A stretch of 64,000 nt of DNA from Cellulomonas hominis. Its GTDB lineage: Bacteria > Actinomycetota > Actinomycetes > Actinomycetales > Cellulomonadaceae. A program made the position numbers and the translations under genes. Location: contig NZ_JACHDN010000001.1 in NCBI RefSeq assembly GCF_014201095.1, positions 372,001 through 436,000 on the forward strand, written 5' to 3'. Below, piece after piece: positions 1-64,000 of this stretch (position 1 is the first letter of the stretch; the number at the start of each line of letters is the position of its first letter). Below the pieces are notes generated by a model. That model did no database searches and was not told the origin of the DNA. It was given only the letters and a program-made list of their open reading frames with translations.

Positions 1-10
1 CGGGCGGCCC

Positions 11-847
11 TCATCCCTTCAGCCCGCTCCGGGCGACGCCCTCGATGACGAACCGCTGCGTGAACACGAACAGCACGATCACCGGGACCGACGCCACGAC
101 GGCGCCCGCCATGATCGACGGGAAGTCCGTGACGTACGCGCCCTGCAGCAGCTTCAGCCCGGCCGGCAGCGTGAGCCGCTCGGGGCTGAACAGCACGTAC
201 ACCGGCCAGATGTAGTCGTTCCAGTTGCCGAGGAACGCCAGCACCGCGAGCGTCGCGAGCGCCGGCCGGGTGTTCGGCAGCACGACCTGCGTGAACACCC
301 GCCACTGGTTCGCGCCGTCCAGCGCCGCCGCCTCCTCCAGCTCCGCGGGCAGCCCCACGAAGAACTGCCGGAGGAAGAACACCCCGAACGCGCCGGCCGC
401 GCCCGGGACGACCAGCGCCCAGAGCGAGTCCGTCCAGCCGAGCGCGTCGATCGTCAGGTAGTTCGGCATGAGGAACACGAACGCGGGCAGGAACAGCGTC
501 GAGACGACGACCCCGAACACCAGCCCGCGCCCGCGGAACCGCATGCGGGCCAGCGCGAACGCCGCCGTGGACGCGACCACGAGGACGAGCGCGGTGTGCA
601 GGGTGCCCGCGACCAGCGAGTTGAGGAACCAGCGCAGCACCGGGTACTGCCCGTCGAGGCTCAGCAGCCGGTCGTACGCGGACAGGTCCACGTCCTGCGG
701 CCACGGCGTCGGCGGGGACGCGGTGGCCTCCCCGTAGGACTTCACCGAGGTCAGCAGCATCCAGGCCAGCGGCCCGATGAAGGTCACGGCGAGCACGAGC
801 AGCAGGGCCCAGGTGACGAGCGGCCCGAGGCCGCGCCGGGCCCTCAC
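11..847 (-). CDS. Carbohydrate ABC transporter permease (MalG-like)
   Basis: Inner-membrane permease of a binding-protein-dependent sugar importer, 278 aa. The protein has about six membrane segments, the first near residues 10-30. The cytoplasmic EAA loop reads EEAAALDGANQWRVFTQVVLP, the site that docks the shared ATPase in CUT1 systems. The GTG start lies in a GTGA overlap with the stop of the upstream permease, so translation is coupled. It is the last gene of a three-gene operon with binding protein and MalF-like permease. No ATPase gene is present, as is usual for actinobacterial sugar ABC operons that borrow an MsiK-type ATPase encoded elsewhere. Substrate cannot be read from the sequence. 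Confidence 0.93.
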   Translation of the reverse strand: MRARRGLGPLVTWALLLVLAVTFIGPLAWMLLTSVKSYGEATASPPTPWPQDVDLSAYDRLLSLDGQYPVLRWFLNSLVAGTLHTALVLVVASTAAFALARMRFRGRGLVFGVVVSTLFLPAFVFLMPNYLTIDALGWTDSLWALVVPGAAGAFGVFFLRQFFVGLPAELEEAAALDGANQWRVFTQVVLPNTRPALATLAVLAFLGNWNDYIWPVYVLFSPERLTLPAGLKLLQGAYVTDFPSIMAGAVVASVPVIVLFVFTQRFVIEGVARSGLKG

Positions 848-1803
848 GAGGCCCTCCGCGCGCGCCGGCGCGGACCCCGCTCGCGCAGGGCGACGAAGTT
901 CACGATCGACACGACGCCGAGCCCGATGGAGAGCAGGTAGCCCATGGCCGCGGCAGCGCCCATCTTGTACTGCCCGAGGCCGGTCTCGAGGATCACCATG
1001 AGCGCCGTCTTCGTGGACGTCCCGGGCCCGCCGTTGGTCATGAGGTCGGCCTGCCCGAACATGTTCGCCGACGCCAGCACGGTCATCGTCAGCACGAAGG
1101 CGAGCACCGGCCGCAGCCCCGGCAGGGTGACGTGCCGGAACCGCTGGCGCGCCGACGCCCCGTCGACCTTCGCGGCGTCGTACAGCTCGGCCGGGACGTC
1201 CTGCAGCCCGGCGAGGTAGATGATCATGTTGAAGCCGAGCGTCCACCACACCGTGACGCCGACCAGCGACACCCAGGCCCAGGGCTGCGCGGTCAGCCAG
1301 GGCACCGGGTCCCCTGCGCCGAGCGCGTGCAGCAGCCGGTCCAGCCGGGTGACCTGCAGCAGGTGGTTGAGGATGCCGAGGTTCGGGTCGAGCACGAACC
1401 GGAACAGCACGCCCACCACGGCGACGCCCAGCACGTACGGCAGGAACACCACCGCGCGCAGGAACGTCCGCCCGGGGAACCGCCGGTTCAGCGCCATGGC
1501 GAGGAGCAGCGGCAGCGAGATCAGCACCGGCACGGACGCCAGCACGAAGATCCCGGTCGCGGACATGCCGTTCCAGAACTTCTCGAACACCACGCTCGTG
1601 GAGTCGAACAGGTCGGCGTAGTTGCCGAGCCCGACGAACGGCTTGCTCGGCATGAGGAAGTCCCAGTCGTGCAGCGACATCCACAGCCCGCGGACCGCGG
1701 GGAAGACCACGAAGGTGCCGAAGATCGCGAGGAACGGGGCCAGGAACGCGTAGGGGGTCCACCACGCGCCGCGGCGCAGCGGCCGGCGGGGACGCGTGCT
1801 CAT
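844..1803 (-). CDS. Carbohydrate ABC transporter permease (MalF/UgpA-like)
   Basis: Membrane permease, 319 aa, partner of the MalG-like protein downstream. An N-terminal cytoplasmic stretch rich in Arg is followed by about six membrane helices (first near residues 15-40). The EAA-type loop is PAELYDAAKVDGASARQRF. The ATG start overlaps the stop of the binding-protein gene by ATGA, and its own stop overlaps the next start by GTGA, so the three proteins are probably made in fixed ratio. CUT1 permeases of this type import mono- to oligosaccharides; which one is unknown here. Confidence 0.93.
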   Translation of the reverse strand: MSTRPRRPLRRGAWWTPYAFLAPFLAIFGTFVVFPAVRGLWMSLHDWDFLMPSKPFVGLGNYADLFDSTSVVFEKFWNGMSATGIFVLASVPVLISLPLLLAMALNRRFPGRTFLRAVVFLPYVLGVAVVGVLFRFVLDPNLGILNHLLQVTRLDRLLHALGAGDPVPWLTAQPWAWVSLVGVTVWWTLGFNMIIYLAGLQDVPAELYDAAKVDGASARQRFRHVTLPGLRPVLAFVLTMTVLASANMFGQADLMTNGGPGTSTKTALMVILETGLGQYKMGAAAAMGYLLSIGLGVVSIVNFVALRERGPRRRARRAS

Positions 1804-3149
1804 GCGCCGTAGCGGTCGCGGTTGTCGGCCAGCACCTTGTCGGCGCGGGCCGCGGCGTCGGCGAGCGCGGTCGCCGGGTCCTTCGTCAGCAGCACGGCCT
1901 CGTTCAGCGCCGTGTACAGCTCGCCGACGGCGTCGCCGATGCCGGGGATCGAGGGCACGAACCGCAGGTCCTCGGCCTGCTCCGCGATCGCCGACTGCGG
2001 GGCCAGCGCCGCGAAGTCGGCGGAGTCCCGGGCCGAGAGCCGCGCCGGCACCTGGCCGCCGACGGCCCAGGCGGCGGACTGCTGCGACACCCAGTTGATG
2101 AACGTCCGGGCGGCCTCGAGCTGGTCGTCGCTGGTCCCCCGCTGCTTCGTCAGCACGAAGTTGTGCGACCCGGCCCACGCCGCGTCCACGCTGCCGATGC
2201 GCGGCAGGCGCCGCACGTCCCACTCGAGCCCGCTGATCTGGTCGAGGGTGTTGATCGACCAGATGCCGTTCCAGTTGAACGCCGCCTGGCCGTTCTGCAG
2301 CGCGATGAGGTCGGCGTCCTGCCCGACGTCGCGGGCGCTCCAGCCCTTGTGCACCGCGTCGACCATCCAGGACAGCGCCTCGACGCCCTCGTCCCGGGCC
2401 CAGGCCGCGGTGGCGCCCTCGGAGTCGAACAGGTCGCCGCCGAACTGCCAGATGAGCGACTGCAGCGTCTGCCCGCCGGTGAACGTGTGCGGGCTCATCC
2501 AGTGCCCGGCCACGCCGGTGCCGAGCAGGGTGTCGAGGGCCGCCTCGTACGCCGCCCGGTCCATCGGCGGCGCGGCCGGGTCGAGCCCCGCACCGGCCAG
2601 CACGGCGGTGTTGAAGAAGAACCCGAGCGGGTGCACGTCGAGCGGGATGCCGTACCGGGCGTCGCCGTAGATCCCGGCGTCCCACACCGTGCGGATGAAG
2701 TCGTCCGACGTCAGCCCGAGCTCGTCGGCCACGTCGTCCAGGGGCAGCAGCAGGCCGCGGGCCGCGGAGGTCGGCAGCGAGTCGAGGTGCTGGATCGCCA
2801 CGTGCGGGCCCTGGCCGGACGTCAGCGCCGCGGGCAGCTTGGCGTGGTAGTCCGCCCACTCCATCGTGGTCATCTTCACGGTGATCGTCTCGTGCTCGGC
2901 GTTGAACCGGTCGACGAGGTCCTGCATCACCGGGCCGTCGCCGCCGGTGAAGCCGTTCCAGAACGCGAGGTCGACCTTCCCGCCCGCGTAGGTCGCGCCG
3001 CCGCCGCCGGTGGACGACGTGGGGCTGCCGCCGGCGCACGCGGCGAGCGTCGCGGCAGCGCCGAGCGCGCCGATGCCGGCGAGGAAGTTCCGCCGGGAGG
3101 GCCCCGGGCGGTGCGGCGTGCGATCAGAGGTCGGCAGGGTCTGGCTCAC
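1800..3149 (-). CDS. Extracellular sugar-binding lipoprotein of the ABC importer
   Basis: Family 1 solute-binding protein, 449 aa, first gene of the ABC operon. The GTG start is chosen because AAGGAG lies six bases upstream (3156-3161). A longer reading to an ATG at 3200 would add 17 residues before the signal peptide. The export signal combines a twin-arginine motif (SRRNFLAG, about residues 18-25) and a lipobox LAAC with Cys38 as the lipidated residue. The mature part starts with a Ser/Gly linker and continues as a periplasmic-binding fold. It should capture a sugar outside the membrane and deliver it to the two permeases. No regulator gene adjoins it. Confidence 0.93.
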   Translation of the reverse strand: MSQTLPTSDRTPHRPGPSRRNFLAGIGALGAAATLAACAGGSPTSSTGGGGATYAGGKVDLAFWNGFTGGDGPVMQDLVDRFNAEHETITVKMTTMEWADYHAKLPAALTSGQGPHVAIQHLDSLPTSAARGLLLPLDDVADELGLTSDDFIRTVWDAGIYGDARYGIPLDVHPLGFFFNTAVLAGAGLDPAAPPMDRAAYEAALDTLLGTGVAGHWMSPHTFTGGQTLQSLIWQFGGDLFDSEGATAAWARDEGVEALSWMVDAVHKGWSARDVGQDADLIALQNGQAAFNWNGIWSINTLDQISGLEWDVRRLPRIGSVDAAWAGSHNFVLTKQRGTSDDQLEAARTFINWVSQQSAAWAVGGQVPARLSARDSADFAALAPQSAIAEQAEDLRFVPSIPGIGDAVGELYTALNEAVLLTKDPATALADAAARADKVLADNRDRYGA

Positions 3150-3233
3150 TTCGGGCTCCTTCGCCGTCGGGAGGCCAGGTGAGCGGCGGCTGTTCGCCAC
3201 CCGGCAGGGGTGCAGCGGATCTGCTGCTACTTA

Positions 3234-3263
3234 TGTGTAGCGCCTCGCTTCCTCCGTTGTAAA
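3234..3263 (-). promoter_or_regulatory. Candidate promoter of the sugar ABC operon
   Basis: On the minus strand TTTACA (3258-3263) and TACACA (3234-3239) are 18 bp apart, about 80 bp before the binding-protein start. The -35 differs from TTGACA at two positions. A short dyad CTAC-N6-GTAG overlaps the -10, which could be an operator. Confidence 0.4.
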
Positions 3264-3281
3264 GCCGGCACGCCCCGAGCC

Positions 3282-3346
3282 GCGCCGAGTGGAGCGTTCG
3301 GACGCGACACGCCGGGCGTGTCGCGTCGCAACCCTCCACTCGGCGC
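3282..3346. repeat. Nested intergenic dyad between murA and the ABC operon
   Basis: Two nested perfect inverted repeats. The outer arms are GCGCCGAGTGGAG (3282-3294) and its complement (3334-3346). The inner arms are GACGCGACACGCC (3301-3313) and its complement (3315-3327) with a one-base centre. There is no T run. The element lies between the murA 3' end and the ABC operon promoter on the same strand. It could be a REP/cruciform-type element or a rho-assisted block. Confidence 0.7.
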
Positions 3347-3371
3347 CGGGAACCGGCCCCGGGAACGACGG

Positions 3372-3401
3372 CGCCCGCCCGGCGGGGAGGCCGGGCGGGC
3401 G
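3372..3401 (-). terminator. Candidate murA terminator hairpin
   Basis: A 12-bp perfect GC stem (CGCCCGCCCGGC and complement, 3372-3383 and 3390-3401) with a six-base loop, 23 bases past the murA stop. It lacks a T tract, as is common for actinobacterial terminators. Confidence 0.5.
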
Positions 3402-3423
3402 TCGGGGGCGTGCGGGCGGGGCG

Positions 3424-4740
3424 TCAGTCGCGGTCGAACTCCGCGCCCAGCGCGACGAGCTTCTCGGTGAACCGCTCGTACCCGCGGTCGATCAGGCTGA
3501 TCCCCCGCACCTGCGAGGTGCCCTTGGCGGCCAGGGCCGCGATGAGGTGGCTGAACCCGCCGCGCAGGTCCGGCACCTCGATGTCGGCGGCGGCGAGCGG
3601 CGTCGGGCCGCTGATCACGGCGGAGTGCGAGAAGTTCCGCTGCCCGAACCGGCACGGCCGCCCGCCGAGGCACTCCTTGTAGACCTGGATGGTGGCGCCC
3701 ATGCCGCGCAGCGCGTCGGTGAACCCGAAGCGGTTCTCGTACACCGTCTCGTGCACGATCGACAGCCCGGTGGCCTGGGTCAGGGCCACGACCAGCGGCT
3801 GCTGCCAGTCCGTCATGAACCCCGGGTGCACGTCGGTCTCGAGGACGATCGAGCGCAGCTCGCCGCCCGGGTGCGAGAACCGGATGCCCTCGTCGTCGAT
3901 CGCGAACTCGCCGCCGACCTTGCGGAACGTGTTGAGGAAGGTCGTCATCTCCGGCTGGGTGGCCCCGCGCACGACGATGTCGCCGCCCGTGGCCAGCGCG
4001 GCGGACGCCCACGACGCGGCCTCGATCCGGTCCGCCAGCGCGGTGTGCTGGTACCCGACGAGCCGGTCGACGCCCTCGATCCGGATGACCCGGTCGGTGT
4101 CGACGGAGATGATCGCGCCCATCTTCTGCAGGACGTTGATCAGGTCCATGATCTCGGGCTCGATGGCCGCGTTCGCCAGCTCGGTGATGCCCTCGGCGCG
4201 GACGGCCGTGAGCAGCAGCTGCTCGGTGGCGCCGACGCTCGGGTACGGCAGGGCGATCTTCGTGCCCTGCAGGCGGCGCGGCGCCCGGATGTGGATGCCG
4301 CCCGCGCGCTTGTCCACCACCGCGCCGAACTGCCGCAGGATGTCCAGGTGGTAGTTGATCGGCCGGTCGCCGATCCGGCAGCCGCCCAGGTCCGGGATGA
4401 ACGCCTCGCCGAGGCGGTGCAGCAGCGGGCCGCAGAACAGGATCGGGATGCGGCTCGAGCCCGCGTGCGCGTCGATGTCGGCGACGTGCGCGGACTCCAC
4501 GTCGGTCGGGTCGAGGCGGAGCGTGCCCGCCTCGGCGTCGGCGTCCACCCGCACCCCGTGCAGCTCGAGCAGGCCGGTCACGACGCCGACGTCGCGGATC
4601 TGCGGGACGTTCCGCAGCTCGCTCGGCGTCTCGCCCAGGAGGCTGGCCACCATCGCCTTGGAGACGAAGTTCTTCGCCCCGCGGACGGTGATCTCGCCCT
4701 GCAGCGGCGTGCCGCCGTGGACGTAGAGGAGGTCGGTCAT
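3424..4740 (-). CDS. murA: UDP-N-acetylglucosamine 1-carboxyvinyltransferase MurA
   Basis: First committed cytoplasmic step of peptidoglycan synthesis: transfers enolpyruvate from PEP to UDP-GlcNAc. 438 aa, full length for the EPSP-synthase-like family. The N-terminal GAKN carries the conserved substrate Lys (about residue 23). The active-site loop is GGCRIGDRPINYHL with the catalytic Cys near residue 121; this Cys is the fosfomycin target and is retained here, unlike the Asp found in mycobacterial MurA. The ATG at 4740 gives MTDLLYVHGG, the usual beginning in actinobacterial relatives; another ATG at 4749 would add three residues. Neither has a clear ribosome site. It is monocistronic between leuD and the ABC operon. 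Confidence 0.95.
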   Translation of the reverse strand: MTDLLYVHGGTPLQGEITVRGAKNFVSKAMVASLLGETPSELRNVPQIRDVGVVTGLLELHGVRVDADAEAGTLRLDPTDVESAHVADIDAHAGSSRIPILFCGPLLHRLGEAFIPDLGGCRIGDRPINYHLDILRQFGAVVDKRAGGIHIRAPRRLQGTKIALPYPSVGATEQLLLTAVRAEGITELANAAIEPEIMDLINVLQKMGAIISVDTDRVIRIEGVDRLVGYQHTALADRIEAASWASAALATGGDIVVRGATQPEMTTFLNTFRKVGGEFAIDDEGIRFSHPGGELRSIVLETDVHPGFMTDWQQPLVVALTQATGLSIVHETVYENRFGFTDALRGMGATIQVYKECLGGRPCRFGQRNFSHSAVISGPTPLAAADIEVPDLRGGFSHLIAALAAKGTSQVRGISLIDRGYERFTEKLVALGAEFDRD

Positions 4741-4825
4741 GGCGTCCATGGTGACGCACCGCCCGGGGTGCACGCGCACACCGCGCCCGCGCCGCGGACA
4801 GCGCGCGCCAAACCTCCACACACCG

Positions 4826-4865
4826 GACGCCCGGGCCCCGCACAGCGCTGCGGGTCCCGGGCGTC
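4826..4865 (-). terminator. Terminator hairpin after leuD
   Basis: A 17-bp stem with one mismatch (4826-4842 and 4849-4865) and loop CAGCGC, starting 11 bases after the leuD stop. It should end the leuCD transcript before murA. Confidence 0.6.
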
Positions 4866-4876
4866 GGCAGGTGACG

Positions 4877-5542
4877 TCAGAGGCCGGGGCGGCGCCCCAG
4901 GGACAGCTCGACCGGGCGGGCGGCCCGGATCTCCACCGGCGGCAGGTGCTTGGCCGGCAGGGTCTTCGGCCGCCAGGCGTCGCGGGACGCCTCGAAGGCC
5001 GTGATCTCGTCCTCGTGCTGCAGGGTCAGGCCGATGTCGTCCAGGCCCTCCATGAGGCGCCAGCGCGTGTAGTCGTCGATCTGGAACGGCACCACGACGT
5101 CGTCGCAGGTGACCGTCCGGGACTCGAGGTCCACGGTCACCTCGGTGCCGGGACGGGTCTCGAGGATCTTCCAGATGAGCTCGATGTCCTCCTGCGCGAG
5201 CTGCGCGGCCACGAGGCCCTGCTTGCCCGAGTTGCCGCGGAAGATGTCGGCGAACCGGGACGCCAGGACGGCCTTGAAGCCGTAGTCCTTGAGCGCCCAC
5301 ACGGCGTGCTCGCGCGACGAGCCGGTGCCGAAGTCGGGGCCGGCGACCAGCACCGAGCCGGCCTTGTAGGCGTCCTGGTTGAGCAGGAACTCCGGGTCGT
5401 TCCGCCACGCCGCGAACAGCGCGTCCTCGAAGCCCGTGCGGGTCACGCGCTTGAGGTAGACGGCCGGGATGATCTGGTCGGTGTCGACGTTGCTGCGCCG
5501 CAGCGGGACGCCGACGCCGGTGTGCTGGGTGAACTTCTCCAT
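4877..5542 (-). CDS. leuD: 3-isopropylmalate dehydratase small subunit LeuD
   Basis: Second leucine-specific step: with LeuC converts 2-isopropylmalate to 3-isopropylmalate through isopropylmaleate. 221 aa, the normal size of the aconitase swivel-domain subunit. Visible motifs are the N-terminal [14 protein letters not shown] and the substrate-loop sequence [14 protein letters not shown]. The ATG at 5542 begins MEKFTQHTG, the family N-terminus. It lies 52 bp downstream of leuC on the same strand and ends in a hairpin. With leuC it forms the leuCD operon opposite the IclR-type regulator. CimA also supplies citramalate in this organism, so LeuCD probably isomerises citramalate as well (inference from pathway knowledge). 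Confidence 0.96.
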
Positions 5543-5594
5543 GAGGGTGTCTCGTTCCTGGGGGTGCGTGCGGGGGCGGACGGACGGTGCCGGC

Positions 5595-7046
5595 TCAGGC
5601 CGGCTGGAGGTCCAGCGGCGAGCCGTCCGGCACCGGGACGTCCGGGCCGAGGTCGGAGACCGACGAGAGCGTGCCACGGATCGCCGTGGCCGCGGCCACG
5701 AGCGGCGACACCAGGTGCGTGCGGCCGCCCTTGCCCTGCCGGCCCTCGAAGTTCCGGTTCGACGTCGACGCCGACCGCTCCCCCGGCGCGAGCTGGTCGG
5801 GGTTCATACCGAGGCACATCGAGCACCCGGCGTTGCGCCACTCGGCACCGAAGTCCAGGAAGATCCGGTCCAGGCCCTCGGCCTCGGCCTGCAGCCGGAC
5901 GCGCGCGGAGGACGGCACGACCAGGACGCGCACCGACTCGGCCTTCTTCTGGCCCTGGAGCAGCTTGGCGGCCGCGCGCAGGTCCTCGATCCGGCCGTTG
6001 GTGCACGAGCCGATGAAGACCGTGTCCACCGCGATCTCGCGCAGCGGCTGCCCCGGGGTCAGGCCCATGTACTCGATGGCCCGCTCGGCGGCGACGCGCT
6101 CGTTGGCGTCCGCGATCTCCTCCGGGACCGGGACCGCGCCCGACAGCGGCAGGCCCTGGCCCGGGTTGGTGCCCCAGGTGACGAACGGCTCGAGCTCGGC
6201 GGCCTCGATGACCACCTCGGCGTCGAACGTCGCGTCGTCGTCCGTGCGCAGCGTCGACCAGTAGGCCACCGCGGCGTCCCAGTCGGCGCCCTCCGGGGCG
6301 TGCGGGCGGCCCTTCAGGTAGTCGAACGTCGTCTGGTCGGGGGCGATCATGCCCGCGCGGGCGCCGGCCTCGATCGACATGTTGCAGATCGTCATCCGGC
6401 CCTCCATCGACAGGCTCCGGATGGCCTCGCCGCGGTACTCCAGGACGTAGCCCTGGCCGCCGCCGGTCCCGATCTTGGCGATGACGGCGAGGATGATGTC
6501 CTTCGCGGTGGCCCCGAGCGGCAGCGCGCCGTTCACGGTGATCGCCATCGTCTTGAACGGCGCGAGCGGCAGCGTCTGGGTGGCGAGCACGTGCTCCACC
6601 TCGGAGGTGCCGATGCCGAACGCCAGCGCGCCGAACGCGCCGTGCGTGGACGTGTGCGAGTCGCCGCAGACGACCGTCAGGCCGGGCATCGTCAGGCCGA
6701 GCTGCGGGCCGACCTGGTGCACGATGCCCTGGTCCGCGTCGCCCAGGGAGTGCAGCCGGACGCCGAACTCCTTCGCGTTGTTCCGCAGCGTGTCGATCTG
6801 CGTGCGCGACGTGGCGTCGGCGATCGGCAGGTCGATGTCGAGCGTCGGGGTGTTGTGGTCCTCGGTGGCGAGGGTGAGGTCCGGGCGGCGGACCTTCCGG
6901 CCGGCGAGCCGCAGGCCCTCGAAGGCCTGCGGGCTGGTGACCTCGTGCACCAGGTGCAGGTCGATGTAGAGCAGGTCGGGCGCGCCGTCGGTGCCGCGCC
7001 GCACGATGTGGTTCTCCCACACCTTCTCCGCCAGTGTGCCGGCCAT
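5595..7046 (-). CDS. leuC: 3-isopropylmalate dehydratase large subunit LeuC
   Basis: Aconitase-family [4Fe-4S] subunit, 483 aa, partner of LeuD in leucine synthesis. Cluster ligands are visible in GSCTNGR and in CSMCLG further on. The substrate-binding [20 protein letters not shown] is intact. Start ATG 7046 follows AGAGGA with good spacing (7054-7059 region); upstream in-frame codons encode only low-complexity sequence. The gene diverges from an IclR-type regulator with 95 bp between starts and a 7-bp dyad in that gap, the arrangement known for NdgR/LtbR control of leuCD in Streptomyces and Corynebacterium. Confidence 0.97.
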
Positions 7047-7106
7047 GTGCCGTCCTCTCGTCCGCCCGGGCGGGGGGCCGCCGCGGGTCCGTTCTCCGTG
7101 TCGCAC

Positions 7107-7135
7107 TTGCGTCTCAGCCTTCGAGACGCCAATAT
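7107..7135 (+). promoter_or_regulatory. Promoter and dyad operator between leuC and the IclR-type gene
   Basis: Plus-strand TTGCGT (7107-7112) and CAATAT (7130-7135) are 17 bp apart, with the ATG six bases beyond the -10, so the regulator mRNA may be leaderless. A perfect dyad GCGTCTC-N7-GAGACGC (7109-7115, 7123-7129) fills the spacer. A protein bound there would block the regulator's own promoter and lies 63 bp from the leuC start. Confidence 0.5.
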
Positions 7136-7141
7136 CGACCT

Positions 7142-7861
7142 ATGGACAACTCTAGCGGAGTCGGCGTACTCGACAAGGCCGCCTCGGTCCTCAACGCCCT
7201 GGAGGCCGGGCCCGCGACCCTCGCGCAGCTGGTCAACGCCACCCATCTTGCCCGCCCGACGGCCCACCGTCTGGCCGTCGCGCTCGAGCACCACCGCCTG
7301 GTGGGGCGCGACATGCAGGGCCGGTTCGTCCTGGGGCCGCGGCTGACGGAGCTCGCGAGCGCCGCCGGCGAGGACCGCCTGCTCGCCGCCGCGGGCCCCG
7401 TGCTCGCGGCCCTGCGCGACCACACCGGGGAGAGCGCGCAGCTCTACCGCCGGCAGGGCGACCAGCGCATCTGCGTCGCCGCCGCCGAGCGCCCCATCGG
7501 CCTGCGCGACTCGATCCCCGTGGGCGCGACGCTCACCATGTCGGCCGGGTCGGCGGCGCAGATCCTGCTCGCGTGGGAGGAGCCCGACCGGCTGCACCGC
7601 GGCCTCCAGGGCGCGAAGTTCACCGCGACGATCCTGTCCGGCGTCCGCCGCCGCGGCTGGGCGCAGTCGGTGTCCGAGCGCGAGGTCGGCGTCGCGTCCG
7701 TCAGCGCCCCCGTGCGTGGCCAGTCCGGCCGGGTGGTGGCGGCGGTCTCGATCTCGGGCCCCGTCGAGCGCCTGTCCCGGCAGCCGGGCCGCCTGCACGC
7801 GGCCGCGGTCGTCTCGGCGGCCAACCGCCTGACGGAGGTCCTCCGCCGCACCGCGGAGTGA
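7142..7861 (+). CDS. ndgR: IclR-family regulator, NdgR/LtbR-like
   Basis: DNA-binding regulator, 239 aa. Winged helix-turn-helix at about residues 8-65 (TLAQLVNATHLARPTAHRLAVAL), then the IclR effector-binding domain to the C-terminus. The ATG at 7142 follows a -10 by six bases. Position and orientation opposite leuCD match NdgR of Streptomyces and LtbR of Corynebacterium, which control leuCD and other amino acid genes. The dyad in the shared gap is the likely operator. The gene name rests on context and family resemblance; the exact effector is not visible. Confidence 0.85.
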   Translation: MDNSSGVGVLDKAASVLNALEAGPATLAQLVNATHLARPTAHRLAVALEHHRLVGRDMQGRFVLGPRLTELASAAGEDRLLAAAGPVLAALRDHTGESAQLYRRQGDQRICVAAAERPIGLRDSIPVGATLTMSAGSAAQILLAWEEPDRLHRGLQGAKFTATILSGVRRRGWAQSVSEREVGVASVSAPVRGQSGRVVAAVSISGPVERLSRQPGRLHAAAVVSAANRLTEVLRRTAE

Positions 7862-7893
7862 CCCGCTCCCCGTCGCCCGGAACCTCGCGGGCC

Positions 7894-7963
7894 CGAGGTC
7901 GTCGGTCCCGCTCGAGGTCGTCGGTTGCGCGCCGGTGTGAATCGGGCGCAACCGACGACCTCG
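7894..7963. repeat. Intergenic repeat with 18-bp inverted arms
   Basis: The word CGAGGTCGTCGGT occurs at 7894-7906 and again within the arm CGAGGTCGTCGGTTGCGC (7913-7930), whose perfect complement follows at 7946-7963 with a 15-base loop. It is located between the end of the IclR-type gene and the tRNA terminator. It lacks a T run and looks like a REP-type dyad more than a plain terminator. Confidence 0.7.
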
Positions 7964-8000
7964 GCCGGACAATGCGGCGCTGCACAGTCCGGGGACAGCA

Positions 8001-8034
8001 GAAAGGCCGGTCACCTTCCGGTGACCGGCCTTTC
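8001..8034. terminator. Terminator after tRNA-Glu
   Basis: A perfect 15-bp stem GAAAGGCCGGTCACC (8001-8015 and 8020-8034) with loop TTCC. It begins five bases after the 3' end of tRNA-Glu on the minus strand. The symmetric sequence may also stop transcription arriving from the IclR-type gene. Confidence 0.8.
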
Positions 8035-8038
8035 GATG

Positions 8039-8111
8039 TACCCCCAAGGGGATTCGAACCCCTGTTACCGCCGTGAGAGGGCGGCGTCCTAGGCCACTAG
8101 ACGATGGGGGC
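8039..8111 (-). tRNA. tRNA-Glu (anticodon CTC)
   Basis: 73-nt cloverleaf on the minus strand. Acceptor arms GCCCCCA and TGGGGGT pair with one G-U, the T arm is AGGGG-TTCGAAT-CCCCT, and the anticodon loop carries CTC inside the stem GCCGC/GCGGC. The sequence closely follows bacterial tRNA-Glu. CCA is not encoded. It lies 102 bases downstream of tRNA-Gln and directly before a strong terminator, so the two are probably one transcript. Confidence 0.95.
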
Positions 8112-8213
8112 CTGGACGATCTCTCCCCTACCGGGGATCGACCGGGAACTACTGTACAGCATCCTGCTCGACTCCGTGAAATCCGCTCCGGGAGCATTTC
8201 CCACGGTGTCTTG

Positions 8214-8285
8214 CTGGGGTACCAGGACTCGAACCTAGACTAAGTGAACCAGAATCACTCGTGCTGCCAATTACACCATACCCCA
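8214..8285 (-). tRNA. tRNA-Gln (anticodon CTG)
   Basis: 72-nt cloverleaf on the minus strand. Acceptor TGGGGTA pairs with TACCCCA, the anticodon loop TTCTGGT shows CTG, and the T loop is TTCGAGT. CCA is not encoded. A consensus-like promoter lies about 100 bases upstream. Confidence 0.94.
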
Positions 8286-8393
8286 ATGGTCCGCCCCGGT
8301 TCCGCCCGGTCCCGCGACCCGAGGGCGCGACGCACGGGACGCCACGCAACGGGTGTGAGGACCGGCGCCAACCGGACGCCGTACCGACGGAGA

Positions 8394-8422
8394 ACATTAC
8401 CGGACACTCCGACCCCGACCAA
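8394..8422 (-). promoter_or_regulatory. Promoter of the tRNA-Gln/tRNA-Glu unit
   Basis: Minus-strand TTGGTC (8417-8422) and TAATGT (8394-8399) separated by exactly 17 bp. It is the best sigma-70-type match near the tRNAs and would start RNA near 8387, about 100 bases before tRNA-Gln. Confidence 0.6.
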
Positions 8423-8512
8423 ACCGGCCGCTCGCAGCGCCTCCACGCCCCACGGCTGCGGACCTTCCCGCACCCCGTCGGTGGCACGAGCGGGTCCGCG
8501 CCCACCCGCCTG

Positions 8513-8554
8513 CCGCCGGGCTCCGGCCGTGCCTGCGCGGCCGGAGCCCGGCGG
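8513..8554. repeat. Perfect 17-bp intergenic hairpin
   Basis: CCGCCGGGCTCCGGCCG (8513-8529) and its exact complement (8538-8554) around an eight-base loop. It lies between the divergent tRNA promoter and the methyltransferase start, so it ends no obvious transcript. The rest of 8286-8586 holds the tRNA promoter and no gene that I can support. Confidence 0.65.
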
Positions 8555-8586
8555 CGGGGCGCGAGCGGGGATGGCAGGCTCGTGGC

Positions 8587-9384
8587 GTGGACACCGGACG
8601 CTCCCCCGACACCGCGCCCGGGCAGCCGGAGGCCGCGCCGCACGCCGAGCGCGCCGCCTCGTTCGGGCCCGCCGCCGACCTCTACCACGCCACCCGCCCG
8701 ACGTACCCCGACGAGGCCGTCGCGTGGTGCGTGCCCGCGACCGCCCGGGACGTCGTGGACCTCGCGGCCGGGACGGGCAAGCTGACCGAGCGGATCGTGG
8801 CCCAGGGCGTCCCCCGGCGGCACGTCACGGCCGTCGAGCCGTCCCCGGGCATGCGCGCCGCCCTCGCGGCCTCGCTCCCGGGCGTGACGGCGCTGGACGG
8901 CTCGGCGGAGGCCACCGGGCTGCCGACGGCGTCGGCGGACGCCGTGACCGTGGCCCAGGCGTGGCACTGGTTCGACGCCGCGCGCGTGCCCGCGGAGCTC
9001 GCGCGGGTGCTCCGGCCGGGCGGGGTGCTCGCGGTGCTCTGGAACGTGCGGGACACCGGGTCACCCGCGGCGGACTGGCTGGCCGCGTACGAGGAGATCA
9101 TCCACCGCGGCGACCCGCTGGAGCCGCACGGCGAGGCGCCGGTGCTCGGCCCGGAGTTCGGCCCCGTGGAGCACCGGGCGTTCGCCTGGGCGGACGCCGT
9201 GCGCCCCGCGACGCTGCGGGACCTCGCGGGCTCGCGGTCGCACCTGCTGACCCTGCCGGCACCGCAGCGTGAGGCGATGCTCGCGGAGATCGACGAGCTC
9301 GCGGCCACGCACCCGGACCTGCGCGGCCGCGAGACGGTCCCGATGCCCTACCGGACGGACTGCTACCGCGCGACGCGCCTCTGA
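8587..9384 (+). CDS. Class I SAM-dependent methyltransferase
   Basis: 265 aa, cytoplasmic. Motif I is DVVDLAAGTGKLTERI (about 55-70), followed by VEPSPGM (motif II acidic residue) and the post-motif sequence AQAWHWFD typical of the Methyltransf_11 group related to trans-aconitate and biotin-type methyltransferases. The GTG start has a -10-like CAGGCT (8575-8580) six bases upstream, so the mRNA is probably leaderless. It stands alone and converges with the HAD gene. The methylated substrate is not indicated. Confidence 0.85.
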   Translation: MDTGRSPDTAPGQPEAAPHAERAASFGPAADLYHATRPTYPDEAVAWCVPATARDVVDLAAGTGKLTERIVAQGVPRRHVTAVEPSPGMRAALAASLPGVTALDGSAEATGLPTASADAVTVAQAWHWFDAARVPAELARVLRPGGVLAVLWNVRDTGSPAADWLAAYEEIIHRGDPLEPHGEAPVLGPEFGPVEHRAFAWADAVRPATLRDLAGSRSHLLTLPAPQREAMLAEIDELAATHPDLRGRETVPMPYRTDCYRATRL

Positions 9385-9386
9385 CC

Positions 9387-9403
9387 GCGGGCGCCCCGCC
9401 CGC
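9387..9403. terminator. Short bidirectional hairpin between convergent genes
   Basis: GCGGGCG and CGCCCGC around a three-base loop, between the methyltransferase stop and the HAD stop. Modest stem of seven bp, no T run. Confidence 0.35.
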
Positions 9404-9412
9404 GCCGCGCCG

Positions 9413-10147
9413 TCAGACCCCCAGCACCGCCGGCAGCTCGTCCAGCGACGCGATGACCACGTCGGTCGGCACGGCCGCCAGCGCGTTCGCGCCCTTGGAC
9501 CCCAGCCCCGGCCGCGCGAGCCACACGCCCCGCAGGCCCGCCGCGGTGGCGGCCCGGGCGTCGACGTCGAGCTCGTCGCCCACGTACGCGGTGCGCCCGG
9601 GCTCGGTGCCGAGCCGGCGGCAGGCCTCCGCGAACACCCGCGGGTCGGGCTTGCCGAACCCGAGGGTGTCGACGCCGACCAGCAGCGGCACGTCGGCGGC
9701 GAGACCGGCGCGGGTGAGCTTGCGCACCTGGTACTCGGTGGCGGCGTTGGTCAGGGCGCCGACCTTGATGCCGGCGTCCAGCAGGTGCCGGACCACCGCG
9801 GCCGCGTCGGCGTGCGCGGCCCACGCGCCGGTGAACCGCTCCTCGAACAGGGCGTTCCACCGGTCGTAGGCGTCGTCGTCGAGCGCGGGGCCGCCGAACG
9901 TGGCGTGCAGGTCGTTCGCTCGCGCCATGCGCTGGTCGCGGTAGGACACCTCGCCGCGGGTGTACCGGCGGTACCGGCCGCCCACGTCGGCCCGCCAGTG
10001 CGCGAGCACCTCGGCGTCGCGGGCGGGGTCGAGGTGGGGCAGCCAGGACCGCGCGACGGCCGCGAGCGCCTCCGCGAAGGCGCCGTGCGTGTCGACCAGG
10101 GTGTCGTCGACGTCGAACAGGACGCCGTCGACCGCGGGCCCCGTCAC
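9413..10147 (-). CDS. HAD-superfamily hydrolase (phosphatase-like)
   Basis: 244 aa. HAD motif I is [10 protein letters not shown] with nucleophile Asp near residue 12; motif II Thr is in GALTNAA; the Lys of motif III is in GFGKPDP; motif IV is VGDELDVD. An alpha-helical cap fills residues 20-110. This is subfamily I as in phosphoglycolate phosphatase and haloacid dehalogenases; the substrate is unknown. GTG start in a GTGA overlap with the gltX stop, so the two genes are co-translated. Confidence 0.88.
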
Positions 10148-11649
10148 AGGGACGCGCGGAGCGCCGCGATCCGCGCGAGCGTCGAGGCCCGGCCCAGGAT
10201 CTCGAGCGACTCGAACAGCGGCGGCGACACCCGCCGGCCGGAGACCGCCACCCGCAGGGGGGTGAACGCGAACCGCGGCTTGATGCCGAGCCCGTCGACC
10301 AGCGCCGCCTGCAGGGCGTCCTGCGTGGCCTGGGTGCTGAAGCCGTCCTCCGGCAGCACGGACAGCGCCTCGGTCGCGGCGTCGAGCACCTGGGCGGCGG
10401 TGTCCTTGAGCGCGCCGCGGGCGTCCTCCTCGACCACGAGCGCGTCGTCGGCCACGAACAGGAACCCGAGCATCCCGACGGCCTCGCCGAGCAGCGTGAC
10501 GCGGGTCTGGATGAGCGGTGCCCCGGCGTCGAGCAGCGCGCGGTGCTCCGGCGCGAGGTCGGCGTACGAGTCGGCGGGCACCAGGCCGGCGCGGTGCAGG
10601 TACGGCACGAGCCGGTCGCGGAAGTCCTCCGGCGCGAGCAGGCGCACGTGCTCGGCGTTGATGGCCTCGGCCTTCTTGAGGTCGAACCGCGCCGGGTTGG
10701 GGTTCACGTCGGCGACGTCGAACGCCTCGACCAGCTCGGACACCGAGAAGATGTCGCGGTCCGGGCCGATCGACCAGCCGAGCAGCGCCAGGTAGTTGAG
10801 CAGCCCCTCGGGGGTGAACCCGCGCTCCCGGTGCAGGAACAGGTTGGACTCGGGGTCGCGCTTGGACAGCTTCTTGTTGCCCTCGCCCATGACGTACGGC
10901 AGGTGGCCGAACTGCGGCATGACGGTCGCGACGCCGAGCTCGAGCAGCGCCCGGTACAGCACGACCTGCCGCGGGGTGGACGACAGGAGGTCCTCGCCGC
11001 GCAGCACGTGCGTGATGCCCATGAGGGCGTCGTCGATCGGGTTGACCAGCGTGTACAGCGGGTGGCCGTTGCCGCGGACGACGACGTAGTCCGGCACGGA
11101 CCCTGCCTTGAAGGTGACCTCGCCGCGCACCAGGTCGGTGAACGACACGTCCTCGTCGGGCATCCGCAGCCGCAGGACCGGCTCGCGGCCCTCGGCGCGG
11201 TAGGCGTCCTTCTGCTCCTCGGTGAGGTCCCGGTCGTAGCCGTCGTAGCCGAGCTTGGGGTCACGACCCGCGGCCCGGTGCCGCGCCTCGACCTCCTCCG
11301 GGGTGGTGAACGACTCGTACGCGTAGCCGCCCTCGAGCAGCCGGCGGGCGACGTCGCGGTACAGGTCCATGCGCTGCGACTGCCGGTACGGCTCGTGCGG
11401 GCCGCCGACCTCGACGCCCTCGTCCCAGTCCAGCCCGAGCCAGCGCAGCGCGTCCAGGAGCTGCTGGTACGACTCCTCGGAGTCGCGCGCCGGGTCGGTG
11501 TCCTCGATCCGGAACACGAACGTCCCGCCCACGTGCCGGGCGTACGCCCAGTTGAACAGGGCGGTCCGGATCAGGCCGACGTGCGGGGTCCCGGTCGGGG
11601 ACGGGCAGAAACGGACGCGAACGGGGGCGGAGCCGGCAGGAGGGGTCAC
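10144..11649 (-). CDS. gltX: Glutamyl-tRNA synthetase
   Basis: Charges tRNA-Glu, and probably also tRNA-Gln for later amidation as in most actinobacteria. 501 aa, class I synthetase. The HIGH-type motif is [11 protein letters not shown] (about 16-26) and the KMSKS-type motif is KKLSKR. The GTG at 11649 is seven bases from TAGGGT, which fits a leaderless start; another GTG three codons earlier is too close to that hexamer. The HAD gene overlaps its end. tRNA-Glu and tRNA-Gln are encoded nearby but on a separate transcript. Confidence 0.96.
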
Positions 11650-11656
11650 GGCCTCC

Positions 11657-11662
11657 ACCCTA
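11657..11662 (-). promoter_or_regulatory. -10 element for leaderless gltX
   Basis: Minus-strand TAGGGT, seven bases before the GTG start. No good -35 is seen. Confidence 0.55.
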
Positions 11663-11687
11663 GCGAGCGCGCGCCCCGCCCCCGACC

Positions 11688-12470
11688 TCAGGAGCGGCGG
11701 AGCACCGGGTTGCGCAGCGTGCCGATCTCCTCGACCTCGACCTCCACGACGTCGCGCTCCTCGAGCAGGCCGACGCCGGCCGGGGTGCCGGTGAGGATGA
11801 CGTCGCCGGGCAGCAGCGTCACGACCTCGGAGATGTACGAGATCAGCGCGGCGACGTCGAACACCATCTGCGACGTCCGGCCGTCCTGCTTCGGCTCGCC
11901 GTTGACGCGCGAGCGGACGGCGAGGTCCTCGACGTCCAGGCCGGGCACGATCCACGGGCCGATCGGGCAGGCCGAGTCGAAGCCCTTGGCGCGGACCCAC
12001 TGGCCGTCGGTGCGCTGGGCGTCCCGGGCCGTGACGTCGTTCGCCACGGTGTAGCCGAACACCCGGCTGAGCGCGTGCTCCGGCGAGACGTCCTTGGTGA
12101 CCTTGCCGATGACGACGGCGAGCTCGGCCTCGTACGAGACCTCCTCGGTCCAGTCGGGCAGCACGATCGGGTCGTCCGGGCCGACCACCGAGGTGTTCGG
12201 CTTGAGGAACAGCAGCGGCGCGGTGGGCACCTCGTTGCCCATCTCGGCGGCGTGGTCCACGTAGTTCCGGCCGACGCCGACGATCTTCGACCGCGGGATC
12301 ACCGGGGCGAGCAGCCGGACGCCGTCGCCGAGCGGGATCCGCTCGCCGGTGGGCTGCACCGGGGTGTAGATCGGGTCGCCGCTGATGACGACGAGCTGCT
12401 CCTGACCGGGCTCGCCCTCCACGAGGGCGTAGCGGGGGTCGTCTCCGGTGGTGAACCTGGCGATGCGCAC
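11688..12470 (-). CDS. Fumarylacetoacetate hydrolase (FAH) family protein
   Basis: 260 aa. N-terminal small domain (1-60), then the FAH catalytic fold from [16 protein letters not shown]. Metal-binding acidic residues occur in [14 protein letters not shown] and the family motif DVTARDAQ follows. C-terminal [13 protein letters not shown] is conserved. Members are acylpyruvate hydrolases, oxaloacetate decarboxylases or homoprotocatechuate-pathway isomerases; no pathway genes adjoin it, so the reaction is open. Starts at GTG six bases after TAGGGT. Upstream of gltX on the same strand, with a separate promoter for gltX. Confidence 0.87.
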
Positions 12471-12476
12471 GGGCCC

Positions 12477-12482
12477 ACCCTA
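12477..12482 (-). promoter_or_regulatory. -10 element for the leaderless FAH gene
   Basis: Minus-strand TAGGGT six bases before the GTG start. Confidence 0.55.
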
Positions 12483-12496
12483 ACCGCGGGCCGGGC

Positions 12497-13318
12497 TCAG
12501 ACCCGGGCGAGCACCTCGCCGTGCAGCACCGCGAACCAGCCGTCGGGCGCGGTGCCCCACTCGCGCCAGCCGGCGGCGAGCTGCTCCAGCCCGACCTCGT
12601 CGGCCAGCCCGTGCGCGACGGCCTGGCGCCCGAAGTCCGACTCCACGCAGCGGTCGGCCCACAGGTCGGCCCACCACGCACGGTCCTCGGCGGAGGCGTA
12701 GCACCAGACGCCGGCCGTGGCGACCAGCCCGTCCTCGTCGAACCCGGCGGCGAGCGCCCAGGAGTGCAGCCGCCGGCCGGCGTCCGCCTCGGCGCCGTTC
12801 GCCTGGGTGACCTCGTGGTACAGCGCGGACCACTCGTCCAGCGTGGGCGACGGCGGGTACCAGGTCATCCCGGAGTAGTCGGCGTCCCGGACCGCGACGA
12901 CCCCGCCCGGCTTGGTGACCCGGCGGAGCTCGCGCAGCGCGGCCACCGGGTCGGCGAGGTGCTGCAGCACCTGGTGGGCGTGCGTGACGTCGAAGGTCCC
13001 GTCGGCGAAGGGCAGGGCGTAGGCGTCGGCGGCCTGGAAGGTGACCGACGTGGCGCCGGCCTGCGCGGCCTCCGCGCGGGCGAGATCGAGGACCGGCTCC
13101 GACCGGTCGACGCCGACCACCGCGCCGGGCGCGACGCGGGCGGCGAGGTCGACCGTGAGGTTGCCGGGGCCGCAGCCCACGTCGAGCAGGGACAGGCCCG
13201 GTCGCAGGGCGGGCAGCAGGTAGGCCGCCGAGTTCTCCGCGGTGCGCCACCGGTGGGAGCGCAGCACGCTGTCGTGGTGGCCGTGGGTGTAGACCTCGGC
13301 CGGGTGCGTGTCGGTCAC
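12497..13318 (-). CDS. SAM-dependent methyltransferase (UbiE/Methyltransf_11 type)
   Basis: 273 aa, cytoplasmic. Motif [17 protein letters not shown] at about 44-59, acidic motif II in [11 protein letters not shown], and motif IV region [18 protein letters not shown]. The C-terminal third ([14 protein letters not shown] onward) is a small helical lid. GTG start six bases after TAGAGT. It is divergent from the DUF418-like membrane protein with about 100 bp between starts. Small-molecule methyltransferase of unknown substrate. Confidence 0.86.
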
Positions 13319-13324
13319 CCGCCG

Positions 13325-13330
13325 ACTCTA
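13325..13330 (-). promoter_or_regulatory. -10 element for the leaderless methyltransferase
   Basis: Minus-strand TAGAGT six bases before the GTG start. Confidence 0.5.
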
Positions 13331-13411
13331 GGCGGGTGGACGGGGTGCGTTCCAGTGGGCGGTACGCGCCGTCCCACCCTGCGAGACACGACGGCGGCGT
13401 ACGGCGCGCGC

Positions 13412-13417
13412 TAGCGT
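13412..13417 (+). promoter_or_regulatory. -10 element for the leaderless membrane protein
   Basis: TAGCGT seven bases before the ATG at 13425. It favours this ATG over the in-frame GTG at 13416, which overlaps the hexamer. Confidence 0.55.
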
Positions 13418-13424
13418 GACCCGC

Positions 13425-14495
13425 ATGCAGCGGATCACCGGGGTGGACGTCGCCCGCGGCCTGGCGGTGCTCGGCATGATGACCGCCCACGTCGGCCCCG
13501 GCGGGCCGGAGGACCCCTGGCCGTGGTCGCTCGCCCAGGTGGTCGACGGCCGGTCGGCGGCGCTGTTCGTGCTGCTCTCGGGCGTGTCGGTCGCGCTGCT
13601 GTCCGGCGGCTCCCGCCCCGTCACCGGCACCCGGCGCGCGCAGGCCCGCACCCGGCTGCTCGTGCGCGCGTTCCTCGTGCTCGGCATCGGGGTGGCGGTC
13701 GAGCTGCTCGGCACGCCGGTCGCGGTGATCCTGCCGACGTACGCGGTGCTGTTCGCGTGCGCGGTCCCGCTGCTCGGCACCGACCCCCGCCGCCTGCTCG
13801 CCGGGGCGGCCGCCGTGGCCGCGCTGGGTCCGCTGGTGCACCACGAGCTCGGCCCGGTGCTCGAGCGGCTGCCCGGGCAGGCCTGGACCAACCTGCTGAC
13901 CGGCCCGTTCTACCCCGCGGTCGTCTGGTTCGCCTACGTCCTCGTCGGCCTGGCGGTCGGGCGGATGGACCTGCGGGACACCCGCGTCCGCCTGCGGCTG
14001 CTCGGCGCGGGCGCGGGCCTGGCGGTGCTCGGCCACGGCGCCGCCGCGGCGCTCACCCGGGCGTTCGCGGGCGACCCGCTGCTGGCGGCGTTCGTGTCCA
14101 CGGAGCCGCACTCGTCCAAGCCGCTCGAGGTCGTCGCCAACACCGGCGTGGGCCTCGCGGTCCTGGCCCTGTGCCTCCTGCTCGCCGACGCCCTGCCGCG
14201 CGTCGTCGCCCCGCTCGCCGCCACCGGCGCCCTGGCGCTCACCGCGTACGTCGGGCACCTCGTGGTGATCGCGGCGATCGGCCCCGAGGTCGTGTGGGAG
14301 CCGCTGGCGCAGAGCTGGCTGGCGTTCCTCGGCGTCACCGTGCTGCTCTGCTGGGCGTGGCGGGCCGCCTTCGGGCGCGGGCCCCTGGAGCGGCTGCTGC
14401 ACGACCTGGCCGCGCGGGCGTCCGACGTCGCCCCGGACGCGCTGCCGCCGGCCCCGGCCCCGGCCCCGGCGCGCGAGGCCGCTCCCCCGGCCTGA
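13425..14495 (+). CDS. DUF418/HGSNAT-type multi-pass membrane protein
   Basis: 356 aa with about ten hydrophobic segments. The N-terminus RITGVDVARGLAVLGMMTAHV is the hallmark of the heparan-glucosaminide acetyltransferase-like and DUF418 membrane acyltransferase group (Asp and Arg in the first helix). The C-terminus is a Pro/Ala tail. Such proteins are thought to transfer acyl groups across or at the membrane, but bacterial members are mostly uncharacterised. Monocistronic; the ATG is chosen from the leaderless -10. Converges with the PdxH-like gene. Confidence 0.8.
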   Translation: MQRITGVDVARGLAVLGMMTAHVGPGGPEDPWPWSLAQVVDGRSAALFVLLSGVSVALLSGGSRPVTGTRRAQARTRLLVRAFLVLGIGVAVELLGTPVAVILPTYAVLFACAVPLLGTDPRRLLAGAAAVAALGPLVHHELGPVLERLPGQAWTNLLTGPFYPAVVWFAYVLVGLAVGRMDLRDTRVRLRLLGAGAGLAVLGHGAAAALTRAFAGDPLLAAFVSTEPHSSKPLEVVANTGVGLAVLALCLLLADALPRVVAPLAATGALALTAYVGHLVVIAAIGPEVVWEPLAQSWLAFLGVTVLLCWAWRAAFGRGPLERLLHDLAARASDVAPDALPPAPAPAPAREAAPPA

Positions 14496-14515
14496 GGCCG
14501 CGGCGACTCAGCGGC

Positions 14516-15178
14516 TCACGGCCAGCCGAGGTGCCGCGACCAGCGCCCGTCGGCGCGGCTGTACAGCACCCGCAGGTGCGCGCGGTCCGAGTCGCCCTGC
14601 CACAGCTCGACCTCGTGCGGCTCGACCGCCCACAGCTGCCAGGTCGGCACGACCAGCCGCGGGTCCCGGTCCACGCGCGCCCGGGCCTCGACCACGGCGC
14701 CGGCCATCTCGCCGACCGAGTGCAGGACCTCGCCGGGCCGGGAGGCCAGCGCGGCGGCGCGGGCGCTCGGCGAACGGCGCAGGAAGTCCGCGGCGCAGGT
14801 CTCGGCGTCGAGCAGCCGCGCGGCGCCGACGAGCCGGACCTGCCGGCCCAGCGGCTGCCAGTAGAACGTCAGCGCGGCCCGCGGGTTCGCCGCGAGGTCG
14901 AGCGCCTTGGCGGAGCGGGCGTCGGTGGCGAACACCCACGCGCCGTCCGCGAGGTCGGCGAGCAGCACCACGCGGGACGACGGCGTCCCGTCGGGAGCGA
15001 CCGTGGCCAGGCCCATGGCGTGCGGCTCGGGGACGCCGGCGTCCATGGCGTCGGCGAACCACTCCTCGAACGCCTGCACCGGGTCGTTCGGCAGCGCGTA
15101 CGGGTCGACCTCGGGCAGGTTCCCGGTGAGCGCGGGCAGCGCCCGCAGCCGGTCCCGGATGGACGCTCTGGGCAGCAT
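14516..15178 (-). CDS. pdxH: Pyridoxamine 5'-phosphate oxidase (PdxH-like)
   Basis: FMN-dependent oxidase of the PLP salvage pathway, 220 aa. FMN-binding core includes SSRVVLLADLADGAWVFATDARSAKA and ALTFYWQPLGRQVRLVGAARL; the C-terminal dimerisation segment WQLWAVEPHEVELWQGDSDRAHLR and the final WSRHLGWP region match canonical PdxH, where the Arg-rich end binds substrate phosphate. ATG at 15178 is six bases from GATACT (15185-15190), a plausible -10, so leaderless translation is likely. Single gene between the membrane protein and the PTS cluster. Confidence 0.88.
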   Translation of the reverse strand: MLPRASIRDRLRALPALTGNLPEVDPYALPNDPVQAFEEWFADAMDAGVPEPHAMGLATVAPDGTPSSRVVLLADLADGAWVFATDARSAKALDLAANPRAALTFYWQPLGRQVRLVGAARLLDAETCAADFLRRSPSARAAALASRPGEVLHSVGEMAGAVVEARARVDRDPRLVVPTWQLWAVEPHEVELWQGDSDRAHLRVLYSRADGRWSRHLGWP

Positions 15179-15220
15179 CCGCCCAGTATCGACCCCGGTG
15201 GGGCGCCGGAACCAGGACGC

Positions 15221-15246
15221 GGGCCGGGACCCGCGGGCCCCGGCCC
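15221..15246 (-). terminator. Candidate terminator after PTS IIA
   Basis: GGGCCGGG and CCCGGCCC (15221-15228, 15239-15246) around a ten-base loop, beginning ten bases past the IIA stop. GC-rich, no T tract. Confidence 0.45.
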
Positions 15247-15255
15247 GGCCCGGGC

Positions 15256-15717
15256 TCAGGCCAGCTGCAGCAGCGGGTCCCCGGCGGCGACCTCCGTGCC
15301 CGGCTCGGCGAGCCGGGTCAGCGAGTCGGGCAGCGCCTCGAGGCCGATGACGGGGCAGATCGCCGACCGGCCGCCGCCCTCGACCGCGGCCGGGTCCCAC
15401 TCGACGAGGAGCTGCCCCTGCGCGACGGCGTCGCCCTCGGCGACGTGCAGCACGAAGCCCTCGCCGCCGAGCTGGACCGTGTTGATCCCGAGGTGCACGA
15501 GCACGCCCCGGCCGCCCTCGGCGAGCAGCACGAACGCGTGCGGGTGCAGCTTCGCGACCGTGCCCGCGACCGGCGCGACCACCGCGCGCCCGGCCTGGGC
15601 GTCCGGCTGGATCGCGAGCCCCGGGCCCACGATCTCCCCGGAGAACACCGGGTCGTCGACGTCCGCGAGCGCCCGCACGGTGCCGGCGACCGGCGCCAGG
15701 ACGGTCAGTGCCGCCAT
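15256..15717 (-). CDS. PTS glucose-family IIA protein (Crr/NagF-system type)
   Basis: Soluble phosphocarrier, 153 aa, accepts phosphate from HPr and passes it to IIB. The phospho-His is His75 in VLVHLGINT, and the partner His is in KLHPHAF (His60). N-terminal APVAGTV and DPVFSGEIVGPG match the Crr fold. The ATG shares one base with the stop of the IIB gene (TGATG), so translation is coupled. Last gene of gntR-IIB-IIB-IIA. The membrane IIC partner is on the opposite strand. Sugar is probably GlcNAc or glucose given the DasR-like regulator (inference). Confidence 0.93.
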   Translation of the reverse strand: MAALTVLAPVAGTVRALADVDDPVFSGEIVGPGLAIQPDAQAGRAVVAPVAGTVAKLHPHAFVLLAEGGRGVLVHLGINTVQLGGEGFVLHVAEGDAVAQGQLLVEWDPAAVEGGGRSAICPVIGLEALPDSLTRLAEPGTEVAAGDPLLQLA

Positions 15718-15950
15718 CAGCGCAGGTCCTCGATGTCCGAGGCGAGGGTGTCGGCCTCGGGGCCGACGATCACCTGCACGACGGTGCCGGACTGCACGAC
15801 GGCGATCGCGCCGGCGGCCTTGAGGGCCGGCTCGCTGACCTTCGCCGCGTCCTCGACCTCGACGCGGAGCCGGGTGATGCACGGCTCCAGGTCGACGATG
15901 TTCGCGTCGCCGCCGAGTCCGGCGAGGATCTGCTCGGCCTTGCTGCTCAT
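15717..15950 (-). CDS. PTS IIB protein, first copy (beside IIA)
   Basis: 77 aa free-standing IIB domain. The phospho-Cys is Cys24 in LEPCITRLR. Start ATG follows AAGGAG with seven-base spacing. It is a close paralogue of the preceding IIB gene. It should transfer phosphate from IIA to the sugar carried by IIC at 17321-18784. Single-domain IIB proteins of this size partner with separate IIC proteins in Streptomyces GlcNAc uptake (NagF with NagE2). Confidence 0.93.
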   Translation of the reverse strand: MSSKAEQILAGLGGDANIVDLEPCITRLRVEVEDAAKVSEPALKAAGAIAVVQSGTVVQVIVGPEADTLASDIEDLR

Positions 15951-16020
15951 GGGTGGTCTCCTTCTGGTGGCTCGGTCGGTGGGGTTCAGGGGCGCCGGGG
16001 ACGGCGCGGTCGGGGGCGCG

Positions 16021-16266
16021 TCACAGCAGGTCCTCGAGGTCGGACGCGAGGGTGTCGACGCTCGGGCCGATGACGACCTGGACGACGCGGCCGGACACCA
16101 TGACCCCGAACGCACCCGCGGCGCGCAGGGCGGCGGGGTCCACGCGGCCCGGCTCCTTCACCAGGGACCGCAGCCGGGTGGTGCACGGCTCGATCTCGTC
16201 GATGTTGTCCACCCCGCCCAGGCCGGCGAGGATCGCCGCCGCCTGGCCGGTGTCCGCACGCGTCAT
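16021..16266 (-). CDS. PTS IIB protein, second copy (next to the GntR gene)
   Basis: 81 aa IIB domain with phospho-Cys28 in IEPCTTRLR. The ATG at 16266 has GGAGG six bases upstream. A GTG at 16287 forms a GTGA overlap with the gntR stop and would add seven residues; either may be used. Its sequence parallels the neighbouring IIB throughout but differs at many positions, so this is an old tandem duplication. One copy may serve a IIC encoded elsewhere. Confidence 0.9.
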   Translation of the reverse strand: MTRADTGQAAAILAGLGGVDNIDEIEPCTTRLRSLVKEPGRVDPAALRAAGAFGVMVSGRVVQVVIGPSVDTLASDLEDLL

Positions 16267-16283
16267 CCGGTTCCTCCCGTCGG

Positions 16284-17087
16284 TCACTGGGCACCCACCT
16301 TCGCCGCGGCGTCCTCGGCGCGCACGCGGGGAACGAGGGCGGGGCCGGGCGCGCTGAGCGGCACCCACACGCTGTAGCGGTCGCCGCGGTAGCAGGCCCG
16401 CGAGTACATGCACGGCCCGTCGGCGGCGAACGTCCGCCGGGTCGCGCGCAGCACCGCGCGGGTGCCGCGCAGGTCGAGCAGCCGGGCCTCCTCGTCGGTG
16501 GCCTCGGACGCGGTGAGCGTCTCCTCGCCCCAGGACGGCTCGTAGCCGGCCTCGCGCAGCGCGTCGTACAGGCTGGGCGGCGGCCCGCCGGTGAACAGGT
16601 CCGGCGCGAGGGCGACCGGGACCCAGAGCTGCTCGATGCTGATCGGCGTGCCGTCGGCGTACCGGACGCGCCACAGGTGGTGCAGCGGGGCGTCGACGTC
16701 GGTGCCGAGCGCGTCGGCGGCCTCGCCGAACGCCGGCTCGGTGCGCGCGTCCAGCACCCGGGTGTCCGGCCGCATCCCGCGGCGGCGCATCTCCTCGCCG
16801 AACGTGGTCAGCCGCATCTCGAAGTCCATGCGCTGCGGCGCGACGAACGTGCCGCGGCCCTGCTCGCGCACGAGCACGCCCTCGCCGACGAGCGCGTCGA
16901 CCGCCTGCCGCACCGTCATCCGGGACACGCCGAACCGCTCGCACAGCGCGCGCTCCGACGGGATCGCGTCGCCGACGTCCAGGGTCCGCTCGACGAGGTC
17001 GATGAGGTACGACCGCACGGCCTGGTACTTGTGGCCGGACCGGCCGGTGGCGGTCGGCGGGGCGGTCCGCGGCTGCTCTGCGTGCAC
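16284..17087 (-). CDS. GntR/HutC-family regulator, DasR-like
   Basis: 267 aa. Winged-helix GntR domain at about 20-88 (ERFGVSRMTVRQAVDALVGEGVLVREQGRGTFVAP) and a UTRA ligand domain from about 105 to 255. The GTG start follows GGGAGGG by about eight bases. It heads an operon with two IIB genes and IIA, and diverges from IIC-ptsI. Two sites in the shared gap and one before HPr match the DasR operator at 14 of 16 positions. DasR responds to glucosamine-6-phosphate in Streptomyces; the same signal is likely but unproven here. Confidence 0.88.
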   Translation of the reverse strand: MHAEQPRTAPPTATGRSGHKYQAVRSYLIDLVERTLDVGDAIPSERALCERFGVSRMTVRQAVDALVGEGVLVREQGRGTFVAPQRMDFEMRLTTFGEEMRRRGMRPDTRVLDARTEPAFGEAADALGTDVDAPLHHLWRVRYADGTPISIEQLWVPVALAPDLFTGGPPPSLYDALREAGYEPSWGEETLTASEATDEEARLLDLRGTRAVLRATRRTFAADGPCMYSRACYRGDRYSVWVPLSAPGPALVPRVRAEDAAAKVGAQ

Positions 17088-17157
17088 GAGCTCACCCTCC
17101 CACCTCGGTCGACGTCGTCCGGACGCCTCGTGCCGGCGTGCGGTCGGGATGTGGTGC

Positions 17158-17209
17158 TTGACACATCTTCCGGTCTAGACCACTCTGACCGCAACTGGTC
17201 CAGACAACT
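17158..17209. promoter_or_regulatory. IIC promoter with two dre-like operators
   Basis: A perfect -35 TTGACA (17158-17163) is followed 17 bp later by CACTCT (17181-17186). A DasR-type site TCCGGTCTAGACCACT (17169-17184) fills the spacer and a second, ACTGGTCCAGACAACT (17194-17209), covers the probable start of RNA. Each matches ACTGGTCTAGACCACT at 14 of 16 positions. Binding would repress IIC-ptsI and could affect the divergent gntR operon. Confidence 0.75.
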
Positions 17210-17320
17210 TGCCGGACGGGGTGCCGCGGACGCAAGTCCCGGACCCCCTCCGCTCGCCAGGGTCCCCGCACCGCCGGTCCGCCGACGGGCCCCGCCCCAC
17301 TCTTTCGACGAGGAGAGACC

Positions 17321-18784
17321 ATGACCGCCACCACGGTCGACACCCCCAAGCGGGGCATCCCCGGCCTCGCGCAGCTCCAGCGCATCGGCCGCTCGCTGAT
17401 GCTCCCGATCGCCTCCCTGCCCGCCGCGGCGCTGCTGCTGCGCCTCGGGCAGGCCGACATGCTCGGCGCCGAGGGCCTCGGCGCCCGCGCGGACTGGCTG
17501 CTCCCGGTCGCCGACGTGCTCGCCGCGGCCGGCAACGCGCTGCTCGGCAACCTCCCGCTGCTCTTCGCCCTCGGCGTCGCGGTCGGCTACGCCCGCAAGG
17601 CCGACGGCTCCACGGGCCTCGCCGCGCTGGTCGGCTACCTCGTGTTCAAGGGCGTCACCGACGCGCTGTCCCCGTACATCCTCGGCAAGCCCGCCGAGGT
17701 GGGGGCGCAGGGGGTCCTCGACTCGGCCGACCCAGCCGCCCTGGAGGCCGCCGCGAACGGCGACTACAACGCCCTGGTGCTCCATGCGGTCCAGCAGGGC
17801 ATCGGGGCACCGAGCCAGGAGCTGATCAACTACGGCGTCCTCGGCGGCATCATCATCGGCCTCGTCGCCGCGCTGCTGTTCCAGAAGTACTACCGGATCA
17901 AGCTGCCCCCGTACCTGGCCTTCTTCGGCGGCCGCCGCTTCGTCCCGATCGTCACCGCCGGCGCCGCCGTGGTCATCGCCGTCGTCGCGTCGCTCATCTA
18001 CCCCGCCTTCGACGCCGGGTTCACCGCGGTCGGCGACTGGGTCACCGGCTCCACCATCATCGGCGGCTTCGTCTTCGGCACCCTGAACCGCCTGCTGCTG
18101 CCGTTCGGCCTGCACCACCTGCTCAACTCGCTGCCGTGGTTCCAGTTCGGCGACTACACCGACGCCAGCGGCGACGTCTGGCACGGCGACATCGCGCGCT
18201 TCCTGCACGGCGACCCGACGGCCGGCACCTTCATGACGGGCTTCTTCCCGATCATGATGTTCGCGCTGCCGGCCGCCGCCCTGGCCATCGTGCACACCGC
18301 CAAGCCGAAGAACCGCAGGGTCATCGCGGGCATCATGGGCTCGGCCGCGCTGGTCGCGTTCGTCACCGGCGTCACCGAGCCGCTCGAGTTCGCGTTCGTG
18401 TACGTCGCCTACCCGCTCTACGCGATCCACGCGGTGCTCACCGGCACCTCGCTGGCCCTGGTCAACGCGCTCGACATCCGCAGCGGGTTCGGGTTCTCCG
18501 CGGGCGCCATCGACTACCTGCTGAACTTCCGGATCGCCTCGCAGCCGCTGCTCATCATCGTGATCGGCCTGGGCTACGCGGTCATCTACTACTTCCTGTT
18601 CCGGTTCATGATCCGGAAGTTCAACTTCAAGACGCCGGGCCGCGAGGACGACCCCGTGGCCGAGGGCCTGGCCGACGAGCCGGCCGCCGCCCCGGCGACC
18701 GTGGCCGCGGGCGCCGCACCGGCGGGCAGCGCCGACTCCCCCGCGCCCGACACCCCCCGCCGCACGGACGGGGGCACCGCGTGA
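17321..18784 (+). CDS. PTS IIC membrane permease, glucose/GlcNAc family
   Basis: 487 aa integral membrane sugar channel of the PTS. About ten helices between residues 25 and 435; the conserved GVTEPLEFAF segment is near residue 350 and the sugar-site region GLHHLLNSLPWF near 265. The C-terminus is a Pro/Ala tail with no attached IIB domain, so it needs the separate IIB proteins across the promoter. ATG preceded by GAGGAG. The stop overlaps the ptsI start by GTGA, tying sugar import to the general PTS enzyme. Control by dre-like sites upstream suggests an aminosugar substrate. Confidence 0.92.
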   Translation: MTATTVDTPKRGIPGLAQLQRIGRSLMLPIASLPAAALLLRLGQADMLGAEGLGARADWLLPVADVLAAAGNALLGNLPLLFALGVAVGYARKADGSTGLAALVGYLVFKGVTDALSPYILGKPAEVGAQGVLDSADPAALEAAANGDYNALVLHAVQQGIGAPSQELINYGVLGGIIIGLVAALLFQKYYRIKLPPYLAFFGGRRFVPIVTAGAAVVIAVVASLIYPAFDAGFTAVGDWVTGSTIIGGFVFGTLNRLLLPFGLHHLLNSLPWFQFGDYTDASGDVWHGDIARFLHGDPTAGTFMTGFFPIMMFALPAAALAIVHTAKPKNRRVIAGIMGSAALVAFVTGVTEPLEFAFVYVAYPLYAIHAVLTGTSLALVNALDIRSGFGFSAGAIDYLLNFRIASQPLLIIVIGLGYAVIYYFLFRFMIRKFNFKTPGREDDPVAEGLADEPAAAPATVAAGAAPAGSADSPAPDTPRRTDGGTA

Positions 18785-20457
18785 CCGTCGCCCTGCGCGG
18801 CGTCGGGGTCAGCCCCGGGACCGGGGCCGGCATGGTCGTGACCATGCCGGCCCCGGTCGCCGAGCCCCCGGCCGCCGGCCTGTCCCCCGCCGCCGACGTG
18901 GAGGCGGCGTGCGCCGCGGTCGAGGCCGCGACCGCGGGCGTCCAGGCGGACCTCACCGCCGCGGCCGCCGCGGCCACCGGCACCTCCGCGGAGGTGCTGA
19001 CGGTCGCCGCGGCGATGGCCGCCGACCCGGCCCTGGGCGCCGACGCGGTGCGCCGGGTCCGCGCGGAGCGCCGCACCCCCGAGCGCGCCGTGTGGGAGGC
19101 CGCCGCGGTGGTCATCGACCAGCTCGCCGCCCTCGGCGGGTACATGGCCGAGCGGACCCGCGACGTCGCGGACATCCGGGACCGGGTCGTCGCACGGCTG
19201 ACCGGCGTCCGCCCGCCCGGAGTCCCGGACCCGGGCCGCCCGTTCGTCCTGGTCGCGCACGACCTCGCGCCCGCCGACACCGCGACCCTCGACCCCGCGC
19301 GGGTCGTCGCGATCGTCACCGTGGGCGGCGGGCCGACCTCGCACACCGCGATCCTCGCCCGGTCCCTCGGCATCCCCGCCGTGGTCGCCGCGCCGGGCGC
19401 CGCGGGCCTCGCCGACGACGAGACCGTGGTGGTGGACGGCTCGTCCGGCACCGTGCTGCGGGAGCCCTCGGCCGACGACCTGGCCGCCGCCGAGCGCGCG
19501 CGGGCCCGCCGGGACCGGACGTTCAGCGGCCCGGGGCGCACCGCCGACGGGCACCGGGTGCAGCTGCTCGCCAACGTCGCCGACCCGTCCGGGGCGCGGG
19601 CCGCCGCGGACGCCGGGGCGGAGGGCGTGGGGCTGTTCCGCACGGAGTTCTGCTTCCTCGGCCGCACCGAGGAGCCGTCGGTCGCCGAGCAGGTGCAGGC
19701 CTACCGCACCGTGCTCGCGGCGTTCGCGGGCCGCAAGGTCGTCGTCCGCACGCTCGACGCGGGCGCCGACAAGCCGCTGCCGTTCGTCACCGCCGAGGGC
19801 GAGCCGAACCCCGCGCTCGGCGTCCGGGGGCTGCGCACGGCCGCCCGGCACCCGGAGGTGCTGGACCGCCAGCTCGACGCGATCGCGCAGGCCGCGGCCG
19901 CCGAGGACGCCGAGGTCTGGGTGATGGCGCCGATGGTGGCCACGCCCGACGAGGCGGCGGCGTTCGTCGCGCTCTGCGACCGGCACGGGCTGCCGCAGGC
20001 CGGGGTCATGGTCGAGGTGCCCGCCGCGGCGCTGTGCTCCGGGGCCGTGCTCGCGCACGCCCGGTTCGCCAGCCTCGGCACGAACGACCTCACCCAGTAC
20101 GCCATGGCCGCCGACCGCGAGCTCGCCGACCTGGCCGCGCTGTCCACGCCGTGGCAGCCCGCCGTGCTCCAACTCGTCGCGGCGACCTGCCGCGGCGGCG
20201 CGGACCGGGACCGGCCCGTCGGCGTCTGCGGCGAGGCGGCGGCCGACCCGGCCCTCGCGCCCGTGCTCGTCGGGCTCGGGGTGTCGTCCCTGTCCATGAC
20301 CCCGCGCGCGCTCGCGGACGTGGCCGCGGTGCTGGAGCGGGTGACGCTCGAGGAGTGCCGGGCCGCCGCGGCGCTCGCGGTCGGCGCGGCCACGGCGGAC
20401 GCCGGCCGGGCGGCCGTCCGGGAGGCGCTGCCCGTGCTCGCCGAGCTGGGGCTGTAG
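18781..20457 (+). CDS. ptsI: PTS enzyme I (phosphoenolpyruvate-protein phosphotransferase)
   Basis: Cytoplasmic enzyme that takes phosphate from PEP and gives it to HPr. 558 aa. The phospho-His is His188 in GGGPTSHTAILARSLGIP. The PEP-binding barrel shows GVGLFRTEFCFLGR, LDAGADKPLPF and the C-terminal GVCGEAAADP. GTG start in the GTGA overlap with IIC. The HPr partner gene lies 18 kb away with its own dre-like site, so enzyme I, HPr and the sugar-specific parts are probably controlled together. Confidence 0.96.
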   Translation: MTVALRGVGVSPGTGAGMVVTMPAPVAEPPAAGLSPAADVEAACAAVEAATAGVQADLTAAAAAATGTSAEVLTVAAAMAADPALGADAVRRVRAERRTPERAVWEAAAVVIDQLAALGGYMAERTRDVADIRDRVVARLTGVRPPGVPDPGRPFVLVAHDLAPADTATLDPARVVAIVTVGGGPTSHTAILARSLGIPAVVAAPGAAGLADDETVVVDGSSGTVLREPSADDLAAAERARARRDRTFSGPGRTADGHRVQLLANVADPSGARAAADAGAEGVGLFRTEFCFLGRTEEPSVAEQVQAYRTVLAAFAGRKVVVRTLDAGADKPLPFVTAEGEPNPALGVRGLRTAARHPEVLDRQLDAIAQAAAAEDAEVWVMAPMVATPDEAAAFVALCDRHGLPQAGVMVEVPAAALCSGAVLAHARFASLGTNDLTQYAMAADRELADLAALSTPWQPAVLQLVAATCRGGADRDRPVGVCGEAAADPALAPVLVGLGVSSLSMTPRALADVAAVLERVTLEECRAAAALAVGAATADAGRAAVREALPVLAELGL

Positions 20458-20464
20458 CGGCACG

Positions 20465-20508
20465 GGGGGCGTGCGGCGCCCGGCCGGTGACCGGCGCCGC
20501 ACGCCCCC
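20465..20508 (+). terminator. Terminator after ptsI
   Basis: A perfect 16-bp stem, GGGGGCGTGCGGCGCC (20465-20480) with complement 20493-20508 and a 12-base loop, starting seven bases after the ptsI stop. Confidence 0.7.
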
Positions 20509-20598
20509 TCGCCTGCGTAGACTCCGGCAGGACCCGGGCCGCCGCCCGGCGGTTCGCAGGGCCCCGAGGACGGGGCCGGGAGCGGGAGGACGAGGACC

Positions 20599-21627
20599 GT
20601 GGGCCGGGTGCGCATCGCCGACGTCGCGCAGCGCGCCGGCGTCTCGAAGGGCGCCGCCTCGTTCGCGCTGAACGGCCGGCCCGGGGTGTCCGCCGAGACC
20701 CGCGAGCGCGTGCTGCGCATCGCCGCGGACATGGGCTGGCGCCCGAACACCGCCGCCCGCGCCCTGGCCGGCGGGCGCTCCGACACGATCGGCCTCGTGC
20801 TCAACCGCCCGCCGCACGTGCGCGGCGTGGAGCCCCTGCTCCAGCACTACCTCGAGGGCATGCAGGACGAGCTCGTCGACCACGCGATCACCCTGAGCAT
20901 GCAGGTGGTCTCCGGGCACGCCGCCGAGCTCGCGACGTACGAGCAGTGGTCGTCCGCGAACGGCGTGGACGGGCTCGTGGTCATCGACCTGCGGGTGGAC
21001 GACGACCGCCCCGCGGCGCTCCAGGAGCTCGGGCTGCCCGCCGTCACGCTCGGGGACCCGCGGTACGCCGCCGGGCTGCCGACGGTGTGGACGGACGACG
21101 CAGCCGCCGCCCGCGAGCTCGTCGCCGCCCTGGTCGCGCTGGGGCACCGCCGCCTGGCCCGCGTCACCTCCGGGTCGCGGCTCGCGTACTCCCGGGTGCG
21201 CACCGACGCGCTCGCGGCCGCCGCCGCCGCCGCGGGCCTCGCGGAGCCGGAGGTGCTGCAGGCCGAGGGCCGGTCCGTCGCGGCCCCCGAGGCGACCCGG
21301 CGCCTGCTGGACCGGCCGGCGGTGGACCGCCCGACCGCGGTCGTCTACGAGAACGACCTGCAGGCGATGGCCGGCACCGGCGTCGCCGCCGAGCTCGGCC
21401 TGGACGTGCCCGGCGACGTGTCGGTGGTCGCGTGGGACTCCTCGGGGATCAGCCGGCTCACGCGGCCGACGCTGTCGGTGATGCGCCGCGACGCGCGGGC
21501 CGAGGCCGCCGGCGCGGTGCGGATGCTGCTCGAGCGGGTCGGGGGCGCCGCGGTCGAGGCGGTCCAGGCCCCGACCGCCCGGCTCGAGGTGCGCGGCAGC
21601 ACGGGCCCCGCCCCCGCCGGCGGCTGA
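20599..21627 (+). CDS. LacI-family transcriptional regulator
   Basis: 342 aa. LacI helix-turn-helix at residues 5-30 (IADVAQRAGVSKGAASFALNGRPG) with the hinge near residue 50, then a periplasmic-binding-like effector domain (VIDLRVDD, VVYENDLQAM, VVAWDSSG). The GTG start follows GGAGGACGAGGA. Usually such proteins sense a sugar and repress its catabolic genes. The ABC importer at 0-3 kb has no adjacent regulator, but nothing in the sequence links the two. It stands alone between ptsI and the convergent fixX. Confidence 0.9.
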   Translation: MGRVRIADVAQRAGVSKGAASFALNGRPGVSAETRERVLRIAADMGWRPNTAARALAGGRSDTIGLVLNRPPHVRGVEPLLQHYLEGMQDELVDHAITLSMQVVSGHAAELATYEQWSSANGVDGLVVIDLRVDDDRPAALQELGLPAVTLGDPRYAAGLPTVWTDDAAAARELVAALVALGHRRLARVTSGSRLAYSRVRTDALAAAAAAAGLAEPEVLQAEGRSVAAPEATRRLLDRPAVDRPTAVVYENDLQAMAGTGVAAELGLDVPGDVSVVAWDSSGISRLTRPTLSVMRRDARAEAAGAVRMLLERVGGAAVEAVQAPTARLEVRGSTGPAPAGG

Positions 21628-21647
21628 CCGGCGGGGACGGGCACGCG

Positions 21648-21941
21648 TCACCCCTCGCGGAAGCTCACCCCGAAGCCGCCGCGCGGGTAGTGCCAGGTCA
21701 GGGCCCCGGGCGGGGCGACCGCGCGGCAGGTGCCGCACTCGAGGCAGGCCGCGTACTCCACGTCCAGCCCGCCGTCCTCCCGCGCCGAGTACACCCGCGC
21801 GGGGCACACCGCGACGAGCACGGGGCCGCAGCCGGTGGCCCGGACCACGTCCTGGTCCACCTCGATGTGCGACTCCTCCTCGTCGAGCTCGAACCGGTTG
21901 TGCGCGAGGCGCTCGGCGGTCGAGGGCGTCGGCGCGATCAC
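21648..21941 (-). CDS. fixX: FixX-like ferredoxin
   Basis: 97 aa, last gene of the 13-gene operon. Cys residues at 38, 46, 66, 69 and 72; CPARVY and YAACLECGTCR followed by the FixX C-terminal signature WHYPRGGFGVSFREG. FixX supplies an Fe-S centre to FixC in the ETF-quinone oxidoreductase-like complex that supports anaerobic carnitine reduction in E. coli and nitrogen fixation in rhizobia. GTG start in a GTGA overlap with fixC. Converges with the LacI gene 20 bp away. Confidence 0.92.
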   Translation of the reverse strand: MIAPTPSTAERLAHNRFELDEEESHIEVDQDVVRATGCGPVLVAVCPARVYSAREDGGLDVEYAACLECGTCRAVAPPGALTWHYPRGGFGVSFREG

Positions 21942-23248
21942 AGGGCCCGCACCCCTGCCAGGGCGTCGGACGCGAGGTCGCGCAGCCGCACCGGGGACCG
22001 GCGCAGCGCGTCGCGCGCCACCCGGGCGAGGTGCCGCCGCGGGGTCCCGTCCAGCCGGAACACGTCGAGCATGATCTCCTCCAGGAGCCGTCCGTAGTCG
22101 CCGTACATGCGGGGCCGCTCCAGGAACGCCGGCGCCTTGGCGTAGGTGCGCAGGTCCTGCCCGACGGTGCCGGCGAGCAGCCGCTCGCGGTACCCGGCGA
22201 GCCCCGCGGCGGAGACGTCGCCGGCCGCGAGCGCCGCCTCGACGCCCTCGGCCGCGGCGATCGCCGACCCGATCGCCAGGTCCATGCCCCGCACGGTGAG
22301 CCCCGAGTTGATGGTGAGGCCCGCGGCGTCGCCCACGACGACCATGCCGTCGGTCGCGACCTCGCCGAGCATGTCCCAGCCGCCCTCGGCGACCAGGTGC
22401 GAGCCGTACTCCACGATCTCCGCGCCCCGCACGTAGCGCGCCAGGCGCGGGTGCGCGAGGAAGCGCTCGAACACGTCGGCCGCCGCCAGGCCCTTCGCCA
22501 CGAGGTCGTCGAGCCGCAGCACGACGCCCACGGACAGCGAGGTGCGGTTCGTGTAGACGATGCCGCCGCCCCCGACGCCCTGGGTGCAGTCGCCGACGTA
22601 CGCGATCGCGGCGCCCTCGTCGCCGGACACCCCGAAGCGGTCCTCGATCACGGCCTCCGGCAGGGACAGCACGGCCTTGACGCCGACCGCGAGGTGGTGG
22701 GTCGGCGGGGTCGGGCGCAGGCCGGCCTCGCGCGCCAGGAACGAGTTCACCCCGTCCGCCGCGACGACGACGCGGGCGCGCAGCTCGTCCTCCCCCGCCT
22801 GCACCCCGACCACGCGCCGGCCCGCGCCGGGCCCGTCGTCCTCGGTGAGCACCCGGTCCACGCGGACGCCGGGCATGAGGTACGCGCCGGCCTCCTCGGC
22901 CTGGGCCGCGAGCCACGGGTCGAACCGCGCCCGCAGCACCGTGACGGCGTTCACCGGGTCGGCGAGGCGGTCGGACGCGACGTCCAGCCCGACCGCCGAG
23001 TCCGGCGTGAGGAACACGACCTCGTTGCGGGTGACGCGCCGCTCGTAGGGGGCGTGGTCGAGGTAGTCCGGGACCACCTGCTCCAGCACGCGCGAGTACA
23101 GCACGCCGCCGGACAGGTTCTTGGACCCGGGCGCCTCGCCGCGCTCGATCACCGCCACGGAGCGGCCCTGCCGGGCGAGCAGCGTCGCGGCGACGCTCCC
23201 GGCCGGGCCGGCCCCGACGACGACGACGTCGAAGTCCGGCTCGGTCAC
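21938..23248 (-). CDS. fixC: FixC-like flavoprotein (ETF-quinone oxidoreductase family)
   Basis: 436 aa FAD protein. The dinucleotide motif VVVGAGPAGSVAATLLARQG is at about 9-28, and GDAAGLTINSGLTVRGMDLAIGSA near residue 315 is the FixC/ETF-QO flavin signature. No Fe-S ligands of its own, consistent with FixX providing them. GTG start overlaps the fixB stop by GTGA and its stop overlaps fixX. Function: moves electrons between the FixAB flavoprotein and quinone or another carrier, possibly by bifurcation as shown for FixABCX of diazotrophs. Direction here is unknown. Confidence 0.92.
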   Translation of the reverse strand: MTEPDFDVVVVGAGPAGSVAATLLARQGRSVAVIERGEAPGSKNLSGGVLYSRVLEQVVPDYLDHAPYERRVTRNEVVFLTPDSAVGLDVASDRLADPVNAVTVLRARFDPWLAAQAEEAGAYLMPGVRVDRVLTEDDGPGAGRRVVGVQAGEDELRARVVVAADGVNSFLAREAGLRPTPPTHHLAVGVKAVLSLPEAVIEDRFGVSGDEGAAIAYVGDCTQGVGGGGIVYTNRTSLSVGVVLRLDDLVAKGLAAADVFERFLAHPRLARYVRGAEIVEYGSHLVAEGGWDMLGEVATDGMVVVGDAAGLTINSGLTVRGMDLAIGSAIAAAEGVEAALAAGDVSAAGLAGYRERLLAGTVGQDLRTYAKAPAFLERPRMYGDYGRLLEEIMLDVFRLDGTPRRHLARVARDALRRSPVRLRDLASDALAGVRAL

Positions 23249-24144
23249 CGCAGCGCCTCCGTGAGGGCCGGGACCACCTGGTACAGGTCGCCGACGACGG
23301 CGTAGTCGGCCTCGCGGAAGATCGGCGCCTCCGGGTCGGAGTTCACCGCGACGACCGTCCGCGACCCGCGCGCCCCGACCATGTGCTGCACCTGGCCGGA
23401 GACGCCGAGCGCGAGGTACAGGTCCGGGCTGACGGTCCGCCCCGAGACGCCGACGTAGCGGTCCTTGGGGAAGAACCCGACGCCCTCGGCGAGCGGCCGG
23501 GTGCACGCGGTGGCGGCGCCCAGCGCGTCGGCGAGCGCGTCGACCAGCGCGAGGTCCTCGCGGGCCTTGAGGCCGCGGCCGACGGTGACGACCCGGCGGG
23601 CGGCGCGCAGGTCCGGGTCGGTGGCGGCGGCGGGCCGGGACTCGACCACGCGGACGGCCGTGGGTGCGGCCGGCGCCTCCTCGACCGGCGCGGGGGCACC
23701 GGGGACGGGCGCGTCGCCGCCGTCGGTCACGACGACGACGGGGCCCGACGCCAGCAGCTCCTCCTCCGCGACGCCGCCGAGCACCGCGCGGGTGAGGCGC
23801 ACCCCCGCGGGGTCGGGGGCGACGGCGACGACGCCGGCCAGGGCGGGGGCGTCGAGGCGCGCGGCGGCCGCACCGGCGAGCACGCGGTCGGCCGGGCGGG
23901 CGGCGGCGAGCACGACGGTGGCGCCCGCGGCGGCGACGGCCTCGGCCGCGGCGCCGGCGAACGCGGCCGCGGGGGCGTCGCCGGGCTCGCCGAGCCAGAC
24001 GACGCGGTCCGGCCCGCCGGCGGCGACGGCGTCGGCGACCGCGCGCGGCCCGGCGACGACGGCGACGACCGGGCCGCCGAGGGCGCGGGCGATCTCGAGC
24101 AGGCGCCCCACGGCGGGGTCGGTGGTGACGAGGCAGGTGGTCAT
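23245..24144 (-). CDS. fixB: FixB-like electron transfer flavoprotein alpha subunit
   Basis: 299 aa. Variable N-terminal domain (1-170, Ala-rich), then the FAD domain with VTVGRGLKAREDLALVDALADALGA and the signature YVGVSGRTVSPDLYLALGVSGQVQHMVG, ending AVNSDPEAPIFREADYAVVGDL. Start ATG preceded by GGAGAG. Lies 26 bp from fixA. With FixA it forms the soluble ETF heterodimer that would exchange electrons with the CaiA-like dehydrogenase of the same operon. Confidence 0.94.
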   Translation of the reverse strand: MTTCLVTTDPAVGRLLEIARALGGPVVAVVAGPRAVADAVAAGGPDRVVWLGEPGDAPAAAFAGAAAEAVAAAGATVVLAAARPADRVLAGAAAARLDAPALAGVVAVAPDPAGVRLTRAVLGGVAEEELLASGPVVVVTDGGDAPVPGAPAPVEEAPAAPTAVRVVESRPAAATDPDLRAARRVVTVGRGLKAREDLALVDALADALGAATACTRPLAEGVGFFPKDRYVGVSGRTVSPDLYLALGVSGQVQHMVGARGSRTVVAVNSDPEAPIFREADYAVVGDLYQVVPALTEALR

Positions 24145-24170
24145 GAGGGGTCTCTCCGGTGGGTCGGTTC

Positions 24171-24935
24171 TCAGAGCACGCCGTCGACGCGCAGGGCGGC
24201 GACGAGCTCGGCCGCGGCGGCCTGCGGGTCGGTGGCGTCGATGCGGACGCGGCGGCGGTCGGCGAGCGCGGGCCGGGACCGGCCCACGACCGCCAGGCCG
24301 TCCGGCAGTGCCTCGGGCGCGGGGAGCTCGTCGACGGGCTTCTTGCCGGCGCCGAGGATGTCCTTCATGCCGGGCACCCGCGGGAGCACGGCGTCCGTGC
24401 TCGCGGCGAGGACGGCCGGGCCGGTGACCTCGAGCACCCGCGAGCCGGAGCCGGCGGTCTGCTCCACGCGCAGCGTCCCGCCGTCGGCCGCCACGGCGGT
24501 CACCTCGGTCAGCAGCGGCCACCCGAGGTACCCCGCGAGGACGGCGGGCACGAGGTGCGCGCCCTCGTCCACGGACGAGTCGCCCGTGAGCACCACGTCG
24601 ACGTCGCCCTCCGCGCGGACCGCCGCCGCGAGCGCCCGCGCGGTCGCCGTGGCGCGCGCGCCGGCCAGGGCCGGGTCCGCGACGACGACGAGCCGGTCGA
24701 GCCCGCGGGACAGCGCGGCCTTGCGGGCCATCGGCGAGCCGGCGTCCGGCCCGCCCGCGGTGACGCCGACGAGCTCGGCGCCCGTCGCGTCCGCCAGCGC
24801 GCGGCCGAGCTCGATCGCCACCGGGTCGTACTCGCTGACCGACGACTTCGCGCGGGACAGGTCGACGGACCCGTCCGCCGCGACCACGGCCTCCTCGGGG
24901 TTCGGGGCCCACTTGTGGGCGACGGCGATCTTCAC
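24171..24935 (-). CDS. fixA: FixA-like electron transfer flavoprotein beta subunit
   Basis: 254 aa. N-terminus KIAVAHKWAPNPEE and the ETF-beta fold with GDSSVDEGAHLVPAVLAGYLGWPLLTEV; the nucleotide-binding part includes ALSRGLDRLVVVAD. GTG start preceded by AAGGAG and in a GTGA overlap with the MFS gene. It begins the fixABCX block at the 3' part of the operon. The aerobic etfBA pair is not in this window, so I cannot tell whether this ETF is additional. Confidence 0.94.
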   Translation of the reverse strand: MKIAVAHKWAPNPEEAVVAADGSVDLSRAKSSVSEYDPVAIELGRALADATGAELVGVTAGGPDAGSPMARKAALSRGLDRLVVVADPALAGARATATARALAAAVRAEGDVDVVLTGDSSVDEGAHLVPAVLAGYLGWPLLTEVTAVAADGGTLRVEQTAGSGSRVLEVTGPAVLAASTDAVLPRVPGMKDILGAGKKPVDELPAPEALPDGLAVVGRSRPALADRRRVRIDATDPQAAAAELVAALRVDGVL

Positions 24936-26260
24936 GGACGAGCTCCTTCGAGGACGGGGGCGGGGGTCACGGGGGCCGGGCGGGTGCGCACGGCGACGAC
25001 GGCCAGGGCGGCCATGAGCACGAAGGCCAGCGCGCTCGCCAGCCAGGCGCCGGTGAAGCTGCCGGTCACGTCGTGGATCCGGGCGTAGGCGACGGGCGCG
25101 GCGGCCGAGAACAGGCCGAGCGCGACGGTCACGAACGAGTAGAGGCGGGCGTAGTCCGCGGCGCCGAACAGGTGCCGGACCATGAGCGGCGGGACGACGA
25201 CGAGGCCCGCGTAGCCGCCGCCGAACACGAGGCAGCCGAGCAGGAACGGCGCGACCGCCCCGCCGCCGGCGACCACGATCAGCGGCCCGGCCACGCCGAG
25301 CACCGCGCACACCAGCGTGGTGAGCAGCACGCCGCGCCGGTCGTGCAGCCAGCCGAGGGCGAGCTTGCCGGCGATGCCGCCGATCATGATCGCCGAGACG
25401 CCGGTGGCACCGGTCGCGGAGCTCAGGCCGACCGCAGCCGCGTGGCTGGGGGCCTGCTGCAGGATGCACGCGCCGAACGCCAGCAGCCCGCCGAGCAGCA
25501 CCGCGCACGCGAACGGGACGGAGCGCACCGCGGCCGCGACGGACCGGCGGACGGCGGGCGACGGGAGCGACGGGAGCGACGGGGGCGACGAGGGCACGGA
25601 CCCGGGCGCCGGGGCAGCCGGCCCCGGGTCCGTGACCACGTCGTCCGCCCCGTACGGGCGCAGGCCGAGCTGCTCCGGCCGCAGCCGGATCAGCAGCAGC
25701 GTCGCCGGCACGGCCAGCAGCCAGCCGACCCCGCCCATGATCGCCCGGGTCTCGCGCCAGCCGATCGCGTCGATCAGCGCGCCGCCGACCGGGTTGGCGA
25801 CGGCCGCGACGGCGCTCGCGAACGCCGCCGCGATGCCGAGCGCCAGCCCGTTGCGGGTGCGGAACCAGTTGGTCAGCACCAGCGGGATCGGGATGTACAG
25901 CAGCACGCCGTAGGCGAGGCCGAGCAGCACGCCGGCGACGTACCAGTGCGTGAGCGACGTGAACAGCGCGCTCGCCGCGTAGGTGCCGCACGCCAGCGTC
26001 ATGGCGCCCCCGAGCAGCCACGGCAGCGACCGCCGCGGCAGCAGCCAGCCCGCGACGGGCAGCGTCGCGGTCATCACCAGCGACACCACCGTGAGGTACC
26101 CGTTGAGCGAGGCCAGGGACCAGCCCATGTCCTCGCTCACGGGGCTCAGGTAGATGCCGGCGGAGTTGCCGATGACGCCGACCGCGCCGCCGTACAGCAG
26201 GCAGCAGGCGACCAGGACCCACCAGGCGCGGTGCACGGGCGGGCGAGCGGGAGCGGACAT
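24932..26260 (-). CDS. MFS transporter, OFA (oxalate:formate antiporter)-like, copy 1
   Basis: 442 aa, about 12 membrane helices in two halves. The central cytoplasmic loop (about residues 205-240) has a low-complexity stretch of Pro, Ser and Leu encoded by short tandem repeats at 25560-25590. Resembles the other MFS protein of this operon in its first helix (GNSAGIYLSPVSEDMGWS versus GNTSGIFVTPVMDEFGWS), so the two are paralogues. OFA members exchange small carboxylates. One copy may import substrate and the other export the reduced product (inference). Stop overlaps fixA. Confidence 0.86.
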   Translation of the reverse strand: MSAPARPPVHRAWWVLVACCLLYGGAVGVIGNSAGIYLSPVSEDMGWSLASLNGYLTVVSLVMTATLPVAGWLLPRRSLPWLLGGAMTLACGTYAASALFTSLTHWYVAGVLLGLAYGVLLYIPIPLVLTNWFRTRNGLALGIAAAFASAVAAVANPVGGALIDAIGWRETRAIMGGVGWLLAVPATLLLIRLRPEQLGLRPYGADDVVTDPGPAAPAPGSVPSSPPSLPSLPSPAVRRSVAAAVRSVPFACAVLLGGLLAFGACILQQAPSHAAAVGLSSATGATGVSAIMIGGIAGKLALGWLHDRRGVLLTTLVCAVLGVAGPLIVVAGGGAVAPFLLGCLVFGGGYAGLVVVPPLMVRHLFGAADYARLYSFVTVALGLFSAAAPVAYARIHDVTGSFTGAWLASALAFVLMAALAVVAVRTRPAPVTPAPVLEGARP

Positions 26261-26283
26261 GTCTCACACCTTCGGGAGAGGGG

Positions 26284-27144
26284 TCAGCGAGCGGACGGGG
26301 TGGACGGGACGGCGGGCGCGGACGCGGCGGCGCCGGCGAACGCCTGCACGACGCCGGCGTAGCGCCGCGCCTCGTCGCCGGTGACCTCGAGGGCGGTGTC
26401 CTGCCAGCGGCGGCGCCGGGTGGCGACCAGGGCCCAGTCGAGCGCGGGCCCGCGGACCACGTCCGCCGCGTCCGGCTCGCCCTTCGTCCAGGGCGCACCG
26501 GACGGCAGGGTCAGGTCCAGGAGCACCGGAGTCGCGGGCAGCTCGAGGCCGTTGATCCGGTACGCGTTCGGCCGGGCCTGCCAGGACAGGAACAGGGTGC
26601 TGGCGATCCGGTCGGAGGCGATCGGCGGCAGGCCCAGCGCGTCGGTGAGGTCGACCGAGTGCGCCCAGAGCTCCATGTGCCGGGCGGAGGCGAGCGACCG
26701 CGCGGACATCGGCAGGCCCGGCGCCCACGGCACGCGGGCCTTCGGGTCGGCGTCGAGCAGGGCCGTGACCAGGCGGGAGCGCAGCTCGCGCCACCGGTCC
26801 AGCACCTCCGCGCCGGGCAGGTGCCGGAACCGGGTGACCCGGTGCGCCTCGTCGTGCCCGAAGTTCGCGTCCGCGAGCACCGTGACGTCCGCGGACGTGT
26901 CGCCCGCCGCCGCGGCCCCCAGCAGGCGGGTGGCCGCCCAGTCGAAGGCCGCGAGGTGCAGCAGCTCCTCCTTGAAGGTCCACGCGCACGTGGCGGCCGG
27001 CGACTCCCACTGCTCCTCGGTCAGCGGGTCGAGCAGCACGTCCACGGCCGCCTGCTCGGCGACCAGGTCGTCGACGATGCCCGACATCGGCCGGGGGTCC
27101 ATCTCGGGCGCGAGGTCCGCCGCGCCCGCCGCGTCGGCGCTCAC
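26284..27144 (-). CDS. TIGR03084-like DinB/mycothiol-isomerase-fold protein
   Basis: 286 aa. Four-helix DinB/MDMPI fold: helix one begins VDDLVAEQAAVDVLLDPLTEEQW; possible metal His residues are in KEELLHLAAFD, NFGHDEAHR and SARHMELWAHSVD. C-terminal half holds a small beta domain (LLDLTLPSGAPWTKGEPDAADVVRG). The GTG at 27144 overlaps the CaiA-like stop by GTGA; an ATG at 27102 is an alternative. The related maleylpyruvate isomerase uses mycothiol. TIGR03084 proteins are uncharacterised; a thiol- or CoA-linked job in this operon is speculation. Confidence 0.78.
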   Translation of the reverse strand: MSADAAGAADLAPEMDPRPMSGIVDDLVAEQAAVDVLLDPLTEEQWESPAATCAWTFKEELLHLAAFDWAATRLLGAAAAGDTSADVTVLADANFGHDEAHRVTRFRHLPGAEVLDRWRELRSRLVTALLDADPKARVPWAPGLPMSARSLASARHMELWAHSVDLTDALGLPPIASDRIASTLFLSWQARPNAYRINGLELPATPVLLDLTLPSGAPWTKGEPDAADVVRGPALDWALVATRRRRWQDTALEVTGDEARRYAGVVQAFAGAAASAPAVPSTPSAR

Positions 27145-28295
27145 TGGGCGTACTGCTTCAGGAGCTGGCGGCCGGCGATGTGGATCATGACCTCGTCGGT
27201 GCCGCCGCCGATGCGCTGCACGCGGGCGTCGACCCAGAGCCGGGACACCCGGCAGTCCGTGGTGTAGCCGATGCCGCCGAAGATCTGCATCGCGTCGTCG
27301 ATGACCTCGTTGGCGGCCTGGGCGCAGTACAGCTTGGCCAGGGCGGAGTCGATCTGCACCGGCTCGCCGTTGTCGATCTTCCACGCCGTCCTCGCGACGA
27401 GGTTGCGCATGTTCTCGATCTTCAGCGCCATCGACGTGATCTTCTGCTGGATCAGCTGGAAGGCACCGATGGGCCTGCCGAACTGCACGCGCTGGTTGGC
27501 GTACCGGGCGGCGTCGCCGAACGCGCACTCCGCCATGCCGAGCAGCTGGGCCGCCATGAGCAGGCGCTCGACCTCGAAGTTGATCATCGCCTGCATGAAG
27601 CCGTTGCCCTCGACGCCGACGAGGTCCTTCTCCTCGAGCTCGACGTCCTCCAGGTAGACCTCGCAGGTGTCCATCATGTGCCAGCCGATCTTCTGCAGCG
27701 GCTCCACGGTGACGCCCGCGGCGTCCATCGGCAGCCACCACATCGACAGGGCGTTCGTCTTCGACTCGTCGCCGGTCGCGTCCGCGTTCCGGGCCAGGCA
27801 GAGCATGTAGCGGCTGCGCTGCGCGTTGCTCATGAACGTCTTGTGGCCGTTGAGGTAGACCTTGCCGTCGCGGCGCGTGAACGTCGTGGCGATGGCGGAG
27901 GAGTCCGACCCGGCCTGCGGCTCGGTGAACCCGAGGACGAAGCCGACGCGGCCGGCGGAGACCTCCGCCATGCACTGCTGCTTCTGCTCGTCGTTGCCGA
28001 ACTCGAGCATGTCCGCGATGGACAGCGCCTGGCCGAAGACGAAGTGGGGCCCGCCGTTCTTGGTGATCTCCTCGGCGACGAGCATGAGCGTCTGGGTGTC
28101 GACGGGCGTGCCGCCGTACTCCTCCGGCACGCCGAGCATGGTGAACCCGGACTCGGCGAGCGCCTCGACCAGCTCCGTCGGGTAGCGGTGCTGCTCGTTG
28201 CACTCCTTCATGTACGACTCGGGGCACGCCCGGTCCATGACCTCGCGGAGGCTGTCCAGCAGCAGCTGCTGCTCGTCGGTGATGCGGAAGTCCAT
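27141..28295 (-). CDS. CaiA-like acyl-CoA dehydrogenase / enoyl-CoA reductase
   Basis: 384 aa flavoprotein of the acyl-CoA dehydrogenase family. N-terminal helical domain (1-120), FAD/substrate strands around GFTEPQAGSDSSAIATTFTRRDGKVYLNGHKTFMS shared with CaiA, and C-terminal helices with ECAFGDAARYANQRVQFGRPIGAFQLIQQKI. Near the C-terminus IGGGTDEVM has Gly where typical dehydrogenases carry the catalytic Glu, as in CaiA. CaiA reduces crotonobetainyl-CoA with electrons from FixABCX, so this enzyme probably works as an enoyl-CoA reductase paired with the fix genes downstream. Substrate unknown. Overlaps the next gene by GTGA. Confidence 0.88.
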   Translation of the reverse strand: MDFRITDEQQLLLDSLREVMDRACPESYMKECNEQHRYPTELVEALAESGFTMLGVPEEYGGTPVDTQTLMLVAEEITKNGGPHFVFGQALSIADMLEFGNDEQKQQCMAEVSAGRVGFVLGFTEPQAGSDSSAIATTFTRRDGKVYLNGHKTFMSNAQRSRYMLCLARNADATGDESKTNALSMWWLPMDAAGVTVEPLQKIGWHMMDTCEVYLEDVELEEKDLVGVEGNGFMQAMINFEVERLLMAAQLLGMAECAFGDAARYANQRVQFGRPIGAFQLIQQKITSMALKIENMRNLVARTAWKIDNGEPVQIDSALAKLYCAQAANEVIDDAMQIFGGIGYTTDCRVSRLWVDARVQRIGGGTDEVMIHIAGRQLLKQYAQ

Positions 28296-28307
28296 GCGTC
28301 GTGCCCT

Positions 28308-30986
28308 TCAGTTGCGGTGGTGAGCGCCGTCGGCGCCGCGGCGCAGCACGCCCCGGCCGACGAGCAGGTCCAGGTAGGCGACGGTCTGGCCGGCGGTGAG
28401 CCAGCGCAGCCCGAGGGGGGCGGCGTGCCAGTCGGGCACGTTCCGCCAGCCGAGCAGCGGCACGAGGTCCGCGGCGGTCGCCCCGTCGTCCCGCGCCACG
28501 AGCTCCGCGAGCCGGGCGAGCCGCTCCTCGTGGTGGGCGAGCAGCTCGCGGGCCCGCGCGGCCGCGGGGACGTCGGCGGGGCCGTGCCCGGGCAGCCACG
28601 CGTCGACGGGCAGGTCCGCCACCCGGTGCAGCCCCGCCAGGTGGTCCGCGGCCGACGCCCCGGGGCACAGGGGCGGCGTCACGTGGCCGAGCAGGTGGTC
28701 GCCGGTGAGCAGCAGCCGGCTCTCCGGCTGGTACAGGCAGATGCTGCCGGGCGTGTGCCCGGGGGTCGCGAGCACGCGCCACCCGTGGCCGTCGACCGGC
28801 AGCACGGCCCCGTCGGCGAGCGGCACCGGGTCCTGGTCGAGCAGGTCCGTCCCGGCCGACCGGACGTCGAGCGCCGCGAGCGCGTCGGCGTCCGCGCCGA
28901 ATCCCGCGGCCGCCCAGCGGTCCCGGGCCTCGGCGCGCGCCCCGGGCTCCGCGCAGCGCCGCAGGTGCGCCACGGCGCCCTCCCCCGCGAGCACCCGGCC
29001 GCCGCGCGCCCGGATCCGGTGCGCCAGCCCGGTGTGGTCGGGGTGCTCGTGCGTGACGAGCACGTCCAGGTCGGCGCGGCGCACGCCCAGGTGGTCGAGG
29101 ACCCGGGCCAGCAGCCCGAGGCCCGCGGCGGTGTCGGAGCCGGTGTCCACCAGCAGCGACCGGGTCCGCCCGCGGATCAGGTAGCAGAGCGTCGCGGACT
29201 CCAGCCCCGCGGTGTGCGGCAGCGGGATCCGGAACACGTCCGGGTCCTCGCAGACCTGCGAGTACGCCCCGGCGAGGTCGGGCCGCTCGGCCCGCGAGGC
29301 GCGCACCGCGTCCAGCACGCCGCAGGTGCGGACCACGTCGCGGGTGTCGATCTTCCCCGCGTCGTTCCGGCCGAGGCCGTCGAGCACGTAGAGGTGCCGC
29401 GGCTTCTTGTACCGGGCGAGCCGCGCGCAGCAGGTGTCCTGGAGCTCGGCGAGCGTCGGGGCCGGGCCGGGGCCGCGCGGCTCGACCGCGACCGCGACCG
29501 CCTCCCCCAGCACCGGGTCGGGCACGCCGAACACGACGCAGTCCGCGACGCCGGGGTGCGTGCGCACCGCCGCGTCCACCTCGGCCGCGAACACGTTCTC
29601 GCCGCCGGACTTGATGAGGTCCCGCCGCCGGGACATGAGGTACAGCCAGCCGTCGGCGTCGCGGCGCATGAGGTCGCCGGTGCGCAGCCAGCCGTCCGCG
29701 GTGAACACCGCGAGGGTCGCGGCGGGCTGCCGGTGGTAGCCGGCCATGACCGCGGCGGTGCGGACGACCGCCTCGCCGACCGCGCCCTCCGGGACGTCCC
29801 GGCCGTCGTCGTCGACCAGGCGGATCTCGGTGAACGGCATCGGCCGCCCCACCGACCCGGCGTGGGCGGCGTCCGGGCCGGCCTCCTCGGGGCCGAGCAC
29901 CGCGCAGGCGCCGAGCCCGCTCTCGGTCTGGCCCCAGCCGTAGGACAGCACCGCGCGCGGGAAGTGCCGGTAGACCGCGGCGAGCACGTCGGGCGCGAGC
30001 GCGCCGGCCGCGGACTGCACCAGCCGCACGGACGACAGGTCGTGGTCGTCGATCCCGGGGTGCCGCAGCAGCCGGCCCAGCGTGGACGGCGGCAGCAGGA
30101 TCAGGTAGCTCACGCCGTGCCGGTCGACCTGCCGCAGGATCGTCCCGGCGTCGAAGCCCGCGCACAGCACGAGCGTCGCGCCGACGGCCACGCCCATCGA
30201 CATCCAGGCGTGCCCGGCGTGGTGGTCCAGGGGGCACTGGATCAGCACGACCTTCCGCTCGTCGCGGTCCAGGCCGTTCGACAGGTACGTGCCCTCGGCG
30301 TTCACCAGGTCGGCGCGGTGGGTGCGCTCGACGCCCTTGGGCGTGCCGGTGCTCCCGCCGGTGAACTGGATGCGGGACACGGCGTCCGGGTCGCGGACGG
30401 GCTCGACCGGCTCGGCGGACGCCGCGCGCTGCAGGTCCGTGAGCGAGCGCGCCCAGGCCGGGCGGGCGCCGACCGCCGCCGCGGGGTCCGCGACGCCGAG
30501 CCCCGTCGCGGGCCAGGGCACCGCACCGGCCGGGGTGCACGGGCCGTCCACGCACAGCAGCCGCACCCCGGTGAGCCCTTCGGCGTCCACCTGCGGCGTG
30601 TACATGGCGGCGAACACCAGCGCGGTGGCGTCGCAGGACCGCGCGAGGCAGGTGACCTCGCGGGCGGTGAGCCGGACGTTCAGCGGCACGGCGACGGCGC
30701 CGATCAGCTGGACCGCGTAGAACAGCTCGACGATCTCGGGGCAGCTCGGCAGCAGGTACGCCACCCGGTCACCAGGCCGCACGCCCTGCCCGAGCAGGGC
30801 CCGGGCCAGCCGGTGCACGGTGTCCCGGGCGGACGCGTAGTCGACGACGACGTCGCCGAGCACCAGCGCGGGCCGGTCGGGGTGCGCCGCGGCCGCCGCG
30901 AGGAACGGCTCGGCCATGTTCGCGCAGCGCGCGGCGAGGGCCGGCCCCCGCGGCACGTCCGTCGCCGTGCGCTGCGCGGGGGTCAC
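28308..30986 (-). CDS. Acyl-CoA ligase fused to a metallo-beta-lactamase-fold hydrolase
   Basis: 892 aa in one uninterrupted frame. Residues 25-555 are an AMP-forming ligase: phosphate loop FTGGSTGTPKG (208-218), GWGQTESG (350-357), GWLRTGDL (432-439) and the catalytic Lys in GKIDTRD (Lys545). Residues about 579-892 are a glyoxalase-II-like hydrolase: THEHPDHTG (645-653), ATPGHTPGS, TGDHLLGH and PGHGPAD supply metal ligands. The ligase would activate the imported acid with CoA; the hydrolase could release free acid from acyl-CoA or another thioester. The GTG start overlaps the crotonase stop. The domain pairing is unusual and is discussed as a finding. Confidence 0.9.
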   Translation of the reverse strand: MTPAQRTATDVPRGPALAARCANMAEPFLAAAAAHPDRPALVLGDVVVDYASARDTVHRLARALLGQGVRPGDRVAYLLPSCPEIVELFYAVQLIGAVAVPLNVRLTAREVTCLARSCDATALVFAAMYTPQVDAEGLTGVRLLCVDGPCTPAGAVPWPATGLGVADPAAAVGARPAWARSLTDLQRAASAEPVEPVRDPDAVSRIQFTGGSTGTPKGVERTHRADLVNAEGTYLSNGLDRDERKVVLIQCPLDHHAGHAWMSMGVAVGATLVLCAGFDAGTILRQVDRHGVSYLILLPPSTLGRLLRHPGIDDHDLSSVRLVQSAAGALAPDVLAAVYRHFPRAVLSYGWGQTESGLGACAVLGPEEAGPDAAHAGSVGRPMPFTEIRLVDDDGRDVPEGAVGEAVVRTAAVMAGYHRQPAATLAVFTADGWLRTGDLMRRDADGWLYLMSRRRDLIKSGGENVFAAEVDAAVRTHPGVADCVVFGVPDPVLGEAVAVAVEPRGPGPAPTLAELQDTCCARLARYKKPRHLYVLDGLGRNDAGKIDTRDVVRTCGVLDAVRASRAERPDLAGAYSQVCEDPDVFRIPLPHTAGLESATLCYLIRGRTRSLLVDTGSDTAAGLGLLARVLDHLGVRRADLDVLVTHEHPDHTGLAHRIRARGGRVLAGEGAVAHLRRCAEPGARAEARDRWAAAGFGADADALAALDVRSAGTDLLDQDPVPLADGAVLPVDGHGWRVLATPGHTPGSICLYQPESRLLLTGDHLLGHVTPPLCPGASAADHLAGLHRVADLPVDAWLPGHGPADVPAAARARELLAHHEERLARLAELVARDDGATAADLVPLLGWRNVPDWHAAPLGLRWLTAGQTVAYLDLLVGRGVLRRGADGAHHRN

Positions 30987-31738
30987 TTCGTGAACCGCTT
31001 CATCGTCTCGCGGAAGCCCTCGGTGCGGGTGCACAGCGGCGACGCGGTGGTCTCCGCCTGCAGCACCGCCTCCAGGCCGGTGTCCGCGGCGGCGTTCATG
31101 ATGCCCTTGGTGATCTGCACCGACTGCGGCGGCATGCCCGCCACGCGGCGGGCGAGCTCGAGGGTCCCGGCCAGCAGCTCGCCGGCCGGCAGCACCCGGT
31201 TCGCCAGGCGCAGGTCGCGCAGGTCGGCGCCCGAGAGCTCGCGGTCGGCGAGCAGGATCTCCTTGGCGGTCTTCTCCCCCACCAGGTCGGGCAGGAACTT
31301 CATCAGCCCCATCTCGGGCACGATGCCGATCCGGCAGAACGCCGGGACGACCCGCACCCGGTCCGACACGCACACCAGGTCGCACGCCAGCAGCAGGCTG
31401 AACGCGCCTCCGACCACGAAGCCGTCCGCCATCGCGACGACCGGCGTGCCGATCTGCCGGATCGTGCGGATCGCGGCCTCGTAGCGCTGGAGCTGGGCCC
31501 GGGCGGCCTCGACGGTCTGCTCGCCCGGGCCGGACTGGGTGAGGTCGCCGCCGGACGAGAAGTGCTCGCCCTCGCCGCGCAGCACCACGACCCGGACGTC
31601 CGGGTCGGCGTCCGCCGCGCGGAGCAGGTCCGCCAGCAGGTCCATCATCGGGGCGCTGATGGCGTTCCGCTTGCGCGGCTGGTTGAGCACCAGCGCGCGG
31701 ACGCCGTCGCCGAGGTCCTCGGCGTAGACCGCGGTCAC
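30983..31738 (-). CDS. Enoyl-CoA hydratase/isomerase family protein (crotonase)
   Basis: 251 aa. Crotonase fold with oxyanion-hole segments GEGEHFSSGGDLTQ and DGFVVGGAFSLLLACDLVCVSD. At the second catalytic position IGIVPEMGLMKFLPDLVG carries a Glu. The C-terminal helix includes a typical tail. In carnitine metabolism the crotonase CaiD interconverts carnitinyl-CoA and crotonobetainyl-CoA; here it may add or remove water on the pathway intermediate. GTG start overlaps the Fe-S flavoenzyme stop by GTGA, and its own stop overlaps the ligase start. Confidence 0.88.
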   Translation of the reverse strand: MTAVYAEDLGDGVRALVLNQPRKRNAISAPMMDLLADLLRAADADPDVRVVVLRGEGEHFSSGGDLTQSGPGEQTVEAARAQLQRYEAAIRTIRQIGTPVVAMADGFVVGGAFSLLLACDLVCVSDRVRVVPAFCRIGIVPEMGLMKFLPDLVGEKTAKEILLADRELSGADLRDLRLANRVLPAGELLAGTLELARRVAGMPPQSVQITKGIMNAAADTGLEAVLQAETTASPLCTRTEGFRETMKRFTK

Positions 31739-33825
31739 AGGGCCACCCCCGCCCGGTAGCCGGCCTTGGTGGCGTCGGCGATCCGGCCCGGCTCGGCGCA
31801 GTCGCCGACCGCGTGCACCTCGACGCCGAGCGCCTCGATCTCGCGCGCCAGGCCCGGGTTCGGCACGAAGCCGAGCGTCACGGCGACGGTCTTCGCGGTC
31901 ACGCGCACCGGCGCCTGCGAGCCGTCGGGCGCGGTCTGCACGCCGCGCACGCCGTCGGGGGTGATCTCCGTGACCCGGGTCGACGGGTACGTGGTGACGT
32001 TCGGGGCCTTCTTGAAGTCCGAGGTGACGTGGAACCGGTCGGAGCCGCCCACGTCGTAGCCGATCTTCCTGCCCTCCTCGAGGATCGACGTCCGGCGCCC
32101 CGAGTGCATGGCGAGCTCGCCGAGCTCGCAGCCCGGCAGGCCGCCGCCGATGATCGCCACGGAGCGGCGCAGCGGCCACGGGCTGACCGACGTCGCCCAG
32201 CGCGCGAAGCCCGGCGTGTAGTACAGCTTGAGGAACCGCGCCGCGGCGGCCCACAGCACCGTGTTGACCAGCCCCGGCTTGCGGGGCGGGGTGCCGTTGA
32301 GCATCTGCAGGAAGTCGTGCGAGGTGACGACGTTCGCGCCGTCTACGCCCGGGACGTCGATGCCCCGGGGCTCGCCGCCGATCGCGACCACCACGGCGTC
32401 GGGCCGCTCCCGGCGCACCAGGTCCGCCGTCACCGGGGTGTTGAGCACCACCCGGATCTCCGGGGTCTTGCGCAGCCTCGTCCGGTAGTACGTGAGCAGG
32501 CGCTCGTGCAGCGGGCTGAAGATCGCGCTCATCTTCGTGCAGCCGCCCGTGCGGGGGCCGGCCTCGTAGATCGTCACGTCGTGGCCGCGCTCGTGGGCGG
32601 CGAACGCGGCGGACAGGCCGGCCGGGCCGGAGCCGGCGACCATGACCGACTTGCGGCGCGGCGCCTTCCCGATGGTCAGCGTGTCCAGCTCCGGGCCCAG
32701 GCGCGCGTTCAGGCCGCACTTCTCCAGCGGCAGGCCGCGGCCCACGACGTCGTCGATGCACCGGTTGCAGCACAGGCACATCGCGATGTCCTCCGGCCGG
32801 TCCTCCATCACCTTGCGGGCGAAGTCGGGGTCCGCGATCGAGTAGCGCAGGCCGCCGATCAGGTCCGCCTTGCCCTCGCGCAGGATCTTCTCCATGACCA
32901 CCGGGTCGGTCTCGCGGTAGGCCGTGACGACCGGCTTGGTGGCGACCGTCTTGATCCGCTCGGAGATCCAGGACCAGTGGCCGTCCGGCACCCTCTTCGT
33001 GGTGAGCGGGACGCTGCTCTCGTGCCAGCCGACCGCGAGGTCGTGCAGGTCCAGGCCGGCCTCCTCCAGGTACGGCACGACCCGCAGCGCGTCCTCGATG
33101 GTGTGCCCCTCGCCCGCGGGGCTGGACACGTACTCGACCGGCGACCAGCGGACCAGGATCGGGAAGTCCGGGCCGACCTCCGCGCGGATCTCCCGGATCA
33201 CCTCGACCGTGAGGCGCACCCGGTTCTCCAGGGAGCCGCCGTACTGGTCGGTCCGGTCGTTCGTCGCCGGGGACAGGAACCGGCTGAGGATGCCGCCGAC
33301 CCCCGCCATCACCTCGACGGCGTCCCAGCCCGCGGCCTTGACCACCCGCGCGCAGCTCACGAACTGCTGCTTGAAGATCGCGATGTGCTCGAGGGTCATC
33401 GCCCGGAACGGGCCCATCATCGGCAGGATCGAGATGTCGGACGGCCCCCAGGCGTGCTCGTCCTCGTCGGTCCGGGACTTCCAGTCGTGCACGAAGTACG
33501 GCTGCGCGGCCAGCAGGCCGCCGTGCTGGTGCACCGCGTCCGCCATCTGCCGCAGGTGCGGCACGCAGGAGTCGTCCCACGCGCCGGGCAGCCGGTGGTT
33601 CCCCGGGTGCTCGGCGGTGCGCTCGTACGGGCAGACCGTCTGCAGGATCAGGCCGGTCTGCCCCGCGGAGCGCACCGCGAGGTAGTTGAGGAACCGCTGC
33701 GTCGGCCGGGACCCGGCGTCCACGTACCCCGCGCCCGGCGACATCGAGGTCGTCATGAGCTTGTTCCGGAGGGTGAGGCCGCCCACCCGGATCGGGGAGG
33801 ACAGCAGCGGGAACTGGGTACCCAT
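31735..33825 (-). CDS. BaiCD / 2-enoate reductase-like Fe-S flavoenzyme
   Basis: 696 aa, full length for the NADH:flavin oxidoreductase family of 2,4-dienoyl-CoA reductase, 2-enoate reductase and BaiCD/BaiH. Residues 1-340 form the old-yellow-enzyme barrel with SRFLSPATNDRTDQYGGSLENR (181-202). Cys350, 352, 353, 356 and 370 provide a [4Fe-4S] site. Residues 390-696 bind FAD and NAD(P)H (VAGSGPAGLSAAFAAHERGHDV; IIGGGLPGCELGELAMHSGR). Start ATG follows AGGAG. Expected role: NAD(P)H-dependent reduction of a conjugated C=C in the substrate or its CoA ester. Oxygen sensitivity is expected from the cluster. Confidence 0.9.
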   Translation of the reverse strand: MGTQFPLLSSPIRVGGLTLRNKLMTTSMSPGAGYVDAGSRPTQRFLNYLAVRSAGQTGLILQTVCPYERTAEHPGNHRLPGAWDDSCVPHLRQMADAVHQHGGLLAAQPYFVHDWKSRTDEDEHAWGPSDISILPMMGPFRAMTLEHIAIFKQQFVSCARVVKAAGWDAVEVMAGVGGILSRFLSPATNDRTDQYGGSLENRVRLTVEVIREIRAEVGPDFPILVRWSPVEYVSSPAGEGHTIEDALRVVPYLEEAGLDLHDLAVGWHESSVPLTTKRVPDGHWSWISERIKTVATKPVVTAYRETDPVVMEKILREGKADLIGGLRYSIADPDFARKVMEDRPEDIAMCLCCNRCIDDVVGRGLPLEKCGLNARLGPELDTLTIGKAPRRKSVMVAGSGPAGLSAAFAAHERGHDVTIYEAGPRTGGCTKMSAIFSPLHERLLTYYRTRLRKTPEIRVVLNTPVTADLVRRERPDAVVVAIGGEPRGIDVPGVDGANVVTSHDFLQMLNGTPPRKPGLVNTVLWAAAARFLKLYYTPGFARWATSVSPWPLRRSVAIIGGGLPGCELGELAMHSGRRTSILEEGRKIGYDVGGSDRFHVTSDFKKAPNVTTYPSTRVTEITPDGVRGVQTAPDGSQAPVRVTAKTVAVTLGFVPNPGLAREIEALGVEVHAVGDCAEPGRIADATKAGYRAGVAL

Positions 33826-33920
33826 GGGGAAGGCTCCTGGGGTGGCGAGAGGGGTGGGGCGGGAGGCGGGGCGCCCGACCCGGCCGACGGGGGTGGGCGG
33901 CCGGGTCGGGACGGGTGGGG

Positions 33921-35225
33921 TCAGCCCCGGCCGGCCCAGCCGCGGCGGGCGGTCCGGACGATGACCGGGACGAACACGGCCACCGCGAGGTACAGGCCGA
34001 TCACGAGCACGAAGGCCGGGGTGAAGGACCCGCTCATGTCGTAGATCCGCGCGTACGTCAGGGCCGCGAGGCCGGAGAAGACGAAGATGCCGGTGGAGAC
34101 CCACGAGTAGATCTCCGCGTAGTTCGCGGTGCCGAAGCCCTCGCGGGCGACCATCGGCGAGATGACCGTCAGGGCCGAGTAGCCGATGCCGAACACGCCC
34201 ATGCCGACGTAGAACAGGGCGACCGACGACCCGGCGAACAGGGCCATCGCGAGGCCCGCCGCGCCGCACACGCCCGCGGCGACGCCCGTGACCTTGCTGC
34301 CCAGGGCGTCGCTCAGCCAGCCGAGCAGGAACTTCCCGACCGTGCCGCCGACCATGACGATCGACACCGCGACCGCGCCGGCCTCGGCACCGAGCTTCCC
34401 GGTGGCCGCGAACGACGGGATCTGCTGGAAGAACGACGCGCAGAACACGAGGAACCCTGCCGTGAGGATCAGCAGGTAGAACGCGGGGATGCGCCGGGCC
34501 TGGGCGAGCGTCGCGCCCTCCTCGGCCGGCTTGGTGCCGGGCGTCGCGGCGGCCCCGGTGGCCCCGGCGGCCTCGCCCTCGTCCGCGCCGAACGGCAGCA
34601 CGTTCATCGACGCCGGGTCCTTGCGGACGAGCAGCGCGCTGAACAGCACCGAGACGACGGTGATGACGATGCCGAACACCAGGCGGGTGTGCTGCCAGCC
34701 CTGCGACTCGATCATCGACTGGCCGACGGGGCTCGCCACCGCGGCGAGGATGCTCAGCGCCGCGCCGGCGATGCCGATCGCCAGGCCGGTCTGCTTGCGG
34801 AACCACGCGTTCACCAGCGTCGGGACCGCGAGGAACATGAAGAACGAGCACGAGACGCCGTAGATGACGCCGTACAGGTGCCACTGCCACGGGTGCGTCG
34901 CGTACGCGGTCCAGATGGTGCTCAGGCCGTACGCGGCCGCGGTGATCGTGAGGATCCACCGCGGGTTGAACCGCGCCATGAGCTTGCCGGCGAACGGCGT
35001 GCACAGGGCCGCGACCCACGGCTGGATGGTCATGTACAGCGTGGCCTCGGTGCGGCTCCAGCCGAACTCGTCCATGACCGGGGTCACGAAGATGCCGGAG
35101 GTGTTGCCGACGATGCCGACCGGCACGGCGTAGAAGCCGATGCAGGCGATCAGGATGACCCAGGCGTAGGTCGAGCGCGTCGGGGCGGCGCTCCGCCGGG
35201 CCGGTGAGACGGCCGTCGTGTTCAC
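33921..35225 (-). CDS. MFS transporter, OFA-like, copy 2
   Basis: 434 aa, 12 predicted helices. First helix YAWVILIACIGFYAVPVGIVGNTSGIFVTPVMDEFGWS; central loop about 195-225 is rich in Ala, Gly, Thr and Glu. GTG start with GAGGAG just upstream. BaiG, the bile-acid importer, is also an MFS protein, and OFA members carry oxalate and formate, so a carboxylate substrate is likely. Paralogue of the MFS gene at 24932-26260 in the same operon. 38 bp separate it from the upstream CoA transferase. Confidence 0.87.
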   Translation of the reverse strand: MNTTAVSPARRSAAPTRSTYAWVILIACIGFYAVPVGIVGNTSGIFVTPVMDEFGWSRTEATLYMTIQPWVAALCTPFAGKLMARFNPRWILTITAAAYGLSTIWTAYATHPWQWHLYGVIYGVSCSFFMFLAVPTLVNAWFRKQTGLAIGIAGAALSILAAVASPVGQSMIESQGWQHTRLVFGIVITVVSVLFSALLVRKDPASMNVLPFGADEGEAAGATGAAATPGTKPAEEGATLAQARRIPAFYLLILTAGFLVFCASFFQQIPSFAATGKLGAEAGAVAVSIVMVGGTVGKFLLGWLSDALGSKVTGVAAGVCGAAGLAMALFAGSSVALFYVGMGVFGIGYSALTVISPMVAREGFGTANYAEIYSWVSTGIFVFSGLAALTYARIYDMSGSFTPAFVLVIGLYLAVAVFVPVIVRTARRGWAGRG

Positions 35226-35263
35226 AGGGGGCTCCTCGGGGAGGGTGGGGTGCCGGGGCGGGG

Positions 35264-36481
35264 TCAGGCGGCCGGGCCGCCGACGACGCCGTCGGCGCGC
35301 AGCGCGGTGATCTCGTCCGCGGTGAAGCCGTGCTCGGCGAGCACGGTGTCGGTGTCGAAGTCGCGGGGCGCGCCGCCGCGCACCGTCTTCGAGGGGTTGT
35401 TGCGGAACCGCGGCACGGGGGCGGCGCCGGTGACGTCCTCGCCGGTCGCCAGGTCCTCCCAGGTCTCGAAGACGCCGCGCTGCTGGTAGTGCGGGTGCTC
35501 GCGCATCATCTGGTAGGTCATGACCGGGCTCACCGCGACGCCCAGGGCACCGAGCTCGGCGTCCACCTCGGCCACGGTCCGCTCCGCGCAGAACGCCTCG
35601 AGCTTCTCGACGAACTTGCGCGCCCGCTCCGGCTTGTCGCGGCTGATCGACTGGATGACGCCGTCGAAGTCGGGATCGCCGTCCAGGCCGAACAGCGTGA
35701 CCATGTTCCGGATCGCCGTGGCGCCGCCGACCGCGACGAACACCCAGCCGTCCGCGCAGCGCTCGGTGCCGTTGCACGCGCCGTAGCTGTCGAGGTTGCC
35801 CATGCGGGGCGCCTGCAGGCCCTTGTTCAGACCGTCGGTCAGGTACGACGCCTGCAGGCGGACCAGCGACTCGAACTGCGCGAGGTCGATGCTCTCCCCC
35901 TGGCCCGTCTGCCGGGAGCGCAGCACCGCCGCGAGCGCCGACCACGCGCCGAACAGGCCCGTGACGAAGTCGCCGGTGTACGGCTTGGTGACGTACGGCG
36001 GCAGCGGGTCCGGGAACCCGTTGATCGCCAGGTAGCCGCTGAACGCCTGCCCGATGGAGTCGAACGAGGCCCGGCGCAGGTAGGCCGGGTCCCCGGTGAG
36101 GCCGAACCCGGAGATGTGCACGACGACGAGCCGCGGGTTGACCTCCCACAGCACCTCGTCCGTGAGCCCCCAGGACGCCCAGGTGCCGCCCTTGGACGAC
36201 TCGACCAGCATGTCCGCGTCCGCGATCAGGCGGAACAGCACCTGCCGGCCCTGCTCGGAGGGGATGTCCAGGCTCATCGAACGCTGGTTGCGGCGCTCGG
36301 TCGACCAGGACTGCGGCCAGAGGCGGTACATGTCGGGGACCCGGGTGTTCTCCACCTGGATGACGTCGGCGCCCTGCTCGGCGAACAGCCCGCACATGAA
36401 CGGGCCGGCGACCACCGAGGAGGCGTTGACGACCTTGAGGTCCTGCAGGTTGCCGAACGGCTGTCCGTCAGCGTCCTTCAT
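35264..36481 (-). CDS. CaiB/BaiF-family (class III) CoA transferase, copy 1
   Basis: 405 aa, the same length as E. coli CaiB. N-terminal Rossmann-like part (LKVVNASSVVAGPFMCGLFAEQGADVIQVEN), conserved NPRLVVVHISGFGLTGD, and catalytic Asp171 in PYTGDFVTG, which forms the aspartyl-CoA anhydride in this family. C-terminal ISGFG-like and RWR-type region is FRNNPSKTVRGGAPRDFDTDTVLAEHGF. Start ATG has AGGAG upstream. It would move CoA from a product acyl-CoA to a fresh acid so that no ATP is spent per cycle. Second gene of the operon. Confidence 0.92.
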   Translation of the reverse strand: MKDADGQPFGNLQDLKVVNASSVVAGPFMCGLFAEQGADVIQVENTRVPDMYRLWPQSWSTERRNQRSMSLDIPSEQGRQVLFRLIADADMLVESSKGGTWASWGLTDEVLWEVNPRLVVVHISGFGLTGDPAYLRRASFDSIGQAFSGYLAINGFPDPLPPYVTKPYTGDFVTGLFGAWSALAAVLRSRQTGQGESIDLAQFESLVRLQASYLTDGLNKGLQAPRMGNLDSYGACNGTERCADGWVFVAVGGATAIRNMVTLFGLDGDPDFDGVIQSISRDKPERARKFVEKLEAFCAERTVAEVDAELGALGVAVSPVMTYQMMREHPHYQQRGVFETWEDLATGEDVTGAAPVPRFRNNPSKTVRGGAPRDFDTDTVLAEHGFTADEITALRADGVVGGPAA

Positions 36482-36525
36482 GGGGGGCTCCTGGGGGTGA
36501 GGGGGCTGGGTGCGGGGGCTCGGGG

Positions 36526-37761
36526 TCAGGCGGTGGTCTCGGCGTACGGCAGGCGGGACAGACCGCCCGCGGCGTACAGCGCGTCGCGGGTGGCGTCCGG
36601 GACGCCGAGCTCGGCGAGCAGGTCGTCGTTGTCCTGGCCGACCGTCGGCGCGCCGCGCCAGATCCGCCCGGGCCGGTTCGCGACCTCGGGGACGACCTTG
36701 ACGCCGGGCACGGTGGTCACGCCGTCGGCGGCGGTCCACTCGGTGAACACGCCGCGGGCCCGGTAGTGCGGGTGCTCGCGGGCGGCCGCGTAGTCGAGCA
36801 GCCGGGAGACCGGGACGCCGGCGGCGGCCAGCTCGTCCTCGACCTGCGCGGCGGTGCGGGCCTCGATGAACCCCGTGAACGCGCGCTCGAGCGCGCCGGC
36901 CGCGGGCGTCCCGACCGGGACGTAGCCGGCGCCCTGGGGGAACAGCGCGGACCCGGGCTCCAGGCCGAGCACCGGCAGCAGCCGCGCGAGCACGCCCGCG
37001 CCCAGCGCGAGGACGTAGACCTCCTCACCGTCGCCGCAGCGGTACGTCCCGTAGACGGCGCAGATGCGCGAGCGGTCGCCCTCCTTGACGTAGTCCAGGC
37101 CGTACCGCAGGTAGTCGGTGGGATAGTTCGCCTGAATGCGCAGCATCGCCTCGAACTGCGCGATGTCCAGGCTCTCACCCTTTCCGGTGCGCTCGCGGGA
37201 CAGCAGGGCCGCATTCGCCATACCGAACGCGAAGAATGCCGCCGTGTAATCCGCCGGGAAGGGCATGGCCGGGGTCGAGGGCTGCCCCGGCATGCCGTTC
37301 ATCCGCATCGCGCAGCCGAAGGCCTGGGCGATCGGGTCGTAGGAGGCGCGGCGCACCCAGGCCTCCTCGCCCGTCTGCCCGAACCCGGAGATGTGCGCGA
37401 CCACCAGCCGCGGGTTGCGCTCCCAGAGCACCGCGTCGGACAGGCCGATCCGCGCGAAGCGGCCGCCGACCGACGCCTCGATCAGGACGTCGGTGGTCTC
37501 GATCAGCCGCAGGAACACCTCGCGGCCCTCGCCGTGCACGTAGTCCAGGGCGAGCGAGCGCATGTTGCGCCGGTCCTGCTGCCAGGCGCCGGAGCGGCGG
37601 GCGACGCGGGAGGTGTCGACGGCGCGCGGGTTCTCCACCCAGATCACGTCGGCGCCGTGCTCGGCGTACAGCTCGGCGGCGAACGGGGCGGCGACGGACA
37701 GGCCCGTCATGACCACCCGGAAGCCCTCGAGCATGCCGAAGGCCGGCTTGTTCGTCGGCAC
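36526..37761 (-). CDS. CaiB/BaiF-family (class III) CoA transferase, copy 2
   Basis: 411 aa, first gene of the operon. Strongly CaiB-like through LYAEHGADVIWVENPRAVDT and NPRLVVAHISGFGQTGEE, with catalytic Asp171 in PFPADYTAA. GTG start after GGGAGGGG. Two different class III transferases in one operon suggest two acyl-CoA exchange steps, or a heterodimer. Transcription should begin about 115 bp upstream, where a weak -35, a -10 and three palindromes are found. C-terminal PETAxxA-like tail is not informative. Confidence 0.92.
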   Translation of the reverse strand: MPTNKPAFGMLEGFRVVMTGLSVAAPFAAELYAEHGADVIWVENPRAVDTSRVARRSGAWQQDRRNMRSLALDYVHGEGREVFLRLIETTDVLIEASVGGRFARIGLSDAVLWERNPRLVVAHISGFGQTGEEAWVRRASYDPIAQAFGCAMRMNGMPGQPSTPAMPFPADYTAAFFAFGMANAALLSRERTGKGESLDIAQFEAMLRIQANYPTDYLRYGLDYVKEGDRSRICAVYGTYRCGDGEEVYVLALGAGVLARLLPVLGLEPGSALFPQGAGYVPVGTPAAGALERAFTGFIEARTAAQVEDELAAAGVPVSRLLDYAAAREHPHYRARGVFTEWTAADGVTTVPGVKVVPEVANRPGRIWRGAPTVGQDNDDLLAELGVPDATRDALYAAGGLSRLPYAETTA

Positions 37762-37884
37762 CGCCCACCCCTCCCGTCTCGGCGCACGCCGGCGGGGCGC
37801 ATTCCCCGGGGAACGCGTCGGCGGCTGTGCAGGAAATGAGCACGCGCCCGGCCGTCTCAGCGTCGAGCGAGGCTCACGGGAATG

Positions 37885-37913
37885 ACAGTAGGGGATCTAC
37901 TAAACCGGGATAG
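37885..37913 (-). promoter_or_regulatory. Candidate promoter of the 13-gene operon
   Basis: Minus-strand -10 TACTGT (37885-37890) with a poor -35, CTATCC (37908-37913), at 17 bp, as expected for an activator-dependent promoter. A small dyad AGTAG-N5-CTACT (37887-37901) overlaps the -10. From 37762 to 37884 I see only an untranslated leader. Confidence 0.45.
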
Positions 37914-37914
37914 T

Positions 37915-38026
37915 GGGACCTCTGTCCCGACGTGGTCCGGGACCTCGGTCCCGGGTTTCCGGGCCGCGCGGGCGGGGAACCGCTTCCCCGGGGCGCGCAG
38001 GGGTCGGACCGGGACCTGGGTCCCGG
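37915..38026 (-). promoter_or_regulatory. Three DosR/DevR-like palindromes upstream of the operon
   Basis: GGGACCTCTGTCCC (37915-37928), GGGACCTCGGTCCC (37939-37952) and GGGACCTGGGTCCC (38011-38024); the last two extend to CCGGGACC...GGTCCCGG. All keep the GGGAC...GTCCC core of the mycobacterial DosR box. Centres are 24 and 72 bp apart, and the nearest is about 43 bp before the predicted RNA start. Only the minus-strand operon starts from this gap, because HPr ends here. The regulator is not in the window. Confidence 0.65.
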
Positions 38027-38060
38027 ATGGGGCGGGCGCCGACCGGTCCCCGGACGCGAC

Positions 38061-38094
38061 GGGGCCCCGCGCACCGTGCGGTGCGCGGGGCCCC
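38061..38094 (-). terminator. Terminator after HPr
   Basis: Perfect 15-bp stem GGGGCCCCGCGCACC (38061-38075, complement 38080-38094) with loop GTGC, 23 bases past the HPr stop. It separates HPr from the operon promoter. Confidence 0.7.
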
Positions 38095-38116
38095 GGGGGT
38101 CGCGGCGGGGTGCCGC

Positions 38117-38386
38117 TCAGGCGATCTCGGTCTGGAGCAGGAACGCCTCCAGCGCGTCCAGCGCGGCCTCGGCCTCCGGGCCGTCGGCCTCGGTCGCGAG
38201 CACGACGGTGTCGCCCGCGGCCGCGCCCAGCGTCATGATCCCGAGGATGCTCGCGGCCTGGACCGGCTCGTTCTCCCCCTTGCGGACCGTGACCGGCACC
38301 GGCTGCTTGCCGGCCTCGGCGACGAACAGGGCAGCAGGGCGGGCGTGCAGGCCCTCGGCGATGGCGACGACGACGGGACGTTCCAT
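38117..38386 (-). CDS. ptsH: PTS phosphocarrier protein HPr
   Basis: 89 aa. Phospho-His14 in EGLHARPAALF and the regulatory Ser46 in QAASILGIMTL are both present. Carries phosphate from enzyme I to IIA. Start ATG with GGAGG ten bases upstream. Its promoter has a dre-like site between -10 and -35, so it probably belongs to the same DasR-type regulon as IIC-ptsI 18 kb away. Single-gene transcript with a strong terminator. Confidence 0.95.
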   Translation of the reverse strand: MERPVVVAIAEGLHARPAALFVAEAGKQPVPVTVRKGENEPVQAASILGIMTLGAAAGDTVVLATEADGPEAEAALDALEAFLLQTEIA

Positions 38387-38437
38387 GGGGGCGACCTCCG
38401 GTGCGGGCGGGCGTGCCCCTCGATGGGCACGACGGTC

Positions 38438-38459
38438 ACCCTAACTGGTCTGGACCACA
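38438..38459 (-). promoter_or_regulatory. HPr promoter -10 with dre-like operator
   Basis: Minus-strand -10 TAGGGT (38438-38443) directly abuts ACTGGTCTGGACCACA (38444-38459, plus-strand reading), which matches the DasR site ACTGGTCTAGACCACT at 14 of 16 positions. The site would fill the -10/-35 spacer, a repressing position. Confidence 0.7.
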
Positions 38460-38476
38460 GGGGTCACGCCGCGGGG

Positions 38477-38938
38477 TCAGCCCGCGCGGACCTCCGCGAC
38501 GCCCTTGTTCGCCAGGGCGTCCGCGCGCTCGTTGCCCGGGTCGCCGGCGTGGCCCTTGACCCAGTGCCAGCTCACCGCGTGCCGGGCGACCTCGGCGTCC
38601 AGCGCCTGCCACAGGTCCTGGTTCTTCACCGGCTTCTTGTCGGCGGTGCGCCAGCCGTTGCGCTTCCAGCCGGCGATCCACTTCGTCACGCCCTGCATCA
38701 CGTACTGCGAGTCCACGTGCAGGTCGACCCGGCACGGCTGGTTCAGCGCGCGCAGGCCCTCGATGACGGCCATCAGCTCCATGCGGTTGTTCGTCGTGAC
38801 GGCCTCGCCGCCGAACAGCTCGCGCTCGTGCCCGTTCGACCGGAGCAGCGCGCCCCAGCCGCCGACGCCCGGGTTGCCCTTGCAGGCCCCGTCGGTCCAC
38901 ATCTCGACGGCGGGCGGGGTGCTCTCGGCGGCGCTCAT
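38477..38938 (-). CDS. rnhA: Ribonuclease HI
   Basis: 153 aa. Degrades RNA in RNA-DNA hybrids. The catalytic carboxylates are in [12 protein letters not shown] (Asp16), [13 protein letters not shown] (Glu), [10 protein letters not shown] (Asp) and [11 protein letters not shown] (Asp). Basic handle region [13 protein letters not shown] is present. ATG eight bases after TACAGT (38947-38952), so likely leaderless. Divergent from the DUF3516 helicase with 44 bp between starts. Confidence 0.95.
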
Positions 38939-38982
38939 GGTCGCCCACTGTAGGGGCGCCCGCCGGGTGAGAGGATCGGCGG

Positions 38983-41574
38983 GTGGCAGCCTCCCGATCG
39001 ACCCTGGCCGACCGGGTCCCCGCCGACCCGCACGACCCCGACGCGCTCTACGCGGCCTTCACCGGCTGGGCGGGCGACCAGGGGCTGGCCCTGTACCCGC
39101 ACCAGGACGAGGCGCTGCTCGAGCTGGTCACCGGCTCGCACGTCATCCTCTCGACGCCCACGGGGTCCGGGAAGTCCCTGGTGGCGACCGCCGCGCACTT
39201 CGTCGCGCTCGCCCAGGGCCGCCGCACGTACTACACCGCCCCGCTGAAGGCGCTGGTCAGCGAGAAGTTCTTCGCCCTCGTCGAGGCCTTCGGCTCGGCA
39301 CACGTCGGCATGATGACCGGCGACTCCGCGGTGAACCCCGACGCCCCGATCATCTGCTGCACCGCCGAGATCCTCGCGAACCTCGCGCTCCGCCAGGGCC
39401 CGGACGCGGACATCGGCCAGGTCGTCATGGACGAGTTCCACTTCTACGCCGACCCGCAGCGCGGCTGGGCGTGGCAGGTGCCGCTGCTCGAGCTGCCGCG
39501 GGCGCAGTTCCTGCTCATGTCGGCGACGCTCGGCGACGTCACGTTCTTCCGGGAGGACCTGGAGCGCCGCACGGACGTGCCCGTCGCCGTCGTCGCGGAC
39601 GCCGAGCGCCCGGTGCCGCTGTCGTTCTCCTACGAGGTCGAGCCGCTGCACGAGCTGCTGGAGATGCTCGTGCAGACCGGTCGCTCCCCCGTGTACGTCG
39701 TGCACTTCACGCAGAAGGAGGCCGTCGAGCGCGCGCAGGCGCTGCTGTCGATGACCCTCGCCTCACGCGAGCAGCGCGACCGGATCGCCGACGAGCTCGG
39801 CGACTTCCGGTTCGGGCCGGGCTTCGGCAGGACGCTGTCCCGGCTGCTGCGGCACGGCGTCGGCGTGCACCACGCGGGCATGCTGCCCAAGTACCGCCGG
39901 GTCGTCGAGCGGCTGACCCAGAAGGGCCTGCTGCGGGTCGTGTGCGGCACCGACACGCTCGGCGTCGGGATCAACGTGCCGATCCGCACCGTGCTGCTCA
40001 CGTCCCTGGTGAAGTACGACGGCACCCGGATGCGCCACCTGTCGGCGCGCGAGTTCCACCAGATCGCCGGACGCGCCGGCCGTGCCGGGTTCGACACGAC
40101 CGGCGAGGTCCTGGTGCTCGCGCCGGAGCACGTCATCGAGAACCGCAAGGCCCTGCAGAAGGCCGGCGACGACCCGAAGAAGCTCAAGAAGATCGTCCGC
40201 AAGCAGGCCCCGCCCGGGATGGTGAACTGGACGGACAAGACCTTCGAGCGGCTGCGCGACGCCGAGCCGGAGCCGCTGACCTCGTCGTTCTCCGTGACGC
40301 ACGCGATGGTGCTCAACGTCCTGGCCCGCCCCACCGGCGACCCCGTCGAGACGATGCGCCACCTGCTGCTCGACAACCACGAGCCCGAGTCGTCGCGCGG
40401 ACGGCTGGTCCGGCAGGCGATCGCGATCTACCGCTCGCTGCGCACCGCCGGCGTGGTCGAGCGCGTCGTCGAGCCCGGGCCCGGGCCCGAGCGGCTGCGC
40501 CGGACGGTGCGGCTCACGCTGGACGTCCCGCCGACGTTCGCGCTCAACCAGCCGCTGTCCCCGTTCGCGTACGCGGCCCTCGACCTGCTGGACCGCGAGG
40601 ACCCCGGGTACGCGCACGACGTCGTGTCGGTCATCGAGGCCACCCTCGACGACCCGCGCCAGGTGCTCGCGGCCCAGGAGAACCGCGCGCGCGGCGAGGC
40701 GGTCGCGGCCATGAAGGCGGACGGCATCGAGTACGAGGAGCGCATGGCGCTGCTCGAGGACGTGACCTACCCCCGGCCGCTGGCCGAGCTGCTCGGCGGC
40801 ACGTTCCAGATCTTCAAGCAGACCAACCCGTGGGTCGCGGACCACGAGCTGTCCCCGAAGTCGGTCGTGCGGGACATGCACGAGCGCGCGGCGACGTTCG
40901 CGGAGTACGTGTCGCTCTACCAGCTGGACCGCACCGAAGGCGTGCTGCTGCGCTACCTCGCCGACGCGTTCCGGGCGCTGCGGCAGACCGTGCCGGACGA
41001 CGCCCGCACCGAGGAGCTGCACGAGATCATCGAGTGGCTCGGCGACCTGGTCCGCCGCACCGACTCGAGCCTGCTGGACGAGTGGGAGCGGCTGGCCCAC
41101 CCCGAGGACCTGGACGACGCCACCGTCACCGAGTCCCGCCCCGAGGACGACGCTCCCCCGCCCGTCACCACCAACCGGCGCGTGTTCCGGGCGCTGGTCC
41201 GCGGCGCGCTGTTCCGCCGGGTCGACCTGGCCGCGCGCGAGGCGTACCCGGCGCTGGCCGCGCTCGGCGACCTGGACGCCGCCGACGCCCCGTGGACCGC
41301 CGACCGCTGGGGCGACGCGCTCGACCCGTTCTACGACGACCACGACGAGATCCTCACCGGCCCGGCCGCCCGCGGCCCCGCGCTGTTCCAGGTGGACGAG
41401 CGGCCCGCCGCGCACGGCGAGGCGGGGGCCCGCGGCGACCTGTGGTTCGTCCGGCAGCTGCTCGACGACCCGGCCGGCGACCACGACTGGCGCATCGACG
41501 CTCTGGTGGACCTGCCCGCCTCGGACGCGGCCGGGGAGGTCGTGCTGCGAGTGCTCGAGGTGGGGGCGCTCTGA
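38983..41574 (+). CDS. Superfamily 2 DEAD/DEAH-box helicase with DUF3516
   Basis: 863 aa. Helicase core: Walker [10 protein letters not shown] (57-65), motif Ia [17 protein letters not shown] box near 150, SAT motif LMSATLGD, and domain 2 with [13 protein letters not shown] and [16 protein letters not shown]. This is the Ski2/Mtr4-like arrangement. C-terminal 350 residues correspond to DUF3516, found mainly in actinobacteria. Probably an RNA helicase. GTG start; GAGGAT seven bases upstream may be the -10. Substrate and partners unknown; rnhA is divergent and may share control. Confidence 0.9.
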
Positions 41575-41603
41575 CCTGCACGTACGGCTGGAAGCGTTCC
41601 AGA

Positions 41604-41652
41604 TAAGGACAGGCAAACCTGCGTTTCCGCAGGTCAGGGCAGCCTTTCCTGT
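41604..41652 (+). promoter_or_regulatory. Two tandem DtxR/IdeR-like boxes upstream of the VIT gene
   Basis: TAAGGACAGGCAAACCTGC (41604-41622) matches the iron-box consensus TWAGGTWAGSCTWACCTWA at about 14 of 19 positions, and TCAGGGCAGCCTTTCCTGT (41634-41652) at about 13. Centres are 30 bp apart, and the second box abuts the -35. A small hairpin ACCTGCG/CGCAGGT links them. Confidence 0.45.
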
Positions 41653-41653
41653 G

Positions 41654-41682
41654 ATGACAGGTCGTCATCTCCGGCCTACGGT
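41654..41682 (+). promoter_or_regulatory. Promoter of the VIT-family gene
   Basis: -35 ATGACA (41654-41659), 17-bp spacer, -10 TACGGT (41677-41682), then seven bases to the ATG at 41690. A leaderless mRNA is implied. Confidence 0.6.
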
Positions 41683-41689
41683 GGGCTGC

Positions 41690-42361
41690 ATGAGCGCGCT
41701 GTCGACCCACCTCCTGGACCGTGACCGGACCGTCGAGCCGCGCCGCGCGGAGGGTCGCACCGACGCCGCGCGGCCGGGCGCGGGGGCGCCGGCCGCGCCG
41801 GACGTGCCGCACCTGCCGGACCGGACCGTCGACCTGCCGACCGCCGGCCGGCTGAACTGGCTGCGCGCGGGGGTGCTCGGCGCGAACGACGGCATCGTGT
41901 CCGTCGCCGCGACGGTCGTCGGCGTCGCCGGCGCCGCGACCGAGGTCACCACCCTGGCGGTCGCCGGCGTGGCCGCCCTCGTCGCCGGGGCCCTGTCGAT
42001 GGCCGCCGGCGAGTACGTCTCCGTCAGCAGCCAGCGCGACGCCGAGAAGGTGCTGCGCGCCCACGGCGCGCTGGACGCGGACGCCGAGCTCACGAACCCC
42101 TGGCACGCCGCGCTCGCGTCGCTGCTGGCGTTCGTCGTCGGCGGCGTCGTGCCGCTGCTCGTCGTGCTCGCGCCCTGGGGCGGCGGGCGGATCGTCGCGA
42201 CGTTCGCGGCCGTCGTGCTCGCGCTCGTCGTGACCGGGTCGGTGAGCGCGCGCCTCGGCGGCGCCCGCCCCGCCCGCGCGGTGCTCCGGAACGTGGTCGG
42301 CGGCTCGCTGGCGATGGTCGTCACGTACGGCATCGGCTCGCTGGTCGGCCTCGCGGTCTGA
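41690..42361 (+). CDS. VIT1/CCC1-family metal transporter
   Basis: 223 aa membrane protein. A 55-residue polar N-terminus is followed by NWLRAGVLGANDGIVSVAATVVGVAGA, the VIT1 signature, and by MAAGEYVSVSSQRDAEK with the conserved metal-site Glu and Met. Five helices in total. Plant and yeast relatives export Fe2+ or Mn2+ from the cytosol; bacterial ones are thought to detoxify iron or manganese. The ATG at 41690 is preferred over GTG 41651 and ATG 41654 because the promoter covers those codons. Upstream metal-regulator-like boxes fit an iron role. Confidence 0.9.
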   Translation: MSALSTHLLDRDRTVEPRRAEGRTDAARPGAGAPAAPDVPHLPDRTVDLPTAGRLNWLRAGVLGANDGIVSVAATVVGVAGAATEVTTLAVAGVAALVAGALSMAAGEYVSVSSQRDAEKVLRAHGALDADAELTNPWHAALASLLAFVVGGVVPLLVVLAPWGGGRIVATFAAVVLALVVTGSVSARLGGARPARAVLRNVVGGSLAMVVTYGIGSLVGLAV

Positions 42362-42386
42362 TCCGCGGCGGCGCACCCGGCGCCGA

Positions 42387-42425
42387 TCGTCCACAGGGGC
42401 GGTTCGGCGTGCGGGTTGTGGATGA
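42387..42425. promoter_or_regulatory. Inverted repeat upstream of the DUF222-HNH gene
   Basis: TCGTCCACA (42387-42395) and TGTGGATGA (42417-42425) are inverted copies with one mismatch, 21 bases apart. They lie about 28 bp upstream of the -10 TAGTGT (42453-42458), which is six bases from the ATG. The role is unknown; it may be an operator or recognition site for the encoded nuclease family. Confidence 0.4.
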
Positions 42426-42464
42426 CCCGGGTCGGGTGTCGGTGGGGGTCGGTAGTGTCGGTTC

Positions 42465-44273
42465 ATGGCATCTGACCTGCATGAACACCCCGACGGTGAT
42501 CCCGCCGCGGGTGTGGTGCTGCCCCGGTACGGGGACGATGGTCGGTGCCTGACGGAGTACGGGCTCGACCCGGAAGCGGGCGGAGCACGGACGGCGCAGC
42601 AGCGGCAGATCGAGGCGATCGCAGGGTGCCCGCCGGGGCCCGAGCTGGATGCGTGGTTGCGGGGCCTGGATCTGTCGGTGCTGCCCGCCGGTGTCGTGCT
42701 GGAGGTGGTGGCCGCGTGGGACCGGATGGAGTCCTCCGCGCACGCCGGCAAGCTCGCCGCGGTGGCCGAGCTGGTGGTGCGCCCGACTATGGACCCCGAC
42801 CGCACCCCGGGGCGTGGGGCCGCGCCGGTGGGGCGGGAGCGGGTGGTGGCCGGTGAGGTGGGGATGCGGTTGCGGTTGCCGGTGCTGACCGCCAGCCGGG
42901 TGGTGCGTGATGCGGTGCTGCTGGACGGGTTGCTGCAGGCGACCGGTGCGGCGTTGGCGACCGGTCATGTGGATGCCCGTAAAGCGGACACTCTGGTGCG
43001 TCGGGCGCGGGACCTGCCGTATGAGGCGAGCCTGGCGGTGGAGGATGCGGTGCTGCCGGACGCGGACCAGTGCTCGCACGCGCAGTTCGAGCAGCGGGTG
43101 GAGCACGCGATCGCCCTGGTGGACGCCGAGGGTGCCGCGCTGCGGCACGCCACGGCCCGCGAGGGTCGGCGGGTGACGCACCCGCGGCGGCGTCCGGACG
43201 GGATGGCCGCGATGTGGTGCGTGCTGGCCGCCGCGGACGCGGCCCGGTTGGACGGGGTGTTGGACCACACCGCCCGCGCCGCCCGCGCCCTGGGCGACCC
43301 GCGCACCCTGGATCAGTTGCGCGCCGACGGGCTGCGCGACCTCGTTGTCGGGGACGTGCCGGCGGTGGAGGGTCCGGCGTTCGAGGTCCGCCTCCACCCA
43401 CCGGCGCGGCGGCCGGTGCCGGTCGACCGGGCGTGGACCACCACCGGCGGACCGACGCGCCCGCGCCCGATGGCACCCGAACCGACCGCCACGATCACCC
43501 CCATCCCCTTCCCGATGTCCGTCCCGCTCCCCACGGCGACGCTCGCGCCTGCCGAGGCCACTGCGCCCGCGGATGAGGGCGCATCTGCCGACCCCGGCGC
43601 TCTCTACCGGCCGTATCCCGACACCACGGGCACCGGGGCGCCCGCCGCCCCCGCCTCGGACGCTGGCGACCTCGCCACCCGGGCCCACCGTGGCCGCACC
43701 GCCACCGGGTGCGGCACGTGCGGCGGCCGCCCCGGCGCGCAGGTCCGGGTCACGATCGCCGCCTCCACCCTGCTCGGCCTGGACAATCAACCCGGGGATC
43801 TCGAGGGGTACGGGGCCATCGACGCGGTCACCGCCCGCGCCCTGGCCGCCGGAGGTGACTGGCAGCGGATCGTGACCGACCCGCTCACCGAGCAGACCCT
43901 GGACGTCGGTCGGCGCCGGTACCGACCACCGGCAGCACTCGACGAGCACGTGCGCGTCCGGGACAAGACCTGCGCGGCACCCGGCTGCACCGTGCCCGCC
44001 ACCCGCACCGACCTCGACCACACCATCGCCTACCACCCGCAACCCGGCGCCCCACCGGACACACCCCTGGGTGGCACCGACGCGGGCAACCTCGGGCCGC
44101 TGTGCCGCGCCCACCACCGCCTCAAGACCGTCGGCGGGTTCCGGCTCCGGCAGATCGAACCCGGCCTGTTCGAGTGGATCACCCCCACCGGCCACCGCTA
44201 CCTCGTACGCCCCAGCACCGGACGCTCCCTGGACACGACCACCGTCCCCCACGACGCCGAACCCCCGTTCTGA
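42465..44273 (+). CDS. DUF222 and HNH-endonuclease domain protein
   Basis: 602 aa. Residues about 40-300 are DUF222 (helical, RMESSAHAGKLAAVAELVV to the HTARAARALGDPRTLDQLRADGL segment). A variable Pro/Thr/Ala linker spans about 305-415. Near residues 500-565 is an HNH nuclease: CAAPGCTVPATRTDLDHTIAYHPQPG then GNLGPLCRAHHRLKT. Two CxxC pairs may bind zinc. The family (13E12-like) is multicopy in actinobacteria and of unknown role. Starts leaderless after TAGTGT. Its stop codon lies in the first unit of a degenerate tandem repeat. Confidence 0.88.
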   Translation: MASDLHEHPDGDPAAGVVLPRYGDDGRCLTEYGLDPEAGGARTAQQRQIEAIAGCPPGPELDAWLRGLDLSVLPAGVVLEVVAAWDRMESSAHAGKLAAVAELVVRPTMDPDRTPGRGAAPVGRERVVAGEVGMRLRLPVLTASRVVRDAVLLDGLLQATGAALATGHVDARKADTLVRRARDLPYEASLAVEDAVLPDADQCSHAQFEQRVEHAIALVDAEGAALRHATAREGRRVTHPRRRPDGMAAMWCVLAAADAARLDGVLDHTARAARALGDPRTLDQLRADGLRDLVVGDVPAVEGPAFEVRLHPPARRPVPVDRAWTTTGGPTRPRPMAPEPTATITPIPFPMSVPLPTATLAPAEATAPADEGASADPGALYRPYPDTTGTGAPAAPASDAGDLATRAHRGRTATGCGTCGGRPGAQVRVTIAASTLLGLDNQPGDLEGYGAIDAVTARALAAGGDWQRIVTDPLTEQTLDVGRRRYRPPAALDEHVRVRDKTCAAPGCTVPATRTDLDHTIAYHPQPGAPPDTPLGGTDAGNLGPLCRAHHRLKTVGGFRLRQIEPGLFEWITPTGHRYLVRPSTGRSLDTTTVPHDAEPPF

Positions 44274-44415
44274 CACCCCGCCCGTTTCCCGCTCCGACAC
44301 CCCGCCCATTCCCCGCTCCGACACCCCGCGCGTTCTTCCGTTCTGAAGCCCCGCCGGCTCTTCCCTTCTGGCCCCCCGGCTGGTTCTTCGTCTGACGCCC
44401 CGCCGGTCCCCGGTT
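44270..44415. repeat. Six degenerate 24-25 bp tandem repeats at the DUF222-HNH 3' end
   Basis: Units start at 44270, 44294, 44318, 44343, 44368 and 44392; the core is CTCCGACACCCCGCC with C/T-rich filler. The first contains the stop codon. Shifts in unit length suggest slippage. From 44416 to 44571 I see no feature. Confidence 0.7.
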
Positions 44416-44571
44416 CGGCGCACCGTTCCCCGTGCCACCGGTGCCGAGGGCCACGGGCAGCCGTCCCGGCGCACCCGCCGCCGGCCCAGCCCGCCATGCA
44501 TCCGGCATCCCCCGCCAGCCGCACCGGGGCGGCCGAGGCGCGCCCTGGAGGATCGGCCACGATCGCGGCCC

Positions 44572-44577
44572 TAGGGT
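44572..44577 (+). promoter_or_regulatory. -10 element for the leaderless YbaK gene
   Basis: TAGGGT seven bases before the GTG at 44585; decides that start over longer readings. Confidence 0.55.
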
Positions 44578-44584
44578 GGTGCGC

Positions 44585-45079
44585 GTGAGCCGCAAGCAGT
44601 CGCCCTCCGGGACGCCCGCCCTGGTCGCGCTGGCCGCGGCCGGGGTCCCGCACACCGCCCACGCGTACGAGCACGACCCGCAGAACACCGTCGGGTACGG
44701 CCTCGAGGCCGCCGAGGTGCTGGGCGTCGAGCCCGAGCAGGTGTACAAGACCCTGATGGCGAGCGTCGACGGCACGCTGACGGTCGCCGTGGTCCCCGTG
44801 ACCGGCAAGCTGGACCTCAAGGCGCTCGCCCAGGCGGCGGGCGGGAAGAAGGCGGTGATGGCCGATCCGGCGGCCGCCGAGCGCGCGACGGGGTACGTCG
44901 TCGGCGGCATCTCCCCGCTCGGGCAGAAGACGGCGCACCCGACCGTCGTGGACGAGACCGTGTGGCTGTTCGACACCGTCTTCGTCTCGGGTGGCCGGCG
45001 CGGGCTGGACGTGGAGCTCGCACCGGACGACCTGGTGCGGATGACCGGCGCGACGGTGGCGGCGATCGCCCGGGACTGA
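44585..45079 (+). CDS. ybaK: YbaK/EbsC-type Cys-tRNA(Pro) deacylase
   Basis: 164 aa editing protein that removes Cys mischarged on tRNA-Pro. The YbaK fold is seen in YGLEAAEVLGVEPEQVYKTLMASVDG with the catalytic Lys (about residue 56), VVPVTGKLDLKALAQAAGGKKAVMADP and GGISPLGQK. Alone on its transcript. 45080-45209 downstream holds no gene and separates it from the convergent exporter permease. Confidence 0.92.
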   Translation: MSRKQSPSGTPALVALAAAGVPHTAHAYEHDPQNTVGYGLEAAEVLGVEPEQVYKTLMASVDGTLTVAVVPVTGKLDLKALAQAAGGKKAVMADPAAAERATGYVVGGISPLGQKTAHPTVVDETVWLFDTVFVSGGRRGLDVELAPDDLVRMTGATVAAIARD

Positions 45080-45209
45080 CCCCGGTGCGACCGCCGCACG
45101 CCGCGCACGGCCGACCACCCTGCCGCTGTGTGCCACCCGCCCACGGCCGACCGGCCGCCAGCCGACCGCCCGCCACACGGCCACCCGACCACCCGACCGA
45201 CCGAGCCGC

Positions 45210-46013
45210 CTACCGCGCGCTGCGCGCCAGCGTCCGCACCCCCACGAGCAGCCCGACCGCCGCGGTCAGCACGGCCGCGACCGCGCCCCAGAGCGCCGTC
45301 CCGGACGCGAGGTCACCGGCGAACAGCGCCCGCTCGGCGTCGACGACGTACCGCAAGGGGTTCAGGTCGGCCGCGACCTGCATCCACCGCGGCCCGGTCT
45401 CGAGCGGCAGCAGCATCCCGGACAGGATCAGCAGCGGGAACAGCAGGGTCTGCTGCACGGCCCAGAACATCCAGTCCTGCTTCCGGACGGCGATCGCCAG
45501 GGCGTAGGACAGCGAGCCGATCCCCACGCCGAACACCGCGAGGACGAGCAGCCCCAGCACGGCGCCCAGCGGGTTGAAGGTGAACCCGAACGGCAGCATC
45601 ACGACGACCACCACCAGGGACTGCGCGACGATCGGCACCATCTCCTTCCAGGAGCGGCCGACGAGCTGCGCGGACCGGGCCAGCGGGGTGACGAGCAGCC
45701 GCTCGTGCGCGCCGGTCTGCATCTCGAAGAGCAGGTTCGCCCCGGTCGTGGACGTGCCGAACAGCGTGGTCATCACGAGGATGCCGGGCACGAACCACGC
45801 CCAGACGTCGCCGCCGGGCACGGTGTCCCCGACGGACCCGGCGAGCAGCGGCCCGAACAGCGCGAGGAACACCACCGGCTGGATCAGCCCGAACACCACG
45901 GAGAACGGGTCCCGGACGGTCGGCAGCAGCTCGCGGGTCATCACGAGCCAGGCGTCGCCCCACCAGGAGCGCGTGGCCTCCCGGGAGGGCAGGGTCTCGG
46001 TCGTCGCGGTCAT
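45210..46013 (-). CDS. ABC-2 type exporter permease (DrrB-like)
   Basis: 267 aa, six membrane helices, with the ABC-2 signature around NLLFEMQTGAHERLLVTPLARSAQLVGRSWKE. The ATG overlaps the stop of the ATPase gene (ATGA). Together they form a two-gene exporter of the daunorubicin-resistance (DrrAB) kind that pumps lipophilic compounds outward. The actual cargo is unknown. Controlled in all likelihood by the divergent WYL regulator. TAG stop at 45210. Confidence 0.92.
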   Translation of the reverse strand: MTATTETLPSREATRSWWGDAWLVMTRELLPTVRDPFSVVFGLIQPVVFLALFGPLLAGSVGDTVPGGDVWAWFVPGILVMTTLFGTSTTGANLLFEMQTGAHERLLVTPLARSAQLVGRSWKEMVPIVAQSLVVVVVMLPFGFTFNPLGAVLGLLVLAVFGVGIGSLSYALAIAVRKQDWMFWAVQQTLLFPLLILSGMLLPLETGPRWMQVAADLNPLRYVVDAERALFAGDLASGTALWGAVAAVLTAAVGLLVGVRTLARSAR

Positions 46014-47005
46014 GCCGCCACCTCCTGCGGGTCGGTCGTGCGGGCCGTCGCGCCCTCCTCGCGGAGGCTGCGGCCGGTGAGGGTGAGGAACACGTCGTCG
46101 AGCGTGGGCTGGTGCCCCTCGGCGCGGGCGACGCGCACCCCGCGGGAGGCCGCGGCGGCCAGCACGTCGGGCAGGGCGGTCGGTGCGTCGGCCACCCGCA
46201 CGGAGACCCTGGCGCCGTCGACGGTCAGGTCCCGCGCGCCGGGCGCCCGCCCCGCGAGGGCCGCGAGCGCCGGCACGTCCCCGGGGTCGGCCGCCGCGAG
46301 CACGAGGCGGTCACCCGCGAGCGTGTGCTTCAGGGCGGCGGCGGTGTCGTCGGCGATGACCCGCCCGTCGTCGACGACCACGACGCGTTCGGCCATGGAG
46401 TCGGCCTCGTCCAGGTAGTGCGTGGTGAGCACCACCGTCATCTCGTGCCGCTCGCGCAGCCGCAGGATGTGCTCCCAGAGGTTCGCGCGGTTGTGCGGGT
46501 CGAGGCCGGTGGACGGCTCGTCGAGGAACAGCAGCCGCGGCGCGTGCACCAGCCCGAGCGCGACGTCGAGCCGCCGGCGCTGGCCGCCGGACAGGCCCTG
46601 CACCTTGCGCGCCGCGAGCGCCTCGAGGTCGAGCTGCGCCATGAGCTCACCGGCCCGGCGCCGGGCGTCGCGGCGGTCCAGCCCGTAGATGCTGCCCTGC
46701 ACGACGAGCTCGTCCAGCGCGCGCTGCGCGTGGCCGGCGCCGTTGCCCTGCCCGACGTAGCCGATGCGGCGCCGCACGGCCGCCGGCTCCCGGGTGATGT
46801 CGGCGCCCGCCACGCGCGCCGTGCCGGACGTCGGCGCGATCAGCGTGGTGAGCATCCGGATGGTCGTCGTCTTCCCGGCCCCGTTCGGCCCGAGCACGGC
46901 CACGAGCTCGCCGGGCGCGATGTCCAGGTCGATGCCGCGCACGGCGTGCACGACCTGACCCTTCCCGGTCGCGAAGTCCTTGGTCAGTCCGCTGGTGTGG
47001 ATCAC
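46010..47005 (-). CDS. ABC exporter ATPase (DrrA-like)
   Basis: 331 aa. Walker A GPNGAGKTTT near residue 40, signature LSGGQRRRLDVALGL, Walker B LLFLDEPSTGLDP, and the switch His in TTHYLDEADSM. The extra C-terminal domain (about 230-331) with GHQPTLDDVFLTLTGRSL is the DrrA-type regulatory tail. GTG start preceded by GGAGGAG. Divergent from the WYL regulator with 87 bp between starts and a large dyad in between. Confidence 0.94.
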   Translation of the reverse strand: MIHTSGLTKDFATGKGQVVHAVRGIDLDIAPGELVAVLGPNGAGKTTTIRMLTTLIAPTSGTARVAGADITREPAAVRRRIGYVGQGNGAGHAQRALDELVVQGSIYGLDRRDARRRAGELMAQLDLEALAARKVQGLSGGQRRRLDVALGLVHAPRLLFLDEPSTGLDPHNRANLWEHILRLRERHEMTVVLTTHYLDEADSMAERVVVVDDGRVIADDTAAALKHTLAGDRLVLAAADPGDVPALAALAGRAPGARDLTVDGARVSVRVADAPTALPDVLAAAASRGVRVARAEGHQPTLDDVFLTLTGRSLREEGATARTTDPQEVAA

Positions 47006-47045
47006 AGCAGGCTCCTCCCCCGTTCGGTGATGACCCCACGCTGCC

Positions 47046-47078
47046 CCGGGTAGCGGTCGGATCCTGTCCGCTACCCGG
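47046..47078. promoter_or_regulatory. Dyad operator between the exporter and the WYL regulator
   Basis: CCGGGTAGCGG (47046-47056) and its exact complement (47068-47078) with an 11-base centre containing GGATCC. The dyad ends 14 bp before the regulator start, where CAGACT (47081-47086) may be the -10, and is 41 bp from the ATPase start. Likely binding site of the WYL protein. Confidence 0.6.
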
Positions 47079-47092
47079 AGCAGACTGGGTCC

Positions 47093-48127
47093 ATGTCCGA
47101 GATCGCGGAGCCCACGACGCCGTCGTCGCGGCTGCTCGCCCTCCTGTCCCTGCTGCAGACCCGCCGCGACTGGCCGGGTGAGGTGCTCGCCGGCCGGCTC
47201 GGCGTCAGCCCCCGCACGGTGCGGCGCGACGTCGACCGGCTGCGCGCGCTCGGCTACCCGGTGCACGCGACCAAGGGCCCCGACGGCGGGTACCGGCTCG
47301 CCGCCGGGACCGCCATGCCGCCGCTGATGCTCGACGACGAGCAGGTGGTGGCGCTCACCGTGGCGCTGCAGACCGCGAGCACGGGCGTCGACGGCCTGGA
47401 CGACGCGGCGGCGCGGGCCCTCGCGACGCTGCGCCAGGTGCTGCCCGCCCGGCTGCGCGCCCGCGTCGAGGGCCTGGAGCTCACCGCCGTGCGGCGCACG
47501 GAGGCGCCCGAGGAGGAGCGGGTCGACACCGAGCGGCTGATGGCCGTCGGCGCCGCCGTCCGTGCCCGGGAGGTCCTGCGGTTCGACTACCGCTCCCCCG
47601 ACGCCGGCGGTACCGGCCCCACCGATCGCACCGGCCCCGCCGCGCCCGCCGACGGCCCCCCGCGCCGGGTCGAGCCGCACCACCTCGTCACCCGCGGCCG
47701 GCGCTGGTACCTCGTCGCCTGGGACCTGGACCGCGCGGACTGGCGCACGTTCCGCGTGGACCGGCTGCACCCGCGCACCCCGACCGGCCCGCGGTTCGAG
47801 CGGCGAGCGCTCCCGGCGCCCGACGTCGCCGCCTACCTGCAGCAGCAGTTCAGCGGGATGACCTTCCCGTGCCACGGCGAGGCGGTGCTGGAGGCGCCCG
47901 CCTCGGTGGTCTCGCGCTGGGCGGGGACGACGGACGTCGTCGAGCCGCTGGACGCGCAGCGGTGCCGGGTGGTCGCCGGGTCGTGGTCCTGGGGCGGGCT
48001 CGCGGCGTGGTTCGGGCTGTTCGACGTGCCGCTGACGATCGTCGGGCCGGCGGAGCTGCGGGACGCCGCCCGGGCGCTCGCCGGCCGGTACGCCGCGGCG
48101 ACGGGGGACGGGCGCGCCAGCGGCTAG
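47093..48127 (+). CDS. WYL-domain (YafY-type) transcriptional regulator
   Basis: 344 aa. N-terminal helix-turn-helix (about 12-60: RLLALLSLLQTRRDWPGEVLAGRLGVSPRTVRRDVDRL), a middle helical part, and a WYL domain at about 150-240 with the FDYRS and WYLVAWDLDR segments; C-terminal WCX region follows. WYL domains bind nucleotides or small effectors. It is divergent from the DrrAB-like exporter and probably controls it through the dyad at 47046-47078. Confidence 0.9.
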   Translation: MSEIAEPTTPSSRLLALLSLLQTRRDWPGEVLAGRLGVSPRTVRRDVDRLRALGYPVHATKGPDGGYRLAAGTAMPPLMLDDEQVVALTVALQTASTGVDGLDDAAARALATLRQVLPARLRARVEGLELTAVRRTEAPEEERVDTERLMAVGAAVRAREVLRFDYRSPDAGGTGPTDRTGPAAPADGPPRRVEPHHLVTRGRRWYLVAWDLDRADWRTFRVDRLHPRTPTGPRFERRALPAPDVAAYLQQQFSGMTFPCHGEAVLEAPASVVSRWAGTTDVVEPLDAQRCRVVAGSWSWGGLAAWFGLFDVPLTIVGPAELRDAARALAGRYAAATGDGRASG

Positions 48128-48130
48128 GGT
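48125..48130 (+). promoter_or_regulatory. -10 element for the leaderless yggS operon
   Basis: TAGGGT overlapping the WYL stop codon and seven bases before the ATG at 48138. Confidence 0.55.
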
Positions 48131-48137
48131 CGGGCAC

Positions 48138-48893
48138 ATGACCACGGGGGCGACCGGACTGGCCGAGCGGCTCGCGCGCGTGCGTGCCCGCATCGCCGCC
48201 GCGGAGTCCGCCGCGGGGCGCTCCCCCGGGTCGGTGCGCCTGCTGCTGGCGACCAAGACGCAGGACGCCGCGACAGTCCGCGCCGTGCTGCTCGCCGACA
48301 TGGCCGCGACCGCGACCACCGCGGGAGTGGCGCGCCGGGCGCTCGTCGGCGAGAACCGGGTGCAGGAGCTCGTCGCCAAGGCCCCCGAGCTCGCGGACCT
48401 GGGCGCCGAGCTGCACGTCATCGGCCCGCTGCAGTCCAACAAGGTGAACGCCGCGCTCCGCTGGGCGACCTGCGTGCAGAGCGTCGACTCCCCCACGCTG
48501 GCCGACCGCCTCGCCCGCCGGTGCGCGGACGCCGACCGCACCCTCGACGTGCTGGTGCAGGTCAACGTGTCCGGCGAGCCCACCAAGCACGGCGCCGCCC
48601 CGCAGGAGGCGCTGGACGTGGTCCGTGCCGTCGCCGGCCACGACCGGCTGCGGCTGCGGGGCTTCATGACCGTGGGCGCGAACACCACCGACGAGCGCGC
48701 GGTCCGCGGCGGGTACGCCCTGCTGCGGGACCTGCGGGACAAGGTCGTCGACTCCGCCGAGGCCGGGACCGGCGCCGCCGCCGAGCTGTCCATGGGCATG
48801 AGCCGCGACCTGGAGGCCGCCGTGGCCGAGGGCGCGACGATCGTCCGCGTCGGCACGGCCGTGTTCGGCGCCCGGCCCCCGGCGGGGGCGTGA
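48138..48893 (+). CDS. YggS/PLPBP-family pyridoxal phosphate homeostasis protein
   Basis: 251 aa, single-domain alanine-racemase-like barrel. The PLP Lys is Lys40 in LLLATKTQDA; family motifs GENRVQEL, HVIGPLQSNK and LSMGMSRDLEAAVAEGATIVRVGTAVFG are intact. Buffers PLP and affects amino acid balance in known cases. Its stop overlaps the start of a DUF202 gene by GTGA. Confidence 0.93.
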   Translation: MTTGATGLAERLARVRARIAAAESAAGRSPGSVRLLLATKTQDAATVRAVLLADMAATATTAGVARRALVGENRVQELVAKAPELADLGAELHVIGPLQSNKVNAALRWATCVQSVDSPTLADRLARRCADADRTLDVLVQVNVSGEPTKHGAAPQEALDVVRAVAGHDRLRLRGFMTVGANTTDERAVRGGYALLRDLRDKVVDSAEAGTGAAAELSMGMSRDLEAAVAEGATIVRVGTAVFGARPPAGA

Positions 48894-49249
48894 GCCGGCG
48901 GTTCCCGCGGTCCGTCTACGACCGCGGCGAGGAGCCCGACGCCCGGTTCTCGCTCGCGAACGAGCGCACGTTCCTCGCCTGGCTGCGGACGTCGCTGGCG
49001 CTGCTCGCGGGCGGTGTGGCGCTCGAGGCGCTGGACCTGCCCCTGCACCCCGCGCCCCGGCTGGCCGCCGCCGTGCTGCTCGTCGTGCTCGGCATCGCGG
49101 CGCCGGTGCAGGCGTGGGCCGGCTGGGCGCGGTCCGAGCGGGCCATCCGGGAGCGCCGGCCGCTGCCCGCGCCCGTGCTGGGCGGTCCGCTCGCCGCGGG
49201 GCTGGTCGTCGCCGGCGTGCTGGTGCTCCTGGGGATCGTCCTGTCGTGA
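48890..49249 (+). CDS. DUF202 (YidH-like) membrane protein, copy 1
   Basis: 119 aa with three membrane helices. The family segment ARFSLANERTFLAWLRTSLALLAGG is near residues 17-41. GTG start in GTGA overlap with yggS and its stop overlaps the next DUF202 gene. Function unknown. Confidence 0.85.
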   Translation: MSRRFPRSVYDRGEEPDARFSLANERTFLAWLRTSLALLAGGVALEALDLPLHPAPRLAAAVLLVVLGIAAPVQAWAGWARSERAIRERRPLPAPVLGGPLAAGLVVAGVLVLLGIVLS

Positions 49250-49581
49250 ACGCGCCGCCGCCGCCCCCGGGCGTGCAGCCGGAGCGGACCGCGCTGGCCT
49301 GGCAGCGGACGGCGCTGGCGGTCGCGGTCGGGTCGCTCGCCGCGGGGCGGCTGCTCGAGCCGCGCGTCGGGTCCGGCGTGTGGGTCGCGGCGGCCGCCGG
49401 CGTGCTGGGCGGCCTCGCGCTGGGGGTGCTCGGCGGGCGGCGGGCCCGCGCATGGGCGGCTGCGATCGCGGACGAGGACCGCACGCCGCCGGCGGAGGGC
49501 CCGGGCGGCGGGCTGCTCGCCGGCCTGGCGCTCGGGGTGCTGGTGCTCGGGGTCGCCGCGGCGGTGCTCGTCCTCGGCTGA
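49246..49581 (+). CDS. DUF202 membrane protein, copy 2
   Basis: 111 aa, three membrane helices. A Pro-rich N-terminus precedes QPERTALAWQRTALAVAVGSLAAGRLL, the shorter DUF202 variant. GTG start in a GTGA overlap with copy 1. Tandem pairs of a long and a short DUF202 gene are typical of actinobacteria and suggest a heteromeric complex. Function unknown. Confidence 0.82.
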   Translation: MNAPPPPPGVQPERTALAWQRTALAVAVGSLAAGRLLEPRVGSGVWVAAAAGVLGGLALGVLGGRRARAWAAAIADEDRTPPAEGPGGGLLAGLALGVLVLGVAAAVLVLG

Positions 49582-49603
49582 CCGCCGCGCGGCTGGGGTC
49601 CCG

Positions 49604-50185
49604 TCAGCGGCGCACCCGGTAGCGCAGGTGCAGGACCCGGGTGCCCGGGACCACCGCGTCGGGGTCCTCCAGGAGGTGCTGCGCGTCGAGCGAGCCGAAG
49701 TACCGCTTGCCGGACCCGAGCACGACGGGCGCGACGTCCATGCGCACCTCGTCGACCAGGCCCGCGGCCAGCGCCTGGCCGCCGACGTCGCCCGCGGCGA
49801 CCTCGACCACCCGGTCCCCCGCGAGCTCGCGGGCCAGGCCCACGGCGGCCGCGACGCCGTCGACGAAGTGGAACGGCGCCGCCGGGTCCCACCCCCCGGG
49901 CGGCGGCCGGTGCGTCACGACGACGACGTGGTCGACCCCGCTCGGCGGCACCCCGTCCCAGCCGTCCGTCAGGTCGAACACGCGGCGACCCACGACCGTC
50001 GCCCCGATCGAGTCCCAGTACGGCCGCGTCCAGTCGTACGACGCCCGCGACACCGTCAGCGCGCCGCCGTCGTCCAGCGGGACGTCGCCGGCGGTCAGCC
50101 AGTCGAACAGCGGGCCGGGCTGGTCGTCGGGATCCGCGATGAAGCCGTCCACGGACACCGACGCGTACAGGACCACCGTGCTCAC
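49604..50185 (-). CDS. RibD C-terminal/dihydrofolate-reductase-fold protein
   Basis: 193 aa. N-terminus VVLYASVSVDGFIADPDDQPGPLFDWL and VGRRVFDLTDGW with the C-terminal VLGSGKRYFG region are typical of RibD_C family reductases, which use NADPH. Many are of unknown substrate; some act on riboflavin intermediates or foreign compounds. GTG start preceded by GAGGAG. Convergent with the DUF202 gene. Confidence 0.85.
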   Translation of the reverse strand: MSTVVLYASVSVDGFIADPDDQPGPLFDWLTAGDVPLDDGGALTVSRASYDWTRPYWDSIGATVVGRRVFDLTDGWDGVPPSGVDHVVVVTHRPPPGGWDPAAPFHFVDGVAAAVGLARELAGDRVVEVAAGDVGGQALAAGLVDEVRMDVAPVVLGSGKRYFGSLDAQHLLEDPDAVVPGTRVLHLRYRVRR

Positions 50186-50216
50186 GGCGCTCTCCTCGTC
50201 CCGGGGGCGGGCTGCC

Positions 50217-50615
50217 TCAGCGACCGTACGCCACGAACGCCCGGTCCGTCGGGACGATCTCCTTGCCGAGCGGCACCAGCGACACCGGGATCATCTTGAG
50301 GTTCGCGATCGCCAGCGGGATGCCGACGATCGTCACGGCCTGCGCGATCGCGGTCGTCACGTGCCCGAGGGCGAGCCACCAGCCGGCGACGAGGATCCAG
50401 ATCACGTTCCCGATGGCCGACCAGGCGCCCGCACGCGGGTGGTCCACCAGGGTCCGGCCGAACGGCCACAGCGCGTAGGACGCCATCCGGAACGACGCGA
50501 TGCCGAAGGGGATCGTGACGATGAGGATGCAGCAGATGATCCCGGCCAGCACGTAGCCGAGCGCGAGCCAGATCCCCCCGAACAGGAGCCAGATGACGTT
50601 GAGCAGGGTCTTCAC
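50217..50615 (-). CDS. YccF (DUF307) family membrane protein
   Basis: 132 aa, with two copies of the YccF unit: NVIWLLFGGIWLALGYVLAGIICCILIVTIPFG and NVIWILVAGWWLALGHVTTAIAQAVTIVGIPLA. Four membrane segments. The GTG at 50615 is taken because VKTLLNVIW is the usual N-terminus and CAGGCT (50622-50627) lies six bases upstream; a 12-residue longer reading lacks support. Function unknown. Confidence 0.85.
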   Translation of the reverse strand: MKTLLNVIWLLFGGIWLALGYVLAGIICCILIVTIPFGIASFRMASYALWPFGRTLVDHPRAGAWSAIGNVIWILVAGWWLALGHVTTAIAQAVTIVGIPLAIANLKMIPVSLVPLGKEIVPTDRAFVAYGR

Positions 50616-50688
50616 GGGCCCAGCCTGACGCACGCGGCCCCCGCCCGGCATCGGGGATCACCCGGAGCCGACCCCGGGATCGCCGGCG

Positions 50689-51765
50689 TCAGGGCACGCG
50701 CGCGGTCCACTCCGGGTTCCCGAACTTCTCCTCGACGAGCTGCTGCGCCCGCGCGAGCTCCTCCGGGCGCAGCGCGCCGTCGACGGTCCGGTAGCGGGAC
50801 CGGAAGTGCGCGACGAACGCGTCGATGACGGCCTCGCGCGGCAGGCCGGTCTGGGACCGCACCGGGTCGACCCGCTTGTTCGCGCTGGTCGTGCCCTTGT
50901 CCGACAGTTTCTCGCGGCCGATGCGCAGCACCTCGAGCATCTTGTCGGCGTCGATGTCGTAGGCCATCGTCATGTGGTGCAGGACCGCCCCGCCGGCCAG
51001 GCGCTTCTGCGCGGACCCGGCGATCTTCCCGGCCGGGGACGCGATGTCGTTGAGCCCGGAGAACGACGCGGTGACGCCGACGTCGGCGAGCGCGCCGATC
51101 ACCCAGTCGTCGAGGAACCGGTACGACTGCTCGAACGACAGCCCGTCCACGAGCGACGCCGGCACCACGAGCGAGAACGTGATGCAGTTGCCGGCCTCCA
51201 TGAACATGGCCCCGCCGCCGGAGATCCGCCGGACGACGGTGACGTCGTGCTTCGCGGCGCCCTCGGGGTCGACCTCGTTGCGCAGCGATTGGAACGAGCC
51301 GATGAACACGGCCCGCTCGTCCCACTCCCAGAACCGCAGCGTCGGCCCGCGGCGGCCTGCGGCGAGCTCCTCGGTGAGCACCTGGTCCAGCGCCCCCAGC
51401 ACCGCCGGCGGCAGCGGGCCCGGGTGGATGAGCTCGAACGTGTGGTCCTGCCAGCCGGTCGCGTGCCCGAGCGCGCGGCGCACCGCGATGGCGACGGACT
51501 CCACGGTGAAGCCGACCATCTGCACGGGCACGTCCAGCGTCCCGTCGGCCTCCGCGCGGCGCAGCCCCTCCTCGATCGCCGCGGTCAGGTCCGGCACCCG
51601 GGCGTCCGCGGGCCGGCCGCGCAGCGACGCGTCGAGGACCGCGAGCGCGGCGTCCGGTTCGAGGAAGAAGTCCCCGCTGATCCGGACGTCCGCGAGGGAG
51701 CCGTCGGCCACCTCCACGTCCGCCGCCACGAGCTTGCCGCCGGGGACCTTGTACTCACCACGCAC
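50689..51765 (-). CDS. lplA: Lipoate-protein ligase with N-terminal accessory domain
   Basis: 358 aa. Residues 1-85 resemble the lipoate-ligase C-terminal accessory domain (YKVPGGKLVAADVEVADGSLADVRISGDFFLEPDAALAVLDASL); residues 110-350 are the catalytic BPL/LplA fold with RRISGGGAMFMEAGNCITFS and the catalytic Lys in AGKIAGSAQKR. The order is reversed relative to E. coli LplA. Attaches lipoate to 2-oxoacid dehydrogenase and glycine-cleavage proteins. GTG start seven bases after TAGGAT (51773-51778), likely leaderless. Confidence 0.9.
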   Translation of the reverse strand: MRGEYKVPGGKLVAADVEVADGSLADVRISGDFFLEPDAALAVLDASLRGRPADARVPDLTAAIEEGLRRAEADGTLDVPVQMVGFTVESVAIAVRRALGHATGWQDHTFELIHPGPLPPAVLGALDQVLTEELAAGRRGPTLRFWEWDERAVFIGSFQSLRNEVDPEGAAKHDVTVVRRISGGGAMFMEAGNCITFSLVVPASLVDGLSFEQSYRFLDDWVIGALADVGVTASFSGLNDIASPAGKIAGSAQKRLAGGAVLHHMTMAYDIDADKMLEVLRIGREKLSDKGTTSANKRVDPVRSQTGLPREAVIDAFVAHFRSRYRTVDGALRPEELARAQQLVEEKFGNPEWTARVP

Positions 51766-51832
51766 GACCCCGATCCTAGGACCGCGGCGGCCGCGCCAGG
51801 GCGGCTTCCGCGTGCAGGCGGGTGACGCCGGG

Positions 51833-52672
51833 TCAGCCGAGGCCGGCCAGCGCGCGCTCGGCGGCGCTGCGGGCGACCTCCGCGAGCACCGCGGGGTCGG
51901 CGGGCTCCGCGGCGGGGTCGACGCCGGACACGGTGGTCGTGACGAGCGCGTTGCCCGCGAGCGCGGTGACCTCGACCTCGGGGCTGGTGGCGCCCTCGGC
52001 GGTGAGCGTCAGCCGGTGGACCGTCGTGCTGACGTCGCCGCGCTCGGTCGTCGGCGGCTCGGCCGCCCAGGACCCGCCGTCCACGCCGGGGTTGTCCTGC
52101 TGGTAGGCGTCGCAGGTGCCCAGGGTGGCGACCAGCGCCTCGAACGCGTCCTCGGCCGCCGCCGCGTCGGCCAGCAGCACGACGCCCTGCACGACGGTGA
52201 CCGCGTCGTCCGCGGCGAACCGGCGCAGGAACGTGTCGGGCTCGTCCTCGACGACCGTGACCGCGGTCGTGCAGGCGGCGGGCGTCACCCGGGCGCCCTC
52301 GGGCAGTCCCCACACCGCGTCGTCGGCCTCGGCGAGGCTCGACCCCGCCGCGTCCGGCACGGCCTGTCCCAGCTCGGCGTCGGTGAAGAACAGGTCGGGG
52401 GCGGTGGACGCGTCGAACACGGCCGCCGTCGGCGACCCGGACGCGCTCGGCGAGGGGCTCGGCGTCGCCGGCGCGGACGAGGTCGCCGTCGCGTCGGGCT
52501 CCGCCTCGGCGGACGTCGGCGACCCGGCCCACGGCCGCCAGGCGAGCAGCACGCCGACCGTGAGCCCGGCGACGAGCAGCAGCAGCCACGGCCAGAACGG
52601 CGACCGGTCGGCCACGGGCGCGGGCGCCGGCTCGTGCCCGGTCGCGGGCGGTGCGGGCGTCCGGTCGGTCAT
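51833..52672 (-). CDS. Membrane-anchored protein with extracellular sensor-like domain
   Basis: 279 aa. Short cytoplasmic Pro-rich N-terminus, one membrane helix (about 27-48, FWPWLLLLVAGLTVGVLLAW), a Ser/Thr/Pro/Ala linker to about 90, then an extracellular domain with two Cys (ACTT, TCDAY) that could form a disulfide. The domain loosely resembles PknH-type sensor domains, a weak impression. Start ATG has GGAGG upstream. Downstream of glycerate kinase on the same strand with 35 bp between them. Confidence 0.7.
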   Translation of the reverse strand: MTDRTPAPPATGHEPAPAPVADRSPFWPWLLLLVAGLTVGVLLAWRPWAGSPTSAEAEPDATATSSAPATPSPSPSASGSPTAAVFDASTAPDLFFTDAELGQAVPDAAGSSLAEADDAVWGLPEGARVTPAACTTAVTVVEDEPDTFLRRFAADDAVTVVQGVVLLADAAAAEDAFEALVATLGTCDAYQQDNPGVDGGSWAAEPPTTERGDVSTTVHRLTLTAEGATSPEVEVTALAGNALVTTTVSGVDPAAEPADPAVLAEVARSAAERALAGLG

Positions 52673-52707
52673 CGGGACCTCCTCGCGGGGCGGCGTCCCG
52701 CGCCACG

Positions 52708-53853
52708 CTACGGCCGGGGGCGCCGGCCCGCGAGTGCTCCGACCAGGCGCGCGACCTCGCCCGCGGTGGCGGCGACCTCCGCGGCGGCGACCGCCGGGTC
52801 CAGCGCCTCGGCGAGCGGGCGCGGCCCGGAGTGCACCGCGAGCACGGCGTCGAACGGCCCGGCGTCGACGCCGTCCCGGACGACCGACCCCGCGAGCGCC
52901 ACGACCACCGCCCCGGCCGCCCGGGCGAGCGCCGCGACCCCTGCCGGCGTCTTGCCGTGCGCGGTCTGCCCGTCGACCCGGCCCTCCCCCGTGAGCACCA
53001 GGTCCGCCCCCGCGACCGCCTCCGCCAGCCCGGCCGCCCGGGCCACGAAGGCGAACCCGGCCTCCCGGCGCGCGCCGAGCGCGAGCAGCGCGGCCCCGAG
53101 CCCGCCCGCGGCCCCGGCCCCCGGCAGGTCCGCGACGGGCCGGCCCGCGGCGGCCAGCGCGGCGCCCCACGCGGCGAGCCGGTCGTCGAGCCACCGGACC
53201 TGCTCGGGGGTGGCCCCCTTCTGCGGGGCGAACACGTGCGCCGCGCCGTCCGGCCCGTGCAGCGGGTTGTCGACGTCGGTGAGCACCAGCAGCCCGACGC
53301 CGCCGAGGTCCGGCAGCGAGGACGGGTCGAGCGCGCCGAACGACCACAGCGGGTTGGCCCCGGCGGCCCCGGCCGGCGCCCCGTCGGCATCCCGCACCCG
53401 CGCGCCCAGCGCGATCAGCAGCCCCGCCCCGCCGTCGGTGCAGGACGTCCCGCCGAGCGCGACCGCCACCCGCCGGGCGCCGGCGTCGACGGCGTGCCGC
53501 ACCAGCAGCCCCAGCCCGGCCGACCCGGCGCGCGGCGGCAGCGTCGCGTCCACCGGACCGGCCTGCGCCAGCCCCAGGCAGGACGCCGCCTCGACCACCG
53601 CGGTGCCGTCGTCGAGGAGCGCGTACGCCGCCGTCACCGGCCGGCCCAGCGCATCGACCGTCGGCGCGAGGACCCGCCGCCCGGGAACGGCGTGCAGCAG
53701 CGCGTCCCCGGTGCCCTCGCCGCCGTCGGCGACCGGGACGACCCGCACCTCGGCGTCCGGCACCGCGGCGAGCACCCCGGCGCGCGCGGCGGCGCCCGCC
53801 TCGGCGCTGCTCAGGCAGCCCTTGAACGAGTCGAGCGCGACGACGACCCTCAC
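52708..53853 (-). CDS. Glycerate kinase (GlxK family)
   Basis: 381 aa. Phosphorylates glycerate, usually to 2-phosphoglycerate. Family motifs are VVVALDSFKGCLSSAEAG at the N-terminus, PVADGGEGTGDAL, LGGTSCTDGGAGLLIALGA, GAGAAGGLGAAL and LTGEGRVDGQTAHGKTPAGVA. GTG start; CATCCT (53860-53865) six bases upstream may be the -10. Located between cimA and the membrane protein; no glyoxylate or garK-type genes adjoin it. Confidence 0.93.
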   Translation of the reverse strand: MRVVVALDSFKGCLSSAEAGAAARAGVLAAVPDAEVRVVPVADGGEGTGDALLHAVPGRRVLAPTVDALGRPVTAAYALLDDGTAVVEAASCLGLAQAGPVDATLPPRAGSAGLGLLVRHAVDAGARRVAVALGGTSCTDGGAGLLIALGARVRDADGAPAGAAGANPLWSFGALDPSSLPDLGGVGLLVLTDVDNPLHGPDGAAHVFAPQKGATPEQVRWLDDRLAAWGAALAAAGRPVADLPGAGAAGGLGAALLALGARREAGFAFVARAAGLAEAVAGADLVLTGEGRVDGQTAHGKTPAGVAALARAAGAVVVALAGSVVRDGVDAGPFDAVLAVHSGPRPLAEALDPAVAAAEVAATAGEVARLVGALAGRRPRP

Positions 53854-53878
53854 GAGGGCAGGATGCCACCCGGTCCGC

Positions 53879-55576
53879 TCAGCGCGGCGCGACCCCGCGG
53901 TTCCGCAGGCCCCAGATCGCCGAGTCCGTCAGCGCCTCCCACGACGCCTCGATGAGGTTCGGCCCCACGCCCACGGTGCTCCACGCGGTCTGCCCGTCGG
54001 ACGTCTCGATGAGCACCCGGGTCACCGCGTCCGTGCCGTGCATGGCGTCGAGGATGCGCACCTTGAAGTCGATGAGCTCGAACTCCGCCAGCTCCGGGTA
54101 CACCCGCTGCAGCGCGAGCCGCAGCGCGTGGTCCAGGGCGTTGACGGGGCCGTTGCCCTCGCCGGTCGCGACGATGCGCTCGCCGCCGGCGTGCAGCTTC
54201 ACGGTCGCCTCGGCGGTCGCGGTGGTGCCGCGGGAGCCCGCGCGCTCGACGATCGTGCGCCAGCTCTCCACCCGGAAGTAGGCCGGGCGGCCGCCCTCGA
54301 CCTCCTCGGCGAGCAGCAGCTCGAAGGACGCGTCGGCGGCGTCGTAGGTGTAGCCCTGGGCCTCCGCGTCCTTGACCCGGTTCGTGACCCGGGTGAGCAC
54401 CTCGTCCTGCCCCGCGAGGTCGAAGCCGAGCTCGCGGCCCTTGAGCTCGATGGAGGCGCGCCCGGCCATCTCGGAGACCAGCATCCGCATGTCGTTGCCG
54501 ACCTCGTGCGGGTCGATGTGCTGGTAGAGGTCGGGGTCGACCCGGATGGCGGAGGCGTGCAGGCCGGCCTTGTGCGCGAAGGCGCTCACGCCGACGTACG
54601 GCTGCCGGGCGAACGGGGCGATGTTCGTGATCTCGCTGATCTGGTGCGCGATCCGGCTCAGCTCCCGCAGGCCGCCCGGGACGTCCGGCGGCGGGACGAG
54701 CACGCTGCGCCCGGTCTTCAGCTCGAGGTTCGCGACCACGGACAGCAGCTCGGCGTTCCCGGTGCGCTCGCCGTAGCCGTTCACGGTGCCCTGCACGTGC
54801 ACCGCGCCCGCCTCCACGGCGGCCAGGGTGTTCGCGACCGCGCAGCCCGAGTCGTTGTGGGCGTGGATGCCGAGCCGGGTGAGCGGGTCGGCCGTGCCGA
54901 GCGCCGCGCGCAGGTCGGCGATCACCGCGGTGACGTGCGTGGGCAGCATGCCGCCGTTGGTGTCGCACAGGACGACGGTCTCCGCGCCCGCCTCGACCGC
55001 CGCGAGCACGACGTCCCGCGCGTACGCCGGGTCGTGCCGGAAGCCGTCGAAGAAGTGCTCGGCGTCGACGACGACCCGGCGGCCCTCCTGGGTCAGCAGC
55101 CGCACGGAGTCCGCCACCATCGCGAGGTTCTCGGCGCCGGTGGTGCGCAGCGCGCGCTCGACGTGCCGGGAGTCGCTCTTGGCCACCAGCGTGACGACGG
55201 GCGCCTCGGAGTCGAGCAGCGCCCGCAGCTGCGGGTCGTCCCACGCGCGCACCCCGGGCTTGCGGGTGGCGCCGAACGCGGCGAGGACCGCGTGCCGCAG
55301 GTCGAGCTCCTTGGCCGCGCGGGCGAAGAACTCGGTGTCCTTGGGGATCGCGCCCGGCCAGCCGCCCTCGATGTACCCGACGCCGAGCTCGTCCAGGAGC
55401 GGGGCGATCGCCAGCTTGTCGGCGACGGAGAGGTTCATCCCCTCCTGCTGGGCGCCGTCGCGCAGCGTCGTGTCGTAGACGTCGAACGCGGCGGGGCCGG
55501 CGGGACCGTCCGCGGCCGGGTGCGCGGCGCCGGCACGCGGCAGGGAGGCGGGGACGTCGCGGGGTGCTGTGGTCAC
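53879..55576 (-). CDS. cimA: (R)-citramalate synthase CimA
   Basis: Condenses pyruvate and acetyl-CoA into citramalate, a threonine-independent route to isoleucine. 565 aa. DRE-TIM barrel with VYDTTLRDGAQQEGMN, the metal site GIHAHNDSGCAVANTLAAV and GTVNGYGERTGNAEL; the C-terminal LeuA-type allosteric domain begins near 430 (FELLLAEEVEGGRPAYF). It is distinguished from LeuA by the DGAQQEG motif and length. GTG at 55576. A leader peptide and a T-tailed hairpin precede it, so expression is probably attenuated by Ile/Val supply. Confidence 0.93.
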   Translation of the reverse strand: MTTAPRDVPASLPRAGAAHPAADGPAGPAAFDVYDTTLRDGAQQEGMNLSVADKLAIAPLLDELGVGYIEGGWPGAIPKDTEFFARAAKELDLRHAVLAAFGATRKPGVRAWDDPQLRALLDSEAPVVTLVAKSDSRHVERALRTTGAENLAMVADSVRLLTQEGRRVVVDAEHFFDGFRHDPAYARDVVLAAVEAGAETVVLCDTNGGMLPTHVTAVIADLRAALGTADPLTRLGIHAHNDSGCAVANTLAAVEAGAVHVQGTVNGYGERTGNAELLSVVANLELKTGRSVLVPPPDVPGGLRELSRIAHQISEITNIAPFARQPYVGVSAFAHKAGLHASAIRVDPDLYQHIDPHEVGNDMRMLVSEMAGRASIELKGRELGFDLAGQDEVLTRVTNRVKDAEAQGYTYDAADASFELLLAEEVEGGRPAYFRVESWRTIVERAGSRGTTATAEATVKLHAGGERIVATGEGNGPVNALDHALRLALQRVYPELAEFELIDFKVRILDAMHGTDAVTRVLIETSDGQTAWSTVGVGPNLIEASWEALTDSAIWGLRNRGVAPR

Positions 55577-55611
55577 GGTCGGGCTTCTCTCGGCGAGGAG
55601 GGTCGTGCAGC

Positions 55612-55641
55612 AACAAAAAGACCCCCCGGGGTCGGGAGGTC
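55612..55641 (-). terminator. Attenuator terminator of cimA
   Basis: On the minus strand GACCTCCC-GACCCC-GGGGGGTC (55620-55641) pairs eight bp with one G-U, followed by TTTTTGTT (55612-55619). It is one of only two T-tailed hairpins in the window and lies between the leader ORF and cimA. Confidence 0.8.
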
Positions 55642-55642
55642 G

Positions 55643-55671
55643 GCGCGTCCGCTGGGGTGGGGCGGACGCGC
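55643..55671 (-). promoter_or_regulatory. Upstream hairpin of the cimA leader
   Basis: GCGCGTCCGC (55643-55652) pairs with GCGGACGCGC (55662-55671). It abuts the leader stop codon and precedes the terminator by one base. Probably a pause or protector hairpin whose C-rich loop (CCCCACCCC in RNA) could pair with the G-rich terminator arm. Confidence 0.6.
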
Positions 55672-55703
55672 TACGGAATGACGATCGTGTGCCGGTCGGT
55701 CAT
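55671..55703 (-). CDS. cimA leader peptide (MTDRHTIVIP)
   Basis: A 10-codon ORF encoding MTDRHTIVIP, with ATC GTC ATT (Ile-Val-Ile) just before the end and a TAG stop touching hairpin one. An ATG three codons earlier would give MAG in front. CACGAT (55711-55716) is seven bases before the chosen ATG and GTGACG (55734-55739) is 17 bp further, a plausible promoter for a leaderless message. Ribosome stalling at the Ile-Val-Ile codons would prevent the terminator and allow cimA expression, as in classic amino acid attenuation. Confidence 0.7.
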   Translation of the reverse strand: MTDRHTIVIP

Positions 55704-55734
55704 GCCCGCCATCGTGGCACACGACCCCTCCGCC

Positions 55735-55768
55735 GTCACCCGCGTCCACCTTCCGGGACGCGGGTGAC
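55735..55768 (-). terminator. Terminator after ilvE
   Basis: A perfect 13-bp stem GTCACCCGCGTCC (55735-55747; complement 55756-55768) with an eight-base loop, 14 bases past the ilvE stop. Its promoter-distal arm overlaps the proposed cimA -35. Confidence 0.65.
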
Positions 55769-55782
55769 GGCGCAGGACGCCG

Positions 55783-56883
55783 TCAGACCAGGCGGTGCAT
55801 CCACCCGTGCGGGTCGGCGGCGCGGCCGTACTGGATGTCCGTCAGGGCCTGGCGGATGCCCGTGGTGACCGGGCCGGCGTCGCCGGAGCCCACCGTCTCG
55901 TCGAAGTCCGCCCCGGCCAGGCGGCCGATCGGGGTGACGACCGCGGCCGTGCCGCAGGCGAACACCTCGGCCACCGACCCGTCCCGGAGCCCGGCCAGCA
56001 GCTCGGCGAGCGGGATGTCGCGCTCGCGGATCTCCCGGCCCTGCTCGGCGAGCTGCGTGAGGATCGAGGACCGCGTGACGCCCTCGAGGATCGACCCGGA
56101 CAGCCGCGGGGTGGACACCGAGCCGTCGGCCCCGACCACGAACACGTTCATCCCGCCGAGCTCCTCGAGCAGGGTGCCGGTGGCGGCGTCGAGGAAGCAG
56201 ACCTGCTCGCAGCCCCGGGCGTACGCCTCCTGCTGCGGCAGCAGGCTCGCGGCGTAGTTCCCGCCGCACTTGGCCGCCCCGGTGCCGCCGGCGCCCGCGC
56301 GGGCGTAGTCCTGGGACACCCAGATGGACACGGGCTTCACGCCGCCGGCGAAGTACGAGCCGACGGGCGAGGCGATCACGAGGTACTCCGCCTGCAGCGA
56401 CGGCCGCACGCCGAGGAACGCCTCGGACGCGTACATGAACGGCCGCAGGTAGAGGCTCGTCTCCTCCCCCGACGGCACCCAGTCGAGGTCGGTGCGCACG
56501 AGCGCGGTGATCGACGCGAGGAAGTCCTCGGTCGGCAGCTCGGGCAGCGCGAGGCGGCGGGCGGACCGCTGCAGGCGCTCGGCGTTCGCCGTCGGCCGGA
56601 AGGTCCACACGGAGCCGTCGGCGTGCCGGTACGCCTTGAGGCCCTCGAAGATCTCCTGGGCGTAGTGCAGCACGGCGGTGGCGGGGTCGAGCTGCAGCGG
56701 GCCGTACTTCTCGACGCGGCGGTCGTGCCAGCCCACGCCCTGGGTCCAGGAGACCCGGGCCATGTGGTCGGTGAAGACGGTGCCGAACTTCGGCGTGGCG
56801 AGCAGCGACTCCCGCTCGGCGTCGGGCGTCGGGGTGTCGGTGCGGTGGACCTCGAACGCGAGGTCGGTGTCGGAGATGCTCAT
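55783..56883 (-). CDS. ilvE: Branched-chain amino acid aminotransferase
   Basis: Final transamination of Leu, Ile and Val. 366 aa, fold-type IV PLP enzyme. PLP Lys in GTGAAKCGGNYAASLLPQQEA; the class signature ELGGMNVFVV follows, with the EIFEGLKAYRHADGSVWTFRP substrate segment near residue 80. The ATG at 56883 (MSISDTDLAFEV) is chosen; a GTG at 56898 would add five residues. Ends with a strong hairpin. Located between leuB and cimA on the same strand. Confidence 0.95.
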   Translation of the reverse strand: MSISDTDLAFEVHRTDTPTPDAERESLLATPKFGTVFTDHMARVSWTQGVGWHDRRVEKYGPLQLDPATAVLHYAQEIFEGLKAYRHADGSVWTFRPTANAERLQRSARRLALPELPTEDFLASITALVRTDLDWVPSGEETSLYLRPFMYASEAFLGVRPSLQAEYLVIASPVGSYFAGGVKPVSIWVSQDYARAGAGGTGAAKCGGNYAASLLPQQEAYARGCEQVCFLDAATGTLLEELGGMNVFVVGADGSVSTPRLSGSILEGVTRSSILTQLAEQGREIRERDIPLAELLAGLRDGSVAEVFACGTAAVVTPIGRLAGADFDETVGSGDAGPVTTGIRQALTDIQYGRAADPHGWMHRLV

Positions 56884-56968
56884 CGGTCGGCCTTTCACCA
56901 GGAGTCGGTCTGACGGTACCTGGGCGACGGCCGGGGCGGACAGGCGCGGCGACCCGCGCGGGCGGCGC

Positions 56969-58012
56969 TCAGCCGGCGATGCGCGCGGCGAGGTCCTTGC
57001 CCACCTCGGCCGTCGACCGTACTCGCCCGCCGCGCTCCGCGACGTCCGCCGCGACGGCGGCCTCGACGCGGGCGGCGGCCTCGCGCTCGCCCAGGTGGTC
57101 CAGCAGCAGCGCGACGGACAGCACCGTCGCGGTGGGGTCGGCCTTGCCCTGCCCGGCGATGTCCGGGGCGGAGCCGTGCACCGGCTCGAACATGCTCGGC
57201 GCGGTGCGGTCGGGGTTGATGTTCGCGGAGGCCGCGAGCCCGATGCCGCCGACGATCGCGCCGGCCAGGTCGGTGAGGATGTCGCCGAACAGGTTGTCCG
57301 TGACGATGACGTCGAACCGCGCCGGGTCGGTGACGAGGAAGATCGTCGCCGCGTCCACGTGCAGGTAGTCGACGGTCACGTCGGGGAACTCGGGGTGCAC
57401 GGCCTCGACGGTCCGCCGCCACAGGTGGCCGGCGTGCACGAGGACGTTGTGCTTGTGCACGAGGGTGAGCTTCTTGCGCGGGCGCGCGGCGGCCCGGGCG
57501 AACGCGTCGCGCACCACCCGCTCGACGCCGAACGCGGTGTTGACGCTGACCTCGTTGGCGATCTCGTGCGGGGTGCCCACGCGGATCGCGCCGCCGTTGC
57601 CGACGTACGGACCCTCGGTGCCCTCGCGGACGACGACGAAGTCCACGTCCCCGGGCTTCGCGAGCGGCGAGGCCACGCCGGGGAACAGCTTGGCGGGGCG
57701 CAGGTTCACGTAGTGGTCGAGCGCGAACCGCAGCTTGAGCAGCAGCCCGCGCTCCAGCACGCCGGACGGGACGCTCGGGTCGCCGATCGCGCCCAGCAGG
57801 ATCGCGTCGTGCGTGCGGATCGCGGCCAGGTCCTCGTCGGTCAGGGTCTCGCCGGTCGCGTGCCAGCGGCGGGCGCCCAGGTCGAAGTCGGTCGTGGTGA
57901 CCGTGCTGCCGGACCCCGCGAGGGCCGCCTCGAGCGCGAGCAGGCCCTGCTCCACGACCTCGGTGCCGATGCCGTCACCCGCGACGACCGCCAGGTTGAT
58001 CTGCTGCGCCAT
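56969..58012 (-). CDS. leuB: 3-isopropylmalate dehydrogenase
   Basis: NAD-dependent oxidative decarboxylase of leucine synthesis, and of citramalate-derived isoleucine synthesis. 347 aa, the actinobacterial length. Motifs [34 protein letters not shown], the catalytic Lys in [13 protein letters not shown], and [12 protein letters not shown] with metal Asp residues, then [23 protein letters not shown] seven bases after TAGGGT, so leaderless; this excludes a nine-residue longer reading. Confidence 0.96.
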
Positions 58013-58019
58013 GCCCTCG

Positions 58020-58025
58020 ACCCTA
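58020..58025 (-). promoter_or_regulatory. -10 element for leaderless leuB
   Basis: Minus-strand TAGGGT seven bases before the ATG. No clear -35. Confidence 0.55.
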
Positions 58026-58056
58026 CCGACCCGTCCCACTCAGCGGACCATCCGTC

Positions 58057-58608
58057 TCACCGATCGGACGGCCGGGGGTAGAGCAGCTCGAACCGCTCGG
58101 TCACCACCGGCATGTCCGCGGCGAACTCCTCGCCCAGCGGCTCCAGGACCCGGCGCCAGTACCGCTCGTGCTCGGTGCGCCAGGACGCGAGCGACCGGTC
58201 GTCCTCCCCCTCGGCGGCGGCGAACTCCGCGTCGACCCGGTCGAACGGCACCGTCTCGACCCGGGTGGTGCGGATCAGCGCGCCCGGGCGGCCGGACCCG
58301 TCCAGCACGATCGAGAGGTCGCCCTTCACGGGCAGCGGCTCGTCGGCGTGGCCGAGCTCCGCCAGCGCGGTGGACGTGCCGGTCTTCACGCCGTCCAGCA
58401 CGAGACCGAGCAGCTGGTCCGCGAGAGTCGGGTCGTCGCCGAACGACCACGCCGGCGGCACGAGCGACCCGCGCACGTCCGGCCCGGTCACGGACACGAG
58501 CCGCACCACACCCGCCCGCACCCGCGCGACCTCCCAGAACGCGAGGATCTCGTCGGCGTGCTCGCTGTTCCCGGTGTGCTCGCCGTGCGTCGCGTCGTCG
58601 TCCGTCAT
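58057..58608 (-). CDS. ASCH-domain protein
   Basis: 183 aa. ASCH (PUA-like) domain from about 45 to 165, with WSFGDDPTLADQLLGLVLDGVKTGTSTALAEL, KGDLSIVLDGSGRPGALIRTTRVETVPFDRV and the C-terminal LLYPRP. ASCH domains bind RNA or modified nucleosides; some are amidohydrolases of acetylcytidine. The ATG at 58608 is favoured by GAGGAT seven bases upstream. Located between ilvC and leuB but without any visible role in amino acid synthesis. Confidence 0.83.
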   Translation of the reverse strand: MTDDDATHGEHTGNSEHADEILAFWEVARVRAGVVRLVSVTGPDVRGSLVPPAWSFGDDPTLADQLLGLVLDGVKTGTSTALAELGHADEPLPVKGDLSIVLDGSGRPGALIRTTRVETVPFDRVDAEFAAAEGEDDRSLASWRTEHERYWRRVLEPLGEEFAADMPVVTERFELLYPRPSDR

Positions 58609-58633
58609 GCGGCCCATCCTCTCAACCGACGAC

Positions 58634-58705
58634 GCCGAGAGAGGTCCGCCCGGCCGAGAGAGGACCGTGGACGGTCCTGTCTCGGCGCGGGGGCCCTCTC
58701 TCGGC
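58634..58705. repeat. Intergenic repeat cluster with GCCGAGAGAGG words
   Basis: GCCGAGAGAGG at 58634-58644 and 58653-58663, and inverted at 58695-58705. The second copy belongs to a large dyad (58653-58686) with 16-bp arms, one mismatch and a two-base centre (GGACCGT-GG-ACGGTCC). It lies between the start of the ASCH gene and the end of ilvC and may block transcripts leaving ilvC. Confidence 0.65.
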
Positions 58706-58756
58706 GCAGCGGAGCCGCGGGGCGCGGCGGGTGCGGGGATCAGCGGGGACCCGGGG

Positions 58757-60436
<1,680 letters not shown>

Positions 60437-60458
60437 TCATCCTCCACTTCACTCCGGC

Positions 60459-62339
60459 TCACTCCTCGCGGTCCCACGCCGGGCTGATGCCCCGGGCGTA
60501 CTGGATGTCGTCGTTGCTCACACCGGCGGCGACCATCGGCCACACCATCGCGTCGCGGGACACGGTGAAGTCCACGACGACCGGCTGGTCGTCGATCTCC
60601 ATCGCGCGCGTGATCGTGGCGTCCACGTCGGCGGCCGTCTCGCAGCGCAGGCCGACCGCGCCGTAGGCGTCGGCGAGCTTGACGAAGTCCGGGACGTGCA
60701 CGGTGCCGTGGCCCGTGTGCAGGTCGGTGTTCGAGTAGCGGGACTCGTAGAACAGCGTCTGCCACTGCCGGACCATGCCGAGCGAGGAGTTGTTGATCAC
60801 CGCGACCTTGATCGGGATCTCGTTGATCGTGCAGGTGGCGAGCTCCTGGTTGGTCATCTGGAAGCAGCCGTCGCCGTCGATCGCCCACACGGTGCGGTCC
60901 GGGGCGCCGACCTTCGCGCCCATGGCCGCCGGCACCGAGAAGCCCATGGTCCCGAGGCCGCCGGAGTTCAGCCAGGAGTTCGGCCGCTGGTACTTGATGA
61001 ACTGCGCGGCCCACATCTGGTGCTGGCCGACGCCCGCCACGAAGATCGACTCCGGCCCGGAGATCTCGCCGATCCGCGAGATGACGTGCTGCGGCGCCAG
61101 GTGGCCGTCGGTGGGCTCGTCGTAGCCGAGCGGGAACGTCTCGCGCCACGCGTCGATCTGCTGCCACCACGCCTCGAGGTCCGGCTTGCCGTGGTGCGCC
61201 TGCTCGCGGGCCAGCTCGGGCAGCAGGTCGGCGATGACCTCGCGCAGGTCGCCGACGATGGGCACGTCCGCGGCGCGGTTCTTGCCGATCTCCGCCGGGT
61301 CGATGTCGGCGTGCACGATCGTCGCGTTCGGGGCGAAGGACGACAGCTTGCCGGTCACCCGGTCGTCGAACCGCGCCCCGAGCGCCACGACCAGGTCGGC
61401 CTTCTGCAGCGCGGCGACCGCGGCCACGGTGCCGTGCATGCCGGGCATGCCGAGGTGCTGCGGGTGCGTGTCCGGCAGCGCGCCGCGGGCCATCAGCGTG
61501 GTGACCACCGCGGCGCCGGACTCGTCGACCAGCCGGCGCAGCTCGGCGGACGCGCCGGAGCGGATGACGCCGCCGCCGACCATGAGCACCGGGCGGCGGG
61601 CGGTCGCGAGCAGGCGGGCGGCCTCGCGGATCTGCTTGCCGTGCGGCTTGGTCACCGGGTGGTAGCCCGGCAGGTCCATCTGCTGCGGCCAGGTGAACGT
61701 GGTGTCCGTCTGCATCGCCGACTTCGCGATGTCCACCAGCACGGGCCCCGGGCGGCCGGTGGACGCGATGTGGAACGCCTCGGCGATCGTCCGCGGGATG
61801 TCGGCCGGGTCGGTCACCAGGTAGTTGTGCTTCGTGATCGGCAGCGTGATGCCGACGATGTCGGCCTCCTGGAACGCGTCCGTGCCGATGAGGGACGCCC
61901 CGACCTGGCCGGTGATGGCCACCATCGGGATCGAGTCCATGTTCGCGTCGGCGATCGGGGTCACCAGGTTGGTCGCGCCGGGGCCGGAGGTCGCCATGCA
62001 GACGCCGACCTTGCCGGTGGCGTGCGCGTACCCGGCCGCGGCGTGGCCGCCGCCCTGCTCGTGCCGCACGAGGATGTGCCGGAGCCGCGTGGAGTCCATC
62101 AGCGGGTCGTACGTCGGCAGGATCGCGCCGCCGGGGATGCCGAACACGACCTCCGCGCCGGCCTCCTCGAGGGAGCGGACGATCGACTTCGCGCCGGTGA
62201 CCTGCTCGGTGATGACGGGGCGCGGCCGGGCCGTGGCGGGGACGTCGCCCGCGAGCCGGGGCTCGGGGGTGGCGCCCGCGGGTGCGGCGGCGGGCGGGGC
62301 GGGCCTGCGGGGAGGTGCCGGGTGGGGGCCCTGGACCAT
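60459..62339 (-). CDS. ilvB: Acetolactate synthase large (catalytic) subunit
   Basis: ThDP-dependent enzyme making acetolactate and acetohydroxybutyrate. 626 aa. A 45-residue Pro/Ala-rich N-terminal extension precedes [17 protein letters not shown] family sequence ([27 protein letters not shown]). Catalytic Glu in [14 protein letters not shown]; ThDP/Mg motif [15 protein letters not shown](17)NN. ATG has GGAGACACCG upstream. Heads ilvB-ilvN-ilvC. A 14-residue leader peptide and T-tailed terminator precede it. Confidence 0.96.
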
Positions 62340-62410
62340 CGGTGTCTCCTGGCGTCGGTGCGGGTGGAGCGTGGAGCTGGTGGTGCCGCCGGTGGCTCGC
62401 CGTCGGCACG

Positions 62411-62450
62411 AAAAAACCCCTCGGCCCCGGGGTGGGGGCGGTCGAGGGGT
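62411..62450 (-). terminator. Attenuator terminator of ilvB
   Basis: Minus-strand ACCCCTCG (62443-62450) pairs with CGAGGGGT (62416-62423); an inner GCCCC/GGGGC extends the stem. Six T residues (62411-62416) follow. It lies between the leader ORF and ilvB. Confidence 0.82.
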
Positions 62451-62462
62451 GCGCGCGCTGAC

Positions 62463-62484
62463 GAAGCCTTCCGTGCGTGGCTTC
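62463..62484 (-). promoter_or_regulatory. Pause-type hairpin of the ilvB leader
   Basis: GAAGCC (62463-62468) and GGCTTC (62479-62484) form a small hairpin that overlaps the leader stop codon. It is the counterpart of hairpin one in the cimA leader. Confidence 0.55.
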
Positions 62485-62527
62485 AGCCGGCGCGCCCGGG
62501 AAGTACTACGAGGAGGTTCGTCTGCAT
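62483..62527 (-). CDS. ilvB leader peptide ([14 protein letters not shown])
   Basis: A 14-codon [17 protein letters not shown] with five consecutive branched-chain codons (Leu-Leu-Val-Val-Leu). The ATG is seven bases after TAGGGT, and no ribosome site is present, so it should be translated leaderless. The stop codon lies in a small hairpin followed by a T-tailed terminator. Shortage of Leu or Val would stall the ribosome and relieve termination before ilvBNC. Similar leader peptides precede ilvB in Corynebacterium and Streptomyces. Confidence 0.82.
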
Positions 62528-62534
62528 GCCCGTG

Positions 62535-62563
62535 ACCCTACGCCGCCCCCGGTCCGGTGTCAC
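62535..62563 (-). promoter_or_regulatory. Promoter of the ilvB leader
   Basis: Minus-strand GTGACA (62558-62563), 17-bp spacer, TAGGGT (62535-62540), then seven bases to the leader ATG. Confidence 0.7.
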
Positions 62564-62662
62564 GCCGGCTCTCAGGCGTCTCACATCGTGGTGCACGAGT
62601 CCACGTGGTGAGAGGGGCCGCCCCCGGGCGCGCCGGACGGCGCCGGGGCCGCGCCGCCGACC

Positions 62663-62668
62663 TAGCCT
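62663..62668 (+). promoter_or_regulatory. -10 element for the leaderless AMIN-like lipoprotein
   Basis: TAGCCT seven bases before the ATG at 62676; no clear -35. Confidence 0.5.
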
Positions 62669-62675
62669 CGACCGC

Positions 62676-63293
62676 ATGACCGCGCCCGCCCGCCGCCCCC
62701 TGCTCGCCGGCACAGCCGCAGCCGCGCTCGTCCTGCTGGCCGCGTGCGGCGGGCCGGAGCCGGCCGCCCCCGGGAGCCCGAGCCCCGACGCCGCCACGTC
62801 GCCCGCGCCCGCGGCGACGCCGGCGCCCAGCCCCTCGGCCACCGCGCTCCCGGGCGACCCGGACGCCGGCGCCGACGCCGAGCCGTCCGCCGACGCCCGC
62901 CTCACCGTCACCGGCCTGCGCACCGGCACGCACACCGGCTACGACCGGGTCGTGGTCGACCTCGGCGGCGTCGGCACGCCCGGGTGGCACGTCGAGCGCC
63001 AGGCGGCCGCGGTCGAGGACCCGACCGGCGACACGCTCGACCTCGGCGGCGAGGGCGTCCTGGCGGTGTACGTCACCGGGCTCGGCTACCCGTACGACAC
63101 CGGCGTCGAGGAGCTGCCCGCGGGCACGCGGACCCCCGGCGGCACCGTGGTCACGGGCGCGGAGTTCACCGGGACGTTCGAGGGGCAGACCCAGGTCTTC
63201 CTCGGCCTGACCGACCCGGAGGCCCCGTACCGCGTGTTCCTGCTCCAGGACCCCCTGCGGCTCGTCGTGGACGTGCAGCGGTCGATGGCCTGA
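62676..63293 (+). CDS. AMIN-like domain lipoprotein
   Basis: 205 aa. Signal peptide RRPLLAGTAAAALVLLAAC with Cys24 as lipidated residue, a Pro/Ser/Ala linker to about 75, then a beta-rich AMIN-like domain (LTVTGLRTGTHTGYDRVVVDLGG to YRVFLLQDPLRLVVDVQ). AMIN domains bind cell-wall polysaccharide, so this is probably a surface lipoprotein of the envelope. Function unknown. The stop is two bases from the end of the convergent GH13 gene. Confidence 0.87.
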   Translation: MTAPARRPLLAGTAAAALVLLAACGGPEPAAPGSPSPDAATSPAPAATPAPSPSATALPGDPDAGADAEPSADARLTVTGLRTGTHTGYDRVVVDLGGVGTPGWHVERQAAAVEDPTGDTLDLGGEGVLAVYVTGLGYPYDTGVEELPAGTRTPGGTVVTGAEFTGTFEGQTQVFLGLTDPEAPYRVFLLQDPLRLVVDVQRSMA

Positions 63294-63294
63294 G

Positions 63295-64000
63295 TCAGGC
63301 GGGGCGCCGCACGACCCGGGCCTCCCAGGGCCGCAGCACCGCCGGCTCGCCGGGGTCCGCGTGGGTCCCGAGCACGAGGTCGCCCCAGCCGCCGTCCGCC
63401 GCCACCGGCCACGCGCCGGCGAGGTCGACCGCCCGCTCCTGCCCCGACACGTTCACCACGACCAGCAGCGCGTCGCCGTCCAGCGACCGCGTGAAGGCGT
63501 AGACCTGCTCGTCGTCGGGCAGCAGCATCGTGAAGTCGCCGAGCGCGACCACCGGGTCCTCGTGCCGCAGCGCGATGAGCCGCCGGTAGTGGTGGAACAC
63601 CGACTGCGGGTCCGCCCGCTCCGCGGCGGCGTTCACCTCGACGTGGTTCGGGTTCACGGCGAGCCACGGCCGGCCCGTCGTGAAGCCGGCGTTCGGGGTG
63701 TCGTCCCACTGCACCGGCGTGCGCGCGTTGTCGCGGCTCATCGCCGCGAGCCCGGCGAGCAGCTGCTCGTCGGTCGCGGACGCGAGCGTGCGGGCCTGCG
63801 CGACGTGCCGGATGGACTCGATGTCCTGGTACTGGTCGAACCGCGTGAAGTGCGCGTTCGTCATCCCGAGCTCCTCGCCCTGGTAGACGTACGGCGTCCC
63901 GCGGTGCAGGTGCAGCAGCGTGGCCAGCGCCTTCGCCGACTCCGTCCGGTACCGGCCGTCGTCGCCGAACCGGGACACCACCCGCGGCTGGTCGTGGTTG
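63295..64000 (-). CDS. GH13 alpha-glucosidase-type enzyme, C-terminal part
   Basis: Partial: the 5' end is beyond the window. 235 residues are visible, beginning NHDQPRVVSRFGDD, the conserved region IV of GH13 with the transition-state Asp. Then LLHLHRGTPYVYQGEELGMTNAHF, RDNARTPVQWDDTPNAGFTTGRPWLAVNPN and a C-terminal beta domain. This pattern is typical of oligo-1,6-glucosidase, alpha-glucosidase and trehalose-6-phosphate hydrolase. Specificity lies in missing regions. Hydrolyses alpha-glucosidic bonds, probably in the cytoplasm. Confidence 0.92.
   Translation of the reverse strand, partial: NHDQPRVVSRFGDDGRYRTESAKALATLLHLHRGTPYVYQGEELGMTNAHFTRFDQYQDIESIRHVAQARTLASATDEQLLAGLAAMSRDNARTPVQWDDTPNAGFTTGRPWLAVNPNHVEVNAAAERADPQSVFHHYRRLIALRHEDPVVALGDFTMLLPDDEQVYAFTRSLDGDALLVVVNVSGQERAVDLAGAWPVAADGGWGDLVLGTHADPGEPAVLRPWEARVVRRPA

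Follow-up and report, generated by a model that had tools for sequence, protein, structure and literature searches.

An inserted, predicted thirteen-gene operon of Cellulomonas hominis that may reduce an unsaturated carboxylic acid as electron sink under low oxygen

The main question raised by this locus is which chemistry could call for two CaiB-like CoA-transferases, a BaiCD-like flavoreductase, an acyl-CoA dehydrogenase and FixABCX in a single predicted operon of Cellulomonas hominis. In the window, i.e. the whole analysed stretch of 64,000 nucleotides (contig NZ_JACHDN010000001.1, positions 372,001 to 436,000), 13 genes run on the minus strand from 37761 to 21648; six neighbouring pairs overlap by 4 bp, and no internal gap is longer than the 95 bp at 33826-33920. 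These boundaries come from an independent codon-model gene call, which bears out the strand, the gaps of at most 95 bp and the six overlaps given in a first-pass annotation of the same DNA. Protein families were assigned with Pfam and NCBIfam models, which recognize two class III CoA-transferases, two MFS carriers, an Oxidored_FMN plus Pyr_redox flavoenzyme, a crotonase, a fusion of an AMP-ligase with a metallo-beta-lactamase domain, an acyl-CoA dehydrogenase, a DinB/MDMPI protein and FixA, B, C and X. This agrees with the earlier family assignments, with the CaiA-like label of the dehydrogenase now refined to YdiO type. Judged from sequence, the block would be, with a probability of about 55%, a mobile pathway, induced at low oxygen, in which an unsaturated and probably dienoic carboxylic acid is reduced and so serves as electron sink. 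The gene set is a variant of the cai/fix kind, of which no description was found in the open-licence PMC literature.

The inserted unit is wider than the 13 genes, as it also includes a convergent LacI-family regulator gene (Pfam; 20599..21627, plus strand) and the promoter region to about 38027. This block of about 17.6 kb (20465..38027, with edges known to within some tens of bases) lies between ptsI and ptsH and is absent from that place in all six relatives compared; at the empty site in G426 (L091), the positions equal to 20464 and 38028 of the window are adjacent, and lacI is missing as well. A foreign base composition of the block is ruled out, with 75.1% G+C inside and 75.8% and 75.0% in the flanks. 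The gene set is not unique to the C. hominis genome: of 35 loci, 23 show the core gene order, in Actinomycetota and Bacillota and in gut as well as other bacteria. These loci are not all independent; for example, Hungatella is represented by two rows and one Eggerthellaceae assembly by two loci. Because the core order is repeated in this way, the gene set is more than a chance assembly, and the conserved synteny for which the first-pass annotation had proposed a search thus exists. FixA is found in 10, FixC in 18, FixX in 17 and the metallo-beta-lactamase hydrolase domain in 12 of the 35 loci; the Eggerthellaceae loci have no FixA or FixB within the locus DNA examined, and two loci (L048 and L049) have neither the crotonase g5 nor a ligase beside the reductase. 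The reductase occurs in 15 of 138 Eggerthellaceae genomes and the ligase fusion in 5 of 221 Cellulomonadaceae genomes. SnoaL-type proteins are clustered near five related loci, of which four were scanned, and a carboxylesterase gene is found beside the related loci L039 and L040 (L039 scanned).

How would the acid enter the cell and become activated? The two MFS carriers, g3 (33921..35225, minus strand; MFS_1 122 bits; best NCBIfam match SfMCT with 146 bits, under its cut-off of 320) and g9 (24932..26236, minus strand; MFS_1 82 bits), may share the transport, one importing the acid and the other possibly exporting the product. The fusion protein g6 (28308..30986, minus strand; 892 aa) combines an AMP-forming acyl-CoA ligase (AMP-binding 245 bits), which would prime the CoA thioester, with a metallo-beta-lactamase-fold hydrolase (Lactamase_B 69 bits; HxHxDH motif in 13/13 sequences) that might perhaps hydrolyse stalled thioesters. 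The only two proteins of the genome to match PF02515 are the CoA-transferases g1 (36526..37761, minus strand; 411 aa; PF02515 287 bits) and g2 (35264..36481, minus strand; 405 aa; PF02515 292 bits). They share 38% and 37% identity with E. coli CaiB, and reach 348 and 358 bits, both under the curated carnitine CoA-transferase (CaiB) cut-off of 413. CaiB-type CoA-transferases have a catalytic Asp; Asp169 of CaiB aligns with D171 in both proteins and is kept in at least 95% of the 31 rows of each alignment, and family and aligned residue suggest that the two enzymes recycle CoA from product to substrate. They form two deep separate clades, each spanning phyla, and the second transferase of seven Eggerthellaceae rows falls outside the g1 orthologues.

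Such a gene set brings carnitine to mind. E. coli caiTABCDE with fixABCX has the CaiB-type transferase, ligase, crotonase, CaiA-type dehydrogenase and FixABCX in common with the operon, and CaiB is the best NCBIfam and the best E. coli match of both transferases, and for g1 the best PDB match too. Carnitine would then be activated, dehydrated and reduced to gamma-butyrobetaine, with MFS carriers replacing CaiT. The first-pass annotation had pointed to the lack of a BCCT carnitine carrier; this carrier is indeed absent, but its absence does not exclude carnitine, because in Propionibacterium freudenreichii, likewise an actinobacterium, caiABC-fixABCX is described together with an MFS carrier and an enoyl-CoA hydratase and with neither caiT nor caiD (PMC11007987). 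The account of that cluster, compared here by description and not by sequence, mentions no flavoreductase or DinB gene (PMC11007987). Unlike the E. coli system, the 13-gene operon has two transferases and a crotonase without the CaiD glutamate pair, and it adds the flavoreductase, the DinB protein, the hydrolase domain, LacI and DosR-like sites. A carnitine pathway would leave the flavoreductase, the second CoA-transferase and the DinB protein without a role, and as its dehydrogenase and crotonase steps also fit poorly (see below), we consider it unlikely.

The dehydrogenase g7 (27141..28295, minus strand), a YdiO/CaiA-type acyl-CoA dehydrogenase and predicted enoyl-CoA reductase, scores over the YdiO-type model PRK12341 (645 bits, cut-off 537) but under the CaiA model (428 bits, cut-off 540), and is 51% identical to YdiO and 43% to CaiA. 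Of 394 genomes sampled from the class, a single one, that of g7 itself, contains a match to the CaiA model at E<=1e-90; no sign of ordinary beta-oxidation was thus seen, in line with the first-pass annotation. The electrons for g7 would come from FixABCX, exchanging with the quinone pool, i.e. from g10, FixA or ETF beta (24171..24935; PF01012 111 bits; 35% identity to YdiQ, 39% to FixA), g11, FixB or ETF alpha (23245..24144; ETF_alpha 101 bits; 36% to FixB and YdiR), g12, FixC (21938..23248; PRK10015 416 bits, cut-off of 466 not reached; 44% to YdiS), and g13, the ferredoxin-like FixX (21648..21941; Fer4_ETF_QO 27 bits; 47% to FixX), all on the minus strand and all under their NCBIfam cut-offs. 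The FixX cysteines C46, C66, C69 and C72 are present in 18/18 rows. Genes for UbiA-family, UbiE and polyprenyl synthase proteins near the cluster in L037, L039 and L040 (representatives scanned) give a hint of a quinone partner. FixABCX could also run in the oxidative direction.

These similarities connect the operon to E. coli ydiO-ydiQRST-fadK, where a ligase gene follows the dehydrogenase and ETF-type genes, and where YdiQR is stated to be of unknown function and to lack experimental evidence (PMC9329746). In contrast to the ydi system, g1 and g2 have no YdiF match at E<=1e-3, and the E. coli stretch examined contains no flavoreductase, crotonase or DinB gene. The equol clusters of gut bacteria also carry fix genes beside a reductase (fixA and fixB in 18/18, fixC and fixX in 13/18) and a devR homologue, but they encode isoflavone enzymes, and 'CoA' is absent from the main text of their description (PMC8898433). 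The DinB/MDMPI-fold protein g8 (26284..27144, minus strand; TIGR03084 269 bits, cut-off 248) is predicted to bind a metal, with H63, E158 and H162 invariant in 16/16 sequences; it has no PDB relative by sequence at E<=0.01, and might conceivably be a thiol- or metal-assisted isomerase.

The flavoreductase g4 (31735..33825, minus strand; 696 aa; Oxidored_FMN plus Pyr_redox_2) resembles FadH and BaiCD, and would reduce one of the double bonds, in the way that FadH acts on 2,4-dienoyl-CoA. C350, C353, C356 and C370 of its predicted [4Fe-4S] cluster, as well as G178 and H268, are invariant in 14 sequences. In comparison with E. coli FadH, whose reference sequence was incomplete as it ended at the edge of the DNA stretch used, the FMN and FAD domains and four aligned cysteines are present, with one Cys shifted by one residue. 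Of the dyad Tyr166/His252 named for FadH (PMC12691678), His252 is kept, but Tyr166 aligns with G178 (Asn in L052), and the Glu two residues before Tyr166 is a Val. As g4 lacks this Tyr and the preceding Glu, a CoA-ester substrate and the regiochemistry can only be inferred for this enzyme. In a system like FadH with an enoyl-CoA isomerase, g5 would be the possible isomerase partner, and the difference on the dehydrogenase side is the YdiO/CaiA type.

The crotonase-fold protein g5 (30983..31738, minus strand; 251 aa) is a predicted enoyl-CoA isomerase that would move the double bond still present to position 2. The Glu pair of CaiD is catalytic; S114 and F134 of g5 occupy the positions of CaiD Glu111 and Glu131, and both glutamates are missing in 32 of 33 crotonase sequences, which have Ser or Ala and Phe there, the outlier L052 having Glu and His. 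E142 is kept in 32/33 sequences. The closest PDB chains, 6slb and 3hrx, which we take to be PaaG, have the same Ser and Phe, with Asp at the E142 position, where 6sla has Asn; the depositors label the chains with this residue pattern as hydratases. The PaaG-like pattern, a single acid at the PaaG position and no hydratase Glu pair, is thus present in g5, which scores 112 bits against a PaaG cut-off of 345 and stays under all other listed NCBIfam cut-offs. Its residues make g5 more plausible as an isomerase than as a dehydratase. Since neither CaiD glutamate remains in 32/33 crotonase sequences, no dehydration step is supported: the first-pass annotation had proposed import, activation, dehydration and reduction, of which the genes support the import of an unsaturated carboxylate, its activation with CoA and its reduction, but not the dehydration.

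What alternatives exist for the reduction of a dienoic acid? The bai operon likewise has a BaiCD-like flavoreductase, a ligase, a CaiB-family transferase and an MFS carrier, and g4 could in principle act on a cyclic diene or enone in a pathway that reductively strips a cyclic plant acid or steroid acid of its ring hydroxyls, either by bai-like chemistry or on the way from quinate or shikimate to a cyclohexane carboxylate. The SnoaL-type cluster near the five related loci (four scanned), the fact that E. coli ydiO-ydiQRST adjoins ydiB and aroD, and the often sugar-like ligands of LacI regulators would agree with such a route. However, g4 remains under every NCBIfam cut-off listed and far under that of BaiCD (310 vs 825), neither BaiE nor SDR genes are found among the 13 genes by Pfam and NCBIfam, the four SnoaL proteins scanned matched no BaiE-named model, and the operon adds the dehydrogenase and FixABCX to a bai-like set; we therefore regard this route as quite unlikely. 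Shikimate or quinate itself survives as a weak rival only, as YdiB, AroD, YdiF, YdiN and YdiM have no match at E<=1e-4 in the DNA examined for the 35 loci, and literature titles and abstract openings gave nothing on point. By cut-offs and residues the operon thus fits neither cai nor bai, as had been suspected at first. The side chain of a hydroxycinnamate or another arylacrylate could also be reduced by g7 or g4, with the remaining enzymes as auxiliaries: the combination of ligase, CoA-transferase, dehydrogenase and ETF resembles caffeate respiration in its design, and the carboxylesterase gene beside L039 and L040 (L039 scanned) would suit such substrates. A single 2-enoyl bond requires no second reductase and no isomerase, which makes this proposal improbable.

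The region upstream of g1 suggests when the operon is expressed. A candidate LacI operator, ACTAAACCGGGATAGT (37899..37914, plus strand), matches a palindrome at 14/16 positions; ACTAAACCG occurs once in the window (shuffle mean 0.01), and the candidate operator is also found in the operon promoters of G476 and Actinotalea and in the lacI promoter of Actinotalea, where a gene 59% identical to lacI adjoins fixX. Three DosR/DevR-like boxes, GGGAC-N4-GTCCC, follow at 37915..37928, 37939..37952 and 38011..38024. They match the DosR consensus TTSGGGACTWWAGTCCCSAA (PMC2275270) in half-sites and spacing only, not in centre or flanks. Genome-wide there are 45 such sites, whereas the reversed pattern occurs 3 times; of 41 sites examined, 36 are intergenic. 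Some lie upstream of adhE, pfl, dmsA (DMSO reductase) and aspartase genes, and a second fixABCX cluster also has a box upstream; other boxes adjoin genes without obvious oxygen link (39 distinct selected proteins scanned from 40 site regions, 7 without a family at the thresholds used). As the operon shares its boxes with pfl, adhE, DMSO reductase and the second fixABCX, an anaerobic role is likely, which supports the earlier proposal. LacI would respond to the substrate or a related compound, with low-oxygen induction added by a DosR/DevR-like regulator. The boxes in common with fermentation genes also speak against an oxidative pathway, in which g7 would hand its electrons to quinone through FixABCX and the operon would help to degrade unsaturated fatty acids. 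FadH reductase and enoyl-CoA isomerase are auxiliaries of unsaturated fatty acid oxidation (PMC12691678, PMC9329746), but the 13 genes include neither thiolase nor hydroxyacyl-CoA dehydrogenase, the CaiB-type transferases point to CoA recycling, and the dehydrogenase is of the YdiO/CaiA type, so that we give this direction little credence.

The preferred reading therefore remains the reduction of an unsaturated acid, probably in the order import, CoA activation, dienoyl reduction, isomerisation, and enoyl-CoA reduction via FixABCX. A more far-reaching version is tentative and rather doubtful as a whole: a horizontally spread reductase-isomerase-reductase relay on CoA thioesters that would fully saturate a conjugated dienoic acid, conserve energy through the FixABCX-quinone link, and be switched by low oxygen and a LacI-sensed substrate. 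If this is true, Cellulomonas-like actinobacteria and gut bacteria from two phyla would share a mode of anaerobic respiration, or of electron disposal, that has yet to be described. If the preferred reading is right, it would explain what the flavoreductase-isomerase-YdiO combination is for and provide a lead on E. coli YdiQR, and Eggerthellaceae and some Cellulomonadaceae would have a conserved, testable electron-acceptor pathway. For the Cellulomonadaceae, it would also point to a DosR-like low-oxygen regulon that has taken in an acquired operon.

Gene calling reproduces the 13 minus-strand genes that the first-pass annotation had placed between 37761 and 21648, with six 4-bp overlaps and a maximum gap of 95 bp, and family searches uphold its gene assignments in outline: two CaiB-like class III CoA-transferases (g1, g2), MFS carriers (g3, g9), a FadH/BaiCD-like flavoreductase (g4), a crotonase-fold protein (g5), a fusion of a ligase with a metallo-beta-lactamase-fold hydrolase (g6), a YdiO/CaiA-type acyl-CoA dehydrogenase (g7), a DinB/MDMPI-fold protein (g8) and FixA, FixB, FixC and FixX (g10 to g13). 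Both CoA-transferases, g4, g5 and all four Fix proteins score below the curated NCBIfam cut-offs, though their families are recognisable, and the nearest named relatives of the operon proteins come from Cellulomonas and Actinotalea. The host genome, a single contig of 4.49 Mb, has no PF02515 matches other than the two operon CoA-transferases, PF00441 matches it four times, and its ETF-domain matches form three pairs.

At E ≤ 1e-90, the CaiA model has matches in only one of 394 sampled genomes of the class, namely the host genome, with two copies that are both below the cut-off, and because of this rarity everyday beta-oxidation of actinobacteria does not account for the operon. The tree of the dehydrogenases separates the operon-type sequences from YdiO and CaiA (99/96). 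Five of them (L037, L039, L040, L041, L047) form one group (97/91) within an otherwise Eggerthellaceae fork (100/100); four are Bacillota by title and L037 is untitled, and the placement fits a transfer between phyla. In the transferase tree, for which some loci supplied one protein to both the g1 and the g2 set, g1 falls into a clade of 15 sequences and g2 into a clade of 21, each holding Actinomycetota and Bacillota. Seven Eggerthellaceae sequences, mostly assigned to g1, make a separate clade, and 15 sequences from Oscillospiraceae, Gracilibacteraceae, Rubneribacter and their kin are sister to the g2 clade.

The host genome also carries a second dehydrogenase-fixABCX cluster (L061 5835-10493; G000:C1, about 1348.8-1353.5 kb), with 73% identity to the operon in FixC and 53% in the dehydrogenase, a lactate-type MFS gene above its cut-off and a ligase match nearby. 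In the tree its dehydrogenase falls among the operon-type sequences, next to L043, at a join that carries a long-branch flag.

The position of CaiB Asp169 is Asp in both g1 and g2. Of 33 g5-family sequences, 32 have Ser or Ala in place of CaiD Glu111 and Phe in place of Glu131, and Glu142 of g5 is likewise present in 32; the distant L052 is the sole exception at all three positions. The best PDB chains for g5 by sequence (6slb, 6sl9, 3hrx, 6sla and 2ej5), all labelled enoyl-CoA hydratase by their depositors, share the Ser and the Phe and have Asp at the Glu142 position, but Asn in 6sla. We take 6slb, 6sl9, 3hrx and 6sla to be PaaG isomerase, and the Asp presumably is the catalytic acid; g5 scores 112 with the PaaG model, below the cut-off of 345. 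In g8, H63, E158 and H162, which we assume to correspond to the MDMPI metal ligands, are present in 16/16 sequences, and the hydrolase domain of g6 has HxHxDH in 13/13. In the flavoreductase, four cysteines are retained, one of them displaced by a residue relative to FadH, and so is FadH His252; the Tyr166 position of the Tyr/His dyad, named in PMC12691678, is Gly in all rows of the g4 alignment except for Asn in L052.

A scan with the flavoreductase alignment against a genome collection with one genome per species (84,980 species) yielded 35 loci, in Cellulomonas, Actinotalea, Propionibacteriaceae, Ancrocorticia, Gordonibacter, Eggerthella, Adlercreutzia, Slackia, Rubneribacter, Hungatella, Oscillospiraceae, Gracilibacteraceae, Peptococcaceae, Syntrophomonas, Smithella and others. 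The full order reductase-crotonase-ligase-dehydrogenase-DinB is found in 23 of these loci, which are not all independent. Among the 12 incomplete loci, five end at a contig end (L026, L031, L033 and L044 flagged by script, L027 by inspection), two have four of the five core genes in order (L042, L045), and in L043, L048, L049, L052 and L054 the core arrangement differs. Within the stretches examined, a CaiB-type gene occurs in 30/35 loci; the counts for FixC, FixX, FixA and the hydrolase domain are 18, 17, 10 and 12, respectively. The complete 13-gene set is thus typical of the actinomycete loci rather than of every locus.

Beside the core, at L035 18545-22030 and in related loci, there are two gene clusters identified from their L035 representatives: a sigma-54 gene in 10 loci and a PrdR-like sigma-54 activator in 15, including Gracilibacteraceae and Hungatella. 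A SnoaL-type protein cluster lies near the core in L037 (7736-8311), L039, L040, L041 and L051; BaiE, as we assume, has a SnoaL-type fold, but no BaiE-named model matched any of the four SnoaL-type proteins scanned. In L048, two ORFs separate CaiB2 from the dehydrogenase: one matches CitMHS (3801-5300), and the other (5195-6775) belongs to a cluster whose L037 member has no Pfam or NCBIfam match. Among the representatives scanned, UbiA-family genes are located in the left halves of L037, L039 and L040, near FixAB or FixB where the stretch examined includes them. In L037 and L040 such a gene follows FixB, and L039 and L040 have UbiE and polyprenyl synthase genes; these neighbours hint at a quinone partner that may be made for the operon-type pathway.

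In the window, lacI and the 13 genes form an inserted block, with lacI as its own regulator, between ptsI and ptsH. In the relative G426, ptsI is directly joined to ptsH, window positions 20464 and 38028 are adjacent, and the block is absent. None of the six relatives fetched (G419, G443, G489, G470, G426, G479) has operon genes at the ptsI/ptsH site; G426 (L091) is the one of the six with ptsI beside the EIIC gene, and a ptsI match beside an EIIC gene and ptsH was not found in the other five (L087, L088, L089, L090, L092). G476 has a block of identical make-up at the identical site. In the Actinotalea genome G410, a lacI of 59% identity adjoins fixX, and the stretch examined gave no ptsI or ptsH matches. 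Counting the host genome, the ligase fusion occurs in 5/221 genomes of the family and the flavoreductase (E ≤ 1e-150) in 3/396 sampled genomes of the phylum; at that same threshold, in Eggerthellaceae, the family of G927, the flavoreductase is found in 15/138 genomes and 7/48 genera. The family was identified through match coordinates, which for G860 and G971 coincide with the loci of Eggerthella sinensis and Adlercreutzia equolifaciens from the 35-locus scan. No foreign base composition of the block was detected.

The promoter region contains all three window copies of GGGAC-N4-GTCCC (37915-38024; shuffled windows averaged 0.33, with at least three copies in 1/100), and a DosR-like box at L061 10480-10493 directly precedes the second-cluster dehydrogenase. 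The pattern outnumbers its reversed counterpart in the host genome (45 vs 3), G426 (26 vs 4) and G410 (21 vs 5), and across 40 regions fetched, the gene model places 36 of the 41 sites between genes, the non-coding share being 18% of the regions and 12% of the window. Neighbours include AdhE, a DMSO-reductase-family enzyme, aspartase, malate:quinone oxidoreductase, pyruvate formate-lyase (975 vs 994 bits, the gene being cut by the edge of the stretch), iron alcohol dehydrogenase, thiolase, flavodoxin, NrdR, a MoaE-like protein (below cut-off), NrdI and heme O synthase. Counting against oxygen control, others have no obvious oxygen link: a UvrA-like protein, a rhamnose enzyme, a PTS permease, a chemotaxis protein, luciferase-like, ROK, Maf, VKOR, MarR, DsbA and DUF4191 proteins, ABC or solute-binding transporters, DNA ligase, an Lrp-type regulator, a disulfide-reductase-like flavoprotein and transaldolase; many sites sit between two genes, of which perhaps only one is controlled. 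The window boxes resemble the DosR consensus TTSGGGACTWWAGTCCCSAA, published in PMC2275270, in half-sites and spacing, but differ in centre and flanks; the Streptomyces OsdR site is AGGGCCGATCGGCCCT in PMC5069765. The 45 sites mark a candidate DosR-like regulon in this Cellulomonas-like genome, whose neighbours include the genes for heme O synthase and NrdI as well as pfl, adhE and dmsA.

The motif ACTAAACCG occurs once in the window, at 37899 (shuffle mean 0.01), and is absent from 177 kb of further host-genome stretches. It recurs in the operon promoters of G476 and Actinotalea and in the Actinotalea lacI promoter, and ACTAAACCG or GCTAAACCG precedes g9 in three relatives. These sites, a candidate LacI operator for control by the substrate, are near-palindromic with a central CG, as is expected of such an operator. 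No site of this kind is present in the window or G476 lacI promoters or in the g9 gap of the window, where the best matches reach 7 or 8/16.

How does the operon compare with known systems? On the tests applied, the operon is not bai. In E. coli K-12 (L094 3290-8802), ydiO and ydiQRST adjoin aroD and the quinate/shikimate dehydrogenase gene ydiB, which may hint at the substrate of the Ydi system. The operon would work in part like FadH, but differs at the Tyr. It would work like cai/fix, but falls below the CaiA and CaiB cut-offs and departs from the CaiD residues. We file the operon as a putative variant of the reductive cai/fix kind.
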